Assembly: GCA_963989385.1 (NCBI GenBank)
Contig: OZ022513.1
Span: forward strand, 17,777,928-17,841,927
Length of the DNA stretch: 64,000 bases
Source of the DNA: Ctena decussata
Taxonomy: Eukaryota; Mollusca; Bivalvia; Lucinida; Lucinidae
Direction: 5' to 3'
Shown: piece after piece, positions 1 through 64,000 of the stretch
How the letters are laid out: each line of letters opens with the position of its first letter
Position numbering within the stretch: the stretch's first letter is position 1
Position numbers and translations under genes: made by a program
Notes under the pieces: model-generated
What the model was told of the DNA's origin: nothing
Seen by the model: the letters and a program-made list of their open reading frames with translations, nothing else
Database searches by the model: none

Positions 1-840
1 ATGCTACAATTGTCATTTAAACTTAATAGAAACTGTGTTTATGAAACACTATGCCCCAACCATATGCTTGCCTCTAAAGAAGGCTCGTCCCATAATGTTT
101 GTACCTTTGTACCATAGGCTTCAATGCACTAAGTCGTAAAAGGGACTTACATGTAACTCGGTCAAAGATGTACGTTTTTTTTCAAATATCTTCCTGCATC
201 CAAATCATGATCCTAGCATCAGGGGTTCTCGAGATATTTTGTTCACAAGGTTCCAAAGGCTTACAATGCACTAGGTCGAAAAAGGGGCTTAAATCGGTCA
301 AAAATGTACGATTTTTTTCCACTGAAAGTTAATAAATTCTTCTACACCTTGGGCAATATTTTCCTGCAGACAAAAAAAAAAGATCATGATCCTAGCATCA
401 GGGGTTCTCGAGATATTCTGTTCACAAGGTTTCATAAACTTACAATGCACTAAGTCGAAAAAGTGGCATAACTCGGTAAAAAAATTAAGGATTTTTTTCA
501 AAAGTTAATCAGGCCATCTACACCTTGGACAATGTAATCCTGCAAAAAGCCATTATCCCAGCATCAGGGGTTCTTGGAATATTTGTTCACAAGCTTCCTC
601 AGGCTAAGTCGAAAAAGGGGCATAACTCTAGAAATACATGACCGGCGAAAAAAAAAGAAGAGAAAACACGTTTTCGCTTATTTTCAATACTGATCATGTG
701 TATAAAAGTTCAAGTCTCTATATCTAATGATTCTTGACTTTTAGAAGGGTAGCGGACAGACGGACTGACAGACGGACAGACAGGCCCAAACCAATATGCC
801 CCCACAACCTCTCTGAGGTTCGGGGCATAATTATAATGGC
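1..840. repeat. Dispersed repeat with three degenerate internal units
   Basis: The phrase AGCATCAGGGGTTCT followed by GAGATAT and TTCACAAG recurs at about 219, 399 and 560, each with a nearby GTCGAAAAAGGGGC box. This gives three diverged units of about 170-180 bp. The right part has a GACAGACGGACAGACAGG stretch (755-785) and a GGTTCGGGGCATAATTAT box (817-835). I recognise this composition from molluscan intergenic and 3' UTR repeats but cannot name the family. No coding sequence supported. Confidence 0.5.
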
Positions 841-1284
841 CCCTCCCCGAAACAGATCCACCAAAAAATTCAGCCTATCCAAAGGACCTCTGACAGTTTC
901 AATGCAAATTTGCCTATTATTCGACAATTTACTGCAGCTTCCATGGGAAGCCAATGTTGATGATTTTGCATTAACATGTAAACTTATGCATTATAAAGAA
1001 GTTTTCATATTGATTTTGAAAAAAATTCATGTCTGCAGACTAACTCTCACTGACTTTCCTAAGAGGGGTAAGTGGAATTTTCGGTCAACCAAAATACATC
1101 AAACTTTCGACTTTTCTTATTTACTGAAAATTATTCTCGTAAACATGCTTAAAATAAAGTAAACACTACAACTGCATATAGCATGCAATTATATGTAAAT
1201 AAAAAGTATTCTAGCCTGATTTTAAGATGTAATGGGTCTAATTACCCCACCCACTTTTCAGTTTTTCAGCTATAGACTATCATT

Positions 1285-1395
1285 CCCCCCCCCCCCCCGT
1301 GCCTCAGCTTGCCACTCACATATAATGTGTATATTGACAGTAGACACATACATGCAAAGTGGCTAGCTGAGGCACGGGGGGGGGGGGGGGGGGGG
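1285..1395. repeat. Inverted repeat ending in C14 and G20 tracts
   Basis: A run of 14 C (1285-1298) followed by GTGCCTCAGCTTGCCACT is mirrored by AGTGGCTAGCTGAGGCAC and 20 G (1376-1395). Arms are about 36 nt around a loop of about 40 nt. Homopolymer lengths may be assembly-sensitive. Confidence 0.7.
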
Positions 1396-1690
1396 AAGTA
1401 TCTCTATAAAACTTTTCCTATTTTCCATGTACTTAATTATAAAAACATGTTTTTTGCACCAAAAATCTCAGTCTATGTGTTTAATAACCGAAAAATTGTT
1501 TTTGTGCCAATTAAAGGGAGTTCCGAGGAATACGTTTCAGTGAAAATTTTGAAGAAAATTAAAAGTTCATTTTTGACCACTTTTATAGGCAAATTTGCAT
1601 TACAACTGTCAGAGGTCCTTACGCAGGTCGACTAAATAAACCAGAGGACCATTGGTCCTGTAGCTCACCATTCAGCCCCAGCACTCAAAT

Positions 1691-2058
1691 AAATGTAAAG
1701 AGGTAAGTTTAATATAATTTGCTCTTCGGTCTTTTACTTTATTGCCCTGAACAATGAAAACCTCATGGCCGTCACAGAAATTCTATTCCGAACAGCTAAG
1801 TTAACACGAGTTTGTGTCGTGCAAAACCTTGCTATCATCCTACTATTAAAACTAACAAACTGTAGATTGATAACGCCTTCCGTTTATTTTAAAGATTTTT
1901 TATAAAACATGTAAGAAAAGGCTCAAAATGGTTTTAGAATCATGTCATGGGCGATTTGAATACTATACCAATTACAATCCACCCATACACGACATTGCAC
2001 AGGGCAATAAAGTAAAAGACCGAAGAGCAAATTATATTAAACTTACCTCTTTACATTT
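1691..2058. mobile_element. MITE-like element with perfect 59-bp terminal inverted repeats
   Basis: 1691-1749 and 2000-2058 are exact reverse complements over 59 bp. The 250-bp interior has no credible ORF. No clear target duplication was found at these borders, so the element may extend a little further. Identical arms suggest a recent insertion or gene conversion between arms. Confidence 0.7.
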
Positions 2059-2463
2059 TCGAAGTTGAATAACTATAAATGACGCAGCAGATTCCGGATA
2101 AAATCTCAAAACATAATGATTTCCGACTACTTGTTATAAGCGAATGTTTGTACTCTCGATTCAACGCTATGAAAACCGGAGGAGATGGTACAGTGCGTAC
2201 GGATACTGTGACTAAAGTAAATTTGCATCGACTTAATGGAATAGAAACGGCATTGAATTACGATTCCATTTTTGTTTTTGAACTGGTTTGAAATTGCAAT
2301 TATTCGTTTCATATATGATTCACCTTCAACACTTCGGCTGTAATGGAAGGACCGTCAGTATATGTGTTGAAAAAGAGTGGTAATCAACCGGTTTGTATGC
2401 GTTGTATAGTGTTGCAGCGTTATCAAGGGAGTTTACTCTTGCAATGGCAAATATTTTCTGATA

Positions 2464-3185
2464 CAAGGGCGTAGCTACCTATACGCAAATACGCAGGTGC
2501 GTATTGAAATTTTGTCAAATTGACAAAATTTCAACACACACCTGAGTATTTTCATGCTGAAATGTTGTTAATTTGGCATAATTTTAATACTTACTGCCAA
2601 CAGACATGAAAATTTGAAATATCTTAAAGTCTCCATAGTCCTATCAAGGTAAAAACGCTTAAACTCAAATCATTGTGAAAACCGGTTCAACCTTCACGTT
2701 TGGTAATAAAATGTGGGTTGGTGTGCATGTATTGAGTCATTTAACTGGCAAAAATTAGAGAAAACAAGTTTTTGAAAAATAACAAATCGCCCCACAAAAT
2801 ACAATTTTCTGTTCTGGTTTCCCGTCTAGCAATGGTATATAAACATAGGCGGGATAGTGAGTGGGACTCCACGCCCGTACATTGTATTTTTACCATTTTA
2901 TGAAATCGAAAGTAGGTCATTTTAGTTGCCAACCAAAATGACCCAAATAAGTTTTCAAACCATTTTTACGTGAAACCCAAGGATGTTTTATTTTTTTAAA
3001 GCTGGCTAATCACGGTCATTTACAATTACGAAACTGTAGTGAGAAACTTTCAGCGATACCTCATGATAAAATTTTTTATGCTGATAGAGCAATGGGGCCT
3101 TTAACGGCTAAACCCCTTAATATTGCCCTTAATGAGTATAAAACATGATTGTGCATACTGATATGTTGCCAATTTTGCCCCCAGT
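2464..3185 (+). mobile_element. H-family MITE copy 1, split by a TTAA element
   Basis: Starts CAAGGGCGTAGCTACC and is nearly identical to the reverse complement of 32937-33172 for about 160 bp, including the palindrome TGAAATTTTGTCAAATTGACAAAATTTCA's core at about 2505. The match stops at 2627 and resumes at 3101 (AACGGCTAAACCCCTTA...). The gap is filled by the element at 2628-3100. Confidence 0.7.
2628..3100. mobile_element. TTAA-flanked element (copy 1) inside an H-family MITE
   Basis: 473 bp flanked by TTAA on both sides (2624-2627, 3101-3104), with short imperfect termini AGTCTCCATAG and CAATGGGGCCT. The interior is homologous to 49499-49805, which is also TTAA-flanked. TTAA duplication is typical of piggyBac and Kolobok transposons; superfamily not proven. 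Confidence 0.6.
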
Positions 3186-3279
3186 GGCTGACAAGTATAA
3201 GTACCAATGGTTGTAATTTTCTAGTATTTGAATACACAGTCTCTATACCCACGAGTAAGGTGTATGGCTACATCCAACT

Positions 3280-3430
3280 TTTTTCGCTACTTCTACCAAG
3301 GGAAACAACTTTCGTGGCTGCCTGTTTGCTTCCCTCGACGATAAAGCTCTTTTAAAATAGGGGTCAACTCTCAAAGGAAAGAATTTGCTCCAGTGGGAGC
3401 AAATTCTTTCCTTTAAGAGTTAACCCCATT
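3280..3430. repeat. F-family repeat with GGAAAGAATTTGCTCC hairpin
   Basis: Arms at about 3362-3390 and 3394-3424 (GTCAACTCTCAAAGGAAAG and its mirror) form a near-perfect hairpin. The left half from about 3280 is shared with 37735-37875. Related fragments are at 14580-14630, 19345-19381 with 19701-19720, and 35145-35215. Confidence 0.6.
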
Positions 3431-3621
3431 GGAAAAGGGGGCAGAAAAGCCAAAAATAAAATGGCAGTTGTGTCCCCTTAAGGAGAACCTATTTACGTAA
3501 AATATCGGGTAACTCCACGTATACTGTTAACATGCAGTTGCAACGATACTAACAAGAATTGAAAAGAGAGCAAAATTTTGGTAAAGCATCAACTTGTTTT
3601 ATCAATATTGTCCCTAAATGG

Positions 3622-3815
3622 TGGATGACTTGCAATTTTACGTCCTTTTCAACAGTATCTCAGTCATATCAGGAAGATGGGATGGTGATTATGAAACTTT
3701 GTATAATGGAACCCCATTTAAGGTTGAAAAAGATTTCCGACTCGAGTGGGGCTCGAACTTGGGACCACTGGATCAGTAGGCCAGCGCTTAACCTGCTGAG
3801 TTACCGGAGCTCCTA
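3622..3815 (-). mobile_element. tRNA-headed SINE, copy a
   Basis: On the minus strand the head has an A-box-like TAACTCAGCAGG and a B-box-like AAGTTCGAGCCCC, followed by a body with GAAATCTTTTTCAACC and ATATGACTGAGATACTGTTG. The same body is at 15862, 23808, 38524, 40963 and 45436. Not a functional tRNA. Confidence 0.65.
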
Positions 3816-4231
3816 AAGAAATAGAGTAGACTCAGATCAGCCTGTGCACCATGGCCGTCAATCTATGGATTACATAATTTATGTAAGTAAACACGGATGA
3901 GTCTGGTCAGGCTGCGCGAATGTGTTGACTGGATTCTAGTGTGCACATGCTTGTAGGTTTGAAATTTAACATATGTTGAACCATCAACACTCATCATCCC
4001 AATCTTTCCCCATCCCCCACCCCTTCCCCTCCCCAACCAAAACTCACGACTATGCCCAAATCCGAACACCGTTGAATCAACTTAAATCTTTGTCATGACG
4101 TTGAGTCAACGTTGATCGTTTGGTATTGTTTCGGCGTTGTTTCAACGGATGGTGCCGAAAAAGTAAGTATGCGAGGGGAAAAGAAAATGGAGAAAGAGAA
4201 AATTACCGAGATGTATTATGTCCACAATAAA

Positions 4232-4458
4232 CAAAGGCGTAGCTACCTATACGGCAAATACGCAAGTGCGCATTGAAATTTTGTCAAAATTGACAAAATT
4301 TCAAAACGCACCTGCATATTTGCATGCTGAATATTTATAAATTAGACAAGATTTCAATACCAATTACCAAAGTGGCTGAAATACTAGCCTTCCCTTCAAG
4401 AAGTAGAGAATAAAACATGGTTGTGCGTATTATGAAATTTCCCCTAGTTACGCCCCTG
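4232..4458 (+). mobile_element. H-family MITE copy 2, complete, 5-bp target duplication
   Basis: Starts CAAAGGCGTAGCTACC and ends CCTAGTTACGCCCCTG, with ATAAA directly on both sides. The CAGGGGCG-like termini recall hAT elements, but the 5-bp duplication is unusual for classical hAT. Confidence 0.75.
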
Positions 4459-4914
4459 ATAAAGAGAATACAAAACAGCTTGTCGTTTGCAGTACGAATG
4501 TTTTATCGATTTGACATCTTAATAATTTGATGTTTTCTTTTGTTAGTAAAGACGGGATGAGCAGTCATTGTCCAAACTTCCGGTCGAAATAGAGCGAAAC
4601 TATCATGTGTCTGCTCTCCCATCCATTTTACAATCCCTTTTTATAAGTTGAACGTGTGCGAAACAGACGTACACATGCATCATGCGAATGACATATGCGC
4701 AATCCACTGAAGACTTTATCATTGTTCAGTCAACAACTTCCGTATTCACGCTAGCCTGTTTGTTTAAAAATAAAACTATTTTAGCAATTACATGTAACTA
4801 GATGTTTGCCTTTGAAACACTAACAGATGCCCCCATCCACCACTACCCCACCATCGCCCTCCAAAACTTTCAGGCGTTAACTAGCTGTTTGCTTTTGAAA
4901 AAATATCCCCTACC

Positions 4915-5415
4915 CATCCCCCTTTAAAAAATAGGTGAAGTTATGGTTATTTTCTAAACATGAAATGACAATGCGTCAAATTTGTACCAAGTTTCATGGA
5001 AATATCCGCAATGGTTTTGAAGTTATAGAGAAGACCAGTTCTCATACTTAAAATTTCAAAGGGACAGAATTTTGTAAAAAAATGTAGGTGGAGTTCAGGT
5101 TCTTGTTTGCTACATATTGTCTGATGATGCTTTATATTTGTACAAAGTTTTATGAAAATCTAGATCACAGTTTGTTTGAAAGTTATAGAGGGTTTCAAAA
5201 ATACTAAGGGACGTAATTCCATAAATATGTAGATGGAGTTATTATTCTTGTTCTCTGTAGATCATCTGATGGTGCTTTATAGTTGTATTGAAATTTTTGA
5301 CAATATCTTCAACGGCTTTAAAGTCATGGAGCCGACAAGATCTCCATACTGACATGAACAAAGGGACATAATTCCGATAAAAATGTAGATGGAGCTATGA
5401 TTCTTGTCTTCAAGG
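4915..5415. repeat. Degenerate tandem repeat, period about 150-160 bp
   Basis: The anchor ATGTAGATGGAGTTATGATTCTTG, in variant forms, recurs at about 4926, 5079, 5222 and 5381, each followed by TTGTACNAAGTTTYATG. No ORF. Confidence 0.6.
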
Positions 5416-5739
5416 GTTGACTCTTACACACCTGCCTTGGTCAATTATACTGTATGGGTGATAGAAGTGTACCTGCATATCATATATTATACAAATGCAC
5501 CCAGTATCTATGTACCTAATAAATGTTTGAACATTTGAGAATAGAGTACTGTTTTCATCTGGCCTGCCTTACAATTTGGGAAAGATTGCTAGGACGCCCT
5601 TCTTAATGCATTAAATACCTCCAGTACATTTTCAATAATTGTGCTATTTTTTTAGATTTTTGTGCAGGATATTATTAAATTTTCCTTATATAAACACTTT
5701 TTTTAAACATCGCGCTGCTCTTTTTGTATTCTAAGCGCT

Positions 5740-5905
5740 GTAGAGAACAATGCTCTTTTTACAGCTCTCTAAAAATAAGCTTGCTCCTTAGTTCCCTATA
5801 TATAATTGTTAGTGCCCCCCCCCCCCCCCACACACACACACAGAGACCTCCACCCCAATGATAAAATGCTTTTATCCCCATCTCCCAAACAGCCTTACCT
5901 CTGTT
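5740..5905. repeat. Dispersed repeat with poly-C and CA microsatellite
   Basis: Contains AGCTTGCTCCTTAGTTCCCT, a poly-C run then (CA)n at about 5815-5841, and ATGATAAAATGCTTTTATCCCC. The same flanking text is at 13435-13530 without the homopolymer. Confidence 0.55.
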
Positions 5906-5922
5906 AAGCAAAAGTCTGCCTT

Positions 5923-7470
5923 ATGCTACGTTTACACTATGTTCCCGGCGGCCACGGCAATTACCTTTCAGGTCACCGTGGACAAAACGGGATGGACGTG
6001 AGACAACGCCGGGGGACGGGAAGGGCAAACGTGACATGCCGTGATTGCCGTGGATGCCGGGCCAGATTTTTAAACCGTCAAAATGTTGCCACGGCAGTCA
6101 CGGTGAGGATGAGAAACCTAATAGGCCGTAGTAAAACGGGGTGAACGCAATAAAACCTGACAGTACGTTACAGACCGTAACAAAACTTGGAGGGGGTCCG
6201 CAGTGAGACGGGAAACGTGTATACCACGACATCTCACGGTTCTTTCAAGTTTTATAACGTCTTGCTGCGTCTAGCGCTCGTTTTGTCACGACTGCTTCAC
6301 GGTTGCTGCGCGTTTTGTCCCATTTTGCCAAGTTTTGCTACTGTTTAGGGTGTATGGTAGCCGTTTCGTCGCGTTCAATCACGACGCGTCTCGTCTTAGC
6401 GGCTGCGTTCAAATACGGTCTGACATGGCGCGCGCGGTCTGGGAGGTACATGTAGTATTACAAAAGCTGAGCCCGGCAGGGGCGCTTCATTTGGGTCTGA
6501 GCAATCATTGACAAATTACTGTTTATCACATGACGTCGCATCTGAGAGTGTAATAAAGCCATGCATTAAAAACGATAATCCACTAGTGGATTAAATATGC
6601 AAATTACGCCGTAACCTCATGTGTTGACGTCAATAAAACGTCGCATTTTCTAATGTCAAAATCGTGACGTTTTAGGGCAAAGTTTAATAAACGCGATTTT
6701 AGTGTCATATGATAAATCGAATTATTGAATTTATTAAACTCTTTGGTGAAAACGATAAGATGCTCGGCACAGCCTCGCATCTTATCTTTTTCCCCAACTC
6801 GTTTAATAAATTCAATAATACCTGAGCACTCATGCAAGATCCTCTATATCTACAACACAAACAGAGAAGATCAAGCTGTGAAGAAAGAATGCAAAGCTAT
6901 ACTACCGAAGAAGCCAAGACGTAAGAAGCACGCCCCCACCCCATCCCGCCCCTAACACACACAAACACGGCCTCCCATCCTGCATCACAACTATTATAGC
7001 AGAGGAGCCTGAATGTCCTCGCTTTTCGCCGCTGCCAGATGAAGTCGACCGTGCAGCTGCTGCTGACCCAGTCCCTGGGCTGGATGTAGGCACCCAGCAA
7101 ATGCAAACACAAAGTCTTCTTCATCTTGTCGCATCGAAATCTCAGGATACAGTGATTGCTATTGTTTGGGAGACCTTCTTTTTGAACCGTGGGCACAAAC
7201 GTGTTCAAAAGTTACCGGACGTTCCCGTTTTATCCTTAGAAACCTTGACAGAACGTGAAAAACACGCCAGGCCTTGATCAGAACGTGAGAAACGTAACGA
7301 AACCCCATCAGAACGTGACAGGCCTGGAAGGAACGTACAGGCATACGTGGTAGGCCACAGGCCGAACCGTAGTGCACCTTTGAGCAGCCCCTTCCCCCCT
7401 CCACGGGTCGTCACGGATACCGTTATTGACCGTGAGAAAACTTAGCAAGACCTAACAACGGAGAAAAAAA
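5923..7470. repeat. GC-richer repeat block with AACGTGA/CACGTT motifs
   Basis: GC content rises sharply relative to neighbours. Short ACGGCA, AACGTGA and CGTGACGG words recur in both orientations at 5930-6440 and again at 7190-7470, which may be two ends of one degenerate element. A hairpin at 6720-6820 (arms ATTATTGAATTTATTAAAC and mirror) lies between. No ORF here shows coding character. Confidence 0.4.
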
Positions 7471-7519
7471 TGGCCAAAATTCCACGACGCACTACGTTTC
7501 GGACAAACGGGGCTGCAAG

Positions 7520-7686
7520 CGCCCAGTCTGATCAGAGTCATCGTTGTCCACATTGAGGTAGCTTAGACCCTTAGCTACCCTTTAAGCGCTTAGCGAAGAG
7601 TCTGAGCGGACTAGGCGGATGCCCAGGCTGATCTGAGTCTGCGCTTGGCGCACAACCAATTTGTTGGTTTTCTGGTGTCGCGGCTC
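7520..7686. mobile_element. P-family palindromic MITE, 5'-truncated copy
   Basis: Matches the right two thirds of the family, ending GGTGTCGCGGCTC. See 22953-23188 for a full copy. Confidence 0.75.
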
Positions 7687-8220
7687 AATTATTTTCTTTT
7701 TATATTGACACGGTAAAAGCATAGAGCTACAATAACGTCAGATGTTTAAAGAGAAGTTTGAGTCAAAGTTGTTCTAGGACTAGAACTGATATTTGACTGC
7801 ATATCAGTTCTAGGTCATTTGGGCTGAAAAATGAACAAAATGCCAGAGTGGCATTTTTGCAAAATTGCCACTAAACTACAAACCTGACTTCATTTAGACA
7901 TTTTTCTTGTGGTTCAAGAATAATTTTTCTTTCGGAGCATAAATATTAGACCACCTCCTCTCATTTCAGATGTGTTTTATAAAGTTTTTTTCTTCATTTC
8001 CTGATTTCAAAACAGATTTGACAAACTCGGGCTTTCCATGGGGGAATTAGTTGGGTAAAATCCCATACCAGAGCAGAACTGGTCATACTAAATACCACAA
8101 GGCGGGGTACAGGTCTACCTTGTGCTATCATAGCACAAGGTGGAAGTTACATATGATGACCACAATGTATAATAAAATAATTAAATATATATGTGCAAAC
8201 AGCTGAAAACAGACAGAGGT

Positions 8221-8221
<1 letters not shown>

Positions 8222-8269
<48 letters not shown>
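8222..8269. repeat. (TATC)n microsatellite
   Basis: About 12 uninterrupted copies of TATC. Confidence 0.95.
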
Positions 8270-8379
8270 ATGTTGTTGTGTGCAGGTGTTAAATTTATAA
8301 TCTAGCATAGAAAAAGATATGACAAGAAGCAAATCCCAGATATGCTCAAACACATACCTCTGGTATGGCCGGGTAGTAT

Positions 8380-8560
8380 GGAGCCCTGCAGTACATTCCA
8401 CTGTACTGTAGTACAGAGGTCTGCCTGCACTCTTCTTCTCCTCTGGCATTTGACTTTGGAACCAGCTTTCAGAGTTCCCTGCCATGTCAGAGACCCATGA
8501 GGGCTTCAGGAGAGATGTATCACAATACTTCACTGAGGAGCTGTCTATAGAGCTTTTCAC
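8380..8560 (+). pseudogene. 3' fragment of a CR1-like LINE (diverged)
   Basis: The stretch TCTGCCTGCACTCTTCTTC ... CATGTCAGAGACCCATGAGGGCTTCA matches the 3' coding end of the LINE at 10427-11440 (TCTTCCTGCACTCCTTCTT ... CATGTCAGAGACCCTTGAGGGCTTCA) with many changes. Only the C-terminal remnant is left. Confidence 0.55.
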
Positions 8561-8689
8561 TTGGGGTAGGGGGAGGGCATGCAGAGAGGAGGGGGTAAAT
8601 ACTTGGACGTCAGCATATGAACCAAATAAAGCTCTAATTCCAACCGATACGTACTGATGCTAATCTGACTTGGTGGGAGAATCCAAAAG

Positions 8690-10250
8690 CAGGAATGCCC
8701 GCCAGACTGTTAGTGATGCGGTATACCATCACTATGGATTCTTCTCAGTTGTTAGAGTGTTTGCCAGCTGATGACCTCTATAATTTGGGAGGTTCTATTT
8801 GCTATGTGATAGTTGAGATCGATGAGATGCAGTGTGGCTTCATGCCTGGCTGTGGCACTACTGATGCAATTTTTATTGTACGTCAGCTACAGGAGAAGCA
8901 CTTGGCTACTAACAAGCTGCTCTACATGGCCTTTGTGGACCTGTAGAAAGCATTCGATCGTGTGCCACGGGATGTCATCTGGTGGGCAATGCGCAAACTA
9001 GGAATTGACGAGTGGCTGGTGCGCTTGGTCCAGTCCATGTACCAGGATGTGAGAAGCAGGGTAAGAGTTGGCGATGGGTACAGCGAGGAGTTTGGTGTTG
9101 GAGTGGGTGTTCATCAGGGCTCTGTACTTAGCCCGCTACTCTTCATCATTGTGTTAGAGGCTCTATCCAGGGAGTTTCGCACAGGCTGTCCATGGGAGCT
9201 GTTGTATGCAGACGACCTGATGATCAGTGCTGAGTCTATTTAGGAACTGCTAGTAAAGGTGCAGACATGGAAGTCAGAGATGGAGAAAAAGAGCCTACGT
9301 GTGAACATGGGGAAGACAAAGATTCTGTTGTCTGGCATTAATCTGGACGTGCTGAAGAAATCTGGAAAGGACCCTTGTGGTGTCTGTCAGACAGGAGTAG
9401 GTAGCAATGCAATCTTCTGTGGTGGCTGCAAGCGCTGGGTGCATAAGAAATGCAGTGGCATTAAGGGACCCTTGCGCCCTGACCCTGAGTTCAGGTGCGC
9501 CCGATGCCTTGGGACTGCTCGGGCCATTGATGAAAGAGAAAATACAGAGGTTGAGGTTGGAAACGAAAAGCTTGAAGTTGTCCCAGAGTTCTGCTACCTT
9601 GGAGACATGCTGTCTGCAGGAGGTGGCTGCGAGCTAGCTGTGATCACACGCTGCAAATGTGCATGGGGCAAGTTCCGGCAATTGCTTCCCCTTCTCACAA
9701 TCTGCCACTTCTGACCAGAGGTCAGGTGTACTCAACATGCGTGAGGAGTGTGATGCTGCAAGCAGCAGAGACTTGGGCCATGAAGATGGATACACTGAAC
9801 CGTCTCCGGCGTAATGACCGTGCCATGATCCGTTGGATCTGCAATGTCTAGGCAAAGGACGAAGTTAGCTCAGACTCCCTTCTCACAAAGCTTGGCATCC
9901 AGGACTTATATGTGGTGCTCCGTGGGATGAGATGGTTTGGACATGTAGAGCGCAGCACAGGCTGGATTGCAGAAGTACGCAAGCTGAATGTGGTTGCACA
10001 GAAAAGACCGGGCAGGCCAAGAAAAACATGGGATGAAGTGCTTATGAACGACAGAAAGAAGCTATATAACGAGGTATTAGAGCCACAAAGTCGTATAAAT
10101 GATTAAAATAAACTATGCGATACGACCTTGTGGCTCTAATACCTCGAATTATGGATTCCGCTGACCCTCAGAATCATTCTGAGTGGAGAGGACGCCTTCG
10201 AAGAAACTTGTCAAACAAGCCCAACCCTATGATGATGATGATGATGATAG
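8690..10250 (+). pseudogene. Inactive LINE reverse transcriptase (RTE-like) with embedded PHD-like zinc finger
   Basis: Conceptual translation shows RT motifs in order: GFMPGCGTTDAIF, KAFDRVPR, HQGSVLSPLLF, then LLYADDLM at the catalytic centre (about 9205-9230). A Cys/His cluster follows (CGVCQTG, CGGCKRWVHKKCSGI, CARC; about 9376-9510) like a PHD or RanBP-type finger, then a YLGD thumb segment and the C-terminal WFGHVER and GRPRKTW motifs of RTE-type elements. Stops at 8944-8946, 9241-9243 and 9849-9851 and a frame change near 9690-9714 make it dead. It ends in a short (ATG)n tract at about 10229-10248. No endonuclease is left, so it is 5' truncated. Confidence 0.8.
10070..10146. repeat. 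Hairpin inside the RTE-like LINE 3' end
   Basis: CGAGGTATTAGAGCCACAA (10070) is mirrored by TTGTGGCTCTAATACCTCG ending at 10146, with about 27-nt arms around a loop of about 23 nt. The LINE's C-terminal coding text (MDSADPQN, SEWRGRLRR) resumes just after it, so this is a local inverted duplication that disrupts the ORF. Confidence 0.65.
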
Positions 10251-10426
10251 TCACCTTAGACAAATCTGGCTGCTCTAGGTTGTACTACCTCAAACTGTTG
10301 GATACATGATGTGGTATAGGTATCGTGCTGAAGTGGCATACTCGATGATGGGTCTGTCTACAGCCTTGTGGCTCTTGATAGCCTCCTATACCTCAAGATC
10401 TCAAGTCTAGCTGACACATCAACGCT

Positions 10427-11440
10427 GCAGAGGGACTTGGAGTGGGAACAGGACTGACAGATGTCATTCAACCCCAGCAAATGCGAATTGGTCAGGGTGA
10501 CCAAAAGGAGAAATCCAATCGAAGCCGCTTACAAGATCCATGGCCATGACCTAACAATCTCCGAGACTGGGAAGTATTTGGGCGTTGCCATTTCGGAGGA
10601 TCTCTCATGGAAGGCTCATGTGGATTCTACCACTAAGAAAGTGAACAACAGCCTAGCCTTCCTGAGAAGAAACCTTTCCAGTTGTCCCCAGGATGTAAAA
10701 GCCCAGTGCTACAAGACATTGGTCCGGCCTGTCATTGACTACGCCACATCAGCATGGGATCCACACACCACATCATGCAGACAGCAGTTGGAGGCGGTAC
10801 AACGACGAGCTGCCCGGTTTGTAAATGGAGACTACCCTACCACAAGTAGCACCTCCCAGATGATACAGAACCTTGGCTGGCAACCGCTCCAACAGAGGCG
10901 CCAAGATGCCAAGCTCATCATGATGTACCGCATCACCTATGGACTAGTGGACATCCCTGCCTCCAGATTCTTACATCCAACTGGGACATGTACAAGAGGG
11001 TAGGCCCTTCGATATCTGGTACCGTGCTGCATGACAGACGTCTTCCTGCACTCCTTCTTTCCCAGCCGGGCCGGGTAGCGCAATCGGTAGGGCACCTGAC
11101 TCGTAAGTCAGAGGTCCTGGGTTCGAATCCCGGTCTGGCCACATACTTTCGTTTCTCCTTCCGCTGATTCAAGAAAGGCAGTTGTCAGTTACTGGCGAAA
11201 GTATGTGCACTTAGTACTGGTTAACCGCTTAGGAGGTCTAAGCCTGCCCAGGAATAGTGTGGTTAGGTTAACTGACCGTCCCGACATGACCTTAGTTGTT
11301 TACCGTGGACGTTAAGCATCAAATCAACCAACCAACCAAATCCTTCTTTCCCGCGGGCATTAAACTTTTGAACAGCCTACCAGAGTATATCCCCATGTCA
11401 GAGACCCTTGAGGGCTTCAAGAGGGGTCTGGCAAGTCTCC
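10427..11440 (+). pseudogene. 3' part of a CR1/Jockey-type LINE, split by a SINE
   Basis: An ORF from 10461 to 11003 encodes the thumb and C-terminal region of a CR1/Jockey-group RT: FNPSKCELVRVT, KYLGVAIS, LSWKAHV, LRRNLSSCP, KTLVRPVIDYA, WDPH, LEAVQRRAARFV. A TGA at 10455-10457 interrupts the frame just upstream, where a Trp is normal. The catalytic palm and endonuclease are missing. The 3' coding end lies on both sides of a SINE (11064-11340). Confidence 0.8.
11064..11340 (+). mobile_element. tRNA-derived SINE (S1 family) with 12-bp target duplication
   Basis: 277 bp flanked by TCCTTCTTTCCC on both sides (11052-11063, 11341-11352). The head looks like tRNA: GGGTAGCGCAATCGGTAGGGC (A box), an anticodon-like arm CTGACTCGTAAGTCAG, and GGGTTCGAATCCC (B box). 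The body contains TTCAAGAAAGGCAGTTGTCAG and the tail is (CAAC)n. Other copies are at 28222-28494 (minus) and 43984-44302 (plus). The shared body may belong to the bivalve MetaSINE group, from memory only. Confidence 0.85.
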
Positions 11441-11564
11441 ATTAGCCCGTACAGAACTGTTTTTACAGATTTTAATCAGCAACAGTTGTTTTATCGTCAC
11501 TTGTTCGTGCCTCACCTCAGCCTTGTACATAGTTCAAGTAGACAATGCTCCAGAGTGGGCCCTG

Positions 11565-11820
11565 TACGGGTCCGTGGAAACACCCCAAACCACCCCAAAC
11601 CTCTACCAAACCACCCCAAACCAGCCTCCCCAGATTCACATCTGCCCCCTGTCCCCTCCACACACACACCAACACTGCTCCCACCCATCACAAACAGTAT
11701 CTATATAGATTCAGAATAAAAAGAACACTTCAATAAGTGATTGCCCATGTACGTATGTATCTCTTTTTATAGCTTCTTAAATATTAAAAAAAAAAATATA
11801 ATCTCAGTATAATAAAGCAA

Positions 11821-11854
<34 letters not shown>

Positions 11855-12896
11855 GGTGGCGACCATTTATACCACCCTCAACCAGCCACCCTGGGTACAA
11901 ACTAGAACCCCAGCCCTCGCGCAGTGACATGCTTATTTAAAGTAAGAAGGGTGCGGATGGAAGGAAAAAACTAATTGACCTCAAACGTTGGTGTCTTGGT
12001 GGGGGGAGGGGGGTGGGGTTCTAGTTTGTATCCAGGGAGGCTGGTTTGGGGTAGTATGAAAGTGGTTTGGGGTATTTTGGGGTGGTTTGGGGTGTTTCCA
12101 CGGACCGGCCCTGTACTGTACAGCTGTACGGGAAGAAGGAGAAGATTGTTGAGACTCCACATTCTAAGTAAATAAGTTAAATTTATTATCAATTTTACGA
12201 TCAAAAGACTCATTAAAGTACTCTTAGTCATCTAAAAATATGAAATAGTATGCTACAAATGATTCCCCCTCCCTCCTCCTCGACTCCCCCGGTAACACCA
12301 CCGGTCCATGGAAACACCCCAAACCACCCCAAAACATCCCAAACCACCCCAAACCACTTTCATAGCACCCTAAACCAGCCTCCCTGGAACTAGAACCCCA
12401 CGCCTCCCCCACCAAGATACCAAAATTTCAGGTCAATTGGCGAGTATTGGTTCTTTCCTCCCATCCACCCCCTTCATTCTTTAATTCAAGTGCCACTGCG
12501 CAAGGGGTGGGGTTCTAGTTTATATCTTGTTTTGCTTTAATGGCTGGTTTGGAGTGGTGTAAATGGTCGCCCCTCCCCCCCCCCCCCCCCCCGCCCCACC
12601 CTGCGTGACATACATAAATGTACAAAATATTTTACTTTATTATACTGAGATTATTAATTTTTTCGTTAGTATTTAAAGCTGAAGTTATTAAAAGAGATAC
12701 ATACATACATATCATGGGTAAACACTTATTAAAGTGTTCTTTTTATTTTGAATCTATATAAATACTGTTTGGGATGGGTGGGAGTGGTGTTGGTGTATGT
12801 GTGGAGGGGACAGGGGGTGATGTGAATCTGGGGAGGCTGGTTTGGGGTGGTTTGGTAGAGGTTTGGGGTGGTTTGGGGTGTTTCCACGGACCCGTA
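11565..12896. mobile_element. 1.3-kb nested foldback element with poly-G/poly-C tracts
   Basis: The outer arm starting at 11565 (TACGGGTCCGTGGAAACACC) is mirrored by the arm ending at 12896. An inner pair at about 11985-12115 and 12300-12430 is also mutually inverted. All four blocks share CACCCCAAACCACCCCAAACC or its complement. The outer arms carry a 30-G run (11824-11853) and an 18-C run (12575-12592) at matching positions. No transposase ORF. Several short ORFs here are repeat shadows. Confidence 0.75.
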
Positions 12897-13318
12897 ACAC
12901 CACCAACCCTCCCACATCCACTGTCTGTTTATGTAATTCCAGGTGCCCTTGCATTTAGTAATATTTCTTAGTACTGGTATTTCTTTAGATGTCTTTGTGG
13001 TGTTTCAGCAGTGTTTAGTAGGACCCAAGTTGGGTACTGGATTTTACCTAGCACGGATTTTTCGAGCGTATTTCCTACTCAACCAGGGCCCAATTTAATG
13101 GAGAATAAACAAACAGCTGTCAGAAGCATATATCTTTTTACTTTGACTGCATACTGCTTTGTGGTGTATTGATGCTTTGATATTTTATAATGAGTGCAAA
13201 ATATAGAGGAATAACTTAATGGTGGACTAAAATTTGTATGGAAAAAAACTTCAGAAAAAGGTAAAATTTTGTCGCGACTTTTGTCTGCCCATATTGTTAA
13301 AAATCTGAACGGTTAAAC
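12897..13318. other. No supported feature
   Basis: AT-rich single-copy-looking sequence without a credible ORF or repeat match within the window. Confidence 0.4.
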
Positions 13319-13369
13319 TTACAGCTCTAAAGGGTCCATCAGAGTATAAAAAACCCTTTAGAGCTGTAA
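13319..13369. repeat. Perfect 16-bp stem hairpin
   Basis: TTACAGCTCTAAAGGG (13319-13334) and its exact complement (13354-13369) around a 19-nt loop. It could be a tiny MITE remnant or a structured RNA; no support for transcription. Confidence 0.6.
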
Positions 13370-13604
13370 TTTACATCTAGAGTCAAAGAAACACGACTTT
13401 TTCAGAAAATCATATTTTTGTAAGAAGTCCAATTAGAGCTTGCTCCTTAGCTCCCTAAATTTGTAAGTGCTCCCCGGCTCCCTAATGATAAAATGCTTTT
13501 ATCCCCATCTCCCGAAAGGTCTCACTTCTCTTCAGTCTCTTGTCCTTAGTCATGTAAGACATGTAAGAATGACCCCACATGCAGTGTAATACAAATATTT
13601 GACA

Positions 13605-13630
13605 TCTCTCTCTCTCTCTCTCTCTCTCTC
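13605..13630. repeat. (TC)n microsatellite
   Basis: 13 uninterrupted TC units. Confidence 0.9.
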
Positions 13631-13885
13631 CAATGACGTGTACAATGTAAATAAAAAGTAATATACCGTTATATCAGATTTCTTAGTCCAAATTCCTTGA
13701 AAGCAAAAGTGAAAGAGAACTAGTTTCCCATAAACATCATAAACTTAGTAAACTTAGGACACTCCCGTGCATTGCAGTAAATAGTTGGACACCTCTTAAT
13801 TCATTTACTGAACTTTCATTCCGCCTTCAAATGTTAAGACTAGCTGTTGCTGCGAGAAGGTGTGTTACAAATTTTTTGGTAAACT

Positions 13886-13938
13886 GTGTAGACATTGATC
13901 AGACTGCTCCTCAGGAGCAGTCTGATCTAAGTCTACAC
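13886..13938. repeat. Near-perfect 53-bp palindrome
   Basis: Two 26-nt arms meet at AGACTGCTCCTCAGGAGCAGTCT with almost no loop; two or three mismatches lie in the outer arms. Confidence 0.65.
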
Positions 13939-14629
13939 TGTTAATTTAAGTATTTTGTCCGAATATTTTGTATATATTCGACACTGACGTCCTATGTGGC
14001 TGAGTCATGTAAACTACTATGTGTCGTAACTTAGTGACTTAAACGTGTTCAAAAATATGAATCTTTTATGTAAAAAAATGACATTCATTTATACTACATG
14101 TAACTGAATGAGTAAAAGAGTCTCAGAAAAGTCTCAATAAAAAGTCTCGCGCCCCCATGAAGTTCTTTTTTCTTCTTCTAAGTTGTATACATGTACACTT
14201 ACATGTACACGCGTATATAAATCGGTTTTTACGTATGTTTAAATTTAGAAATTGAATAAACTTTTCATCTTTGATGTAGGCGTGTACTGTGTACTTTTTC
14301 ATGCGTAAACGACAATAGCTTATGTTTTCATGTTTTATGACAACCTAATGTTTTTTTCCATTGATAAAGAAGCAGAATAAATTTATTGAAACATGGCATA
14401 ACCCTACATATAAAACGTATTTATTAACTTAAGTATAATTCATGACAGATTTAAGTGTGCAGTGAACGGTTTGTATATATGTATTTTTTCAAACAAAATT
14501 TGCCTCACTATCTTTCACTTATAATTCGCTAAACAAGTATGGCCATTTACGAACATTGTAGCTGCTATTCTCCTCTTAAAGGAAAAGAATGGCTTCCTGG
14601 GAGACATTTTTTCCTTAAAGATTGACTCC

Positions 14630-15000
14630 CTCTATGATAATAACAAAAAATGATTTGATGTAACATTTCATGCAATACCTCCGACATGGTCTAACTATAC
14701 ATTAGAAATAGAGCTTAGATAATAGTATTTAATGAGAGGGACTTTAAACAAAAAATAAGATAATTTCTTAGACGATCGCGGACCGCGCTCGAAATCGCAT
14801 TATTGGACAAAAAAAATTATTCATGCGTCACAATCACGTGCACGAAAAAGAAAAATACCTGTACATGATCACATGACGCACGTGGTCAAAATCGATCTTC
14901 TTACAGGCCGTGAGGAAATAGGTAATTTGCATTTTAATTTGAAGTTTTTTTTCATTCCACGTTTATCAAAAAAAAAAAAATTCTCAAAACTTGTATGATT
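14630..15000. repeat. Dispersed repeat R1; inverted homologue at 26400-27360
   Basis: Shares CGATCGCGGACCGCGCT, ATCACGTGCACGAA and GCCGTGAGGAAATAGG with the reverse complement of 26460-26517 and 27094-27360. Two copies in opposite orientation 12 kb apart. Confidence 0.65.
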
Positions 15001-15184
15001 TATTATGACACTATTACATACTGTCAAATGATTTTTTTTTTGTTAAAATATTTGTTTCTGATATAATGAAATAAACTTAAAGAGTAGACTCCATTCTGGA
15101 AGCTCTGCATCGGGCAGAGAAACAAATGGGGACTCACACAAAAGTTGTTTTCCTTTGAAAAATGTCGGGTAAACATGAAAATTA

Positions 15185-15335
15185 CCCAATCAAGAGCGTA
15201 GTTACATTTACGCAAATAAGCAAACTGACAAAATTTCAACTCACACTTGCGTATTTGCAATCTGACACACTGCCTCAATAATGAGCATGGCAAAATAAGC
15301 TGAACCCTTAAATTACCCCTCAAAATTTATTAGAT
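15185..15335 (+). mobile_element. H-family MITE copy 3 (degenerate)
   Basis: AAGAGCGTAGTTAC, ACTGACAAAATTTCAACTCACAC and a degraded right end match the family; the left palindrome half is deleted. Confidence 0.5.
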
Positions 15336-15344
15336 ATGGAACAA

Positions 15345-15452
15345 CCAAGAAGGCACACGACGTCGAAAAGACATCGCACTGACGTAGATGCAACGTGTTG
15401 ACGTCATTTCGACGTCAGTGCGACGTCATCCCAACGTCATATGCCCGCTGGG
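15345..15452. mobile_element. G-family MITE (GACGT-rich), copy 1
   Basis: Ends ATGCCCGCTGGG, starts with a decayed inverse of it, and is filled with GACGTC words, including a TGACGTCA octamer at about 15404. Other copies at 21623, 24272, 24741, 40097 and 48447. Confidence 0.6.
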
Positions 15453-15599
15453 AAGATCGTAAGAATCCTGCTATTGCACCTATATGTTGCCAGTTAGTAC
15501 CTATATTAAAATTTGAACTGTTCAGTGATATCAAAAATACTGGCAAAGTGGCAAAAAAGTGCAGACGCTGAGCAAACTCCTATTCGAACATCCTGATTT

Positions 15600-15848
15600 G
15601 ACCCGCGACACGAAAAAACGAAGTGGGACGTGTAGACAACGGAGACTCAGATCAGTCTGGGCATCCGCCCAGTCTGATCAGAGTCTTCGCTGCGCGCTGA
15701 GAGGGTAACTTTAAGGATAGCTTTTAGAATTAAAGCTATCTCCATACGGACAGCGAAGACTCTGATCAGATAGGGCGGCTGTCCAGGCTATTCTAAGTTT
15801 TCGCTGGGCGCACATGTCACTTCGTTAGTTTTTGTCGTGAAGCGGGTC
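15600..15848. mobile_element. P-family palindromic MITE, diverged copy, ATTT target duplication
   Basis: Starts GACCCGCGACACGA and ends TCGTGAAGCGGGTC, flanked by ATTT (15596-15599, 15849-15852). More diverged from the family than other copies. Confidence 0.75.
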
Positions 15849-15861
15849 ATTTGTTCATTAT

Positions 15862-16192
15862 GGTAAAGGAGGCCAGTAGCTATGTTGGTTTGGCGCTGGC
15901 CTGCTGGTGTAGTGGCCCCGAGTTCGATTACGGCTGGAGGCGGAAATCTTTTGGTTTAAACATATTGATTTGAAAAATCAACATACATGTACAAGGTATA
16001 CAAAATGATACAAATAATGGGTTCAGAACGAAAGCAACAGCTTATTTAGTTCTTCTCCCGGAAATCTTTTCAACCGTCATCAGGGTTCCTTTGCGCACAA
16101 CATTTCATTCTCACCCTCTTATCGTCCGGATATGGCTGAAATACTGTTGAAAAGAACGTTAATCGACAAATCATCCATCCATCCATCCATCA
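15862..16192 (+). mobile_element. tRNA-headed SINE, copy b, interrupted
   Basis: Head with GAGTTCGATTACGG (B-box-like), body resuming at 16060 with GGAAATCTTTTCAACC, and an ATATGGCTGAAATACTGTTG box. The tail is (TCCA)n at 16165-16190. Split by the 107-bp element at 15953-16059. Confidence 0.65.
15953..16059 (-). mobile_element. Short LINE-tail element with 11-bp target duplication
   Basis: 107 bp flanked by GGAAATCTTTT on both sides (15942-15952, 16060-16070). It starts GGTTTAAACATATT and ends TTCTTCTCCC, matching the 3' end of the LINE at 52091-52210, including TCAGAACGAAAGC. Confidence 0.75.
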
Positions 16193-16778
16193 TTCATGTG
16201 CTTTTAGCCTGAGCTGCTTTTCCCGAATTGCCGTTTAACGAACTGCCGTCACCATGGCAAAAGATGCATACCCTGATCAGACCTTTCTGTCTATGGAAGG
16301 TTCCTAAAAATCGGAGCTGTCCGATTTGTCTCTTCACTGTTTGCTGAGGTATATTTGTCTCAATATGGTGCACACACGCCTGCATCAGGATGAGGCCTGA
16401 GCGGCGTTGGCATATGTAAACAACGGAGGCCAACATCAGCCTGCACATTCCTTTAGGCAGGTCGGGTTTGTCCCTGTTTATCTGCATATTGGAGTTCTAC
16501 AACTCAAAAAGACATTGGTATACAATAATCATTTTTAGACTGGAGACCCATTTTGGAGACATATGCAAACAGTGCAGACCCAGTTCAGACGCCGCAGAAC
16601 GCGGCGTCTGGTCAGTGTCTATACTGTTTGCTTACAGGAATTTATGTGCAAAGTGTACAGTAAAAGTGAAAATATTCAGCAGAAGACCCTAAAACCAGAA
16701 ATGAACTCATCCAAATGATAAGAACAGACAAGTCCACTGAGCAAAAAAGGTTTAATCAGATACAGCATACACCATGTA

Positions 16779-17091
16779 CACTGTAAAAAGATCCGTAGAA
16801 TTTTCATGTACTAGAGAATAACTGGCAACCAGCTGCCAGTCCATTTACCGTTATTTTTACGGCGCTTGCCTGTGGAACACTTGTGGAAGTCGAGATATAG
16901 TAGAGTTCTATTAACAGGCCACACCCCAAAATACCTGAAAAGTGTTGAAGGGCTATATTGTTAAAACTGTATCTATGCTATTCTACCCTACTACTGCAAA
17001 TGTTTACGGCCGCACGTAAAAATAACGGGGAATGAACTGGCAGCTATTTGCCAGTTATTCTACCGTAAAATCTACGGACTTTTTTTTCAGG
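16779..17091. mobile_element. CACTGTAAAAA-type MITE, copy 1
   Basis: Long inverted ends: CACTGTAAAAAGATCCGTAGA ... AACTGGCAACC at the left and GGCAGCTATTTGCCAGTTATTCTACCG at the right, with a mirrored TTTACGGC/GCACGTAAAAATAACGG inside. Copies at 19382 and 43128. Confidence 0.7.
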
Positions 17092-17099
17092 GTACGTAT

Positions 17100-19275
17100 A
17101 ACAAGAGGGCCAAGACGCCCTGAATCGCTCACCTGAGCAAAAAGGTTAAAGGTCAAACTAGGATCATCATTAGAACAAACCTGATAGTTTGCAACCATTT
17201 CCAAATGGTTCAGAAGAAAAAGATTTTTGAATATTTTCTATGTATTGCTACGGTTCATACCCAGGACCCCGTGGGGCCATCATCTAAATAAACTTAGTGA
17301 AGGACCACTGGGCAATGCTACATACTGAATTTCAAGCATCTGAGCCAAGTTGTTCTTCATATTTTTCTATGTATTTCTATGGTTCCTACCCAGGACCCCC
17401 TGAGTCGGGGCCGATTTTAGACCCTGAGGCCATCATTTGAACAATTTTGGAAAAGGACCACTAAGCAATGCATCATACCAAATTTCTAGTACCTGCACTA
17501 GGGGTTTTGGAGGAGCAGATGTTTAAGTATATTCTAATTTCGAACACAAGATCCCCCGCCACAGGGTCATTTTGGATCCCATGACCACCGTTTACACAAA
17601 CTTCGTAGGACTCCACCAGGTAATGCACCATACCAAATTTCAAGCATCTGAGCCAAGTGGTTCCGAAGAAGAAGATTTTTGAATATTTTTCTACGTATTT
17701 CTATGGTTCAAACACAGGACTCCCTGCCGCAGGGCCATTTTGGACCCTGGGGCCAACATTTGAACAAACATGGTACAGGGCTACTAGGCCATGCTACATA
17801 CCAAATTTCTATCATCTAAGCCAAGCGGTTCTGAAGAAGAAGATTTTTGAATATTTTTAGCCTGTATTTCTATGGTTCAAACCCTGGACCCTCTGCGCGG
17901 GGCCATTTTGGACCCAGGGACCATTATTTAAACATGCTTGGTAAAGGACCCCTAGGCAATGCTACATGCCAAATTTCAAGCATCTGAGCCAAGTGGTTCT
18001 GAAGAAGATTTTTGAATAGTTTTCTATAATTTTCTATTGCTCCAACCCAGGACCCACTGGGGCGGAACCATTTAGGACCCTGTGGCCAGCATTTGAATAA
18101 ACTTGTTAAAAGAGCACTACGTCTAGGCAATGCTACAAACTAAATTTCAAGCATCTGCAACAAGCCGTTCTGGAGAAGAAGATTTTTAAGTATATTTTAA
18201 TTTCGAACCCAAGACCCCCTGCCGCAGGGCCTTTTGGGCCCAAGGGCCATCACATGAACAAAGTTGGTAAAGGGCTACAAGGCAATGCTATATACATAAT
18301 TTCAAGAATCTAAGCCAAGTGGTTCTGAAGAAGATTTTGAATATTTTTTTTATGTATTTCTATGGCTCAAACCCAGGACCCCCTGGGGCGGGGCCATTTT
18401 GGACCCTGGTGCCATCATTTGAATAAACTTGGAAAAAGACCACTACGCAATGCTACATACTTCATTTCAAGCATCTGAGCCATGTGGTTCTGAAGAAGAA
18501 TATGTTTGAATATTTCTATATGTTTTTCTATGGTTCAAAACCAGGACCCCCTTGGGCGGGGCCATTTTGGACCCAAGGGCCATCATTTGAACAAACTTAG
18601 TTTAGGACCACAAGGCAATGCTATACACCAAATTTTAAGTATCTAAGTCAAGCGGTTCTGAAGATGAAAATTTTTGAATATTTTTCAATGTATTTCTATG
18701 GTTCAAACCCAGGACCCTCTGGGGCGGGACCATTTTGGACCCTAGGGCAATCATTTGAACAATCTAGGTAAAGGGCTACTAGGCAATGTTACATACAAAA
18801 TTTCAAGCATCTAAGCCAAGTGGTTCTGAAGAAGAAGATTCTTGAATATTTTTCTATGTACTTCTATGGTTCAAACCCATGACCCCCTGGGGCGGGACCA
18901 TTTTGGAACCTGGGGCCATCATTTCAACAAACCTGTTAAAGGAGCACTAGGCAATGCCACATACTAGATTTAAAGCATCTGCACCAAATCGTTCTGGAGA
19001 AGAAATTTTTTAAGTACATTTTTTTATTTCGAACCCAAGACCCCCGCCGCAGAGCCATTTTGGATCCCAGGGCCACCATTTGAACAAATTTGATAGAGAT
19101 CCACTAGACAATGCTTACTACTATATATTAAAGCCCTAGGCATTGCGGTTCCAGAGAAGATGTCTTTTAATATGTAAATTGTTGACGACGCACGATGCAC
19201 GACGCACGACGGACGACGGTCACTGACTGATCACAATAGCTCACCCTGAGCCTGTGGCTAAGGTGAGCTAAAAAG
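17100..19275. mobile_element. Repeat element built of about 12 tandem units of about 167 bp
   Basis: Begins ACAAGAGGGCCAAGACGCCC ... GCTCACCTGAG and ends with a GACGCACGACGGACGACGG box and AGGTGAGCTAAAAA. The interior repeats TTCTGAAGAAGAAGATTTTTGAATATTT, in variant forms, at about 17210, 17661, 17829, 17998, 18168, 18323, 18489, 18655, 18826 and 18991, each followed by a CAGGACCCCC and CCATTTTGGACCC block. I recall these ends from bivalve sequence but know no autonomous partner. Confidence 0.7.
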
Positions 19276-19381
19276 ACCTTCAGGTGAATGGTCGTATTTT
19301 CAGGAGAAACAACTCTGTCTATTTCATTTTGCCTCCCTTTTCAATGAGATCAAATCTTAGAGGAAAGAATTCGTTTCCCTT

Positions 19382-19700
19382 CACTGTAAAAAACCCCGTA
19401 GATTTTACGGTAGAATAACTGACAACCAGCTTCCAGTCCATTTTCCCATTATTTTTACGGGCGTTTGCCTGTAAGACATTTTCGGAAATCACGATATAGT
19501 AGTTTTATGTAAACTGGCCGCACTCGAAATGACTTTATAGTGTTGAAGGGCTATGACTAAAACAACACCTGCGCTAATCTACCCTACTGTGCGTGATGGT
19601 TCCTACAATTTTTACGGGCGCCCGTAAAAATAACGGGAAATAAACTGGCAGCTGGTTTCTAGTTATTCTACCGTAAAATCTACGGAATTTTTTTACAGTG
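19382..19700. mobile_element. CACTGTAAAAA-type MITE, copy 2, inside an F-family repeat
   Basis: Termini CACTGTAAAAAACCCCGTAG and CTACGGAATTTTTTTACAGTG with mirrored CGGTAGAATAACTG arms. The flanks GGAAAGAATTCGTTTCCC and TTGGAGCAAATTC are the two halves of an F-family hairpin. Confidence 0.75.
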
Positions 19701-20078
19701 TTGGAGCAAATTCATTTTGTCAAGAGAGACTCTAATTTTTGGGAGCGTTTCATCAACCGACGATTAGAAGCACGCAAGAAGTCACAGAAATTGTTTCTCT
19801 TGTGTAAAAATGGCAAAATAATAGTAATAATAATAAAAAGACAAAAAAAAAACAACAAAAAACACATGACGGTGTATCAATTGTGCTGATCTTGTCTCGG
19901 GCATCTTATACAGACACAAAGATCTTTGATGAGAAATGGCACTTGAAGTGACTTCATGAAAAATATCAGTAAACGGTGTGGAAACAGATCAATTGAATTA
20001 GCTCATTTGAGTAAAAATATGATACAAACTCGCCAATGGCAAATCTTTCTGTCATTGCAGCATCAAATTGTGTTCCTG

Positions 20079-20298
20079 CAACGGTGTAGCTGCCGACACG
20101 GAAATACGCAGCTGCGTATTGAAATTTTGTCAAACTGACAAAATTTCAAAACGCACCTGCGTATTTGTATTCTATAATTTTGTGAATTCGAAAAGATTTT
20201 AAAATTAACTGTCAACAGGCATGACAGTATGTTATATTTTAGGGACTTAAACTGTAATGATCGTGCATGTCGTCCAAGTGCTCCTAGCAACACCCCTG
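20079..20298 (+). mobile_element. H-family MITE copy 4
   Basis: Starts CAACGGTGTAGCTGCC, ends CCTAGCAACACCCCTG, with the central palindrome AAATTTTGTC...GACAAAATTT. Flanks TCCTG/TCCTC fit a 5-bp duplication with one change. Confidence 0.6.
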
Positions 20299-20427
20299 TC
20301 CTCGCCAAGCTAGTTGATACAATAAAAAAAAATCACGAATGCGTTTCACAATTCATTTTGGCTTCGTAATAAAAGCAAGAGGCAGGGGAGGTTTGGTTTC
20401 TCCTACACTGCAACATATGATTTATCA

Positions 20428-21200
20428 GGCGCTCGGATATCTCATTCGGTAGCGAGGTTTGTCTCGCAACTAGCCACGCTTTGAGGTGCCGTTTCACTAT
20501 AAATTTCCTGTTTTCTGATTTCACTAACTGAACGAATTATATCATAAGAATATGAGATTTTGTGATATCACAAAATCGAATAAGTGATATCCGAATTCGA
20601 TTTTGTGATAGCATTAAATCTAAGCTTTTTTGTGTGGTCACTAATACGATTTTGTGGTATAACCAAATCTATGTAATGAAATCACTAACAAGATTTCATG
20701 ATAACTTAATCGAATTAGTGATGTCAAAAAAACTTATTATTATTAGTGATATCACAAAATCATATCCACTTTTTGATATCACAAAATCTATTTAGTGATA
20801 TCGCCAAATCGACTTTGTGATATCACAAACTTTATATAGTACTATCAATAATTCATTCCCAATTTATTGATATAACTAAATCGATTTTGTGATATCACAA
20901 ATTTCATCTTGTGACATAACATTCATTTCTATTTGGTGATATCACTCAAGCGATTTAGTGATATCATAAAATCGATTATGTTGTATCACTAAATCGATCT
21001 ATTGATATCACATAATAATGAGAGATATCATAAAATATGTAATATCACATTTTCGAAATAATAGTGATATTACAAAATCGATATAGGGATATCACAAATT
21101 TGATTTTGTGATATCAAAAAAGGGGATTTATAGTAAAACGGCACCTCATACCACGCAGGTTCGATTCCAGAATGCGGCGATTCCGACCCCTATGAATAGC
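20428..21200 (+). mobile_element. tRNA-like SINE head split by a 671-bp element
   Basis: GGATATCTCATTCGGTAGCGAGG (A-box region) lies at about 20433-20457 and CAGGTTCGATTCCAG (B box) resumes at 21156. The two belong together once 20480-21150 and one CCACGC copy are removed. Pol III promoter spacing is destroyed. Confidence 0.6.
20480..21150. mobile_element. GATATC-rich element with GAGGTGCCGTTT inverted ends
   Basis: Left end TTTGAGGTGCCGTTTCACTATAAAT and right end ATTTATAGTAAAACGGCACCTCATA are mirrored. CCACGC occurs directly on both sides (20474-20479, 21151-21156). The interior is about 590 bp of degenerate units such as TGATATCACAAAATCGATTT, with GATATC palindromes every 20-30 bp in both orientations. 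No ORF worth reporting. Confidence 0.7.
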
Positions 21201-21279
21201 TGAGAACTATTTCTAGCTTATTTCTAGCACACGGAGGCCGTGCTAGATAAAGAGCAGGTCTGATATAATAAGACTTATG

Positions 21280-21560
21280 AGAAGAAAAAAATGTGACAGT
21301 TTTTGGGCTTCTTTATAGTTACACTAAACAAATATTATATGAAATGACCACCAGTGTAAGATTCTGTTTATCATATTATCCCTTAAAATGGGATTTTAGC
21401 GCCTTCAAACTGAACATTATATCAATAAAAAAACGCATTGTTGACATGGACGTTGTCAATGACGTTATATGTACGCGCCAAAGTGTTATTACACGTGTGG
21501 TCATACGATTTTTATGATACGACGGTATCCATTGAATAACAACGATGTTATACGATAAGG
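21280..21560. repeat. Partial copy of the 41235-41920 foldback
   Basis: GAAATGACCACCAGTGTAAGATTCTGTTTATCATA, GCCTTCAAACTGAACAT and GTCATACGATTTTTATGA occur in the same order as in one arm of the foldback at 41235-41920. Confidence 0.6.
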
Positions 21561-21622
21561 ATAAATACCAACATCCATCGTATTCTCCGGATGCCAAATT
21601 CGTTTACACCATAAGGGGCTAC

Positions 21623-21731
21623 CACAATGGGCACGTGACGTCAGAATGACGTTGTGATCTCGTCGATGCGACGTTAATAACGTCGCATCGACGTAAGTAC
21701 AACGTCATTACAACGTCATATGCTTGCTGGG
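21623..21731. mobile_element. G-family MITE copy 2, in the 3' flank of the gene
   Basis: ACAATGGGCACGTGACGTCAG to CATATGCTTGCTGGG, with GATGCGACGTTAATAACGTCGCATC as central palindrome. It starts about 70 bp beyond the stop codon of the PDZ/beta-trefoil gene and may lie in its 3' UTR. Confidence 0.6.
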
Positions 21732-21803
21732 ACAATGCTTTCCAACATTGGCGTCGTCTGATTGCCTTTGCCAATATTGGCATAAGAGCTTAAAAAAGAC
21801 TTT

Positions 21804-22393
21804 CTAATGACGTTGCTTTTTTGTCACTGTATACATCTTGGGGTCCGGAGAGTTTCTGGAATGGCTACCATAACCGCTGTCAGGCGTGTCAGTACCTCGT
21901 TTGTGCATCTTTTTATCGCGCGTACATGCAGGTAAAAGCGGCGCACTGTCACAGTTAGCTTGTAAAATCGCCTGACGTAATGATGACAGAAGCTCGTGGG
22001 ACAAGTCTTGGGCCTCTTCTGTTGCTGTTTTCGGTAAGGGTACTTCGCAGCTGTTCTGATTTGGTTCAGATATCATGGCAGCTTGATTGAAACAATTGCA
22101 TGCAGCATCACTCAACGACATTGGATAGCTCGAGAAAGGAACAGTATTTGACGTCGTCACTGACGGCTGAACGTATATTTGTGATGGCGAGCTATCACTG
22201 TGGTTCTGAGCCGTACTCTCTGTCGCATGAGACAGACTGTCTTCAAGTGATCCATCCGGTGCGTCCAATTTTTGTGTCTTTCTTTGGCCATGTTCTAGTG
22301 CATGTGCTTCGAAAAAATAGGGGTCTGATTTTAGAGAAAATCTTCCTGCTGTGCCGAAGTTCCAAATATCGCATCCTAACCATTTGTTAACCG
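21804..22393 (-). CDS. Exon 8 (terminal): last trefoil strands and Ser-rich C-terminal tail
   Basis: 590 nt, entry phase 1, ending in TAG at 21804-21806, encoding residues 268-462. The acceptor is TTTCTGTTTCAG. The start, VNKWLGCDIWNFG (268-280), then RFSLK and PYFFEAHAL (291-299), fits the last trefoil repeat and the closing aromatic strand. IL-1 cytokines end about here. This protein continues for about 160 residues, rich in Ser/Thr/Asn/Gln, with a helix-prone stretch around DLSHELLSSLRQAILQA, a basic KKMHKR, a DSGYGS motif at 438-443 and a basic end KKQRH. DSGxxS is the phosphodegron form recognised by beta-TrCP in IkappaB and beta-catenin; function here is only suggested. A GACGT-rich MITE lies about 70 bp beyond the stop. 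Confidence 0.85.
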
Positions 22394-22454
22394 CTGAAAC
22401 AGAAATAGTAAAACAGTATTTTTATATTCTCGGTGCTTTTATTGAAAAGCCCTA

Positions 22455-22892
22455 TGGTTAAGCATTACTGGTCTGGCATTCAACACAGGCAACGAAGACA
22501 ACGTACAAGGAACCTGCTTGTTCTGTTCACCAGGATAAGTTTGTTTCAGAAGTATAGTCTCACGGACCATCCGACCCCCTACTCTTGAAGTAGGACTCAA
22601 AAGTTTTACTGAATTGATATGCATATTCAAGAAATGCTTGAAAACAATTTTTGGGCTACAACGACCAGCCAACGAATTGGTGAAAAACCTTATTCAAGCA
22701 CTGCATTTATACTTGACGGAATTTCTTCGAAGATCTGGCCTGACCAAGAGGTCTTACAAACTGCCGGGTCCGTAAGAATTATATTTTGAAATTAATGTAA
22801 GAAGTATGCGAAAACAATCGTGTTTTAAAGTACGTTGCTTCGTTGCCTGTGCTGAATGCCAGACCAGCGTGGTAATGCAGTTTATACTTCAA
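22455..22892. mobile_element. MITE-like element with about 55-bp inverted ends (intron 7)
   Basis: TACTGGTCTGGCATTCAACACAGGCAACGAAG near 22465 is mirrored by CTTCGTTGCCTGTGCTGAATGCCAGACCAG near 22840. Confidence 0.65.
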
Positions 22893-22952
22893 TAACTACA
22901 TCGGTTCACGCGACGTCATGACATCGTAGACGCTGTTAGTAGAAAGACTGGG

Positions 22953-23188
22953 GAGCCGCGACACGACAAAACCAACAATGTGGTTGTGCGCCCAGCGCAG
23001 ACTCAGATCAGCCTGGGCATCCGCCTAGTCTGATCAGACACTTCACTAAGCGCTTAAAGGGTAGCTAAGGGTCTAAGCTACCTCCATGCGGACAGCGGAG
23101 ACTCTGATCAGACTGGGCGGATGCCCAGGCTGATCTGAGTCTGCGCTGGGCGCACAACCACATTGTTGGTTTTGTCGTGTCGCGGCTC
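22953..23188. mobile_element. P-family palindromic MITE, full copy, TGGG target duplication
   Basis: Starts GAGCCGCGACACGACAAAACC and ends with its mirror. Almost the whole 236 bp folds back on itself through CAGCGCAGACTCAGATCAGC, CATCCGCC(C/T)AGTCTGATCAGA and a GGTAGCT centre. TGGG is directly repeated on both sides. Confidence 0.9.
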
Positions 23189-23272
23189 TGGGTATGAATG
23201 TTTTTCTGCTTTATCTGTAGCCCCTAACGTGAAAGTTTTGGTCAAATAATAGATAGGAAAGAATGTTAATAT

Positions 23273-23508
23273 GAGCCGCGACACGAGAAAACCAACAATG
23301 TGGTCGTGCGTCCAGCGCAGACTCAGATCAGCCTGGGCAGCCGCCCAGTTTTATCAGAGTCTTGGTTAAGTGCTTAAAGGGTAGCTAAGGGTTTGAGCTA
23401 CCTCCATGCGGATAGTGAAGACTCTGATCAGACTGGGCGGATGCCCAGGCTGATCTGAGTCTGCGCTGGGCGCACAACCACATTGTTGGTTATCTCGTGT
23501 CACGGCTC
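23273..23508. mobile_element. P-family palindromic MITE, full copy
   Basis: Same structure as 22953-23188 and only 84 bp away. Flanks ATAT/ATAA fit a 4-bp duplication with one change. Confidence 0.9.
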
Positions 23509-23519
23509 ATAAAAGAAAT

Positions 23520-23645
23520 GAACTTAATTTTTCCTGGTGTTTATCGAAGCATAAACTACATTGGGTCGCTAGAAAAGTTTACATGAACCCCTTACTTTGC
23601 ACGCGACCCAATGTAGTTTATACTTCGATAAACATCAGGAAAGTG
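23520..23645. repeat. Inverted repeat, arms about 45 bp
   Basis: TGGTGTTTATCGAAGCATAAACTACATTGGGTCG is mirrored by CGACCCAATGTAGTTTATACTTCGATAAACATCA. Confidence 0.7.
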
Positions 23646-23807
23646 AAATTCATTCCTAAATGAACAGTACATTGTTAGAAAAGGGTTGTTTGACTGAAGG
23701 GTAAGCCGTGGACCCAGAAGAAACGTCTCGAGATCAGTTGTCTTAACTGGATAGGCCTATACGGTTTGCCTTTTTTTCTCAAATACCTCTTTCCTTTATA
23801 ATATAGA

Positions 23808-24004
23808 TTCTTGATAGCTCAGTGGGATTAACGCTGGTCTGCTTAGCTAGCAGTCAAAGTTCGTATCTCGCTTGAGATGGAATCCTTTTCAACTGCACAC
23901 AGAGTTCCATTGCACACACCTTTTATAATCATCCTTACATTGGCTCGGTATGTCTGCAATACTGTTCAAAATGTCGTAAAACCGACTGTGTCATCCATTA
24001 ATAA
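23808..24004 (+). mobile_element. tRNA-headed SINE, copy c
   Basis: TGATAGCTCAGTGGGATTAACGC (A box region), CAAAGTTCGTATCTCG (decayed B box), body with GGAATCCTTTTCAAC and TTGCACACACC. Confidence 0.65.
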
Positions 24005-24135
24005 AGACAAGATAATTTTGATTAATACTCGGTGATAGTAGCGCAAAAGCAAAGTGTGCAGACCCTGACTAGACCGTTACAATGTTGGATTTTCGCGAAA
24101 CTTCGCACTCGCCAAAGTAAAATCTCCGTACTTAC

Positions 24136-24196
24136 TAAGAACTTTAAACGCCTGGCCATTTCCCGACTCTTTATACAGGAACCACTGTGGCGTTTC
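24136..24196 (-). CDS. Exon 7: short beta-trefoil exon
   Basis: 61 nt, phase 0 in and phase 1 out, encoding residues 247-266. The acceptor is TTTTTCCAG and the donor is TTA|GTAAGTAC, both strong. The peptide ETPQWFLYKESGNGQAFKVL aligns in pattern with the IL-1 segment of form R-F-x-F-x-x-S-x-S-G-x-x-x-x-F that precedes the Trp-Phe-Leu strand. Exons 6 and 8 cannot be joined directly without a frame break, and this exon supplies exactly the missing phase change. Confidence 0.8.
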
Positions 24197-24271
24197 CTGG
24201 AAAAATGTACATTGTTATAGAATCAATAAATACGAATTCACAGTAAAGACATCTTGTGTATCCGCAGTTGT

Positions 24272-24443
24272 CCCAGCAGGCGTATGACGTCGAATGACGT
24301 CGTGCTGACATCGATGCGACGTCGCCACGTCGCATCGTCTTCAATACGACGTTATTTCGACATTAAGTCGTATCGACATCATTTCGACGTCAAGTCGCAT
24401 CGACGTCAAAATGACGCCATTTTGATGTTATCTGCCCGCTGGG
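24272..24443. mobile_element. G-family MITE copy 3
   Basis: CCCAGCAGGCGTATGACGTCG to TCTGCCCGCTGGG, packed with GACGTC and TCGCATCGACGTC words in both orientations. Confidence 0.7.
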
Positions 24444-24740
24444 TGTGTGATTTAAGAAATTTGTATATTGCGCGTTACTATCGTTTCAGACCCAATATGT
24501 ATAAGTTAGTGGAACTTTTTTCTTTTTTTCTTCAGATAATAAAAATGTTTAAGAAATTTGTCGATATATGTATTTAAAGCTTTCAAACGGCGTGAACAAT
24601 TCGTTTTTGTTTAAAGTATTTAATAGACGAACAACTTTTGTACCTTCTCCATGTGTATCAATTTGAAATTAACTATGATGCTATTAAGATTTTCGAGTGC
24701 AATCAGTAAGATACGTTTGGTTTTAACTTATTATGTGTAT

Positions 24741-24848
24741 CCCAATGGGCACGGCATTGAACGGCACGGCATCGATGTTGATTCAGCGTCATAACGTTGA
24801 ATTAGCGTCGATTCAGTGTTAGTTTTTTTGGCAATGTGTGCCTGCTGG
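24741..24848. mobile_element. G-family-like MITE with CGTTGAAT words, copy 4
   Basis: CCCAATGGGCACGGC to GTGTGCCTGCTGG. The interior has ATTCAGCGTC, CGTTGAATTAGCGTC and GATTCAGTG. A related CGTTGA-rich fragment is at 4065-4150 and another at 29890-29985. Confidence 0.55.
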
Positions 24849-25056
24849 TATGACTTAGTAAGTTAGTTGTGTGTGAAGTGTTGTCAATTTTTTGAGGCAA
24901 TATTTCAACTGATTATTGTTTATCAGTCCCTATCACATATTTGCTTAATGTTTGTCGCGTATATGTTGTAACAGATGGGCCAGTTGGCCTAGTGTTGAAT
25001 AATAAATTCCGAAATTCCTGTGACTGTACATTCCACACATTTGCGCCAGTTGATGC

Positions 25057-25414
25057 CAGGCCCGGATCCAGACCACCACGTACTGGTGGGGCTATGGATA
25101 ACTGGTGGGGCTCGGAGGTTCCGAGATGTATGCATGTGGGAGGGGCTTGAAAATATATGACATAATTAGGGATCAATTGATGAGAATTTTTGATGTCATT
25201 CTTGCCTTGAAATATATATTGTGATATCTTATTAGAATCGCCTCGGCGAGGCGATTCTAATGAGAAGTCACAAGATAATCTAACCACATGGATAAATTAC
25301 ATCAAACTGTCTTCAGATACTCCTTATTTTCTGGATGCATACATATTATGTATAACACAGAGGCCCAGATGGCGGGGCTGAAGCCCCAAAGCCCACCCCC
25401 TGGATCCGGGGCTG
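25057..25414. mobile_element. V-family MITE (CAGGCCCGGATCCAG ends), GATGC target duplication
   Basis: 358 bp from CAGGCCCGGATCCAG to CTGGATCCGGGGCTG, with GATGC directly on both sides. A central palindrome TTAGAATCGCCTCGGCGAGGCGATTCTAA sits at about 25232-25262. Second copy at 30946-31315. Confidence 0.85.
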
Positions 25415-25919
25415 GATGCAGTTGGTCAGTTCCAACTAGAGTGACATTCAATCTCTGATTCTGCCGAATGCCGAATTGCATTCATTTTTGTTCAGTTCTG
25501 GCAATCATTTGCGGAAGCTGGAATATTTAATTTTCAAGACGGAATGGAATTGCGCGTTTAACCAGGCACGATTAGACGGCAGTCCATAGCAAAGATCCAA
25601 CTAATGTTTGCATACATGCAACTGGTACATGTAACCATGAAACATTTTAGCGTAAGTTTTGCCAGCAGTGTTGATCCAAATCAAACTATTATATGACCAA
25701 GATGTAACACACAATTTCATTGGCTGATTTGACGTTACGTTTCGGTCAATATTTTGCGATATTCACCGGCAAGTCAGTGGATATTACTTTTACGCTGACG
25801 TCATCGTATTTTCGTGACGTAACGTCTGATGTACGTTAATGTTAATGGCGTAACGTTGCGAGATTATACCATGTAGTACCGTCATAAATATCAAAGGAAA
25901 CTGTATTTAGAATAGTCAT

Positions 25920-26075
25920 ATAATAAAACAATTGTTGACCTTTATTTCGGTGAATATGCAGTTGTATTGACCTGCAAACAAAACATATTGACCTCCGCTT
26001 CGCGTCGGTCAATATGTTGTTTGCAGGTCAATAAAACTGCATATTCACCTCAACAAAGGTCAATAATTGTATAAT
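25920..26075. repeat. Foldback, arms about 70 bp
   Basis: TTGACCTTTATTTCGGTGAATATGCAGTTGTATTGACCTGCAAAC is mirrored after a short TCCGCTTCGCGTCGG centre. Confidence 0.75.
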
Positions 26076-26175
26076 ATTATATTTTAGGCGTACTCCTTGA
26101 TGCTGTTGTCTTTACATCCAGTTGAGATAAACTTCTGTAATGACGTTGGTAGCGGCTGTAGGACTAAAAATAATT

Positions 26176-26310
26176 GAGCCGCGACACGACATAAACAAAG
26201 TGGCATGTGCGCCCGGCGAAGACTCAATTCAGCCTGGACATCCGCCCAGTCTGAACAGTCTTCGCTCTCGGATTGGAGGTGGCTTAGACACATAGCTAGC
26301 CTTTAAAGAT
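26176..26310. mobile_element. P-family palindromic MITE, truncated copy
   Basis: Starts GAGCCGCGACACGACATAAACAAAG and stops after the GGTGGCTTAGACACATAGCTAGCC centre; the right half is missing. Confidence 0.8.
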
Positions 26311-26339
26311 TGTCTCCCTCGTTTATTTCATGTTTTCAG

Positions 26340-27360
26340 AAACAGATCTTTTAACAAAATTTCGTTAGACAATATGTAATAGTCTCATAATAAACCGTAC
26401 ACGTTTTGAGAAAATGCATGTTTTTTCGATAAATGAGGAATGGAAAACATTCTTCAAATTAAAATGCAAATTACCTATTTCATTTCCTCACGGCCAGTAA
26501 GAATATCGATTTTGACCGAACAGAACAGAACAGAACATATATGAGCCGCGACGCGAGAAAACCAACAAAGTGGTTGTGCGTCCAGCGCAGACTCAGTTCA
26601 GCCTGGGCATCCGCCCAGTCTGATCAGAGTCTTCGCTGTCCGCATGGAGGTAGCTTAAACCCTTAGCTACCCTTTAAGCGCTAAGTGAAGACTCTGATAA
26701 GACAGGGTGGATGTCCAGGCTGATCTGTGTCTGCGCATGGCGCACAACCACATTGTTGGTTTTCTCGTGTCGCGGCTCATATTTCATTTGACTTGTACAT
26801 AATACATCGTCACACAAAGTAACACAATATCAAAGGCATATAATGTCACGTATCAGAATACAGTTTATCAGAGTTTTTCAGAGTTTATAATAGAATTTTC
26901 TCGCACATTTACAGGTGCGTGAGGATGCACCATATCAAGTAATTTAGCACAAGGTTAATAAGGTTGTTAAATAAATTGTCTAAAACTACGAGAACTATGC
27001 AAAAAGACAGAATAGCGTACATGTGTATTAAAGTAGTTGAAAGAACTTACATATCGTTGTTTAAAATATTTGTTCTCCTTTTTAAAGCTAGGAGACCACG
27101 TTTGTCATGTGGTCATGTACAGGTATTTTTCTTATTCGTGCACGTGATTGTGACGTATGAATAAATTATTTTTGTCCAATAATGCGATTTCAAGCGCGGT
27201 CCGCGATCGTTTAAAAATTGATCTTATTTTTTGTTTTTAAGTCACTTTTATCAAATATTATTATCCAAACTCTATTTCAAATGTATACTTAGAGCCTTTC
27301 GGAGGTATTGCATGAAATATTACATCAAATCATTTTTTGTTATTATTATAAAGGGAGTAA
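26340..27360 (-). repeat. Dispersed repeat R1 copy 2 with a 576-bp insertion
   Basis: 26400-26517 and 27094-27360 together match the reverse complement of 14630-15000. GACC is present at both edges of the intervening 26518-27093 block, which holds a P-family MITE, so this block looks like an insertion with a 4-bp duplication. Confidence 0.6.
26543..26778. mobile_element. P-family palindromic MITE, full copy, ATAT target duplication
   Basis: GAGCCGCGACGCGAGAAAACC to its mirror, ATAT on both sides. Confidence 0.9.
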
Positions 27361-27369
27361 ATCTTTAAG

Positions 27370-27603
27370 CCCACAGCGAAGACTCTGATCAGGCTGGGCG
27401 GATGCACAGGCTGAGCTGAGTCTTCGCATGGCGCATCTGCCCAGTCTGAGCAGTCTTCGCTGTCGGCTTGGAGGTAGCTTAGACACATAGCTACCCGATA
27501 AGCGCAAAGCGAAGACTCTGATCAGGCTGGGCGGATGCCCAGAATGATCTGAGTCTTCGCTGGGCGCACATGCCAATTTGTTTGTTTTCTCATGTCGCGA
27601 CTC
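27370..27603. mobile_element. P-family palindromic MITE, rearranged copy next to exon 6
   Basis: Contains two copies of the GAAGACTCTGATCAGGCTGGGCGGATG block and ends CATGTCGCGACTC. The left terminus is lost. It ends 22 bp from the donor of exon 6. Confidence 0.8.
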
Positions 27604-27624
27604 AGTCAATGAGGCACCCCTTAC

Positions 27625-27773
27625 CTGAACTGTTACTGCAACGCCCCCATCATCAGAAACATGCATGTAGCCTTTTCGCCTCGGATCTGCAGGATCTTGC
27701 TTGTACAAACATGCGTCGTAAGATGTTTCACCCGTCCCTTCGTCGAGCTCGCATTTTGTCTTCAGGCAGATGT
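27625..27773 (-). CDS. Exon 6: middle beta-trefoil segment
   Basis: 149 nt, entry phase 1 and exit phase 0, encoding residues 198-246. The acceptor is TTTTTAACCAG and the donor is TTCAG|GTAAGG. The peptide begins ICLKTKCELDEG and contains KGYMHVSDDGG (230-240) and VAVTVQ (241-246), the second trefoil pseudo-repeat. Three cysteines (199, 204, 218) could pair or stay free. The opposite strand carries a 107-codon ORF that is a shadow. A palindromic MITE ends 22 bp beyond the donor, inside intron 6. Confidence 0.8.
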
Positions 27774-27879
27774 CTGGTTAAAAATAAATTAGAGCTGCAC
27801 CACGCTAGGAAGGTACTGTACGTACATTGTATATGTACTAGAAAAGAGCCCGCGCAAGCGCGGAAATATTTCATGATGG

Positions 27880-28640
27880 TCAAGTTTATATAAAAAAGTG
27901 AGTTTTAATTTTTCAATGTAAATGGCCTTAGGCCCATGTGAAGATATGACCTTTACCATGAATACTCACTAAAGTTTCATTGACCTAATTAGTTGTCTGC
28001 ATCTACAAACTTTCAGGTAGCAGACTGCATTGTTTCTAAAAAAAATCAACTTTTTTCACTTTTTCCTATAGAAAAACCTAAGTGACTCAAAAGTTGACCT
28101 TGCCGCAAACAGATCAAGGTCATCCCAGGGTCATCATTTATATAAATTTTGTTGAGCTTTTGAGTCCTTGATGCGACATGCTAAGTTTCAAGATCATAGG
28201 ATTTGTGGTTCTGGGGGAGAATTGGTTGATTTGATGCTTAACGTCCACGGTAAACAGCTAAGGTCATGTCGGGACGGTCAGTTAACCTAACCACACTATT
28301 CCTGGGCAGGCTTAGACCTCTTAAGCGGTTAACCAGTAGTACTGTACTAAGTGCACATACTTTCGCCAGTAACTGACAACTGCCCTTCTTGAATCAGCGG
28401 AAGGAGAAACGAAAGTATGTGGCCAGACCGGGTTTCGAACCCAGGACCTCTGACTTATGTCAGGTGCCCTACCGATTGCGCTACGCGGCCCGGCGTGGTC
28501 CTGGGGAGAAGATTTTTGAAATTTTTTACCATAATAAATGTTTGCCATCTTGGTTATGTGACCTGTCCTAGGTATTTTTTTCTGAAAAAATTGGGTCCTG
28601 GAACGTTTTGGGGGAAAATATTCAAGCCCTCTGAAGACTA
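27880..28640. repeat. Unit of a GGTTCTGGGGGAGAA-type repeat, interrupted by a SINE
   Basis: ATGACCTT, AAGTTTCATTGACC, TTTCAAGATCATAGGATTTGTGGTTCTGG resemble the unit of the 17100-19275 element. The SINE at 28222-28494 interrupts it. Confidence 0.5.
28222..28494 (-). mobile_element. S1-family tRNA-derived SINE, minus strand
   Basis: Tail TTGGTTGATTTGATGCTTAACG at the left, tRNA-like head at the right, read on the minus strand as GGGCCGCGTAGCGCAATCGG and GGGTTTCGAACCC's complement region. Near-direct repeats GTGGTTCTGGGGGAGAA and GTGGTCCTGGGGAGAA flank it. Confidence 0.8.
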
Positions 28641-29158
28641 AAGGCTGAATCACTGAAATGGATTTGTCTGCTTCGCTGGAAAAAATGCCCTTTCTTACCT
28701 GGCGCATGTGTGTTAACCTTAGACATTTTTATTTTTTGTCTTTTCGAAAGTTCAGTTCAGTTTGAATTATCCAAACGACGTTACCCAAGTGGCTCAGCGG
28801 TACGTAACCGTAGCCGCACACACTTGGCGCCGTGTGTCCGTCCAACTTTTCGAAAGACCATGTGCGTTGAGCTTTATTCTTCAATGGGCGAGTTCGACTG
28901 GCTACTCGTATTGACTATCGTTCTGGAAGAAAATGGGTCGTTTCGAGCCAGGGCCGTCGGGACTATGACCATTTAGTTCTTCATCCGTTTAGACATATGA
29001 GCAAAAAATGCAAAAATAAATCGTTATTTATGGGGAATGATGTACGTTCATGGGTCGGATTTTTGCATTAGAACCTGCTAAATTTGGACTTGCTAAGCAG
29101 CGCGCCGATATAACGACGCAGAACCGAAACGACCGGATTAATTTAAAACGTGTATTCG

Positions 29159-29608
29159 GGTCCTACTAAAGACAGAAAAGGACTTTTGCCACTGAAAAGG
29201 GCCGAAAAGAACTTTCGGCACCGAAAAGGACTTTTTAAATGCCATTATATGCTATAATCTATAAAGGGTAAAATATTTTATTTCTAAACATAATTTTCTA
29301 GAACATTAAGTGAAAAATGCCCTTTTCGGTGCCCGAAATTCGGCATTTGCGATGTCCTTTTCGGTACATGGCGTCTCTTCACTGACCAGAAGTGGAGTCT
29401 TTTTCGGTGCTGTTTTTTTGTTGTAAAATTTTAGGATGAAGATACTACAATTCACAAACTTATTATTCAAGCGCTGATTACTATCATGATGATATTAAAA
29501 TTTCTAAAACATATGTTTATATGACATTTAACGGCAAATAAAAGTCCTTTTCGGTGCCCGAAAGTTCTTTTCGCTGGGGTTGGTCCTTTTCTGTTTTTAG
29601 TAGGACCG
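29159..29608. mobile_element. MITE with 9-10-bp target duplication (Mutator-like)
   Basis: 450 bp with mirrored ends GGTCCTACTAAAGACAGAAAAGGAC and GTCCTTTTCTGTTTTTAGTAGGACC. CGTGTATTCG is repeated directly at 29149-29158 and 29609-29618. A 9-bp duplication is the hallmark of Mutator-like elements. The interior repeats TTTTCGGTGCCGAAA words. Confidence 0.75.
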
Positions 29609-30116
29609 CGTGTATTCGAGTACACGATAATTTCACTCGAACGCACCCATTGTTGACAAATAGTCGAAGTTTCTAGAAAAATACTTGGGAGAATTTAAAA
29701 TGAAAGACGAATTTAATTCCCAAATTCTTTAAATCTACGTGAAACTAAAACACACGCTAACCGAAATTATCAATGATAGCAATATGCGAAAGAACCAGTA
29801 TAGAAATTACGCTTGAAAATGCCACCAATTTTGCAGTTTATGCGTTACTTCGTTTATTTAGTATTATAGATATGTGAAAAAGTCAGGCTTCCCACCGCAG
29901 TCACAACGTAGAGTCAACACTGAATCAACGTTCATTATACGTCATGACACACAACGTAGCACCAACACTGAACGTCATGGTTTAGTTGATGCGCATACGA
30001 GGTGCCATTTTACTGAAAAAAGCTGACGGGCGCGTGGGGCGGGGAGGGGAGGGGTGGGGGTTGGAGGCGGCAGCAAACTACCATCTTTTATCTAGTTAAT
30101 CGTCAAGCAATGCAGT

Positions 30117-30445
30117 ATGCCTTATTTACAAAAGCGAAACAATAGTAGGAAACTAACCTCGTACAGTGTGTTTTACCATATATTAAAGTTGATATTGAAA
30201 GTGTCAGCGAACATATTTCATTTATTTTTCAACCTTTTTTTTCTTTCTTTGTCTTTTTTTTTTTTTTTGAGAAATTCAAAAAAGTTTTGTTTGTTTAAAG
30301 TTGGCCACTTACTCACTTATAATCGTTTACAAAGAAAAATGATCAGCGGGTTCTCCTTGAAAGAAAAAAAGCTACGACAAGTGTATCTGACATATATGCG
30401 ATACTTTCCGTAAAAGTTACATGTAATACTTATAAATCCACTTAC
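30117..30445. other. Intron 5 start region, no separate feature
   Basis: AT-rich sequence with poly-T at 30237-30269. The 98-codon plus-strand ORF here is low-complexity and not supported. Confidence 0.4.
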
Positions 30446-30613
30446 TGTATTTTTCCTCATCATCTGATTCGGACACTTCAAATCGGACTTGTCCATCAAC
30501 AATAGCAAGATAGAGTTGTGTGCCGGCCACTTTCATTCTATAAATGTGTGTGTCTTTAAATGTGGACCCATAACAGTTCTTATAGTGTAGGTCTCGCACA
30601 GACGGCTCGTCAG
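30446..30613 (-). CDS. Exon 5: first beta-trefoil segment
   Basis: 168 nt, phase 1 in and phase 1 out, encoding residues 142-196 plus split codons at both ends. The acceptor is TTTATTTAAG and the donor is ACA|GTAAGT. It contains the first trefoil pseudo-repeat: THIYRMKV (162-169), TQLYLAI (172-178), then DGQVRFEV (180-187) and an acidic run SESDDEEK. This resembles the N-terminal strands of IL-1 cytokines (a (F/Y)R-I/M strand, an aromatic-Leu strand, a short Q-L/V turn) and the exon ends just after EEK, close to where I recall the IL-1 receptor antagonist exon ending. An FGF-like reading is the main alternative. Identification rests on pattern, not on a database search. Confidence 0.8.
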
Positions 30614-30945
30614 CTTAAATAAATATGAAAAGCATGCTACAATGTGTTACGAAATTTTCGCCAAGAGGAACACAGACCAAATTTATTACTAGTATCCTCA
30701 ATATCCTCAACACAGACCTGTCATTTCGCGAAATATTTCCAAGGTTTGCGTTTTTAAGTAACGGCACATGTTGATGGTGTAAAATAAATCATTTACAGCA
30801 CTATCAAATATATACAGTATATATGCTACCATCAGGTATTCCTCTATCTCAGTCTTAACACCGCTCTGCCAATTCCGTGAATCAGGCCTCGGATGTATGT
30901 AGACGTTTGTTTCAAAATGCAACATTTTGTTCGCCGGAAAAAGTA

Positions 30946-31315
30946 CAGGCCCGGATCAAGACCACCACGTACTGGTGGGGCTCTGGATAACTGGTGGGGC
31001 TGAGAGTTGCCGAGATGTGTGTGTGTGTGTGTGAGGGGCTTGAAAATATTTTACTATTTAGGGATCAGTTTGGTGAGAATTTTTGAAAATGTCTTATTTG
31101 CCTTGAAATATATGTTGTGATCTCATTAGAATCGCCTCGATGAGGCGATTCTAATGAGATTTCACAACATATATTTGAATCTAACCGCATGAATAAATTA
31201 TCTCAAACTGTCATCAGATACTCCTAATTATCTTGAGGTGTACATATTATACATAACACAGAGGCCCAGATGGCGGGGCTGAAGCCCCAAAGCCCACCCC
31301 CAGAATCCAGGGCTG
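30946..31315. mobile_element. V-family MITE copy 2, AAGTA target duplication
   Basis: 370 bp, ends CAGGCCCGGATCAAG and CAGAATCCAGGGCTG, AAGTA on both sides. The uninterrupted T-family copy at 59460 shows the empty site GAGAGTATACGCC. Confidence 0.9.
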
Positions 31316-31407
31316 AAGTATACGCCGAAGACATACATGTAGCTCTCTAAGTCCATGAACAAGACTAAATTTCCGACCTGCGACCTTACAGCTATTGCAC
31401 GGGCATT

Positions 31408-31610
31408 CAGAGCTCTAGATAAGAGGGAGTATTTGGTGATAATTAGTGATAATTTTTGTTATTTCTGCAGAAAAACATATGTTGTGACCCCTCATCTGAA
31501 CCGTCTCGACGAGACGGTTCAGATGAGGGGTCACAACATATGGTTTCAATGAGAAATAAAAAAAATTATCATTCAATTATCATCAAATACCCCTCTTATC
31601 TAGAGCTCTG
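31408..31610. mobile_element. W-family palindromic MITE, GCATT target duplication
   Basis: 203 bp, CAGAGCTCTAGATAAGAGGG to its mirror, with GCATT on both sides and a central palindrome GAACCGTCTCGACGAGACGGTTC. Second copy at 51222-51424. Confidence 0.9.
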
Positions 31611-31809
31611 GCATTACTTTGTTGCTTTGCTGTTGGCAAAACAAAATAGTCATTTTTTATGCCGAGACAGAAAATACATTTGTTTCTTTCTTTTGTATTA
31701 TTTATTTTGTGCGACAGTCTCGGCCATCTTTGTTTATGTCGTTGTCATGCTAAGTAGTCCCACAATATGCATCCGAGGACTAATTCACGGAATTGGCCGA
31801 GGAGTTCCG

Positions 31810-32936
31810 GCCTAGGCAATAAATCGTATAGCAGTGGATTAAATAACAGAATATAAAAAACGCATCGACGCGAGGAAACCCGTGCAAACGAGACAAATCA
31901 TTCAGAAAAGAATCAATAGGATGCCACATAGAGCTCTCCTATTATCTGTTTGCAAATGCATATTTTCATCCTTCACATAGTCGCAAAATATACCTTTTTC
32001 ACATTGTTTCTGTGCATGCATGCAGCAGCTTGGGAGGCGTATTATTTCTCGAGAATCGGCGAGACGTTACAAGCATGTGCCATCGGATTTTCAAGCAGTA
32101 AGACTTTCTATGTGATCAATAAAAATCATCCATATTTGTTTTAATCAGTTCTATATATAACGATTGCTTATTTTTACTTTCCGCAATCGTATAAAACAAA
32201 GATTAAAAAAAACAAACTTGTTTTTAAATTACAATTATCATTAGAAGTATCAGGCATACATATACACCAAAGAAATCACGCTTAAAATTTGCGGAAAACT
32301 TAGAAATAGGTGTATGTCCTATATTACACTGTTTCATTTTCAGTTAAGGTTAAACTACATACTATCTATTTATTATGTATTTATTTATTTATCTATTTAT
32401 TAGTACCTGACATCTACTCTCCGTTTCATTGGATGAAGTCTGAACTGTCAGAAAAATCATATGTGAAATTTGAAATTTCACTGTCCGCAATGTCGATACC
32501 AGATAAATAAGGAAAAAATAAATATTCAAATAATAAAACAGTCCTTAAGTCATTGTCTTGTCTCACGAATTACTCTAATTGTTTTCTTTTTCTTCTCGTC
32601 GTTGTTATTTTATTAGTCGTAACGGTGCATCCGAGAGGCTCGGTCGGGAATGTACCCATGGCCGCACCTCCCGGCGTCCCGAAGTCTGTCCATCAATAAC
32701 TCTAATTATTATCTGAAGGATTGACACTTATACATGTACTATATCCGGCCAATTAACAACTACATGTAACACAATCAACCATCAGAACATCACACTTTAT
32801 TTTCATCATTTAAAAAAGGCAAACTTGATTTCCCAAACTCTTATTGTAGCAAAACAACACAAATGCATTAAGCGTTGCAAAAAAAAAAAAAAATGCAAAG
32901 GTGTACAAAAAGAAGACTATCGCGACCAGGGGCGTA
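31810..32936. other. Intron 4 sequence without a recognised element
   Basis: AT-rich. A stretch at about 32406-32516 reads on the minus strand like a possible exon ending TGTCAG|GTACTA, but its phases do not fit the gene model. Nothing else is supported. Confidence 0.4.
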
Positions 32937-33172
32937 GCTAGGGGCAATAACTCAGTACGCACAATCATGATTTATACTCATTAAGGGCAATAATAAGGGG
33001 TTGAGCCGTTAAGATATTTCAAATTTTCATGTTTGTTGGCAGTAAGTATTAAAATTATGCCCAATTAACAACATTTCAGCATGAAAATACTCAGGTGTGT
33101 GTTGAAATTTTGTCAATTTGACAAAATTTCAATACGCACCTGCGTATTTGCGTATAGGTAGCTACGCCCTTG
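32937..33172 (-). mobile_element. H-family MITE copy 5, complete, GCGAC target duplication
   Basis: CAGGGGCGTAGCTAGGGGC to GGTAGCTACGCCCTTG, with GCGAC directly on both sides. Nearly identical to 2464-2627 over its right part. Confidence 0.9.
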
Positions 33173-33239
33173 GCGACTATTACATGTATCAAGTTATAAT
33201 CCTATTTATGTCCCAGTGGCGTTACGTTTTACGGAAGGA

Positions 33240-34828
33240 GGCTGTTATCTCTGTTCTATTTCTATTTTATCCCATAACCTTACTAGGTCGTTGGGGCACC
33301 ACAGATGACTTCGAAACAATCCCTTTCCACCTTGTCCTGTCTTCAGCTGCCCTAGTTGAGCTGGCAAAATCCATCCCTGTCCACTCCTTAATATTGTCTT
33401 CCCACCTCTTCTTCTGTCTATCTCTTCTTTTTCCTTTCACTGTGCCCTGTAGAATCGTTTTTGCTAAACCAGAAGACCTTAAGACGTGGCAAAACCACCT
33501 TAGTTTCCGTTTCTTGACCAGGAGTTCATCGTATTCTCCAATGGCTGCTTGGATCTTCCTGCGAACATTTTCACCTTTGACCAAAGAGATATGTTGTTAT
33601 CTCTCCAAATTGTTTCAGCTTAGTAAGAGCTGAAGTGACTTGTGCAATCCTTGAGAGGACCTCCTGTTTTGAGCCATCATCCGAGACAACTTCTCCAAAG
33701 TATTTGAAGCTTATTACGGTACCCAGCTTCTGACCGTTTACCTTGATCTCCCTCTGGATGCCATCTGCGCTGTTCGTCATCAGTTTGGTCTTCTCAGCAC
33801 TTATTTCTATCTTATACCTTGTGCAGGTTTGGTCGAGACTTTCAACTAGAGCTTCTAGTTCCTGCTCTTCCTCAGCTTGAGCGTCTATGTCATCGGCAAA
33901 CCGCAGATTGATAATCTTTCTGCCACCTATGCTTACCTTTCCGTCATCTTCTTCCAGAGCATCAGACATGATCCGTTCGAGAAAAATGTTGAAGAGGGTG
34001 GGTGACAGAAGACATCCTTGTCTTACTCCAACTGTTGTACTGAACCATTCTCCTGTGCTGCCATTTATCAGGACTGCACTTGTAGCCCTGCGTATAGCCG
34101 CTCAATGGTGCGAACTAGATTTGCACCGATATTGTACTTTCGCATGGTGGCCCGTAAGGCTACATGCCATACATTGTCAAAGGCTTTTTTGAAATCAATG
34201 AAGACATGGTACAGATTCTGCTGATGTTGGAAATACTTTTCACACAGGATTCTAAGGTTGAAGATCTGTTCTGTGGTGCTCCTGCCTGCTCGGACTCCAG
34301 CCTGTTCCTCAGCGATTATCTCCTCGGCTTGTTGTTTAAGCCTGTTCAAGATGACTTTCAGCTGCGACTTTGCTTGAATGACTGATGGGGCTTATGGTTC
34401 CGTAGTTCTGGCAGAACTGTAGGTTGCCCTTTTAGTAGGGAGCGTAATAATCAGCGACTGAGTCCTTGGGGTAGGCCATTCTCCTGTTCTCCAGATCCTG
34501 TTACAGATATCTGTTAAAACATCAATCGTGGTCTCCCCGCCAGCTTGAACAAGTTCTGCTGGTATATTATCAACTCCGGCAGATTTCCTCTTCTTTAGTG
34601 CTGCTACTGCAATCTCAACTTCCTCACGAAGAATCGGTTGTTGATCATCTTCAGGGGGCTGATTGCAGTCCAGAACCGCATTGTCACCGTAAGTCTCATG
34701 GTTGTATAGTTCTGAGCAATATTCTGTCCATCTGCTGAGAATCTCTTGTTCTTCTGTAAGGCATTTCCCAGACTTGTTCTGGATAGTTATCTACCCTGTT
34801 TCTCTGAAGTTAGATCCTTCGCCGTTAT
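33240..34828 (-). pseudogene. Inactive RTE-like LINE reverse transcriptase (intron 4)
   Basis: On the minus strand, fragments read in order: KKRKSAGVDNIPAELVQ, EEQAGVRAGRSTTEQIF, HVFIDFKKAFDNVWH, then RFADDIDAQAEEE with the FADD catalytic motif, then SAEKTKLM, SFKYFGEVVSDDG, and a C-terminal KLRWFCHV ... DRQKKRWEDNIKEWTG ... RTRWKGIV. Several frame changes separate these and part of the palm (between 33969 and 34068) is out of frame. The 5' end is cut at the P-family MITE at 34831. I place it near the RTE clade from the C-terminal R-W-x-D motif; the exact clade is uncertain. It lies in an intron in the same orientation as the host gene. Confidence 0.8.
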
Positions 34829-34830
34829 TT

Positions 34831-35066
34831 GAGCCGCGACACGAGAAAACCAACAAAGTGGTTGTGCGCCAAACGCAGACTCTGATCAGCCTGGGCATCC
34901 GCCCAGTCTGATCAGACTCTTTGCTAAGCGCTTAATGGGTAGCTAAGGGTCTAAGCTACCTCCATGCGGACCGCGAAGACTCTGATCAGACTGGGCGGAT
35001 GCCCAGGCTGATCTGAGTCTGCGCTGGGCGCACAGCCACATTGTTGGTTTTCTCGTGTCGCGGCTC
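34831..35066. mobile_element. P-family palindromic MITE, full copy, ATTT target duplication
   Basis: GAGCCGCGACACGAGAAAACC to its mirror, ATTT on both sides. Confidence 0.9.
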
Positions 35067-35139
35067 ATTTAGAGTGTAGTAAATGCCAAAATACCTTTAC
35101 TTTCAGACAAAGCAACTCTATTATAATTTGCCTCCCTTC

Positions 35140-35220
35140 TCAGTGGGGGTCAACTCTTGAAGGAAACAAATCCTCCTCTGGGAGCAAATTCTGTCTTTTA
35201 AGAGTAGACCCAATTTCAGA
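35140..35220. repeat. F-family hairpin fragment
   Basis: GGGGTCAACTCTTGAAGGAAAC and CTTTTAAGAGTAGACCC around CTCTGGGAGC, as at 3357-3427. Confidence 0.5.
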
Positions 35221-35375
35221 GAGCCCCCTCATCTAGAGAAATAAACAGGGATTCATGCAAGCTAATATAACACTATTTTCGGAAAAGGGGGTGGGGGGAG
35301 GCGTTTAATAGAGCAGGAACATTTATTAGGATTAATTCGGTATCTGGTTCAACAGTAATATTGTATTATACGTAC

Positions 35376-35466
35376 ATGTAAATTGCCAGTGGTAAGGTTC
35401 TGGAACGAGGATAGCGCTCGTGCTTATCCATTCCCATCGCTCGTCAGTACAACGTCGAAGAACGAC
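35376..35466 (-). CDS. Exon 4: last PDZ strand and linker
   Basis: 91 nt, phase 0 in and phase 1 out, encoding residues 111-140. The acceptor is a T-rich tract ending ATATTTAG. The donor is ACAT|GTACGT, chosen because it gives the phase 1 that exon 5 needs; an alternative GT four bases on would break the frame. The peptide starts VVLRRC, completing the final PDZ strand after TRFEL, then runs through a Trp-rich linker (WEWIST, PYHWQF) toward the beta-trefoil. The opposite strand carries an 80-codon ORF that I regard as a shadow. Confidence 0.7.
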
Positions 35467-36017
35467 CTAAATATTAAACAAGAAAAATCTTTAAAGAAAG
35501 ATAATCGGCGCGGATTAAATGGCGGTGTGTTTTGTAATATGTCTCTAGGTGAAGAGTTGATAATAACTTTCATGAATATGACTCAAGTAAGCTATGTCAG
35601 TAGGCAACCGCAACCGTCATTTTGACACTAGGTAGCGACAATGACCTATCTCAAGATTAAGCAGTCGAATTTGGAATTCAAAAATGGACCGCCGTCACTG
35701 ATTCAAAAAGTAAATTAAACTTGGTGCAATGTTTGTTTGTGTGTTTAAAACCAAAAGTATAACTGGAAAGTAGATCTACACTGAAAAATAGAAATTTGAA
35801 TATCTGCGACAGTTTTCGAAAAAAAATCCATTTTGAACATTTTGAATTAACATCTGACAGAGTGCTAGTATTCACGCAGTGCAGTACAACGGGGAAAAAC
35901 GAAGATTAAATATTCATTGACCTTTGATATTATTGACTAAATTTTGACAAACACGTTATTTGACCAATGAAATCTTGTGAAACGTTGAACAAAAGTGAAA
36001 TTATACTCGGCTGCGCC

Positions 36018-36039
36018 GAGAGAGAGAGAGAGAGAGAGA
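36018..36039. repeat. (GA)n microsatellite
   Basis: About 11 GA units, followed by AAGAAAGA. Confidence 0.85.
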
Positions 36040-36115
36040 AAGAAAGACTAAATGATGCTTGAATCTAGCTACATGTAACTACAACGAAACAGAACGATAC
36101 ATTTCTTTTGCAATC

Positions 36116-36450
36116 TCACAGGGTATAATCGATTCCGCCAATTTTCGCTTCCTGCAGAGACTGTGCATCATATTTAGCTTCCGCCGAGACTGTCCGCGAA
36201 CTCTTGCTTCCTGCCGAGACTTCTGTACATGATAAATGGCTTCCTGCAGAGACTGTCCGCGTGATTCTGCTTCCTGCCGAGAGCATCGGCAGGAAGCAGA
36301 ATCACGCGGACAGTCTCGGCAGGAAGCCATTTTTCGAGGACAGTAGTCTCTGCAGGAAGCAAGAGTTCGCAGACAGTCTCGGCGGAAGCCAAATATGATG
36401 TACAGTCTCTGCAGGAAGCGAAAATTAGCGGAATCGATAATACCCTGTGA
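36116..36450. repeat. 335-bp near-perfect palindrome of CTTCCTGC(A/C)GAGACTGTCCGCG subunits
   Basis: Arms of about 165 nt meet at CTGCCGAGAGCATCGGCAG. Each arm holds about five degenerate copies of a unit of about 33 bp beginning GCTTCCTGC. The outer ends TCACAGGGTATAATCGATTCCG and its mirror are conserved. Confidence 0.8.
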
Positions 36451-37008
36451 ATCTACTCTGAAGCAAATAGAGTGGGGTTTAATTGCAATACACTTTGATC
36501 GCTGCTGGGAACACTTTGAGCAGTCTAATGGGCAAACAAGCATTATGCGTATAGAACGTCAAAATAACGTATGCATTTTTGACGCCTGGACAATCTTACA
36601 TGTACGAGTATTAAAGCGGATTTCATTTTCTAATTTTCATCAAAGTACATGTAAAAGGACAGGTCAGATCCTTTGGTTTCTAACAAAACGAAAATTCAAA
36701 GTCTTTATTTTACTATTTACTTGATGTGCACTCCAAACTAGACCGTAGTATACATTCAGCTAAAAAGTGTTTTATGAAATAAATATATATAAATAAAAGA
36801 AGGATCTTTGTTTACTGTTGTCATGTTTTGTCTCAGTCTGCCTTTGGTTTTAGACATTGCCAGGCATTGCAAAAGCTCCTCACGTTTTTTTTTTACAAAA
36901 AATATCAGCGTAATTTGTTTATAAAGTCATATAACACTTTATGAGTTGACATCTTAACGAGCTTTTTAGGCTAACAATTCTGTGAACAACCGGACCCTGT
37001 TCTGGAGT

Positions 37009-37062
37009 GACGTCAGTAGTATAGGATGCCACTCTGGCGCATCCTATACTATGTACTGACGT
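37009..37062. repeat. Hairpin with TGACGTCAGTAGTATAGGATGC arms (intron 3)
   Basis: ACGTCAGTAGTATAGGATGC and GCATCCTATACTATGTACTGACGT around a 9-nt loop. Confidence 0.65.
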
Positions 37063-37114
37063 AATTGGTATAGATTCATTGACTGACGTGAAGCTAAAAA
37101 TATCCGTGACTTAC

Positions 37115-37229
37115 CAATTCAAACCTAGTTTTGGAGTCAACTGGGACTCTGCTGAAAATGTCAAGGACGTTATTGTGATCTACTCTTGGAGCAAACTTTT
37201 GATTTATCAGCACCAGCTGGTCCCCCGAC
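37115..37229 (-). CDS. Exon 3: C-terminal half of the PDZ domain
   Basis: 115 nt, entry phase 2 and exit phase 0, encoding residues 73-110. The acceptor is TTCTTTTCCAG and the donor is TTG|GTAAGTCAC, both strong. Joined to exon 2 the first residues read GIRSGDQLVLINQ, the classical PDZ G-D-x-(I/L)-x-x-(V/I)-N segment. It is followed by a helix-like VDHNNVLDIFSRV and a last strand beginning TRFEL. The completion of one domain across a phase-2 junction is strong evidence that exons 2 and 3 belong together. The peptide most likely binds a C-terminal or internal peptide ligand; no specificity can be assigned. Confidence 0.85.
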
Positions 37230-37734
37230 CTGGAAAAGAATATATCCGTTCAAAATTGTGCAGAATTTTAAAGTCCAAGAAATGAAAATGTTTAAGAAGC
37301 TGGCTCCAAAAAGAAGTTTCTCGTCCTCCAAGTAGCTTTTCGTTTAGACACGTGTTGCATTTCTGCAATCTTGCAATGGATGATACACGTAAATGCATTT
37401 GGAAAGTCATTAAATATTTTTATTCGTATTATTATTTTTTCGTTTTTACCCAGTTTATCCTAAGTATACATGCCGTCCAGTCTGGACTTCATGCAAATGT
37501 GATGTGCATTGAACTGCAAGCGGTTCACTTGTTAAAAAAAGACGTATACCTCCGTAACATATTTATGCAACATTGCCAAACTGTAACCGGGATTCGTGTT
37601 CAAAAGTTTTTTTGTACAGTAAAAAATTACAAAAAAGAGCAAAAATCGGATAATAAATCCAACCAATGGCCCATTGAGTTTTCATCGCTGCTCTAACTAA
37701 TTCAGGTATATGTATATGGACACACCGCCATGTT

Positions 37735-38175
37735 TTTCAACTATTTTTATAAAGGGGAACAACTTTTGCGACTTCTTGTTTACTTCCCTGGATGATGAAA
37801 CCCTTCCAAAAAGGGACCAACTCTTAGAGAAAAGAATTTGCTCCAACAGGAGCATATTCTTTTCTCTAAGTTGGTTAGTTGTTTCGGACTTAACGACCCT
37901 TTGTGACAATATTTCAGTCAATATCGGGCCGTCTCCCAGAGAGAGGGAGAAAGAAGAGAGAAGTGACAGACGACAGAAAAGAATGTTCAAACAACCCCCA
38001 TCCGCACCTACCGAAAGCACAGTAGGCCCTTGCCCTACTACTCTTCAAATCAGTAGGACGCCCCGGCACTGGAAGTTACACGCAGCACCATCGCTGCAAC
38101 CGACCGCCCCCTTTTCTCTAAGAGTTGACTATAATGAGAAAAGAGGGCAAATGAAAATGACAGGGTTGCTTCCCT
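37735..38175. repeat. F-family repeat, longer copy (intron 2)
   Basis: AGGGGAACAACTTTTGCGACTTCTTGTTTACTTCCC matches 3298-3335, followed by the GAATTTGCTCC hairpin at 37820-37880 and a mirrored end TCTCTAAGAGTTGACTATAATGAGAAAAGAGGG. Confidence 0.6.
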
Positions 38176-38263
38176 GAAATTATACCCATTTACTTTGAAG
38201 TGCATATAGATTCCTCATATGGGCGATACAAAAAAGGAAACACTTCAGTACTTTTTTTAGACA

Positions 38264-38527
38264 CCAGGGGCCGTATTCATGAAACGACTTAAGTGGTTGC
38301 TATGCTGTTGCTAAGGCTAAATTTCTTTGAAGGAGATTACCTACAACTATGAAATTTGCTCTGGAGGAACAGTACCTACAACTATGAAATTTGCTCTGGA
38401 GGAACAGTCTTACAAAGACTGTTCCTCCATACCAAATTTCATAGTTGTAGGGAATCTCCTTTATAGATATTTTGCCTTAGCAACCGCATAGCAACGACTT
38501 AAGTCGTTTTATGAATACGGCCCTAGG
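38264..38527. mobile_element. MITE with CCAGGGGCCGTATTCATGAAACGACTTAAG ends
   Basis: Mirrored right end CGACTTAAGTCGTTTTATGAATACGGCCCTAGG. A 36-bp block (TACCTACAACTATGAAATTTGC and GGAGGAACAGT) is duplicated in tandem in the left arm only, so the stem has an extra loop. Confidence 0.8.
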
Positions 38528-38722
38528 ATCCCCAGTAGTCAGTTTGTTACTCGCTGGCTTGCTGATTTGGCCGTCCCAGGTTCGACCTCCGCTTGAGGCA
38601 GAAATCCTTTCAACAGGAAAAAGGGTTCCATTGCACACATACTTTCAGTTTCACCCTCCAATTGTCCTGATATGACTAAATACTGTTGAAAAGGATGTAA
38701 AATCGCAAGTTATTCATGCATC
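38524..38722 (+). mobile_element. tRNA-headed SINE, copy d, abutting exon 2
   Basis: CCAGGTTCGACCTCCG (B box), AGAAATCCTTTCAAC, TTGCACACATACTTTCA, TGATATGACTAAATACTGTTG. The tail ends about 7 bp from the exon 2 donor of the opposite-strand gene. Confidence 0.65.
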
Positions 38723-38728
38723 CAATAC

Positions 38729-38913
38729 CTTATCCCCATCTTATCTGCCACGCCATTTTTCACCACATCTGTGAAGAAGTGCTCATGATATCCTTCTTTT
38801 ATCTTCTGCTTGCTTTCTGATTTAACTCTGGCCCCAAATCTGTTTCCAAGACGGTCATCTTTGGTTGGCTGGGTATCCTGTTGAAGAATGGTCGTGGAAA
38901 TGCCGGCAGCTTT
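38729..38913 (-). CDS. Exon 2: N-terminal half of the PDZ domain
   Basis: 185 nt, phase 0 in and phase 2 out, encoding residues 11-71 and two bases of Arg72. The acceptor is CTTTCAG and the donor is AAG|GTATTG, a weaker match than the other donors. The peptide has the start of a PDZ fold: a loop with RFGARV (35-40) in the carboxylate-binding position, then FFTDVVKNGVADKMGI (56-71), which matches the usual strand, then x-x-G-x-A-x-x-x-G-(I/L) before the next exon's G-D. A second acceptor 36 nt downstream (TTCAACAG|GAT) keeps the frame and would shorten the exon by 12 residues. A palindromic MITE starts 22 bp upstream in the intron, and a SINE tail ends about 7 bp beyond the donor. Confidence 0.8.
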
Positions 38914-38934
38914 CTGAAAGTACCTTTTGTAAAT

Positions 38935-39167
38935 GAGCTGCGACACGACACAACCAACAAAGTGACATACATGTATGCGCCCAGCGAAGACAAATCAGGC
39001 TGGTCATCCGCCAGGTCTAATCAGCCCTCGCATGGAGGTAGCTTCAAGCCTTAGCTACCCTTTAATCGGTCAGCAAAGACACAGATAAGCCTAAGCGGAT
39101 GTCCAGGCTGATCTGGGTCTTCGCTGGGCGCACATGCCATTTTGTTAGTTTTGTTACGTCACGGCTC
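38935..39167. mobile_element. P-family palindromic MITE, diverged copy (intron 1)
   Basis: GAGCTGCGACACGACACAACC to ACGTCACGGCTC. It starts 22 bp from the exon 2 acceptor. Confidence 0.8.
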
Positions 39168-39428
39168 ATATTACATGCGCATACAATGTGGTAATCGTGT
39201 GTTGTTAAAACGAAACGATAAGTGATCGAGCACCGTGTGATCGAGTCGCATCAGATATATTCTGAAAAAGAGTTTTTCACTTATTTTATCCATTTCCGAC
39301 AACTTGTACATGTTTGCATAAAAGGTTAAGGTTCCAGGTATCCTAGTAGGCGTAGAGTCAGTGGGCGTTAGGGACCCACTGTTTCTTGGGCGCAGACAAC
39401 CCTACACCGCATTCTCTGACTCTATAAA

Positions 39429-39656
39429 CAAGGGCGTAGCTACCTATACGGCAAATACGCAAGTGCGTATTGAAATTTTGTCAAAATTGACAAAATTTCA
39501 AAACGCACCTGCATATTTGCATGCTGAATATTTATAAATTAGACAAGATTTCAATACCAATTAACAAGGTGGCTGAAATATTGAGCTTTCCCCTCAAGAA
39601 GTAGAGAATAAAACATGGTTGTGCGTATTATGAAAATGCCCCTAGTTACGCCCCTG
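39429..39656 (+). mobile_element. H-family MITE copy 6
   Basis: CAAGGGCGTAGCTACC to CCTAGTTACGCCCCTG; flanks ATAAA/ATTAA. Very close to copy 2 at 4232. Confidence 0.85.
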
Positions 39657-39699
39657 ATTAAAGGTACACCTTTATGCTTGGTTGACAGACAGAGATCTC

Positions 39700-40065
39700 C
39701 ATTCGCCGTCAGTCGAACGGCGATTCGAGGTGCCGCCTGGCGAACGGCGGCTCGAGTCTCCGTTTGGCGAACGGCGAGTCGAACCCGCGACCTTCTGCAC
39801 CATAAACCAATTGAGCCGCGACACCAGAAAACCAACAATGTGGTTGTGCGCCCAGCGCAGACACAGACCAGCCTAGGCATCCGCCCAGTCTGATCAGAGC
39901 CTTCGCTGTCCGCATGGGGGTAGCTAAGGGCAGTCTCTGATCAGCTGGGGCGGATGCCCAGATCTGAGTGCGCTGGGCGCACAACCACATTGTTAGTTTT
40001 CTCGTGTCGCGGCTCAATTGCGAGCGCCTCTAACCAGTGGAGTACGCGCCTCTCTTCTTATGCAT
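39700..40065 (-). mobile_element. tRNA-like SINE head split by a P-family MITE
   Basis: On the minus strand ACTGGTTAGAGGCGCTCGC (A-box region, about 40020-40040) and GGTCGCGGGTTCGACTCGCC (B box, about 39770-39795) are parts of one tRNA-like unit once 39813-40015 is removed. Confidence 0.6.
39813..40015. mobile_element. P-family palindromic MITE, AATT target duplication
   Basis: GAGCCGCGACACCAGAAAACC to its mirror with AATT on both sides. The right arm has an internal deletion of about 30 bp. Confidence 0.85.
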
Positions 40066-40096
40066 AAGTAGCGGAAAAAAAGCAGTTCTAAATTAA

Positions 40097-40172
40097 CCCA
40101 GCGGGCACATGACGCCGAAATCACGTCATACGTCGACGAGACTTCATCACGTCGCATCGACGTCGGTACGAC
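40097..40172. mobile_element. G-family MITE, truncated copy
   Basis: CCCAGCGGGCACATGACG start, GTCGCATCGACGTCGGTACGAC, then no right terminus. Confidence 0.5.
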
Positions 40173-40618
40173 TAAGGTGCACGGTTTTGGCATGAAAAAC
40201 AACTTTGTTAACGAAACTGGATATTTATTTAAAAGGGACCTACATGTATTTTTGCTTTAGAAATAGGCCGACACGTTCTCATAAACTTTCATGAAATTGT
40301 GCGGAGGTGTTTCATATAACTTTCAATATTTACACTTGCCACTGACTTCCCATAGGTGAACCCTTTAGAGCAACTGGCTTCATACACCGATGAAGGCCAA
40401 TTGATCATGTGACGTTGTCGTCAAGTGACGTCTTATGTAAACAAACGTCTTGATTGGTTCTTGTAACGTTCGATTGACGCCATGTCCGGGCGACGGCTGT
40501 TTGACGTTATGACTGAACACGTCGTTACTAACTTTTCTTCGATCCATATTTTGCCTGTTCTACACTAAATTACCACGAAAACGGCACAGAGAGGTTCACA
40601 AATAAAGTGTAAATATAA

Positions 40619-40770
40619 GAATAAAAATTTGATTTTTCAGCGTTCATCGTGTGAAGAAGCCAGTGGTCGTCGCTAAAATTCTACAAGAAGCGCTTCGCGC
40701 TTCATGGAATTTTAGCTCCGCCCAATGGCTTCATCACACGATGAACGCTGAAAAATCAAATTTCAATTCT
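40619..40770. repeat. Foldback, arms about 70 bp
   Basis: AATTTGATTTTTCAGCGTTCATCGTGTGAAGAAGCC and its mirror around AAGCGCTTCGCGCTT. Confidence 0.75.
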
Positions 40771-40962
40771 TAATTGATAAATATTCAAATTATGTGTTTA
40801 CTACACGACAAAAAAAACAAGAATCGAAAATTTGCAACTAAAAAACTATCATCGTGTATTTTTTCACGTGACAGTGTCTCATACTGCGAGATTAACCACA
40901 AATAATGACTAATTCACATATTGTTGTTTGTTATGCATGTTGGACAAACATTAATCTAAATG

Positions 40963-41152
40963 AATGACTTGCAATTTTACGTCCTTTCCAACAGTATTTC
41001 AGCCATATCAGTACGATGGAAGGATGATAAATGAAAGGCTGTGTGCAATGAACCCCGTTTACGATCGACCAGATTTCCGCATTCGGTAATCAATTTTGGG
41101 ATCGCTAGATCAGCAGGCCAGCGTTTAACCCACTGAGCTACCAGGGCTCCTA
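40963..41152 (-). mobile_element. tRNA-headed SINE, copy e
   Basis: GACTTGCAATTTTACGTCCTTTCCAACAGTATTTCAGCC at the tail side and CCAGCGTTTAACCCACTGAGCTACCAGGGCTCC (minus-strand A box) at the head. Confidence 0.65.
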
Positions 41153-41234
41153 ACTTAAATCTAAATAAGAGCTTAAATTGGATAAACTTGTCAAAATCAT
41201 ACTCTGCCGTTGCCAAGAATAGTAAATATATTAG

Positions 41235-41920
41235 AGGATCTTACACGAGTGGTCATTTTATATGAACATTATGAAACGAGGCTTCTGCGAGTTTCATAGA
41301 TTTCATGTTAAATGACCACGAGTGTAAGATTCTGTTTATCATACGTTACTTGTACGCGACAAAGTGTTATATTACACCTATGGCCATACGATTTTTATGA
41401 CACGACGTTATCCACTGAATAACAGCGACGTCATATGATAAAGTCAGATAGCAAACTATCATAAATGTCATTATGACGTCTCAAACGGCGGGAGGCCGAC
41501 AAATGTCGTTTTCTTCATCTGACAGAGCAAAATAAGCGTTCAAATCGTGAAATTCCCTAGCTGTTTGAACAACATCTCAAGTTTGCGTTTTTATTCACCT
41601 ACCGGGCCGTATCATTATTTATTTATCATATGACGTTGCTGTTATTCAAAGGATAACGCCGTGTCATAAAAATCGTATGATCACACGTGTAATAAGACTT
41701 TGGCGCGTACACATAACGTCATTGACAACGCCCATGTCAACAATGCGTTTTCTTATTAAAATGATGTTCAGTTTGAAGGCGTTACATGTACGATCACATT
41801 TTAAATGGTCATATGACAAACAGAATCTTACACTCGTGGTCATTTCATATGAAATTTATGAAACTCGCCGAAGGCTAGTTTCATAAATTTCATATGAAAT
41901 GACCACTCCTGTAAGATCCT
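41235..41920. mobile_element. 686-bp foldback element
   Basis: AGGATCTTACACGAGTGGTC at the left and GACCACTCCTGTAAGATCCT at the right. Mirroring continues for about 230 nt (GTATGATCACACGTGTAATA; GCCATACGATTTTTATGACACG). Each end has its own smaller hairpin centred on CGAGGCTTCTGCGAG or CGCCGAAGGCTAG. A partial relative is at 21280-21560. Confidence 0.8.
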
Positions 41921-42326
41921 TTATTTACATGACTTTAACTGACGTTGGGTTGCAGCCCTGGAATAAGCATTTGGTTTTCATTTCTATAAACGCCAGGGCC
42001 ATTCTGTTTTACGCGGAATGACGTCAAAATACATGTCACTATGAATGAATTAAAATCTACAAGAGTTCCTTCAAGGGCAGAGAAAACATTCAAAACAAGT
42101 AACTTGGGTCATGCGTCAAAGTTTCGGCTATTCAAGCCTCATCAGTGACTCTGACATGATCCGGCGACAAAGCCAGCGAAAACGTACTGTCATTTCTCAG
42201 TTTTGATAAGGCAGTCGTTTCAAAGACTGGTAATATCAGAGAGGGTCCGAATGAATTAAAAGCAAAGTCTAAACCAATCTTTTTTTCAGAATATTTCCTC
42301 TGATCTCAGAGGACAAAAAATAAGAT

Positions 42327-42513
42327 GAGCCGCGACACGAGAAAATCAAGAATGTGGTTGTGCGACCAGCGCAAACTCAGATCAGCTTGGGCGTTCGCCC
42401 TGTTTAACCAGACTCTTTGTTAAGTGCTCAAAGAGTAGCTGAGGGTCTAAGCTACCTACATGCGGACAGCGAAGACTCTGATCAGACTAGGCGGTTTTGT
42501 CGTGTCACGGCTC
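42327..42513. mobile_element. P-family palindromic MITE, right arm deleted
   Basis: GAGCCGCGACACGAGAAAATC start; after ACTCTGATCAGACTAGGCGG it jumps directly to TTTTGTCGTGTCACGGCTC. Confidence 0.85.
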
Positions 42514-42884
42514 AAATATTATCTGCACTATGTATGATGTACGGGGAGACTTTTTACGTTTGAACACAATACCAGTTGCAGTGAAGTAAAATCAAAATCT
42601 ATAACTTAGAGTTCCTTCCAGGGCACATAAAACATTCAAAACAAGTAGCATGGGCCTTTTATACTTTTCCTTTTTATGATTTTCAGCATTTTCGAAGACT
42701 TTCTCATTGGATCATAATAGAAATTGCAAGAATATCGATCATGTTTGTTTGTTTCATTGCATTAGCATTTGTAGGGTCCGTCTAAAGAAGTGTGAACACT
42801 CGGTTGCCGCTTAATGTCCTAACAAATTCCTGGGACCAATGGCAAATGTTAATGCACGAAAAAGCATGTTTAATGCCTACATGT

Positions 42885-43090
42885 TTATGTTTGTGGGGTC
42901 TCGCTGGTGGCATACAAAGTTGGCAAAGACAAAATATGATGTTTGTGGGTGTCTCGCTGGTTTCATACGAATTTGGGAAACTACTTAAGACAAAACTTTA
43001 TGTTTATCCTCGCCGATGTTATACGAAGTTAACAAAGACAAAATGCGACTGATGATGTTTACGATGTTTCATCGGTGGTATACGATGTTT
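42885..43090. repeat. Outlying block of the 54-bp satellite (intron 1)
   Basis: Three to four diverged units with ATGTTTGTGGGTGTCTCGCTGG and CATACAAAGTTGGCAAAGAC, as in the main array at 45630-47060. Confidence 0.65.
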
Positions 43091-43127
43091 ACAACGTCGG
43101 ATCTGTCGGCGGTTAGCGTTAAGGGTG

Positions 43128-43414
43128 CACTGTAAAAAATCCATAGATTTACGGTCCAGCTGCCAGCCCATTTCCTATTATATTTTACGGGCGTCCGTAA
43201 ACTTTGGCAATATCGTCGCGCAGAGCTGGGTATAATTTCGGTCATACAGTCCTTCAACATTATAAAGGTGTTTTCGAGTGCGGTTAATATAACTGTGCCA
43301 TAGCAAGATTTCAAAATATGTTGTACAGGCAGACGCCCGTACAAATATCGGGCAATGGATTGGCAACTGGTTGCCTGGTAATCTACCGTAAAATCTACGG
43401 AAATGTTTACAGTG
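43128..43414. mobile_element. CACTGTAAAAA-type MITE, copy 3
   Basis: CACTGTAAAAAATCCATAGATTTACGG to CCGTAAAATCTACGGAAATGTTTACAGTG, with mirrored GGGCGTCCGTAAAC parts. Confidence 0.7.
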
Positions 43415-43517
43415 TGTAGAACCAAAGGCTTAGTTTGACCTTAAGGATATGTTACATGTATTTCTAAGCTGTCAAAAACGGATAATGTTGTAAGACAAGA
43501 AATTTAACAGCATCTAG

Positions 43518-43712
43518 AGTGGAGTCGGGTAACTTCGGACAGCGGGTAAATTGCATACAATTGCAAACAGTGAAAATCCAGATGAGCCGTCTCATCAGGA
43601 TTTTTACTGTTTGCCCAATTAATTTTTGTTTTAGTTCTAAACAACTGACATATAAAGGAAACAATGCCAGTGTCCGAAATTACCCGCTGTCCGAAGTTAC
43701 CCGACTCTCCTC
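43518..43712. mobile_element. U-family MITE, TA target duplication
   Basis: GAGTGGAGTCGGGTAACTTCGG to CCGAAGTTACCCGACTCTCCTC, TA on both sides, as for Tc1/mariner-type MITEs. Second copy at 61688-61904. Confidence 0.85.
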
Positions 43713-43983
43713 TACTAGAACAGAAAACTAACAGTGTTGTTCGAGAAATGAACACACATGAAAGCATTGCCTTGATAGGTCGACATCAGTAAACTATACT
43801 AAAACCAACTTCTAACTCACTACTTTTTTTAATTAAATAACTCAGTCATTTTTGTTATTGACTAGAAATAAAGTTCTGAAGCATATTTTGTTATCATGGT
43901 AGTCAACAATATTCTAAACCTGTATAAGGCCATTTACATTGCATTTAACATTACAATTTATAAACTGTCTACTCCCGTAAAAC

Positions 43984-44302
43984 GCCGGGCCGCGTAGCGC
44001 AGTCGGTAGCGCGTCTGACTCAACAGTCAGAGGTCCCGGGTTCGATACCCGGTACGGCTACTTACTTTCGTTTCACCGTCCGCTGATTCAAGAAGGGCAG
44101 TTGTCAGTTACTGGCGAAAGTATTGTGCATTTAGTACTACTTAGGACGTCTAAGCCTGCCCCAATCGGAACTCCTCGGCCTATTCCACACACGGACCAAT
44201 CACAGAATTAGCCCAGCGGTGTTCCGAATGAGCTTTCCCAGGAATTAGACTAAATAGTGTGGTTAGATTAACTGACCGTCCCGACATGACCACAGCTGTT
44301 AG
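43984..44302 (+). mobile_element. S1-family tRNA-derived SINE with an insertion
   Basis: GCGTAGCGCAGTCGGTAGCGC, GGTCCCGGGTTCGATACCC, then TTCAAGAAGGGCAGTTGTCAG. The match to 11064-11340 is interrupted at 44161-44229. Confidence 0.8.
44161..44229. mobile_element. T-family deletion derivative inside the SINE
   Basis: CCAATCGGAACTCCTCGGCCTATTCC and AGCGGTGTTCCGAATG are the two ends of the T family joined with only about 25 bp between. Confidence 0.65.
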
Positions 44303-44415
44303 CAATAACACAACAGCCAGTACATATTTTCACCGAATGAACCCAATAAGGAAATAAATGCAAAACCGGCTGAACGAGCAATAAAATTATATTTCAGTGT
44401 AACAATGTCACTTAC

Positions 44416-44445
44416 CCATTGTGGGGCGAACATGGCCGTTGTCAT
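44416..44445 (-). CDS. Exon 1 (start codon, 10 codons) of the PDZ/beta-trefoil gene
   Basis: The ATG at 44445-44443 opens MTTAMFAPQW and runs straight into a strong donor (TGG|GTAAGT), leaving phase 0 as exon 2 requires. An in-frame TAG lies about 14 codons upstream and there is no intervening ATG, so this is the first available start. A second ATG five codons later is an alternative. It is the weakest exon of the model because it is short and has no recognisable domain. Its support is the perfect donor, the right phase and the upstream stop. The 5' UTR probably continues toward 44500. A different first exon farther upstream is possible. Confidence 0.5.
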
Positions 44446-45437
44446 AGTCAAAATCTGTACTTTGCTCAGTAAATTTTCTTTAAAGTGTAAGAATCCTTCC
44501 TATCTGATTTCTATGTGTCGAATGAAAATCAGTTATTTTTTTCTGAAATTTATGGTGACAAAATGTTTGCTCAGCGGTATTTTCTATCACATGTTAAAAT
44601 GTATTTCTTTTTCTACGCAAATAAGCTCTGGGAAATACGTGGGATGAATGAAAGTTAAGATGAGAGGCGTCTTGTAAAAATGGGGTTAAAGTCATGCGTG
44701 TAGTCTCTATATTCACATCAGCCGGTCTGACCGATTTATATCCGAACAGAGAAGCGTAGTCGTACTAATCACAGGGTTGGGGCAGCAGGTTTTATCCCCC
44801 CCCCCCTCCCCGACCAACACCTTCAAAAAGCCCCTACCTAATTTCAGTGTTGATTTTTTTATATGAAGATCAGGTTGGGCGCTGCAAGCAATAGATTCGC
44901 TGACATGGATACGTGGATTTTGTCCCCGCCCCCGCCCCCCCCCCCCCCAATGCTGCCCCACCCCCATTGAATGTTTAAAACATTCTTACGTTTATTGAGA
45001 AGACTTCGCTCAGGGTATGCATTCGCATGGTAAGACCAAATGCACACGCTGACCTAAGTCTTGCTATAAGATTCCTTTTCCTGTGTCCAGCTCCATTGTT
45101 TACACTTCCGGCGATTTCCTGTCAAATTACCGCGCCATGAGATAAAGTGACCTTTGACGTGTGAACAGCAAACTCTGATTAGTTCTTGCAACAATGTAGG
45201 CTGATCAGTCTTCTCTCCTGGTTATAAAAATAGGTCAAAACCGATGGGCTTTTGAACAGGGAGAACGTGGACCAGTCTTCATTGAAGCGCACGCGCCGAC
45301 GCATACTCTTTTCTTACAGGGCCACTCACATCTATCAGGCAAATTCAGGGAAATTTTTATGTGCAACCGTATTCGTCAAGCTTGACCGACATGTAGTGTC
45401 TAAATTTAGAAATTAGCAGATTTCTCTAGAAACGTGG
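44446..45437. other. Upstream flank of the PDZ/beta-trefoil gene
   Basis: Holds the probable 5' UTR (about 44446-44500) and the candidate promoter side of the minus-strand gene. Poly-C/poly-G runs lie near 44797-44808 and 44937-44948, within an imperfect direct repeat of a CCCCCAACACC type. No clear TATA box could be assigned. No other gene seen. Confidence 0.35.
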
Positions 45438-45597
45438 AAGAGGGGCTAGCGCTCCCGACTTTGGCTCACGGGGTCGCAGATTGAAGTCCAGCTACTGAGG
45501 CAAAATAGATGGCGCTTCATAGTACAGGGCCCTTCGAAATGGCCCTCCTATCGTTCTGATATGACTGAAATACCGCCAAGTTACCCAAGCATCATCA
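45436..45597 (+). mobile_element. tRNA-headed SINE, copy f (diverged)
   Basis: GGGGCTAGCGCTCCCGACTTTGG, decayed B box GCAGATTGAAGTCC, GATATGACTGAAATACC. Confidence 0.5.
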
Positions 45598-45629
45598 GCT
45601 TTTTACATGTTCAGAAATAAACGAAGTTG

Positions 45630-47060
45630 GCAACACCCGGATAGTATTACTATGTCGGTGTCTCACCGATGTTAATCGAAGATGGCAACGGCCAAATGCT
45701 ATGTTTGTCGGTGCCTCGCCAGTGTTGAAAAGAAGTTGGCAAAGGCCGAATACTACGTTTGTAGGTGTCTCACCTGTATTATACAAAGCTGGCAACACCA
45801 AAATACCACGTTTGTCAATTCCCCAGTGTTAAACGAAGTATGCAACGGCCGAATACTACGTTTATCGGTGTCTCACAGATGTTATACGAAGTTGGCAAAA
45901 CCCCAAATACTACGTTTGTCGGTGTCTCACCAGTGTTAAACATGGATGGCAACACCCGAATACTATATATATACGTTTGTCGGTGTCTTGCCGATGCTAA
46001 TAGAAGTTGGCAACGGGTGAATTCTATGTTTATCGGTGTCTCACCGAGGTTAATCGAAATTGACAACGACGTAATACTACGCTTTTCGGTGCCTAGCCGG
46101 TGTTAAACGTAGATGGCAACAGCCGAATAGAACGTTTGGTTTAAACAGTATTTTATTCAGTTAAGCTACATACATATATACATGTACAAATATAAATCAT
46201 TTCAATGTAGGATAAGCGCAATGCTTGTATAATAGTCATCTCCTAGAACGTTTCTCGGCGTCTCGCCTGTGTTAAACGAAGTTGTCAACACCAGAATACT
46301 ATGTTTGTCTGTTCCAGGGTGTTAAATTAAGTTGGCAACGGCCAAATACTACGTTTCTCGTTGTCTCACCGGTGCTATACGAAGTTGGCAACACCCGAAA
46401 ACTACGCTTGTCAGGGTCTCACCGATGTAAAACGAAGCTGGCAACACCCTAATACTCTGTTTGTCGGTGTCTCGCCGGTGTTAAACGAAGTTTGCAAAAC
46501 CAGAATACTATGTTTGTCGGTTCCAGGGTGTTTAACGAAGTTTGCAACGGCTAAATCCTACGTTTTTCGTTGTCTCACCTGTGCTATACGAAGTTGGCAA
46601 CACCCGAAAACTACGCTTGTCGGTGTCTCACCGGTGTAAAATGAAGCCGGCAACACTCTAATATTATGATTGTCGGTGTCTCACCTGTTTTATACGAAGT
46701 TGGCAACGCCATATGCTATGTTTTATCGGTGCCTCGCCGTTGTTATACGAAGTAGGAAATACTCGAAAACTACGTCGGTGACTCACCGGTGTTAAACGAA
46801 GCTGGCAACACCCAGATACTATGTTTGTCGGTGTCTCTCCGGTATTAAACGACGTTGGTAAAGCCAAATGCTATATTTGTCGGTGCCTCGCCAGTGTTAA
46901 ACAATGTTGGTAACACCCGAATACTACGTTTGTAGGTGTCTTACCGGTGTTAAACTAAATTGACAACGGTAGAATACGTTTTTTTTTGTCGATTTCTTAC
47001 TGGTGTTAAACAAAGCTGACAATAACAGAACACAGTGTTTATTGGTGTCTCATCTGTGTG
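45630..47060. repeat. 54-bp satellite array
   Basis: About 24 diverged copies of a unit such as ACTACGTTTGTCGGTGTCTC, ACCGGTGTTAAACGAAG, TTGGCAACACCCGAAT. It is interrupted by the LINE-tail element at 46138-46243. ORFs across it (e.g. 45765-46106) are repeat artefacts. Confidence 0.85.
46138..46243 (-). mobile_element. Short LINE-tail element in the satellite, 10-bp target duplication
   Basis: 106 bp flanked by TAGAACGTTT (46128-46137, 46244-46253). Starts GGTTTAAACAGTATTTTATT and ends TCATCTCC, like 15953-16059. Confidence 0.75.
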
Positions 47061-47084
47061 AACCACGACAGAATGCCATCTTGG

Positions 47085-47945
47085 TGGGTGTCTCATCAGT
47101 GTTATACAGTGGGTGTTTCATCGATAGTATGCACTGGGTGTTTCATTAGTGTTATACAGTGGTGTTCCATCGGTGTTATGTGTGTTTCATCGGTGTTATA
47201 CAGTGAATGTTTCATCGGTGTTATACAGTGAGTGTTTCATCGGTGTTATACAGTGAGTGTTTCATCGGTGTTATACAGTGAGTGTTTCATCGGTGTTATA
47301 CAGTGAGTGTTTCATCGGTGTTATACAGTGAGTGTTTCATCGGTGTTATACAGTGGGTGTTTCATCGGTGTTATACAGTGGGTGTTTCATCGGTGTTATA
47401 CAGTTGATGTTCATCGTTTTTATACAGTTGGTGTTTCATCAATGTTATACAGTGGGTGTTTTATCGGTGTTATAGAGTGGGTGTTTCAACGATGTTATAC
47501 AGTGCTGTTTCATCAGTGTTATACAGTGGTGTTTCATCGGTGTTATACAGTACGTGTTTCATACGTGTTATATGCAGTGGTGTTCATCAGTGTTATGCAG
47601 TGTGTTTTTTCATCGAAGTTATACAGTTGTTTGTTTCAGCGTTGTAATACAGTGGGGGTTTTATCAGTGTTATGCAGTGGGTGTTTCATCGGTGTTATAC
47701 AGTGGGGCTATACAGTGGGTGTTTCATCGGTGTTATGCAGTTGGTGTTTCATCGGTCTCATACAGTGGATGTTTTAGCGGCGTTTTACAGTGGGTGTTTT
47801 ATCGATGTCATACAGTGGGTGTTTCAACGGCGTTATACAGTGGGTGTTTTATCGATGTCATACAGTGGGTGTTTCAACGGCGTTATACAGTGGGATTGGT
47901 TTTATACAGTGGGTGTTTCATCGGTGTTATGAAGTGAGTGTTTCG
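47085..47945. repeat. 25-bp minisatellite derived from the 54-bp satellite
   Basis: About 34 copies of GTGGGTGTTTCATCGGTGTTATACA. The block at 47205-47395 is nearly perfect at 25 bp; other units vary from about 20 to 32 bp. The unit corresponds to the GTGTCTCACCGGTGTTATACGAAG half of the neighbouring 54-bp repeat. Confidence 0.9.
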
Positions 47946-48446
47946 TCGGTGTTGAACAAACTTGGCAACGACAGGAAACGTTGTTCATCAGTGTTTAATC
48001 TGTGTGAAAACATAGTTGACTAGTTAAACTAGCTATTGTAATGGTTACTTTTTCACAGTTTACATTTTAGGATTGGTAACTTTAAAATCATCATAAGCAA
48101 ACCGATTGACCTATGTTTTCAATTACTATTGCCATAATTTATGAGAAAAGTACAATTTTCAACCTTGTTATAGTAGTATTTCATATGAATGAAAACTGAA
48201 GCAAGTGTGGGAGGACTGCATGCCCCAGGTATTTTCTGTCACATGTCGATTTCTATAGACACATATACAGGGTTCAATGAACTTTTTTTTCATGTGATTT
48301 TACTTCTTTTCATATATATGAGTCATTTTAGCTACATTGGGAAAAAACATCTTACAACCCAACCGGCACATACAGTCATAATGACGTCGTACTGACGTCA
48401 AACCGACCCAGAATAAGCTCAATGATCTCTAAGGACCGGAAAACAT

Positions 48447-48551
48447 CCCAGCGGGCAGACAACGTCGATATTGCGTCGTATTGACGTCGACTCGACGTGA
48501 TGTCGTGTCGACATCAATACGACATTATTTCGACGCCATGTGCATGCTGGG
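48447..48551. mobile_element. G-family MITE copy, both ends intact
   Basis: CCCAGCGGGCAGACAACGTCG to ACGCCATGTGCATGCTGGG, AT on both sides. A partial relative with a TGACGTCA octamer is at 48359-48400. Confidence 0.7.
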
Positions 48552-48769
48552 ATACACTCTGCACTATGGTAAAGTACGGGGAGAGTTGACATCCAGCTGT
48601 TTCGTCAGATACGTTACAGTTATACCATGTTTTGTCCGCCTGTACGGGGAGACAGCTATAGCTCGTGCTTTATAAGCCAGGGTGACCAAGGCCCAGATAA
48701 TAAGCCAACATACACTCAATAACATTTCATTACACAGCAAAAACACGCATCTATAAGCCATTTGAGCTC

Positions 48770-49095
48770 CTGCTTAAAAGTGCTTTGTGACATGGCTTAT
48801 TTAGACATTTAAGCAGCTGCTTAAAACTGCTGTACTTTTACGCACATTTAAGTAGCTACTTGTGATTACAAATAAGGCATGTCACTAAGTTTTTACGCAT
48901 GTGCGTAAATGTGATTTAATATGCCATGGTTTTGAGCATTTTTAAGTGAATCCTTACAATTGTCTATAAGGTATGTCACTAAGTTGTTACAAACCTGCTT
49001 AAATGCGACTTAAAACTGCTTCTTCAGCAGTTTTACGCTGTTTATTTATATTTTTACGCCACATTTAATGTACATTTACGCAGACTTATAGATGC
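48770..49095. repeat. Low-order repeat of AAGCAGCTGCTTAAA and TTTACGCACATTTA words
   Basis: Short related words recur in both orientations without a fixed period. No ORF. Confidence 0.45.
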
Positions 49096-49498
49096 TTATA
49101 GACGCACGTTTCCCCATTGTTACATTTAGCATGCGGAAAATGTTTCTTTATTAACATCTTAAATATAACCATATTTAAATTAAATAAAATGAGAAAGAAT
49201 TTGAACAAACAGTTGTTTTTTTTTTTTCCCAATTTTCTGGCCGCGTTGGGTATTGCTTTTCCTCAGACTGGCGATTTTCACTGTTCCGGTTCATCCTCAA
49301 ATAGTGGCAAAACTGAAATCTAAAATTTGTTATGCTAGATTTTATACCTGATGCCTGTATGCCACTATAGAAATAAGTGATTATGTTTGTCTCAGTGTTT
49401 TATATGTAACTACCGCGAGCATAAGACTGCCAGGGAAATACGGACTTCGGGCAAACTTTGTGCGGTCATTTTTATCAATTATTTACGGTAGAACTTAA

Positions 49499-49805
49499 AG
49501 ATCAACCTTCACGTTTGGGGATAAAATGTCGTTTGATGTGTATAAATTGAGTCATATAACTGGCAAAAAAGCGGAACAAAGTATTGGGTCCCATGTCTGT
49601 ACATTGTATTTTTACCAATTCATTCAGATTTATTACGGGTATATCGAAAGTCTGCCATTTCAGCTGCCAAATAAAATGTCCCGAATCATTGTTCAAAGCT
49701 GGCTGATTGCGGTTATTTACAATAACGAAGCTCTTAAGAGAAGCTTGAAGGGATATCTCACGATAAAAGTTTATGCATTTTTACTACCACAGAATAATAA
49801 GGCCT
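49499..49805. mobile_element. TTAA-flanked element, copy 2
   Basis: Flanked by TTAA (49495-49498, 49806-49809). TCAACCTTCACGTTTGG, TTGAGTCAT, ACTGGCAAAAA, GTACATTGTATTTTTACCA match 2690-2895. The 99-codon ORF over it is not supported. Confidence 0.6.
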
Positions 49806-50126
49806 TTAATTGCATACATATGTAAATAACAATAATAATGTTTCTGTTTCTTAATTTAATTTTGAGCGAAGCTAAGAACCAATCATGTAACAGTGCTTTG
49901 CGGAAAAAACGAACTTTGTAACAAACAGTAATTTCCTGTTTACTCGTGCATCATTTGAATAAGTTTTAAAAATGATTAAAAGAAAAAAAAAGCAGACACT
50001 GAAATTTCAATAAAATTTTTCATCCGCTTCGGGAGATTTTATTGTTTTAACTTTGCAGCTTCCTTATATGGACATTTTATAAATGTATGAAAATAAGTGA
50101 AATGACATCACTGGTATTCTTAATTT

Positions 50127-50347
50127 GAGCCACGACACGACAAAACCAACAAAGTGGCATGTGCGCCCAGTGAACACTAAGATTAGCCCAGGCATCCGCC
50201 CAGTCTGATCTGAGTCTTCGCTCTGCGCATAAAGGGTAGCTAAGGGTCTAAGCTACCTCCAGGCGGACAACGATCAGATCAAACTGGGTAGATACGTGTC
50301 TTCGCTGGGTGCACATGCCACTTGTTGGTTTTGTCGTGTCGCGGCTC
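50127..50347. mobile_element. P-family palindromic MITE, ATTT target duplication
   Basis: GAGCCACGACACGACAAAACC to its mirror, ATTT on both sides; internal deletion near the right shoulder. Confidence 0.9.
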
Positions 50348-50370
50348 ATTTGAAACTATCTTCTTCAAAT

Positions 50371-50606
50371 GAGCCGCGACACGACAAAACCAACAATGTG
50401 GTTGTGCGCCCAGTGCAGACTCAGATCAGCCTGGGCATCCGCCCAGTTTGACCAGACTCTTCGTTAAGTGCCCTAAGGGTAGCCAAGGGTTTAAGGTACC
50501 GCCATGCGGACAGCGAAGACTCTGATCAGACTGGGCGGATGCCCAGGCTGATCTGAGTCTGCGCTGGGCGCACAACCACATTGTTGGTTTTGTCGTGTCG
50601 CGGCTC
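50371..50606. mobile_element. P-family palindromic MITE, full copy, AAAT target duplication
   Basis: GAGCCGCGACACGACAAAACC to its mirror, AAAT on both sides. It lies 23 bp from the previous copy. Confidence 0.9.
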
Positions 50607-50929
50607 AAATGTTATACGTAGCGTCAAGACTGACTATGAAACAATTTAGTGACTTATGCTACTAAGTATTAGAGATTCCAACTTTTTGTACCACCCTGGT
50701 ACAAACTGCATAGTCCTTTAGCTTTTTTATACATTTACTTTGTAAAAGCTACTATTATAACTCATCAACCGTTAAAGATATTTTGTTCAAATTTTCAACA
50801 TTTTCCATTTTTTTATATTATTATTTTGATAGTTTAAACTCAATTTAAAAATCACATGTTAGTTGGTACTTTTCGAAGTAGGCCTGTTTCGTATGCATAT
50901 ACCATAAAAATATAACACATAAGGTGGTG

Positions 50930-52000
50930 ATTTGTGGTAAACGTAAAAATCTGCATAAAACCATAAAAAAGTGACGTTTCTCCCTGAAAGTTAGCAGACT
51001 TCTTATTTTTGTTGTTCTTTACAGTTTATAATACAAAATAGACGTACATGCTGCTTAAAAAAGGGCTTTTATAAGGAAAGATCAAAGGGTAATTTTCTGC
51101 GAATAAATCTGAAAAAATAATATCGTTATTGAAAATTTACGTAGTGCTGAAGGTGCATTATTGCATAATGAAGAGCGCCCTAGCAATTATTTATTCCAAC
51201 TCTTTCTCAAAATGTAATGTACAGAGCTCCAGATAAGGGTGGGTATTGAGGATAATTCAAAGATAATTTTTCTTATTTCTCAATGAAAACAAATGATGTG
51301 ACCCCTCATTAAAACTGTCCCAATAATACGGTTCTAATGATGGGTCACAAAATATGTTTTTATGGAGAAATATTGATAGTTATCCCTAAATTATCTCTGT
51401 TACCACTTCTTATCTGGAGCATTGATGTAGACCAGATGAAAACGGTAGCTTTTTCTCAAATGTTCAACCATGTACAAAGTAAATGTACACTGGACGCATT
51501 TATTAAATATAGGGTAGGCAAGCATACCTATGTTAACACCTACAATATAAATAATACATTACTGACATGATCAGTGGTGTGTAGATGAAATTGTTCAACC
51601 TTGTTAAAATAGTCTCACCTGTCACACCTGTGTGTTTTAAGAAAAAAAATTTGGACACAGACTGCATCTTTTTTTATCTGCTCAGCCTGTTAATGTGTGA
51701 AAGAGTTTGAAAAATTAATTGCTAGGACGCTCTCCATTATGCAACAAGGTACTCTAAGCACTAAGTATATTTTCAATTATGATATTATTTTTCAGATTTA
51801 TTCGCAGAAAATTACCCTTTGATCTCCTCTTATAAAAACACTTTTTAACATTAACAAAATTAATGCTGCATTTTGGGATTCTAAATTATGAGAAACAACA
51901 CAAAGAATGCATCTGCTAAGTTTTGGAAGGATCAGTGTTATTTTGAGTATTTTATGCAGATTTTTGTCTTTGTCCCAAATCAGTGATTATCACCACCTTA
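50930..52000. mobile_element. Long inverted-repeat element split by a W-family MITE
   Basis: The arm with GGTGGTGATTT, AAAATCTGCATAAAA, GCTTTTATAAGGAAAGATCAAAGGGTAATTTTCTGCGAATAAATC (about 50932-51205) is mirrored at about 51712-51995. A relative of one arm is at 5575-5715. The loop holds the element at 51222-51424. Confidence 0.65.
51222..51424. mobile_element. W-family MITE copy 2, ATGTA target duplication
   Basis: CAGAGCTCCAGATAAGGGTGGG to TTATCTGGAGCATTG, ATGTA on both sides, with TGTGACCCCTCAT and its mirror inside. Confidence 0.8.
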
Positions 52001-52767
52001 AAGCTACTAAAACTACCACTCTGTGACAAGGAAAAATAAAAATATATAGACTTCAAATCTATTCAGTTATCAATAAAATCTAAATACTTTGGTTTAAACA
52101 TATTTTATTTCCAAAACTGCATGCACATTACAACATGCATGTATAAACAAGACAGATACACCAAGAAATAGGATCAGAACGAAAGCTGATAGCTTATATA
52201 GCTCTTCTCCTGAACATGAATAAACTGTGCACTATCAGGCAGAAGGTAAAACGGTCTGTGCAAAATGAATACACTTCTCTGGTCATTTACTACTTATATT
52301 TTAGACAAAACATGAATTTACAAGAGACACATAAGAGAAAAGATCTTTAGAAGTCTGTAGATGGAATTGTGTTCGCAATGAAGAAGGTTCATCAACCGGT
52401 AATGTATCTAAGTCTAAGTAAAACATAACATACTGGCTAAGTAAATGTCCAGTTGACGAGCATTAATTCATTGCAAACACTTTGACAAAAATAATAAAAT
52501 AAATTACCTAAAGAAGAAATAATAAAAAAAAACATCCACTAAATAAAAAAGGAAACAAGAAAAAAGAAAAAAAAACTCTTTGTCTGTGGGAAAAGAGAGA
52601 TGGGGCGCTGGCTGCAAAGGGCACTCAGATTTCTGGCAACTGACAATCACTAAGAGCAAGTCGCATGTGTTTAAGCACATAATGATAATAATTCAAAAAC
52701 GATGCGTGTCTATAATGTATTTATGTACCTTTAAAATAATGATATTATTTATTTCTGGTGAGAGAGT

Positions 52768-55700
52768 TTAATCACCGGTCAATAGCAGTTTAAGAGATGG
52801 GATAGCGTATGGAGAAACCGTAGTCATCAGTTCTCTTCGTTGCACTTCAAAAAATCTACAGTGAAAGAAAAAGTGTTGCGCATTCTCAATACTGCCGCAA
52901 CTACACAAAGGTGATTCAGTGATGTTCTTCAGAAACAGATCTAGATTCAGTGAGCTACAATTAGTACGAATACGAGTATGAAGAATCTGGGCCTTTCTGT
53001 TACCAATGTAATAGTGGTTAGGCACTGTTGATTTGCCCTTGTTGAGGAGACGTTTGAAGGAATTTACAGAATCAGATTGTTTAATTTCTACGGATAAACT
53101 GTTCCAGTCTTTAATTGTTGAGGGCAAAAAAGAGTGGTAATATTGGCTAGATCTGGCATCTACAGTTTGAAGATCATTAGAGTTACGCAGGTTATAACGA
53201 GAAAGGTTACTAACAGACTGGGGTACTAGATTAGACAAGTAAAGTGGAGTAATATTGTACATCATTTTATAAAATAAAGTAATTCTATGATTTTTACGTC
53301 TATGTTCAAGTGAATCCCAACAAATTTCATGACATAAACTATTGAGTGAAACAAGCTTCGTTGCCCCCGTAGCAATTCGAGCAGCTTCATTCTGTATTTT
53401 ATCTAACTCATTTTTTTCATACTCTGCACAGTTGTCCCATATAACATCGCCGTATTCAAGAAGAGGTCTTATAAATGCTGTATAAATTACTTCAAGTGTT
53501 TTTCTGTCTAATTTAAATTTTAATTTTCTCATTATGTTTATCCTAAACCAAGCCTTTTCTTTGATATATTTTATGTGCTGATGCCAGGTACAATCATTTG
53601 AAAGATAGATGCCAAGGTGTTTATGAGAGTCAACTTCGGTTATTTGGTGATTTTGAATAGAGAGAGCATGATGATGAGGTTTGTTCAATTTACGAGAGAT
53701 TAGAAGTGATTCAGTCTTAGCAGGATTGAAGGATACTAGCCATGTTGCGGCCCACCGTGAAATCTTATCAAGATCCGTGTTTAGACAATTCGCTGCAGAT
53801 ATCGGGTCGTCTACAACAATATAAAGACAAGTGTCATCCGCAAACAATCGAATGTTTGAACCAATATCAGTTACTATATCATTAATATATAACAGGAAGA
53901 GTAAAGGTCCCAATATATAGATCCTTGAGGAACTCCGGCTCTAATAAAAAGCACCAGGAAGAACAACGCGTTGCTTTCTGTCAGAAAGATAATGTTTGAA
54001 CCAGTCTAGTACTTCCCCTGTGACACCAGCTGCTTTAAGTTTGTGTAAGAGACCAACATGCCATACACGATCGAATGCTTTGCTGATGTCACAAAAGACA
54101 GCCCGAACCTCTTTACCGGAATCAAGAGCTTGACAGAAAGTATTGTAGAGAAATGTTAATTGACTAACCGTTGAATCACCCGGAATAAAGCCAGATTGCA
54201 AAGACGATAGTGAGTTATTATCACGAAGGTGATTAAATACGTATTTGAAGACAAGCCTCTCAAAAACTTTGGCTTCAGCATTAAGCAAAGATATGGGTCG
54301 GTGATTGGAGACAATGGACAGATCACCTTTCTTAGGAACAGGACAAACATTGGCTTCTTTATAGAAATCTGGCAAATAACCGGTTTGTAGAGACTGATTA
54401 AAGAGAGAACAAAAAGGAGTGGAAAGCTGGAATGAGAGTTCTTTAAGAATACGGTTACTTAGTCCATTTGGGCCCGAAGCCTTACCAACAGTTAAGGTTT
54501 TAAGAACTGATTCTATTTCGAGTGGAGTGAGAATAATAGAGCTCAACTCTGAATTAAGTACAAGAGGGGTCAAATCCGGGGGAACAGCGTTTGTCTCATT
54601 TAATATGGTTTGACTTTGAAAATATTTATTAAGGATGTTTGCCTAGTCATTTTCATCTGTATAAACATTGTTGTTATGTTCAAGGGGAGGAATGGATCAA
54701 CTTGAGTTTGGAGTTATAAAAGTCTTAAGAGTTGACCACCAGTCTTTAGTCGAAATAGTGCTAGATTTAAGTTTATCTGCTAATTTATCATAATATAATT
54801 TCTTGGAATCGCGGATCATTGTGGTAACCTTATTTCGTAATCTTTTAAACGTTTTCCAATGTGAATCCATATTAGTTCTCTTTGCCTTTCTAAAAGCACG
54901 TTTGCGTTTTCGAATGTATCGTTTAAGAAAAGTAGGATCTGAAGGTTTGACTTTTATATGCCTGTTAGGGACACATTCAATTGCTATAGAGTTAATGGCG
55001 GTATTTATGTTATCAGCATAGACGTTTATGTCATTGTAGCGAAGAGATTCCCAATCCAACATTGACGCTTTGTCTCGCAAGAGATTGAAATTACCCCGTT
55101 CATAGTACCAAACACGTCTTGAGAACGATTTGAACTTAGGCTTAGTAAATTTAAAGATACCGTATATAGGACAATGGCACCTAAGTTCCTGATTCAGAAA
55201 GGGATCACCTACACCACTGAGTAGTAAGTGATCTTTGTTACTGACAAGAACAATGTCAATCAAAGAAGAAGTATTCATGAAGTATTCTCAGTAAAGTGAG
55301 TTGGTAGATCAATAGCTTGATGAAAAGAAAACTGAACACAGAGAGATTCTATCCTCCTCGAACTTCGAACATTAAGCATATTCAGATTAAAATCACCTGT
55401 AACGATTATGTCAGTTATACCGGTGTCGACTGCCAAAGCTATAGAGTCCTCAATATTTGAAAAGTAGGTAGCATCAGAACTTGGTGGTCGATAAAAAACT
55501 CCGAAAAGAATACGTTTGTGATTATTAGCTAATTCAATCCAAATGTTTTCAACTCCTCTGATTTCTAAGTCTTCTCGGCGCTTATAAAATAATGTTTCTT
55601 TAACATATAACATGACGCCGCCATGGTAATCGCCGACACGGTCCTTGCGCTCAGTTTGTGGTATGATTCCAACATCACATCATCTGTATCAACTGAGGCA

Positions 55701-55978
55701 CTGAGCCAGGTTTCTGTAAAGGCTAATATATCAAAACGAAATAATTCTGCATGCAACACGTCAAGTTTAGATGAAATACTTTGAATATTGTAGTGTACGA
55801 AAGATAGATTATGACCGGAGCTGAAGGAACTGAATATAGATGTAGACATACTAGTTGACAAACTAGAAGCACTCTCTGATGAAGAAGTCGAAGAGGGTCC
55901 TGGGTTTGGGTGGACATCACCAGAACAAAGCAGAATTATATTCAGCCAGGTTCCGAATACTACACAAGCAGGTAAAAA
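52768..55978 (-). pseudogene. Broken ORF2: 2A-like site, APE endonuclease, reverse transcriptase, C-terminal Cys/His motif
   Basis: Read on the minus strand. The frame opens after TAA at 55979-55981 with a hydrophobic run and SGDVHPNPGP at 55921-55895. Endonuclease motifs follow: LSFVHYNIQSI, FTETWLS, FGVFYRPPSSD, TGDFNLNML, SLIDIVLVS, CHCPIYG. RT motifs: KASGPNGLSNRILK, NHRPISLLN, CDISKAFDRVWH, AGVPQG (out of frame), LFADDTCLYI (FADD centre). The C-terminus has CSCGSIENAQHFFFHC. Breaks: a frameshift near 55640-55660; an 11-bp duplication of GAATACTTCAT near 55265-55285; TGA at 54697-54699; TAG at 54643-54645; TAG at 53941-53943; frame changes flanking AGVPQG near 53915-53940. The 381-codon stretch 53913-52768 is intact. 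Confidence 0.85.
55895..55921 (-). other. 2A-like ribosome-skipping motif (GDVHPNPGP)
   Basis: The codons spell GDVHPNPGP just before the Ser-rich lead-in to the endonuclease. The D-V/I-x-x-N-P-G-P form is known near the N-terminus of some APE-type LINE ORFs in marine invertebrates. It follows an aliphatic stretch (NIILLCS). Function in this dead copy is moot. Confidence 0.7.
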
Positions 55979-56685
55979 TTATGAAGGTGAACCTTGTATT
56001 TGCTTCAAATGACTTACCAGGAATAAAAGACTTACCAGGCATATAGGTTTTATGGGCCAAAAACTCACTTCCTTGCAGTAATAATAGTACTGAATAAGTA
56101 ATTGTAACATGCTTGTGTAAAGCAAAAACTATAAGTATGTGAAATAAGATACTAAATTTACACATGCGACAGTATTTTGGCGTGACGGCTTGCTTATCAC
56201 GTCCTTGGAAGTAAGTCATGTAACTGATGTAAGGAAAGCAAGAACAGAGTAAGCCCTGTCACACCAAGAATAAAATAAACAAAAACTGCCTTAATGAAAA
56301 CCCCTTGCGCCCACACTCCATCCCTCAGGACCACAAAAAAAGAAAAAAATCAAAATAACTGAAGTCATTATAAAAAGCATGTAAGATATGGAGGTAAGTT
56401 TGTTGCAAACAAAAGGAATACTGTATGTAAGTACATAAAAAGCATGTATGAAGCTGAGATAACGTTATTTTCAGCATAAACCGAAAGCGAACAACTTACA
56501 AAAGTCAAAGTGAGACAACGCAACTAAATGTCAACTGTCCGCCTCACAACACTTAAAGGGAGACAAAACATCCAGTTGTCAGCTGCACCATCAATGACAG
56601 GATCGCTCACAACAGGCAAGAGGAGACAATAAATTAATGGACATTATCATTCACAGCACAACTCACAATAGTAAATAATGAGAAA

Positions 56686-59188
56686 CAATTTCACTAACCC
56701 TTCAGAGAGCCATATTGATTCTGACAATAGGAATCCGGGCCAGACTGATCTCATGGAGCAGCCTGATCAGGATTCCTACTGACCGCTGTAAATAATAATA
56801 ACTATTTAATACATCAATTTCACTAACCCTTCAGACAGCCATATTGGTTCAGACAATAGGAATCCGGACCAGACTGATCTCGTGGAGCAGCCTGATCAGG
56901 AGTCCTACTGACCGATATAAGTAATAATTATAATTTAATACAACAATTTCACTAACCTTTCAGACAGCCATATTAGTTCTGACAATAGGAATCCGGACCA
57001 GACTGATCTCGTGGAGCAGCCTGATCAGGATTCCTACTGACCGCTGTAAATCATAGTAACTATTTAATCGAACAATTTCACTAACCCTTCAGACAGCCAT
57101 ATTGGTTCAGACAATAGGAATCCGGACCAGACTGAGCTCATGGAGCAGCCTGATCAGGATTCCTACAGACCGGCGTAAATAATAATAACTATTTAATACA
57201 TCAATTTCACTAACCCTTACGAGAGCCATATTGGTTCTGACAATAGGAATCCGGACCAGACTGATCTCGTGGAGCAGCCTGATCAGGATTCCTACTGACC
57301 GGCGTAAATAATAATAACTATTTAATAGAACATTTTCACTAACCCTTCAGAGAGCCATATTGGTACTGACAATAGGAATCCGGACCAGACTGATCTCGTG
57401 GAGCAGCCTGATCAGGATTCCTACTGACCGCTGTAAAGAATCATAACTATTTAATACATCAATTTGAAACTAACCCTTCAGACAGCCATATCGGTTCAGA
57501 CAATAGGAATCCGGACCAGACTGATCTCGTGGAGCAGCCTGATCAGGATTCCTACTGACCGCTGTAAATGATAATAACTATTTAATACATCAATTTCACT
57601 AACCCATCAGACAGCCATATTGGTTCAGACAATAGGAATCCGGACCAGACTGATCTCGTGGAGCAGCCTGATCAGGATTCCTGCTGACCGCTGTAAATGA
57701 TAATAACTATTTAATAGAACAATTTCACTAACCCTTCAAAGAGCCAAATTGGTTCTGACAATAGGAATCCGGACCAGACTGATCTCGTTGAGCAGCCTGA
57801 TCAGGATTCCTACTGACCGGTGTAAATAATAATAACTATTTAATACATCAATTTCACTAACCCTTCAGACAGCCATATTGGTTCAGACAACAGGAATCCG
57901 GACCAGACTGATCTCGTGGAGCAGCCTGATCAGGAGTCCTACTGACCGATATAAGTAATAATTATAATTTAATACAACAATTTCACTAACCTTTCAGACA
58001 GCCATATTAGTTCTGACAATAGGAATCCGGACCAGACTGATCTCGTGGAGCAGCCTGATCAGGATTCCTACTGACCGCTGTAAATCATAGTAACTATTTA
58101 ATCGAACAATTTCACTAACCCTTCAGACAGCCATATTGGTTCAGACAATAGGTATCCGGACCAGACTGAGCTCATGGAGCAGCCTGATCAGGATTCCTAC
58201 AGACCGGTGTAAGTAATAATAACTATTTAATGCAACAATTTCACAAACCCTTCAGACAGCCATATTAGTTCTGACAATAGGAATCCGGACCAGACTGATC
58301 TCGTGGAGCAGCCTGATCAGGATTCCTACTGACCGCTGTAGATAATAATAACTTATTAATAAAAGAATTTCACTAACCCTTCAGACAGCCATATTGGTTC
58401 AGACAATAGGAATCCGGACCAGACTGATCTCGTGGAGCAGCCTGATCAGGAGTCCTACTGACCGCTGTAGATAATAATAACTTATTAATAAAAGAATTTC
58501 ACTAACCCTTCAGACAGCCATATTGGTTCAGACAATAGGAATCCTCACCAGACTGATCTCGTGGAGCAGCCTGATCAGGAGTCCTACTGACCGGCGTAAA
58601 TAATAATAACTATTTAATACATCAATTTCACTAACCCTTCCGAGAGCCATATTGGTTCTGACAATAGGAATCCGGACCAGACTGATCTCGTGGACCAGCC
58701 TGATCAGGATTCCTACTGACCGGCGTAAATAATAATAACTATTTAATACATCAATTTCACTAACCCTTCCGAGAGCCATATTGGTTCTGACAATAGGAAT
58801 CCGGACCAGACTGATCTCGTGGAGCAGCCTGGTCAGGATTCCTACTGACTGGTGTAAATAATAATAACTATTTATTAGAACAATTGCACTAATTTTTAGA
58901 CAGCCATATTGGTTCAGACAATAGAAATCCGGACCAGACTGATCTCGTGGAGCAGCCTGATCAGGATTCCTACTGACCGGTGTAAATAATAATAACTATT
59001 CATTACACTTTCAGAAAGTCATATTGGTTCTGACAATAGGAATCCGGACCAGACTGATCTCGTGGAGCAGCCTGATCAGGTTCCTCCTGAGCTGTGTAAA
59101 AAACAATAACTATTTAATAGAACAATTTCACTAACCCTTCAGACAGCCATATTGGTTCTGACAATAGGAATCCGGACCAGACTGATCT
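56686..59188 (-). repeat. About 19.5 tandem 129-bp monomers forming the LINE 5' UTR
   Basis: Unit starts (at CAATTTCACTAACCC or its variant) fall at 56686, 56815, 56944, 57073, 57202, 57331, 57460, 57591, 57720, 57849, 57978, 58107, 58236, 58365, 58494, 58623, 58752, 58881, about 59010 and 59122. Spacing is 129 bp except one 131-bp unit (57460) and one shortened unit near 59000. The last unit is cut at 59188, exactly where the target duplication starts. On the plus strand each unit has AGCCATATTGGTTC, AATAGGAATCCGGACCAGACTGATC and GCAGCCTGATCAGGATTCCT, the last two partly complementary. ORFs through the array (e.g. 58528-58779) arise because 129 is divisible by 3. Confidence 0.95.
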
Positions 59189-59360
59189 AAATCTAAATAC
59201 TTTTTAAAACTATTGCTGCTGAGGACTAGAACAGAAAACAAAATGAACACTGACACGAAACAAATGTGCAAAATAGATAGACAACAACACTAACAACTAC
59301 ATACATGTACAACTAAAGCAAATACTCAGATCAGCTTTCGAATACACATTATCCGCTAGC

Positions 59361-59763
59361 CCATTCGGAACTCCTCGGCCAATTCCATGAATCAGACCTC
59401 GGGCGTATGTACGGCGGAGCAATATGCAGCAAAATCCAACATTTTGTTGTTCGGCCGAGAGTATACGCCGAAGCCGTAGATCTAGGTCTACGAATGACAA
59501 TTCATTCTCGACCTGCGACCTTTTTCAGCTGTTGCACGGACATTCATTTAATGCTTTGCTCTTGTTTTTAAAACAAAATAGTCAATTATTAATGACGAGA
59601 CAGAAAATACATTTGCTTCTTCTCATTTTATTATTTACTCGGTGCGACAGTGCGGCCATCTTTGTTTATATCGTTGTTCCTAACAACAGTCGTGTGACGT
59701 AAGTAGTCCCACGTCATACATCCGAGGTTGATTCACGGAATTGGCCGAGCGGCGTTCCGATTG
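59361..59763. mobile_element. T-family element, 8-bp target duplication (hAT-like)
   Basis: CCATTCGGAACTCCTCGGCC at the left and GGCCGAGCGGCGTTCCGATTG at the right are inverted. CCGCTAGC is repeated directly at 59353-59360 and 59764-59771. 8-bp duplications are typical of hAT elements. No transposase. Confidence 0.8.
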
Positions 59764-59771
59764 CCGCTAGC

Positions 59772-60734
59772 CGTGAGGGTACCCTCATCGGACACCTAAA
59801 AATTGCTCTTTCAAATAATTTTTTAAATTATAACATCAAACGTCTATCGACTTTATGTGACTTGCTAAATGCGTACATTACCTCATGTATGGATTTAGTT
59901 AGCATCAGCTGTTGTATGACGTCATACGGAGGAATTGGGGAGTATTCATTATGTCACAGGTAGCCGGCATAAAATCTTGGTGAAGAGTCTAGTACCCCCA
60001 TCGGACACCTTTATTTTCTTCACATGTAAACTAACTATGCGTGAACAAAAGCATAAACTTGTTTAAGATAAATAGGCAAAATCAATTCAGAACGAATGGT
60101 TTGACATAAAAGGTAATATAATATGCACTCCCTCAGAATGATGACGTTTGTTAACGTTGAACTATATTATTTATTAGAATTAAGTTGGTGTCGAGATGCA
60201 GACAAGTATGCATTTTCTCTAATTTCTCGAAAACTAGATCGAACTGGAATATATAAGCCTTACATTATTAATCTCCTTCCAATGTTGTTGATTAGATCAC
60301 TGAACTGCAATTAGGTACGACGAAATCACTGTGTTACATGTAATATTCGGTGAAATGTTTCTGACGTGTACCCTTGTTCGGTAGATACCGTCTGTAAAAA
60401 ATACGTTACCGCTCCCGAGACGAGAGAGGCACGCGAATGTGTCGAGGAAAAGACCACAAAACATTTTAACAATTGGTATTAAATTGGACGAGGGGCTACT
60501 CCATAAAACCGAGAAAAGATCGTAAAGGTGTTCGATGGGGGTACCCGGTTGCCATTCACAGTTTCGCATTTCTGGTAGTGCTAATATTTGGGGGTAATCT
60601 TGTATCTTGGGCTATAAATTCCTTTTGCCTCCTTATATGCAGGAAACTTTTCTCCCCTTTGAGTGAGCATGTGTCAGGAAAGTAAAAAGTAAATTTATTT
60701 CCAACCTCGAAAACTATCCAATCGCTGTGCGACA
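59772..60734. other. No supported gene
   Basis: AT-rich sequence with several short ORFs and no recognisable motif. Confidence 0.35.
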
Positions 60735-60832
60735 TTGATGCGAAACTATGGCTGCACTGAGAAAGCCCCAGTTCCAAATGTCAAAATGATGGAACTGGGG
60801 CTTTCTCAGGGCAGCCATACTTTCGCATCAAT
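60735..60832. repeat. Hairpin with about 42-bp arms
   Basis: TTGATGCGAAACTATGGCTGC ... AAAGCCCCAGTTCCA and its mirror around a 13-nt loop, with two or three mismatches. Confidence 0.75.
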
Positions 60833-61245
60833 AAACTTTTAGCATTGGTTCCAAGACGCCGGAGAACAAAAACAGTGAAAAAGAAACAGGTGCTGGGATA
60901 GTCTGTGGCACACATTAGCCGGTTTTAACATAGAATTTTAAAATTGAGTTATAGACTGTAAATAGAGACTACTTAACGTTGTAACATAGAGTGGTGGTGG
61001 ATTCGATCATTTTAACATTGAGTACTGTTTTACTCCAACTGGAGGTGTGCCGAGACGGGCAGAATTTCTACACAACAACAACGATGGTGCTCATTTTCAA
61101 TTAAGAATAGCAGAAAATCTAAACGGCTGGCAGGTATTTAGTTGCAGCTGACTGTGATCATCTGAAAGCCCTCTAGGTAAATCTGTAAGCTTTAGGTGTC
61201 AGCAATTGTCCTGGTCTTGAGTAGAGCATAGATAATTATGCCATT

Positions 61246-61626
61246 TTGGAAAAAAAAATCTGGCCTCAAAAAGTGGGTGGGGTGTCATTTTCTCTGCAAC
61301 AATTTTCATATGAGGACCATGTAGGGGTTATAAATGGCTATAAAGTATATTTAGGCATATGTATAGCACATTCAAAGAGAGAGAGAAAAAAAAGAATGAT
61401 TTATTCATTCAGTCAGGCTGGAATGTCTTTTTGTTTAGGTGACCCCCTATGGGGTCACCAAGCAATAAAAAAAACTGTGGAGTGCAACCTACCCTGTACG
61501 ATGGGGCTACCCTCAGGCTATATAAATATGGACATACTGATGGCATTGCTCTGGAGATGCTTTTCACAACTGACAAGTACTGAGGTGAAAGCTGCTCTTA
61601 GTCTTCGCTGCTCGGACTTACATTAA
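61246..61626 (+). other. Unassigned 126-codon ORF
   Basis: Open from an ATG at 61246 to TAA at 61624-61626. It has a lysine/arginine cluster (SKRERKKR) and GDPLWGHQ but no domain I recognise. No splice or neighbour support. Listed only because it is one of the longer ORFs not explained by a repeat. Confidence 0.15.
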
Positions 61627-61687
61627 GGTTCACCTTCTAACCTACGGATAATTTTAAAGGCAGATTTCTTGTTTATTTAGTGCCATA

Positions 61688-61904
61688 GGGGAGAGTCGGG
61701 TAACTTCAGACATGGGGGTAAATTCGGACATACCATTGCAAACAGTGAAAATCCAAATGAGACGGCTCATAATGAGCCGTCTCATCAGGATTTTCACCGT
61801 TTGGCCAGTTATTTTTTTTATTTTAGTTCCAAACAACTGACATATAAAGGAAACAATGTCAGTGTCCGAATTTCCCCGCTGTCTGAAGTTACCCGACTCT
61901 CCCC
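61688..61904. mobile_element. U-family MITE copy 2, TA target duplication
   Basis: GGGGAGAGTCGGGTAACTTCAG to CTGAAGTTACCCGACTCTCCCC, TA on both sides, with a perfect GAGACGGCTCATAATGAGCCGTCTC palindrome inside (about 61757-61781). Confidence 0.9.
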
Positions 61905-64000
61905 TAATCCTATCATGCAACAATCCAGTGACACTGCTATAACCATCGAAGGAAATACCCAATCTCACAGAAAACGCCAAAACATTCACAGGGTCATAAA
62001 ACCATTATAGAATGGTACATGTACCAATTTTTTGGCTTAGGCCTACTTTACGCATTCTTTAAGAAGATAAATATACAATCTATTAATTGGTGCTCTGTAA
62101 GCTTGGGAGATCCCAACCCGAGAGTCTACCGTTCAAGTGAAAAACGAGGCTCTGCCGAGTTTCCCACTTGAACTGTCGACCCGAGGCTTGGGCTCTCCAC
62201 TGGACACCGACGGTAGATGATTTTCTCACCTACCAATATTTAAGAGATTATTTTCCTGACTGATTGCTTCTACCTTAAAACGAGCTATTCTGACGTCATT
62301 TAGTGGCTTAAAACGTGACGTCAGCGAAGGCCCTGATCTGTCCACTCATTTTAAACTACTCAGGACCTACATTGCTCGTCGTTACATCTGCATTAGTGTA
62401 CGTATTACTGCATAAATTTGTTAAACAAAACTGTTCCACTTTCAGGACACTTACGATAACTAATATGTGTGGACCAATTTTTAGAATTACACATTAGACA
62501 ACAATTTCTAGCAAGAATTACAATAGTAACACGTTCTTGTTACATGTACGTCACACCGTACAGCCGGCTGAAGTGATGCCAGATGGCTACAGAGATAGCA
62601 GATCACCAAAAGTGAAAGTAGGTTTTGGGTAGGTGAGATAAAATTGCTGGTAAAAGCAGACGAAAAATCCTGGAAGAGTTTAGCCTCATATGGAAGTTGC
62701 TCAGTGTCTGTAGATTTTACAGTATCAGTCTGGGTGGCTTTCTTACGCAGATAAGGCTATAGCAGGTCTTGAATGGGCAACATTTTCAGAAAAAAACACA
62801 AAGTCTGCTTTTCGGCTCCCACTAAACGAATCTGAGATAGTGCCCAATCTGTTTGCTTGCTTGCAATAAAACTTCAATTAGTTAGCAATATTTCTGCCAA
62901 TTTTTGATGCACAATTTGGTTTAATGATGAAAATACACACTTTCAAAGAGGATGGGTAGCAACAAAATGGTTGCCTTTGTCAACAGATGCACTTTTAGGT
63001 GGACAGCTGGGATGGCAGATCAGTTTGTATGGAAATTGGCTGACATTGATGACAGGTATCAATATATTGGTACGTATCGTTAAACTGATTATACTGTGAC
63101 TTCGGCGTGAAATCATGAAGAATGAAGCATGCTTGTCCACTAGAATGTATGTTGTTGCATTTAGTCGCTTTACATCTTTCGGCAACTTTCTGATATTGTT
63201 TGGATAACTCAATTTTCGTTGCAAATGCTCTACATGTACTGCAGTGCTTTTGGCAAGTCAAGAATTTCATTATCTTAAAAGTTATTCTGTCATTTGATTT
63301 GATTAGGAACATTTAGCAATATTCATTGTTTCAAAAAATAAAACAATAGAAAAAAATAATAGTAATAATCATAATAATAATAAAAATGATAGTAATAATG
63401 TCATGAAAGTTTTAACGGCGTATCGTCCAAGCCAAACATGATAAAATTTTCCTGAGTATCTTCTACAATATATGATTGTAACTGCGCAGAAATTAGGGCA
63501 ACATTCTGACAAGCTAAACCAGTGCTGTTCAAACATTATCCGGTAAGTTATGCTCGGAATGGCTATTGCTGTTCATTGGGTTTTTCCGGGGGTAACTTTG
63601 TTGCCTGTCTTCACTACATGTCATGCCAAAACGTTCTTTTTTGCATGTTCGTCTAGTTTGTACATGCAACCATTTCCTCGAATTCTGTACAGCACGGGAT
63701 ATATATGACTGTTAACCAAGGCTTTTCTTGGGAATCTACTTTTTCTTATTGTATATAGAATTCTATTTTGACACGCTGTCGGAAAAAATTGGTGATGCTG
63801 TGTGTGAATCTTGTTTTATGCTACTTTAAATAGATATCTTTTTCAGATAATTTACACTCGTTGAATAGTGCACCAATTTCCATTCCACATATTTTTGATT
63901 CTAATGATATTTTGATGGAGCCACAAAGATTTATACTTTGAGCAAGGACTCCTTCACAAAATTTCAGTTAAAGTCGGTGCAGATTATGGCGCCATTTGTC
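61905..64000. other. Mostly unassigned sequence
   Basis: A small foldback is at about 62132-62180 (TTCAAGTG ... CACTTGAA around CGAGGCTCTGCCGAG). (AAT/ATA)n-rich text is near 63345-63400. A minus-strand ORF at 62995-63312 has a Cys-rich start (FLTCQKHCSTCRAF) but no recognised domain. No firm gene. Confidence 0.35.

What the first reader, a model, noticed from the sequence alone, without database searches (positions are those of the whole stretch)
21804..44445. A gene joining a PDZ domain to an IL-1/FGF-like beta-trefoil, with a long C-terminal tail
Seen directly: eight exons on the minus strand with GT-AG borders, seven phase-compatible junctions, and two domains completed only across splice junctions (PDZ across exons 2-4, trefoil across exons 5-8). 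Inference: the trefoil resembles IL-1 more than FGF because of WFLYKESGNGQAF followed by KWLGCD and PYFFE, close in pattern to the last strands of IL-1 cytokines. IL-1 family members are generally regarded as vertebrate proteins, and I know of no PDZ + IL-1-type fold fusion.
Basis: partly seen in the sequence, partly recalled or inferred. Interest (0 to 1): 0.92.

Follow-up and report, generated by a model that had tools for sequence, protein, structure and literature searches.

The report
IL-1-like gene with PDZ domain
An animal genome, probably a clam's, carries a small cluster of genes joining a protein-docking (PDZ) domain to a domain laid out like the inflammation signal interleukin-1, a family described so far from vertebrates; the gene is real, but the fold and the kinship still need proof.

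Summary
The gene is real. Eight minus-strand exons (21804-44445) join to 462 codons with GT-AG borders. Relatives match each of exons 2-8, and one uninterrupted protein crosses all their junctions; exon 1 has no support. Three paralogues on the same contig share the intron phases. The PDZ is firm.

The trefoil is plausible, not proven: AlphaFold2 was unusable there (pLDDT 22-41); Pfam, PDB, profile and repeat tests were negative or not significant. For it: a 12-strand pattern read by eye, an F-x-[FY]...F-x7-W-x2-C block spaced like IL-1 motifs, and intron phases II,0,I,I,0, the IL-1beta series, with similar sizes of two trefoil exons.

"No known PDZ + IL-1 fusion" is wrong: fish nIL-1F is one. 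Best reading: an IL-1-like gene of nIL-1F architecture outside vertebrates. IL-1 signature and Pfam model are not met, so I do not file it as an IL-1 family member.

The parts
44416..44445 (-). putative exon 1 (MTTAMFAPQW), intron phase 0 after it
   Evidence: open frame and GT donor; no homologue support, so uncertain
38729..38913 (-). exon 2: start of PDZ (L-G-x-x-F-G loop), intron phase II after it
   Evidence: Pfam PDZ residues 32-84
37115..37229 (-). exon 3: PDZ core (SGDQLVLIN...DHNNVL), 115 nt, intron phase 0 after it
   Evidence: 115 nt in the three paralogues too
35376..35466 (-). exon 4: last PDZ strand and conserved WEWISTSAILVPEP, intron phase I after it
   Evidence: the corresponding strands of P0002 are modelled with confidence
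30446..30613 (-). exon 5 (168 nt): linker and putative trefoil strands beta1-beta3, intron phase I after it
   Evidence: compare pacu IL-1beta exon 5 = 168 nt (PMC7687281)
27625..27773 (-). exon 6 (149 nt): putative strands beta4-beta7, intron phase 0 after it
   Evidence: compare pacu IL-1beta exon 6 = 137 nt
24136..24196 (-). exon 7 (61 nt): putative strands beta8-beta9 (QWFLYKESGNGQAFKV), intron phase I after it
21804..22393 (-). exon 8: putative strands beta10-beta12 (NKWLGCD...YFFEAHAL) and the C-terminal tail with the stop
22284..22393 (-). part of exon 8 that completes the putative trefoil (to about residue 303)
   Evidence: strand map read by eye from the alignments; inference
21864..21881 (-). 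DSGYGS motif (residues 438-443) in the tail; DSGYG also in P0001, P0006 and paralogue A, DSGYH in paralogue B
   Evidence: fits the beta-TrCP degron form DSGxxS (recalled), not tested

Best explanation
This is one of a cluster of related genes that share descent with the PDZ + IL-1 cytokine genes known from fish (nIL-1F). Shown: an intact, conserved spliced gene for a PDZ domain, a conserved linker, a conserved domain of about 160 residues and a tail of about 160 residues. Inferred: the second domain is an IL-1-type beta-trefoil. Proposed working: the protein is made without a signal peptide and kept in the cell as a precursor; the PDZ docks it on the C-terminal tails of membrane or junction proteins; after damage or cutting in the linker the trefoil is released and acts as agonist or antagonist on Ig-TIR receptors of the IL-1R kind, as the C-terminal part of trout nIL-1Fm antagonises IL-1beta; the DSGYGS tail lets kinases and ubiquitin ligases set how long the precursor lives. 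Every step of the working is inference from the relatives.
For: (1) Intron phases of the window gene are 0 | II,0,I,I,0 | I, and II,0,I,I,0,I recurs in the three paralogues (exon 7 of paralogue B came from a pattern scan of my own). IL-1beta coding introns are typically II,0,I,I,0, with the twelve strands in the last three exons (PMC4880838, passages). Only 2 of 140 orderings of this gene's own seven phases give that series in that register, 6 of 140 in any register. (2) The exon with the linker and beta1-beta3 is 168 nt (165-174 in the paralogues) against 168 nt in pacu IL-1beta; the beta4-beta7 exon is 149 nt (140-143) against 137. (3) Same two domains as lumpfish nIL-1F (352 aa, PDZ and IL-1 domain, seven coding exons; PMC7144542); P0006 is 351 aa. 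(4) F-x-[FY]-x(8)-F-x7-W-x2-C in 7 of 8 proteins examined (not P0007, whose C-terminal part does not align), at the place and spacing of the IL-1 'F-F' and 'FES-PG-WF' motifs (PMC12108812); about 0.03-0.1% of shuffles of each of the 7 pieces hold it (pattern loosened after seeing the sequences). (5) With single recalled sequences as targets, 4 of 9 IL-1 members, 1 of 7 FGFs and 0 of 2 fascin pieces beat all 40 shuffles.
Against: No Pfam IL-1 hit (at E up to 1, at E up to 10, where HMMER's filters drop most matches above 0.1); the strict and relaxed IL-1 signatures match 0 of 8 proteins; AlphaFold2 leaves the region at pLDDT 22-41 in both jobs and the fold search shows no trefoil that I recognise among its 50 listed rows; comparison with an IL-1 profile is not significant (E 0.073 with 7 sequences, 0.13 with 10), the fascin profile scores higher, and the best single match (IL1RN) lies one repeat out of register; with 10 sequences only 2 of 9 IL-1 members beat all 40 shuffles, against 1 of 7 FGFs; three-fold self-similarity is not significant (20 of 200 shuffles); peptides translated from lumpfish nIL-1F primers match no better than chance (19 frames against the window protein, lowest single p 0.029). 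In paralogue B the W of the block is Y. I noticed the phase agreement before I tested it. By recall FGF genes share the two trefoil introns (I,0), so only II,0,I upstream and the PDZ point to IL-1.
Confidence: 0.62

Rival explanations
1. A PDZ + beta-trefoil adaptor of the wider FGF/IL-1 cytokine-like trefoil superfamily that arose on its own and works only inside the cell, as the intracellular FGFs (FHFs) do, with the PDZ and the trefoil both used as docking modules.
For: Trefoil introns I,0 are shared by FGF genes as well (recalled); the beta7-beta8 loop is short as in FGFs (by eye); FGF7 beats all 40 shuffles; no IL-1 signature.
Against: The upstream phases II,0,I and the PDZ fit IL-1beta and nIL-1F; no Pfam FGF hit and the recalled FGF signature matches 0 of 8.
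Confidence: 0.2
2. The second domain is not a beta-trefoil but another fold, so the likeness to IL-1 is chance pattern matching.
For: Two AlphaFold2 jobs failed to build a confident domain and the PDB fold search listed PDZ-containing proteins; no significant profile or three-fold-repeat signal.
Against: The two unsure models place strands at 9 and 10 of the 12 expected positions; the alignments held 7 rows and 13 rows (6 proteins and 7 exon pieces), so failure is weak evidence; intron phases and the fish PDZ + IL-1 precedent would be coincidences.
Confidence: 0.15
3. Gene-model artefact or dead gene.
For: Exon 1 has no support; the frame of paralogue C ends early in the tail.
Against: Intact frame, conserved junctions, relatives without introns and three paralogues with the same exon plan.
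Confidence: 0.03

Closest known systems
Fish nIL-1F (nIL-1Fm), PMC7144542 and PMC4929537 (passages)
   Same: PDZ domain plus IL-1 domain; lumpfish protein 352 aa (P0006 here is 351); seven coding exons, as exons 2-8 here
   Different: The fish protein has an IL-1 family domain recognised by InterPro and the IL-1 signature; ours matches neither Pfam IL-1 nor the signature and has a tail of about 160 residues. Fish nIL-1Fm lacks a signal peptide; for ours exon 1 is uncertain. I had no fish nIL-1F sequence to align
IL-1beta
   Same: coding intron phases II,0,I,I,0; sizes of the two trefoil exons; spacing of F-F and F-x7-W-x2-[CST]
   Different: no PDZ (recalled); an extra phase-I intron here splits the last trefoil exon between beta9 and beta10; signature absent here; vertebrates only according to PMC9020223 (passages)
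FGF / intracellular FGF (FHF)
   Same: trefoil-type strand pattern; by recall the same two introns (I,0) around beta4-beta7
   Different: no PDZ, no II,0,I introns upstream (recalled); no FGF signature or Pfam match here
PDZ domains of NHERF3/PDZK1 and Shank
   Same: among the best PDZ rows by sequence profile and by model
   Different: parts of scaffolds without a trefoil (recalled)

Membership tests
IL-1 family | Pfam IL-1 model PF00340 | tested here: not met
   no hit in 5 trefoil pieces and 2 full proteins at E up to 10, nor in the window protein and its trefoil piece at E up to 1
IL-1 family | IL-1 signature (strict form with the P position recalled from PROSITE; relaxed form as printed in PMC7687281) | tested here: not met
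   0 of 8 proteins for either form; a looser block F-x-[FY]...F-x7-W-x2-C in 7 of 8
IL-1 family | 12-stranded beta-trefoil | tested here: inconclusive
   strand pattern fits by eye; AlphaFold2 not confident
IL-1 family | coding intron phases II,0,I,I,0, trefoil in the last exons | tested here: met
   one extra intron splits the last trefoil exon
IL-1 family | no signal peptide | not tested
   exon 1 uncertain; no prediction run
IL-1 family | binds an IL-1R-type receptor | not testable with these tools
   binding needs an experiment; a receptor search was not run
nIL-1F (PDZ + IL-1) | PDZ domain and IL-1 domain in one gene | tested here: inconclusive
   PDZ shown; IL-1 domain not shown by any model; content and size agree with PMC7144542
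PDZ domain | Pfam PDZ model above its cut-off; X-Phi-G-Phi loop | tested here: met
   25.9 bits against 23.2; R-F-G-A at residues 35-38 read by eye from the alignment
FGF family | Pfam FGF model and FGF signature | tested here: not met
   no hit; recalled signature 0 of 8

The most novel reading that the evidence does not exclude
The IL-1 lineage is older than vertebrates: the last common ancestor of molluscs and vertebrates already had a PDZ + IL-1 gene with introns II,0,I,I,0; fish nIL-1F kept that form, and the prodomain of IL-1beta, coded by the exons with phases II,0,I, is the eroded remnant of the PDZ half.
Probability: 0.35. Interest if true: 0.93.

Novelty: new variant of a known kind. 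Interest (0 to 1): 0.76.

Why it matters
Two 2022 papers place the birth of IL-1 at the origin of (jawed) vertebrates and say that no IL-1 gene is known in invertebrates, although, by the first of them, IL-1R-like receptors are (PMC9020223 and PMC9382457, passages). A PDZ + IL-1-like gene cluster in an invertebrate would give those receptors a candidate ligand, date the family to before the protostome-deuterostome split, and suggest where the prodomain and exon plan of IL-1beta come from. It also makes the question testable: one structure and one alignment with fish nIL-1F would decide it.

Tried and rejected
Direct fold proof failed: two AlphaFold2 jobs (and 57/61) gave a usable PDZ but not the second domain. 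PDB sequence searches with one sequence, three rows and six rows gave no trefoil protein that I recognise (one search lists PDZ proteins almost only, the others 1 and 4 rows with E 0.26 or worse). Profile comparison with small IL-1, FGF and fascin sets was not significant; its power is low, since IL-18 and IL-33 left out of the IL-1 set also scored weakly. Three-fold self-similarity: 20 of 200 shuffles reach it. Translated lumpfish nIL-1F primers (9 of the 10 in the table; R356 left out as it overlaps R354): no match beyond chance, so the tempting likeness of SSEVMLVP to the window's STSAILVP (p 0.22) is dropped. Paper searches: (ten, all used); none of the rows listed is an invertebrate PDZ + IL-1 gene by its title or abstract start, but searches listed only 20 of 351, 35 and 56 papers, the library holds open-licence PMC papers only, and I saw listings, abstract starts and passages, no paper whole. 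A lectin-type trefoil was thought of and not tested.

Not tested: receptors of the IL-1R kind, FGF genes and their introns in this genome, more distant paralogues; the genome search answered once and was otherwise busy. The protein collection may hold few animals, so the seven relatives say nothing about how widespread the family is.
Full report
What is there. On the minus strand of window 21804-44445 eight exons join to 462 codons with seven GT-AG introns and no stop. The product reads: N-terminal segment, PDZ domain (Pfam PF00595, 25.9 bits against a cut-off of 23.2, residues 32-84), a conserved stretch WEWISTSAILVPEP, a linker, a domain of about 160 residues, and a tail of about 160 residues. 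The genome is 1.66 Gb in 245 contigs and the window is C16:17777928-17841927 of it. No tool names the organism. I take it for a bivalve because of repeat and retrotransposon families known to me (recall); no call confirms it. That Pfam sees no IL-1 domain here, while InterPro sees one in fish nIL-1F, speaks against a jawed fish.

Is it a gene? Yes. Seven relatives came out of a collection of 5.8 billion proteins in three searches (2 hits, 6 including those two, 5 of which one new). Five of the seven (P0002-P0006) carry both the PDZ part and the complete second domain; P0001 is N-terminally cut; P0007 has the PDZ and the first half of the second domain, after which it no longer aligns. P0001 and P0006 sit on contigs of 1,195 and 1,797 nt and cross the junctions of exons 4-8 and 2-8, so I take them for spliced sequences. 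Each of exons 2-8 is found separately by tblastn with at least one relative at E 0.0004 or better. Exon 1 has no support. P0007 and paralogues A and C have a different, long 5' part; P0007's does not find a match in the window.

It belongs to a local family. The one answered whole-genome search, with P0002, gave six places, all on contig C16: two are exons 2 and 3 of the window gene, four belong to three paralogues (the tool scores only its best candidates, so more may exist). From 150 kb fetched around them I read paralogue A (17883171-17846134, minus), B (17754636-17737828, minus) and C (26080255-26104324, plus). All four genes have intron phases II,0,I,I,0,I after exons 2 to 7; exon 3 is 115 nt in all four; exon 5 is 168, 174, 165 and 174 nt; exon 6 is 149, 143, 143 and 140; exon 7 is 61, 61, 64 and 61 (window, A, B, C). 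Exon 7 of B was found by a pattern scan that I wrote for it. The frame of C ends early in the tail, so C may be decaying.

What is the second domain? My strand map, read by eye from the alignments, is: beta1 HIYRMKVAG, beta2 QLYLAIVDG, beta3 QVRFEVSE, beta4 KYNICLKTK, beta5 SYDACLYKQ, beta6 KGYMHVSDD, beta7 VAVTVQ, beta8 QWFLYKESG, beta9 QAFKVL, beta10 NKWLGCD, beta11 GRFSLK, beta12 YFFEAHAL. AlphaFold2 does not decide: with P0006 leading 7 rows mean pLDDT is 41 and the region stays at 22-40; with P0002 leading 13 rows (6 proteins and 7 window exon pieces) the blocks of the PDZ and following strands lie at 58-93 but those from residue 151 on at 25-41. The unsure models put strands at 9 and 10 of the 12 expected places. 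Foldseek against the PDB lists PDZ-containing proteins in the 50 rows shown of 568, none with E below 0.001. Pfam finds nothing in 5 trefoil pieces at E up to 10 apart from two sub-threshold DUFs. PDB sequence search with six rows gives four rows at E 0.37 or worse. So the trefoil is an inference.

Why IL-1. First, the introns. A turtle IL-1beta paper states that IL-1beta coding introns have the typical arrangement II,0,I,I,0 and that the twelve strands lie in the last three exons, similar to known IL-1 family members (PMC4880838, passages). The window gene reads 0 | II,0,I,I,0 | I. Two of 140 orderings of its own seven phases give that in the same register, six of 140 in any register. In pacu IL-1beta the fifth and sixth exons are 168 and 137 nt (PMC7687281, passages); here the corresponding exons are 168 and 149. 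By recall, human IL1B has 171 and 131 and the introns lie at beta4 and after beta7, about where they lie here; also by recall, FGF2 has introns of the same phases at those two places. So the trefoil introns speak for the FGF/IL-1 superfamily, and the upstream II,0,I for IL-1. I saw the agreement before I tested it.

Second, the fish precedent. [quoted passage not shown] its clade includes ghost shark and coelacanth and the authors call it likely ancestral (PMC7144542, passages). Trout nIL-1Fm lacks a signal peptide and a recombinant of its last 169 residues inhibits IL-1beta-induced expression (PMC4929537, passages). I could not obtain a fish nIL-1F sequence: peptides translated from its published primers do not match beyond chance.

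Third, the motif. F-x-[FY]-x(8)-F-x7-W-x2-C occurs in 7 of 8 proteins at beta8-beta10, where IL-1s have 'F-F' and 'FES-PG-WF' (PMC12108812, passages); shuffles of each of the 7 pieces hold the searched form in 0.03-0.1%. The pattern was loosened after seeing the sequences, and paralogue B has Y for W. The strict and relaxed IL-1 signatures match none of the 8.

Fourth, profile comparison is weak. Against a nine-member IL-1 profile the score is 16.97 where the 95th percentile of 100 column shuffles is 16.76 and the maximum 23.8; against FGF 14.0 and fascin 19.15, where the 95th percentiles are 19.0 and 17.4, so fascin passes its own by more; IL1RN alone gives 25.57 against a maximum of 25.42, in a register shifted by one repeat. 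Single sequences: 4 of 9 IL-1s, 1 of 7 FGFs and 0 of 2 fascin pieces beat all 40 shuffles; with the paralogues added 2 of 9, 1 of 7 and 0 of 2.

How it may work. See the best explanation. The PDZ keeps an X-Phi-G-Phi loop (R-F-G-A, residues 35-38) and a histidine (His90) where class I PDZ domains have theirs (rule recalled, position read by eye), so S/T-x-hydrophobic C-termini are the expected ligands. The tail holds TPDSGYGSHSRNS near its end; DSGYG recurs in P0001, P0006 and paralogue A. DSGxxS is the beta-TrCP degron form (recalled); of the 8 proteins only the window's fits it. Release and receptor binding are inferred from nIL-1Fm.

Is it new? PDZ + IL-1 is known in fish. [quoted passage not shown] The rows listed by my ten paper searches show no invertebrate case. 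So, if the host is an invertebrate and the domain is a trefoil, this may be the first such gene described; because the IL-1 signature and Pfam model fail I do not file it in the IL-1 family as defined now.

Noticed in passing
22953-23188, 23270-23511, 26539-26782, 34830-35067 and other copies: Fold-back element with arms of 94-112 nt, 84-93% complementary, scattered through the window; 14 matches to its core in 64 kb, none expected; the four named lie in introns of the gene.
   Followed up: partly
52771-55679 (-): Non-LTR retrotransposon broken into several frames: reverse transcriptase above the Pfam cut-off in 53944-54642, below it in 52771-53940, endonuclease-like hit just below the cut-off in 55278-55679.
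   Followed up: partly
33574-34101 (-): Reverse transcriptase fragment inside intron 4 of the gene.
   Followed up: partly
9244-9711 (+): Frame with a PHD finger in what looks to me like retrotransposon sequence.
   Followed up: no
56684-59188; 17618-19010; 45618-46967; 47084-47706: Long tandem arrays: 129-bp unit x19.5, 168-bp unit x8.4, 53-bp unit x25.3, 25-bp unit x25.2.
   Followed up: no
20774-21121: AT-rich array of a 22-bp unit (TGATATCACAAAATCGATTTAG, 15.6 copies, 61% matches) about 680 bp behind the stop codon of the gene.
   Followed up: no
43988-44061, 11069-11142, 28420-28490: Three tRNA-like sequences (Rfam tRNA); ARAGORN finds two of them and gives no amino acid; perhaps SINE heads. 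The first lies in intron 1, the third in intron 5.
   Followed up: no
L011 (C16:17884152 region) and L017 (C16:26079212 region): Paralogues A and C have a 5' stretch like the N-terminal 220-240 residues of P0007, not found with P0007 for the window gene or paralogue B.
   Followed up: partly
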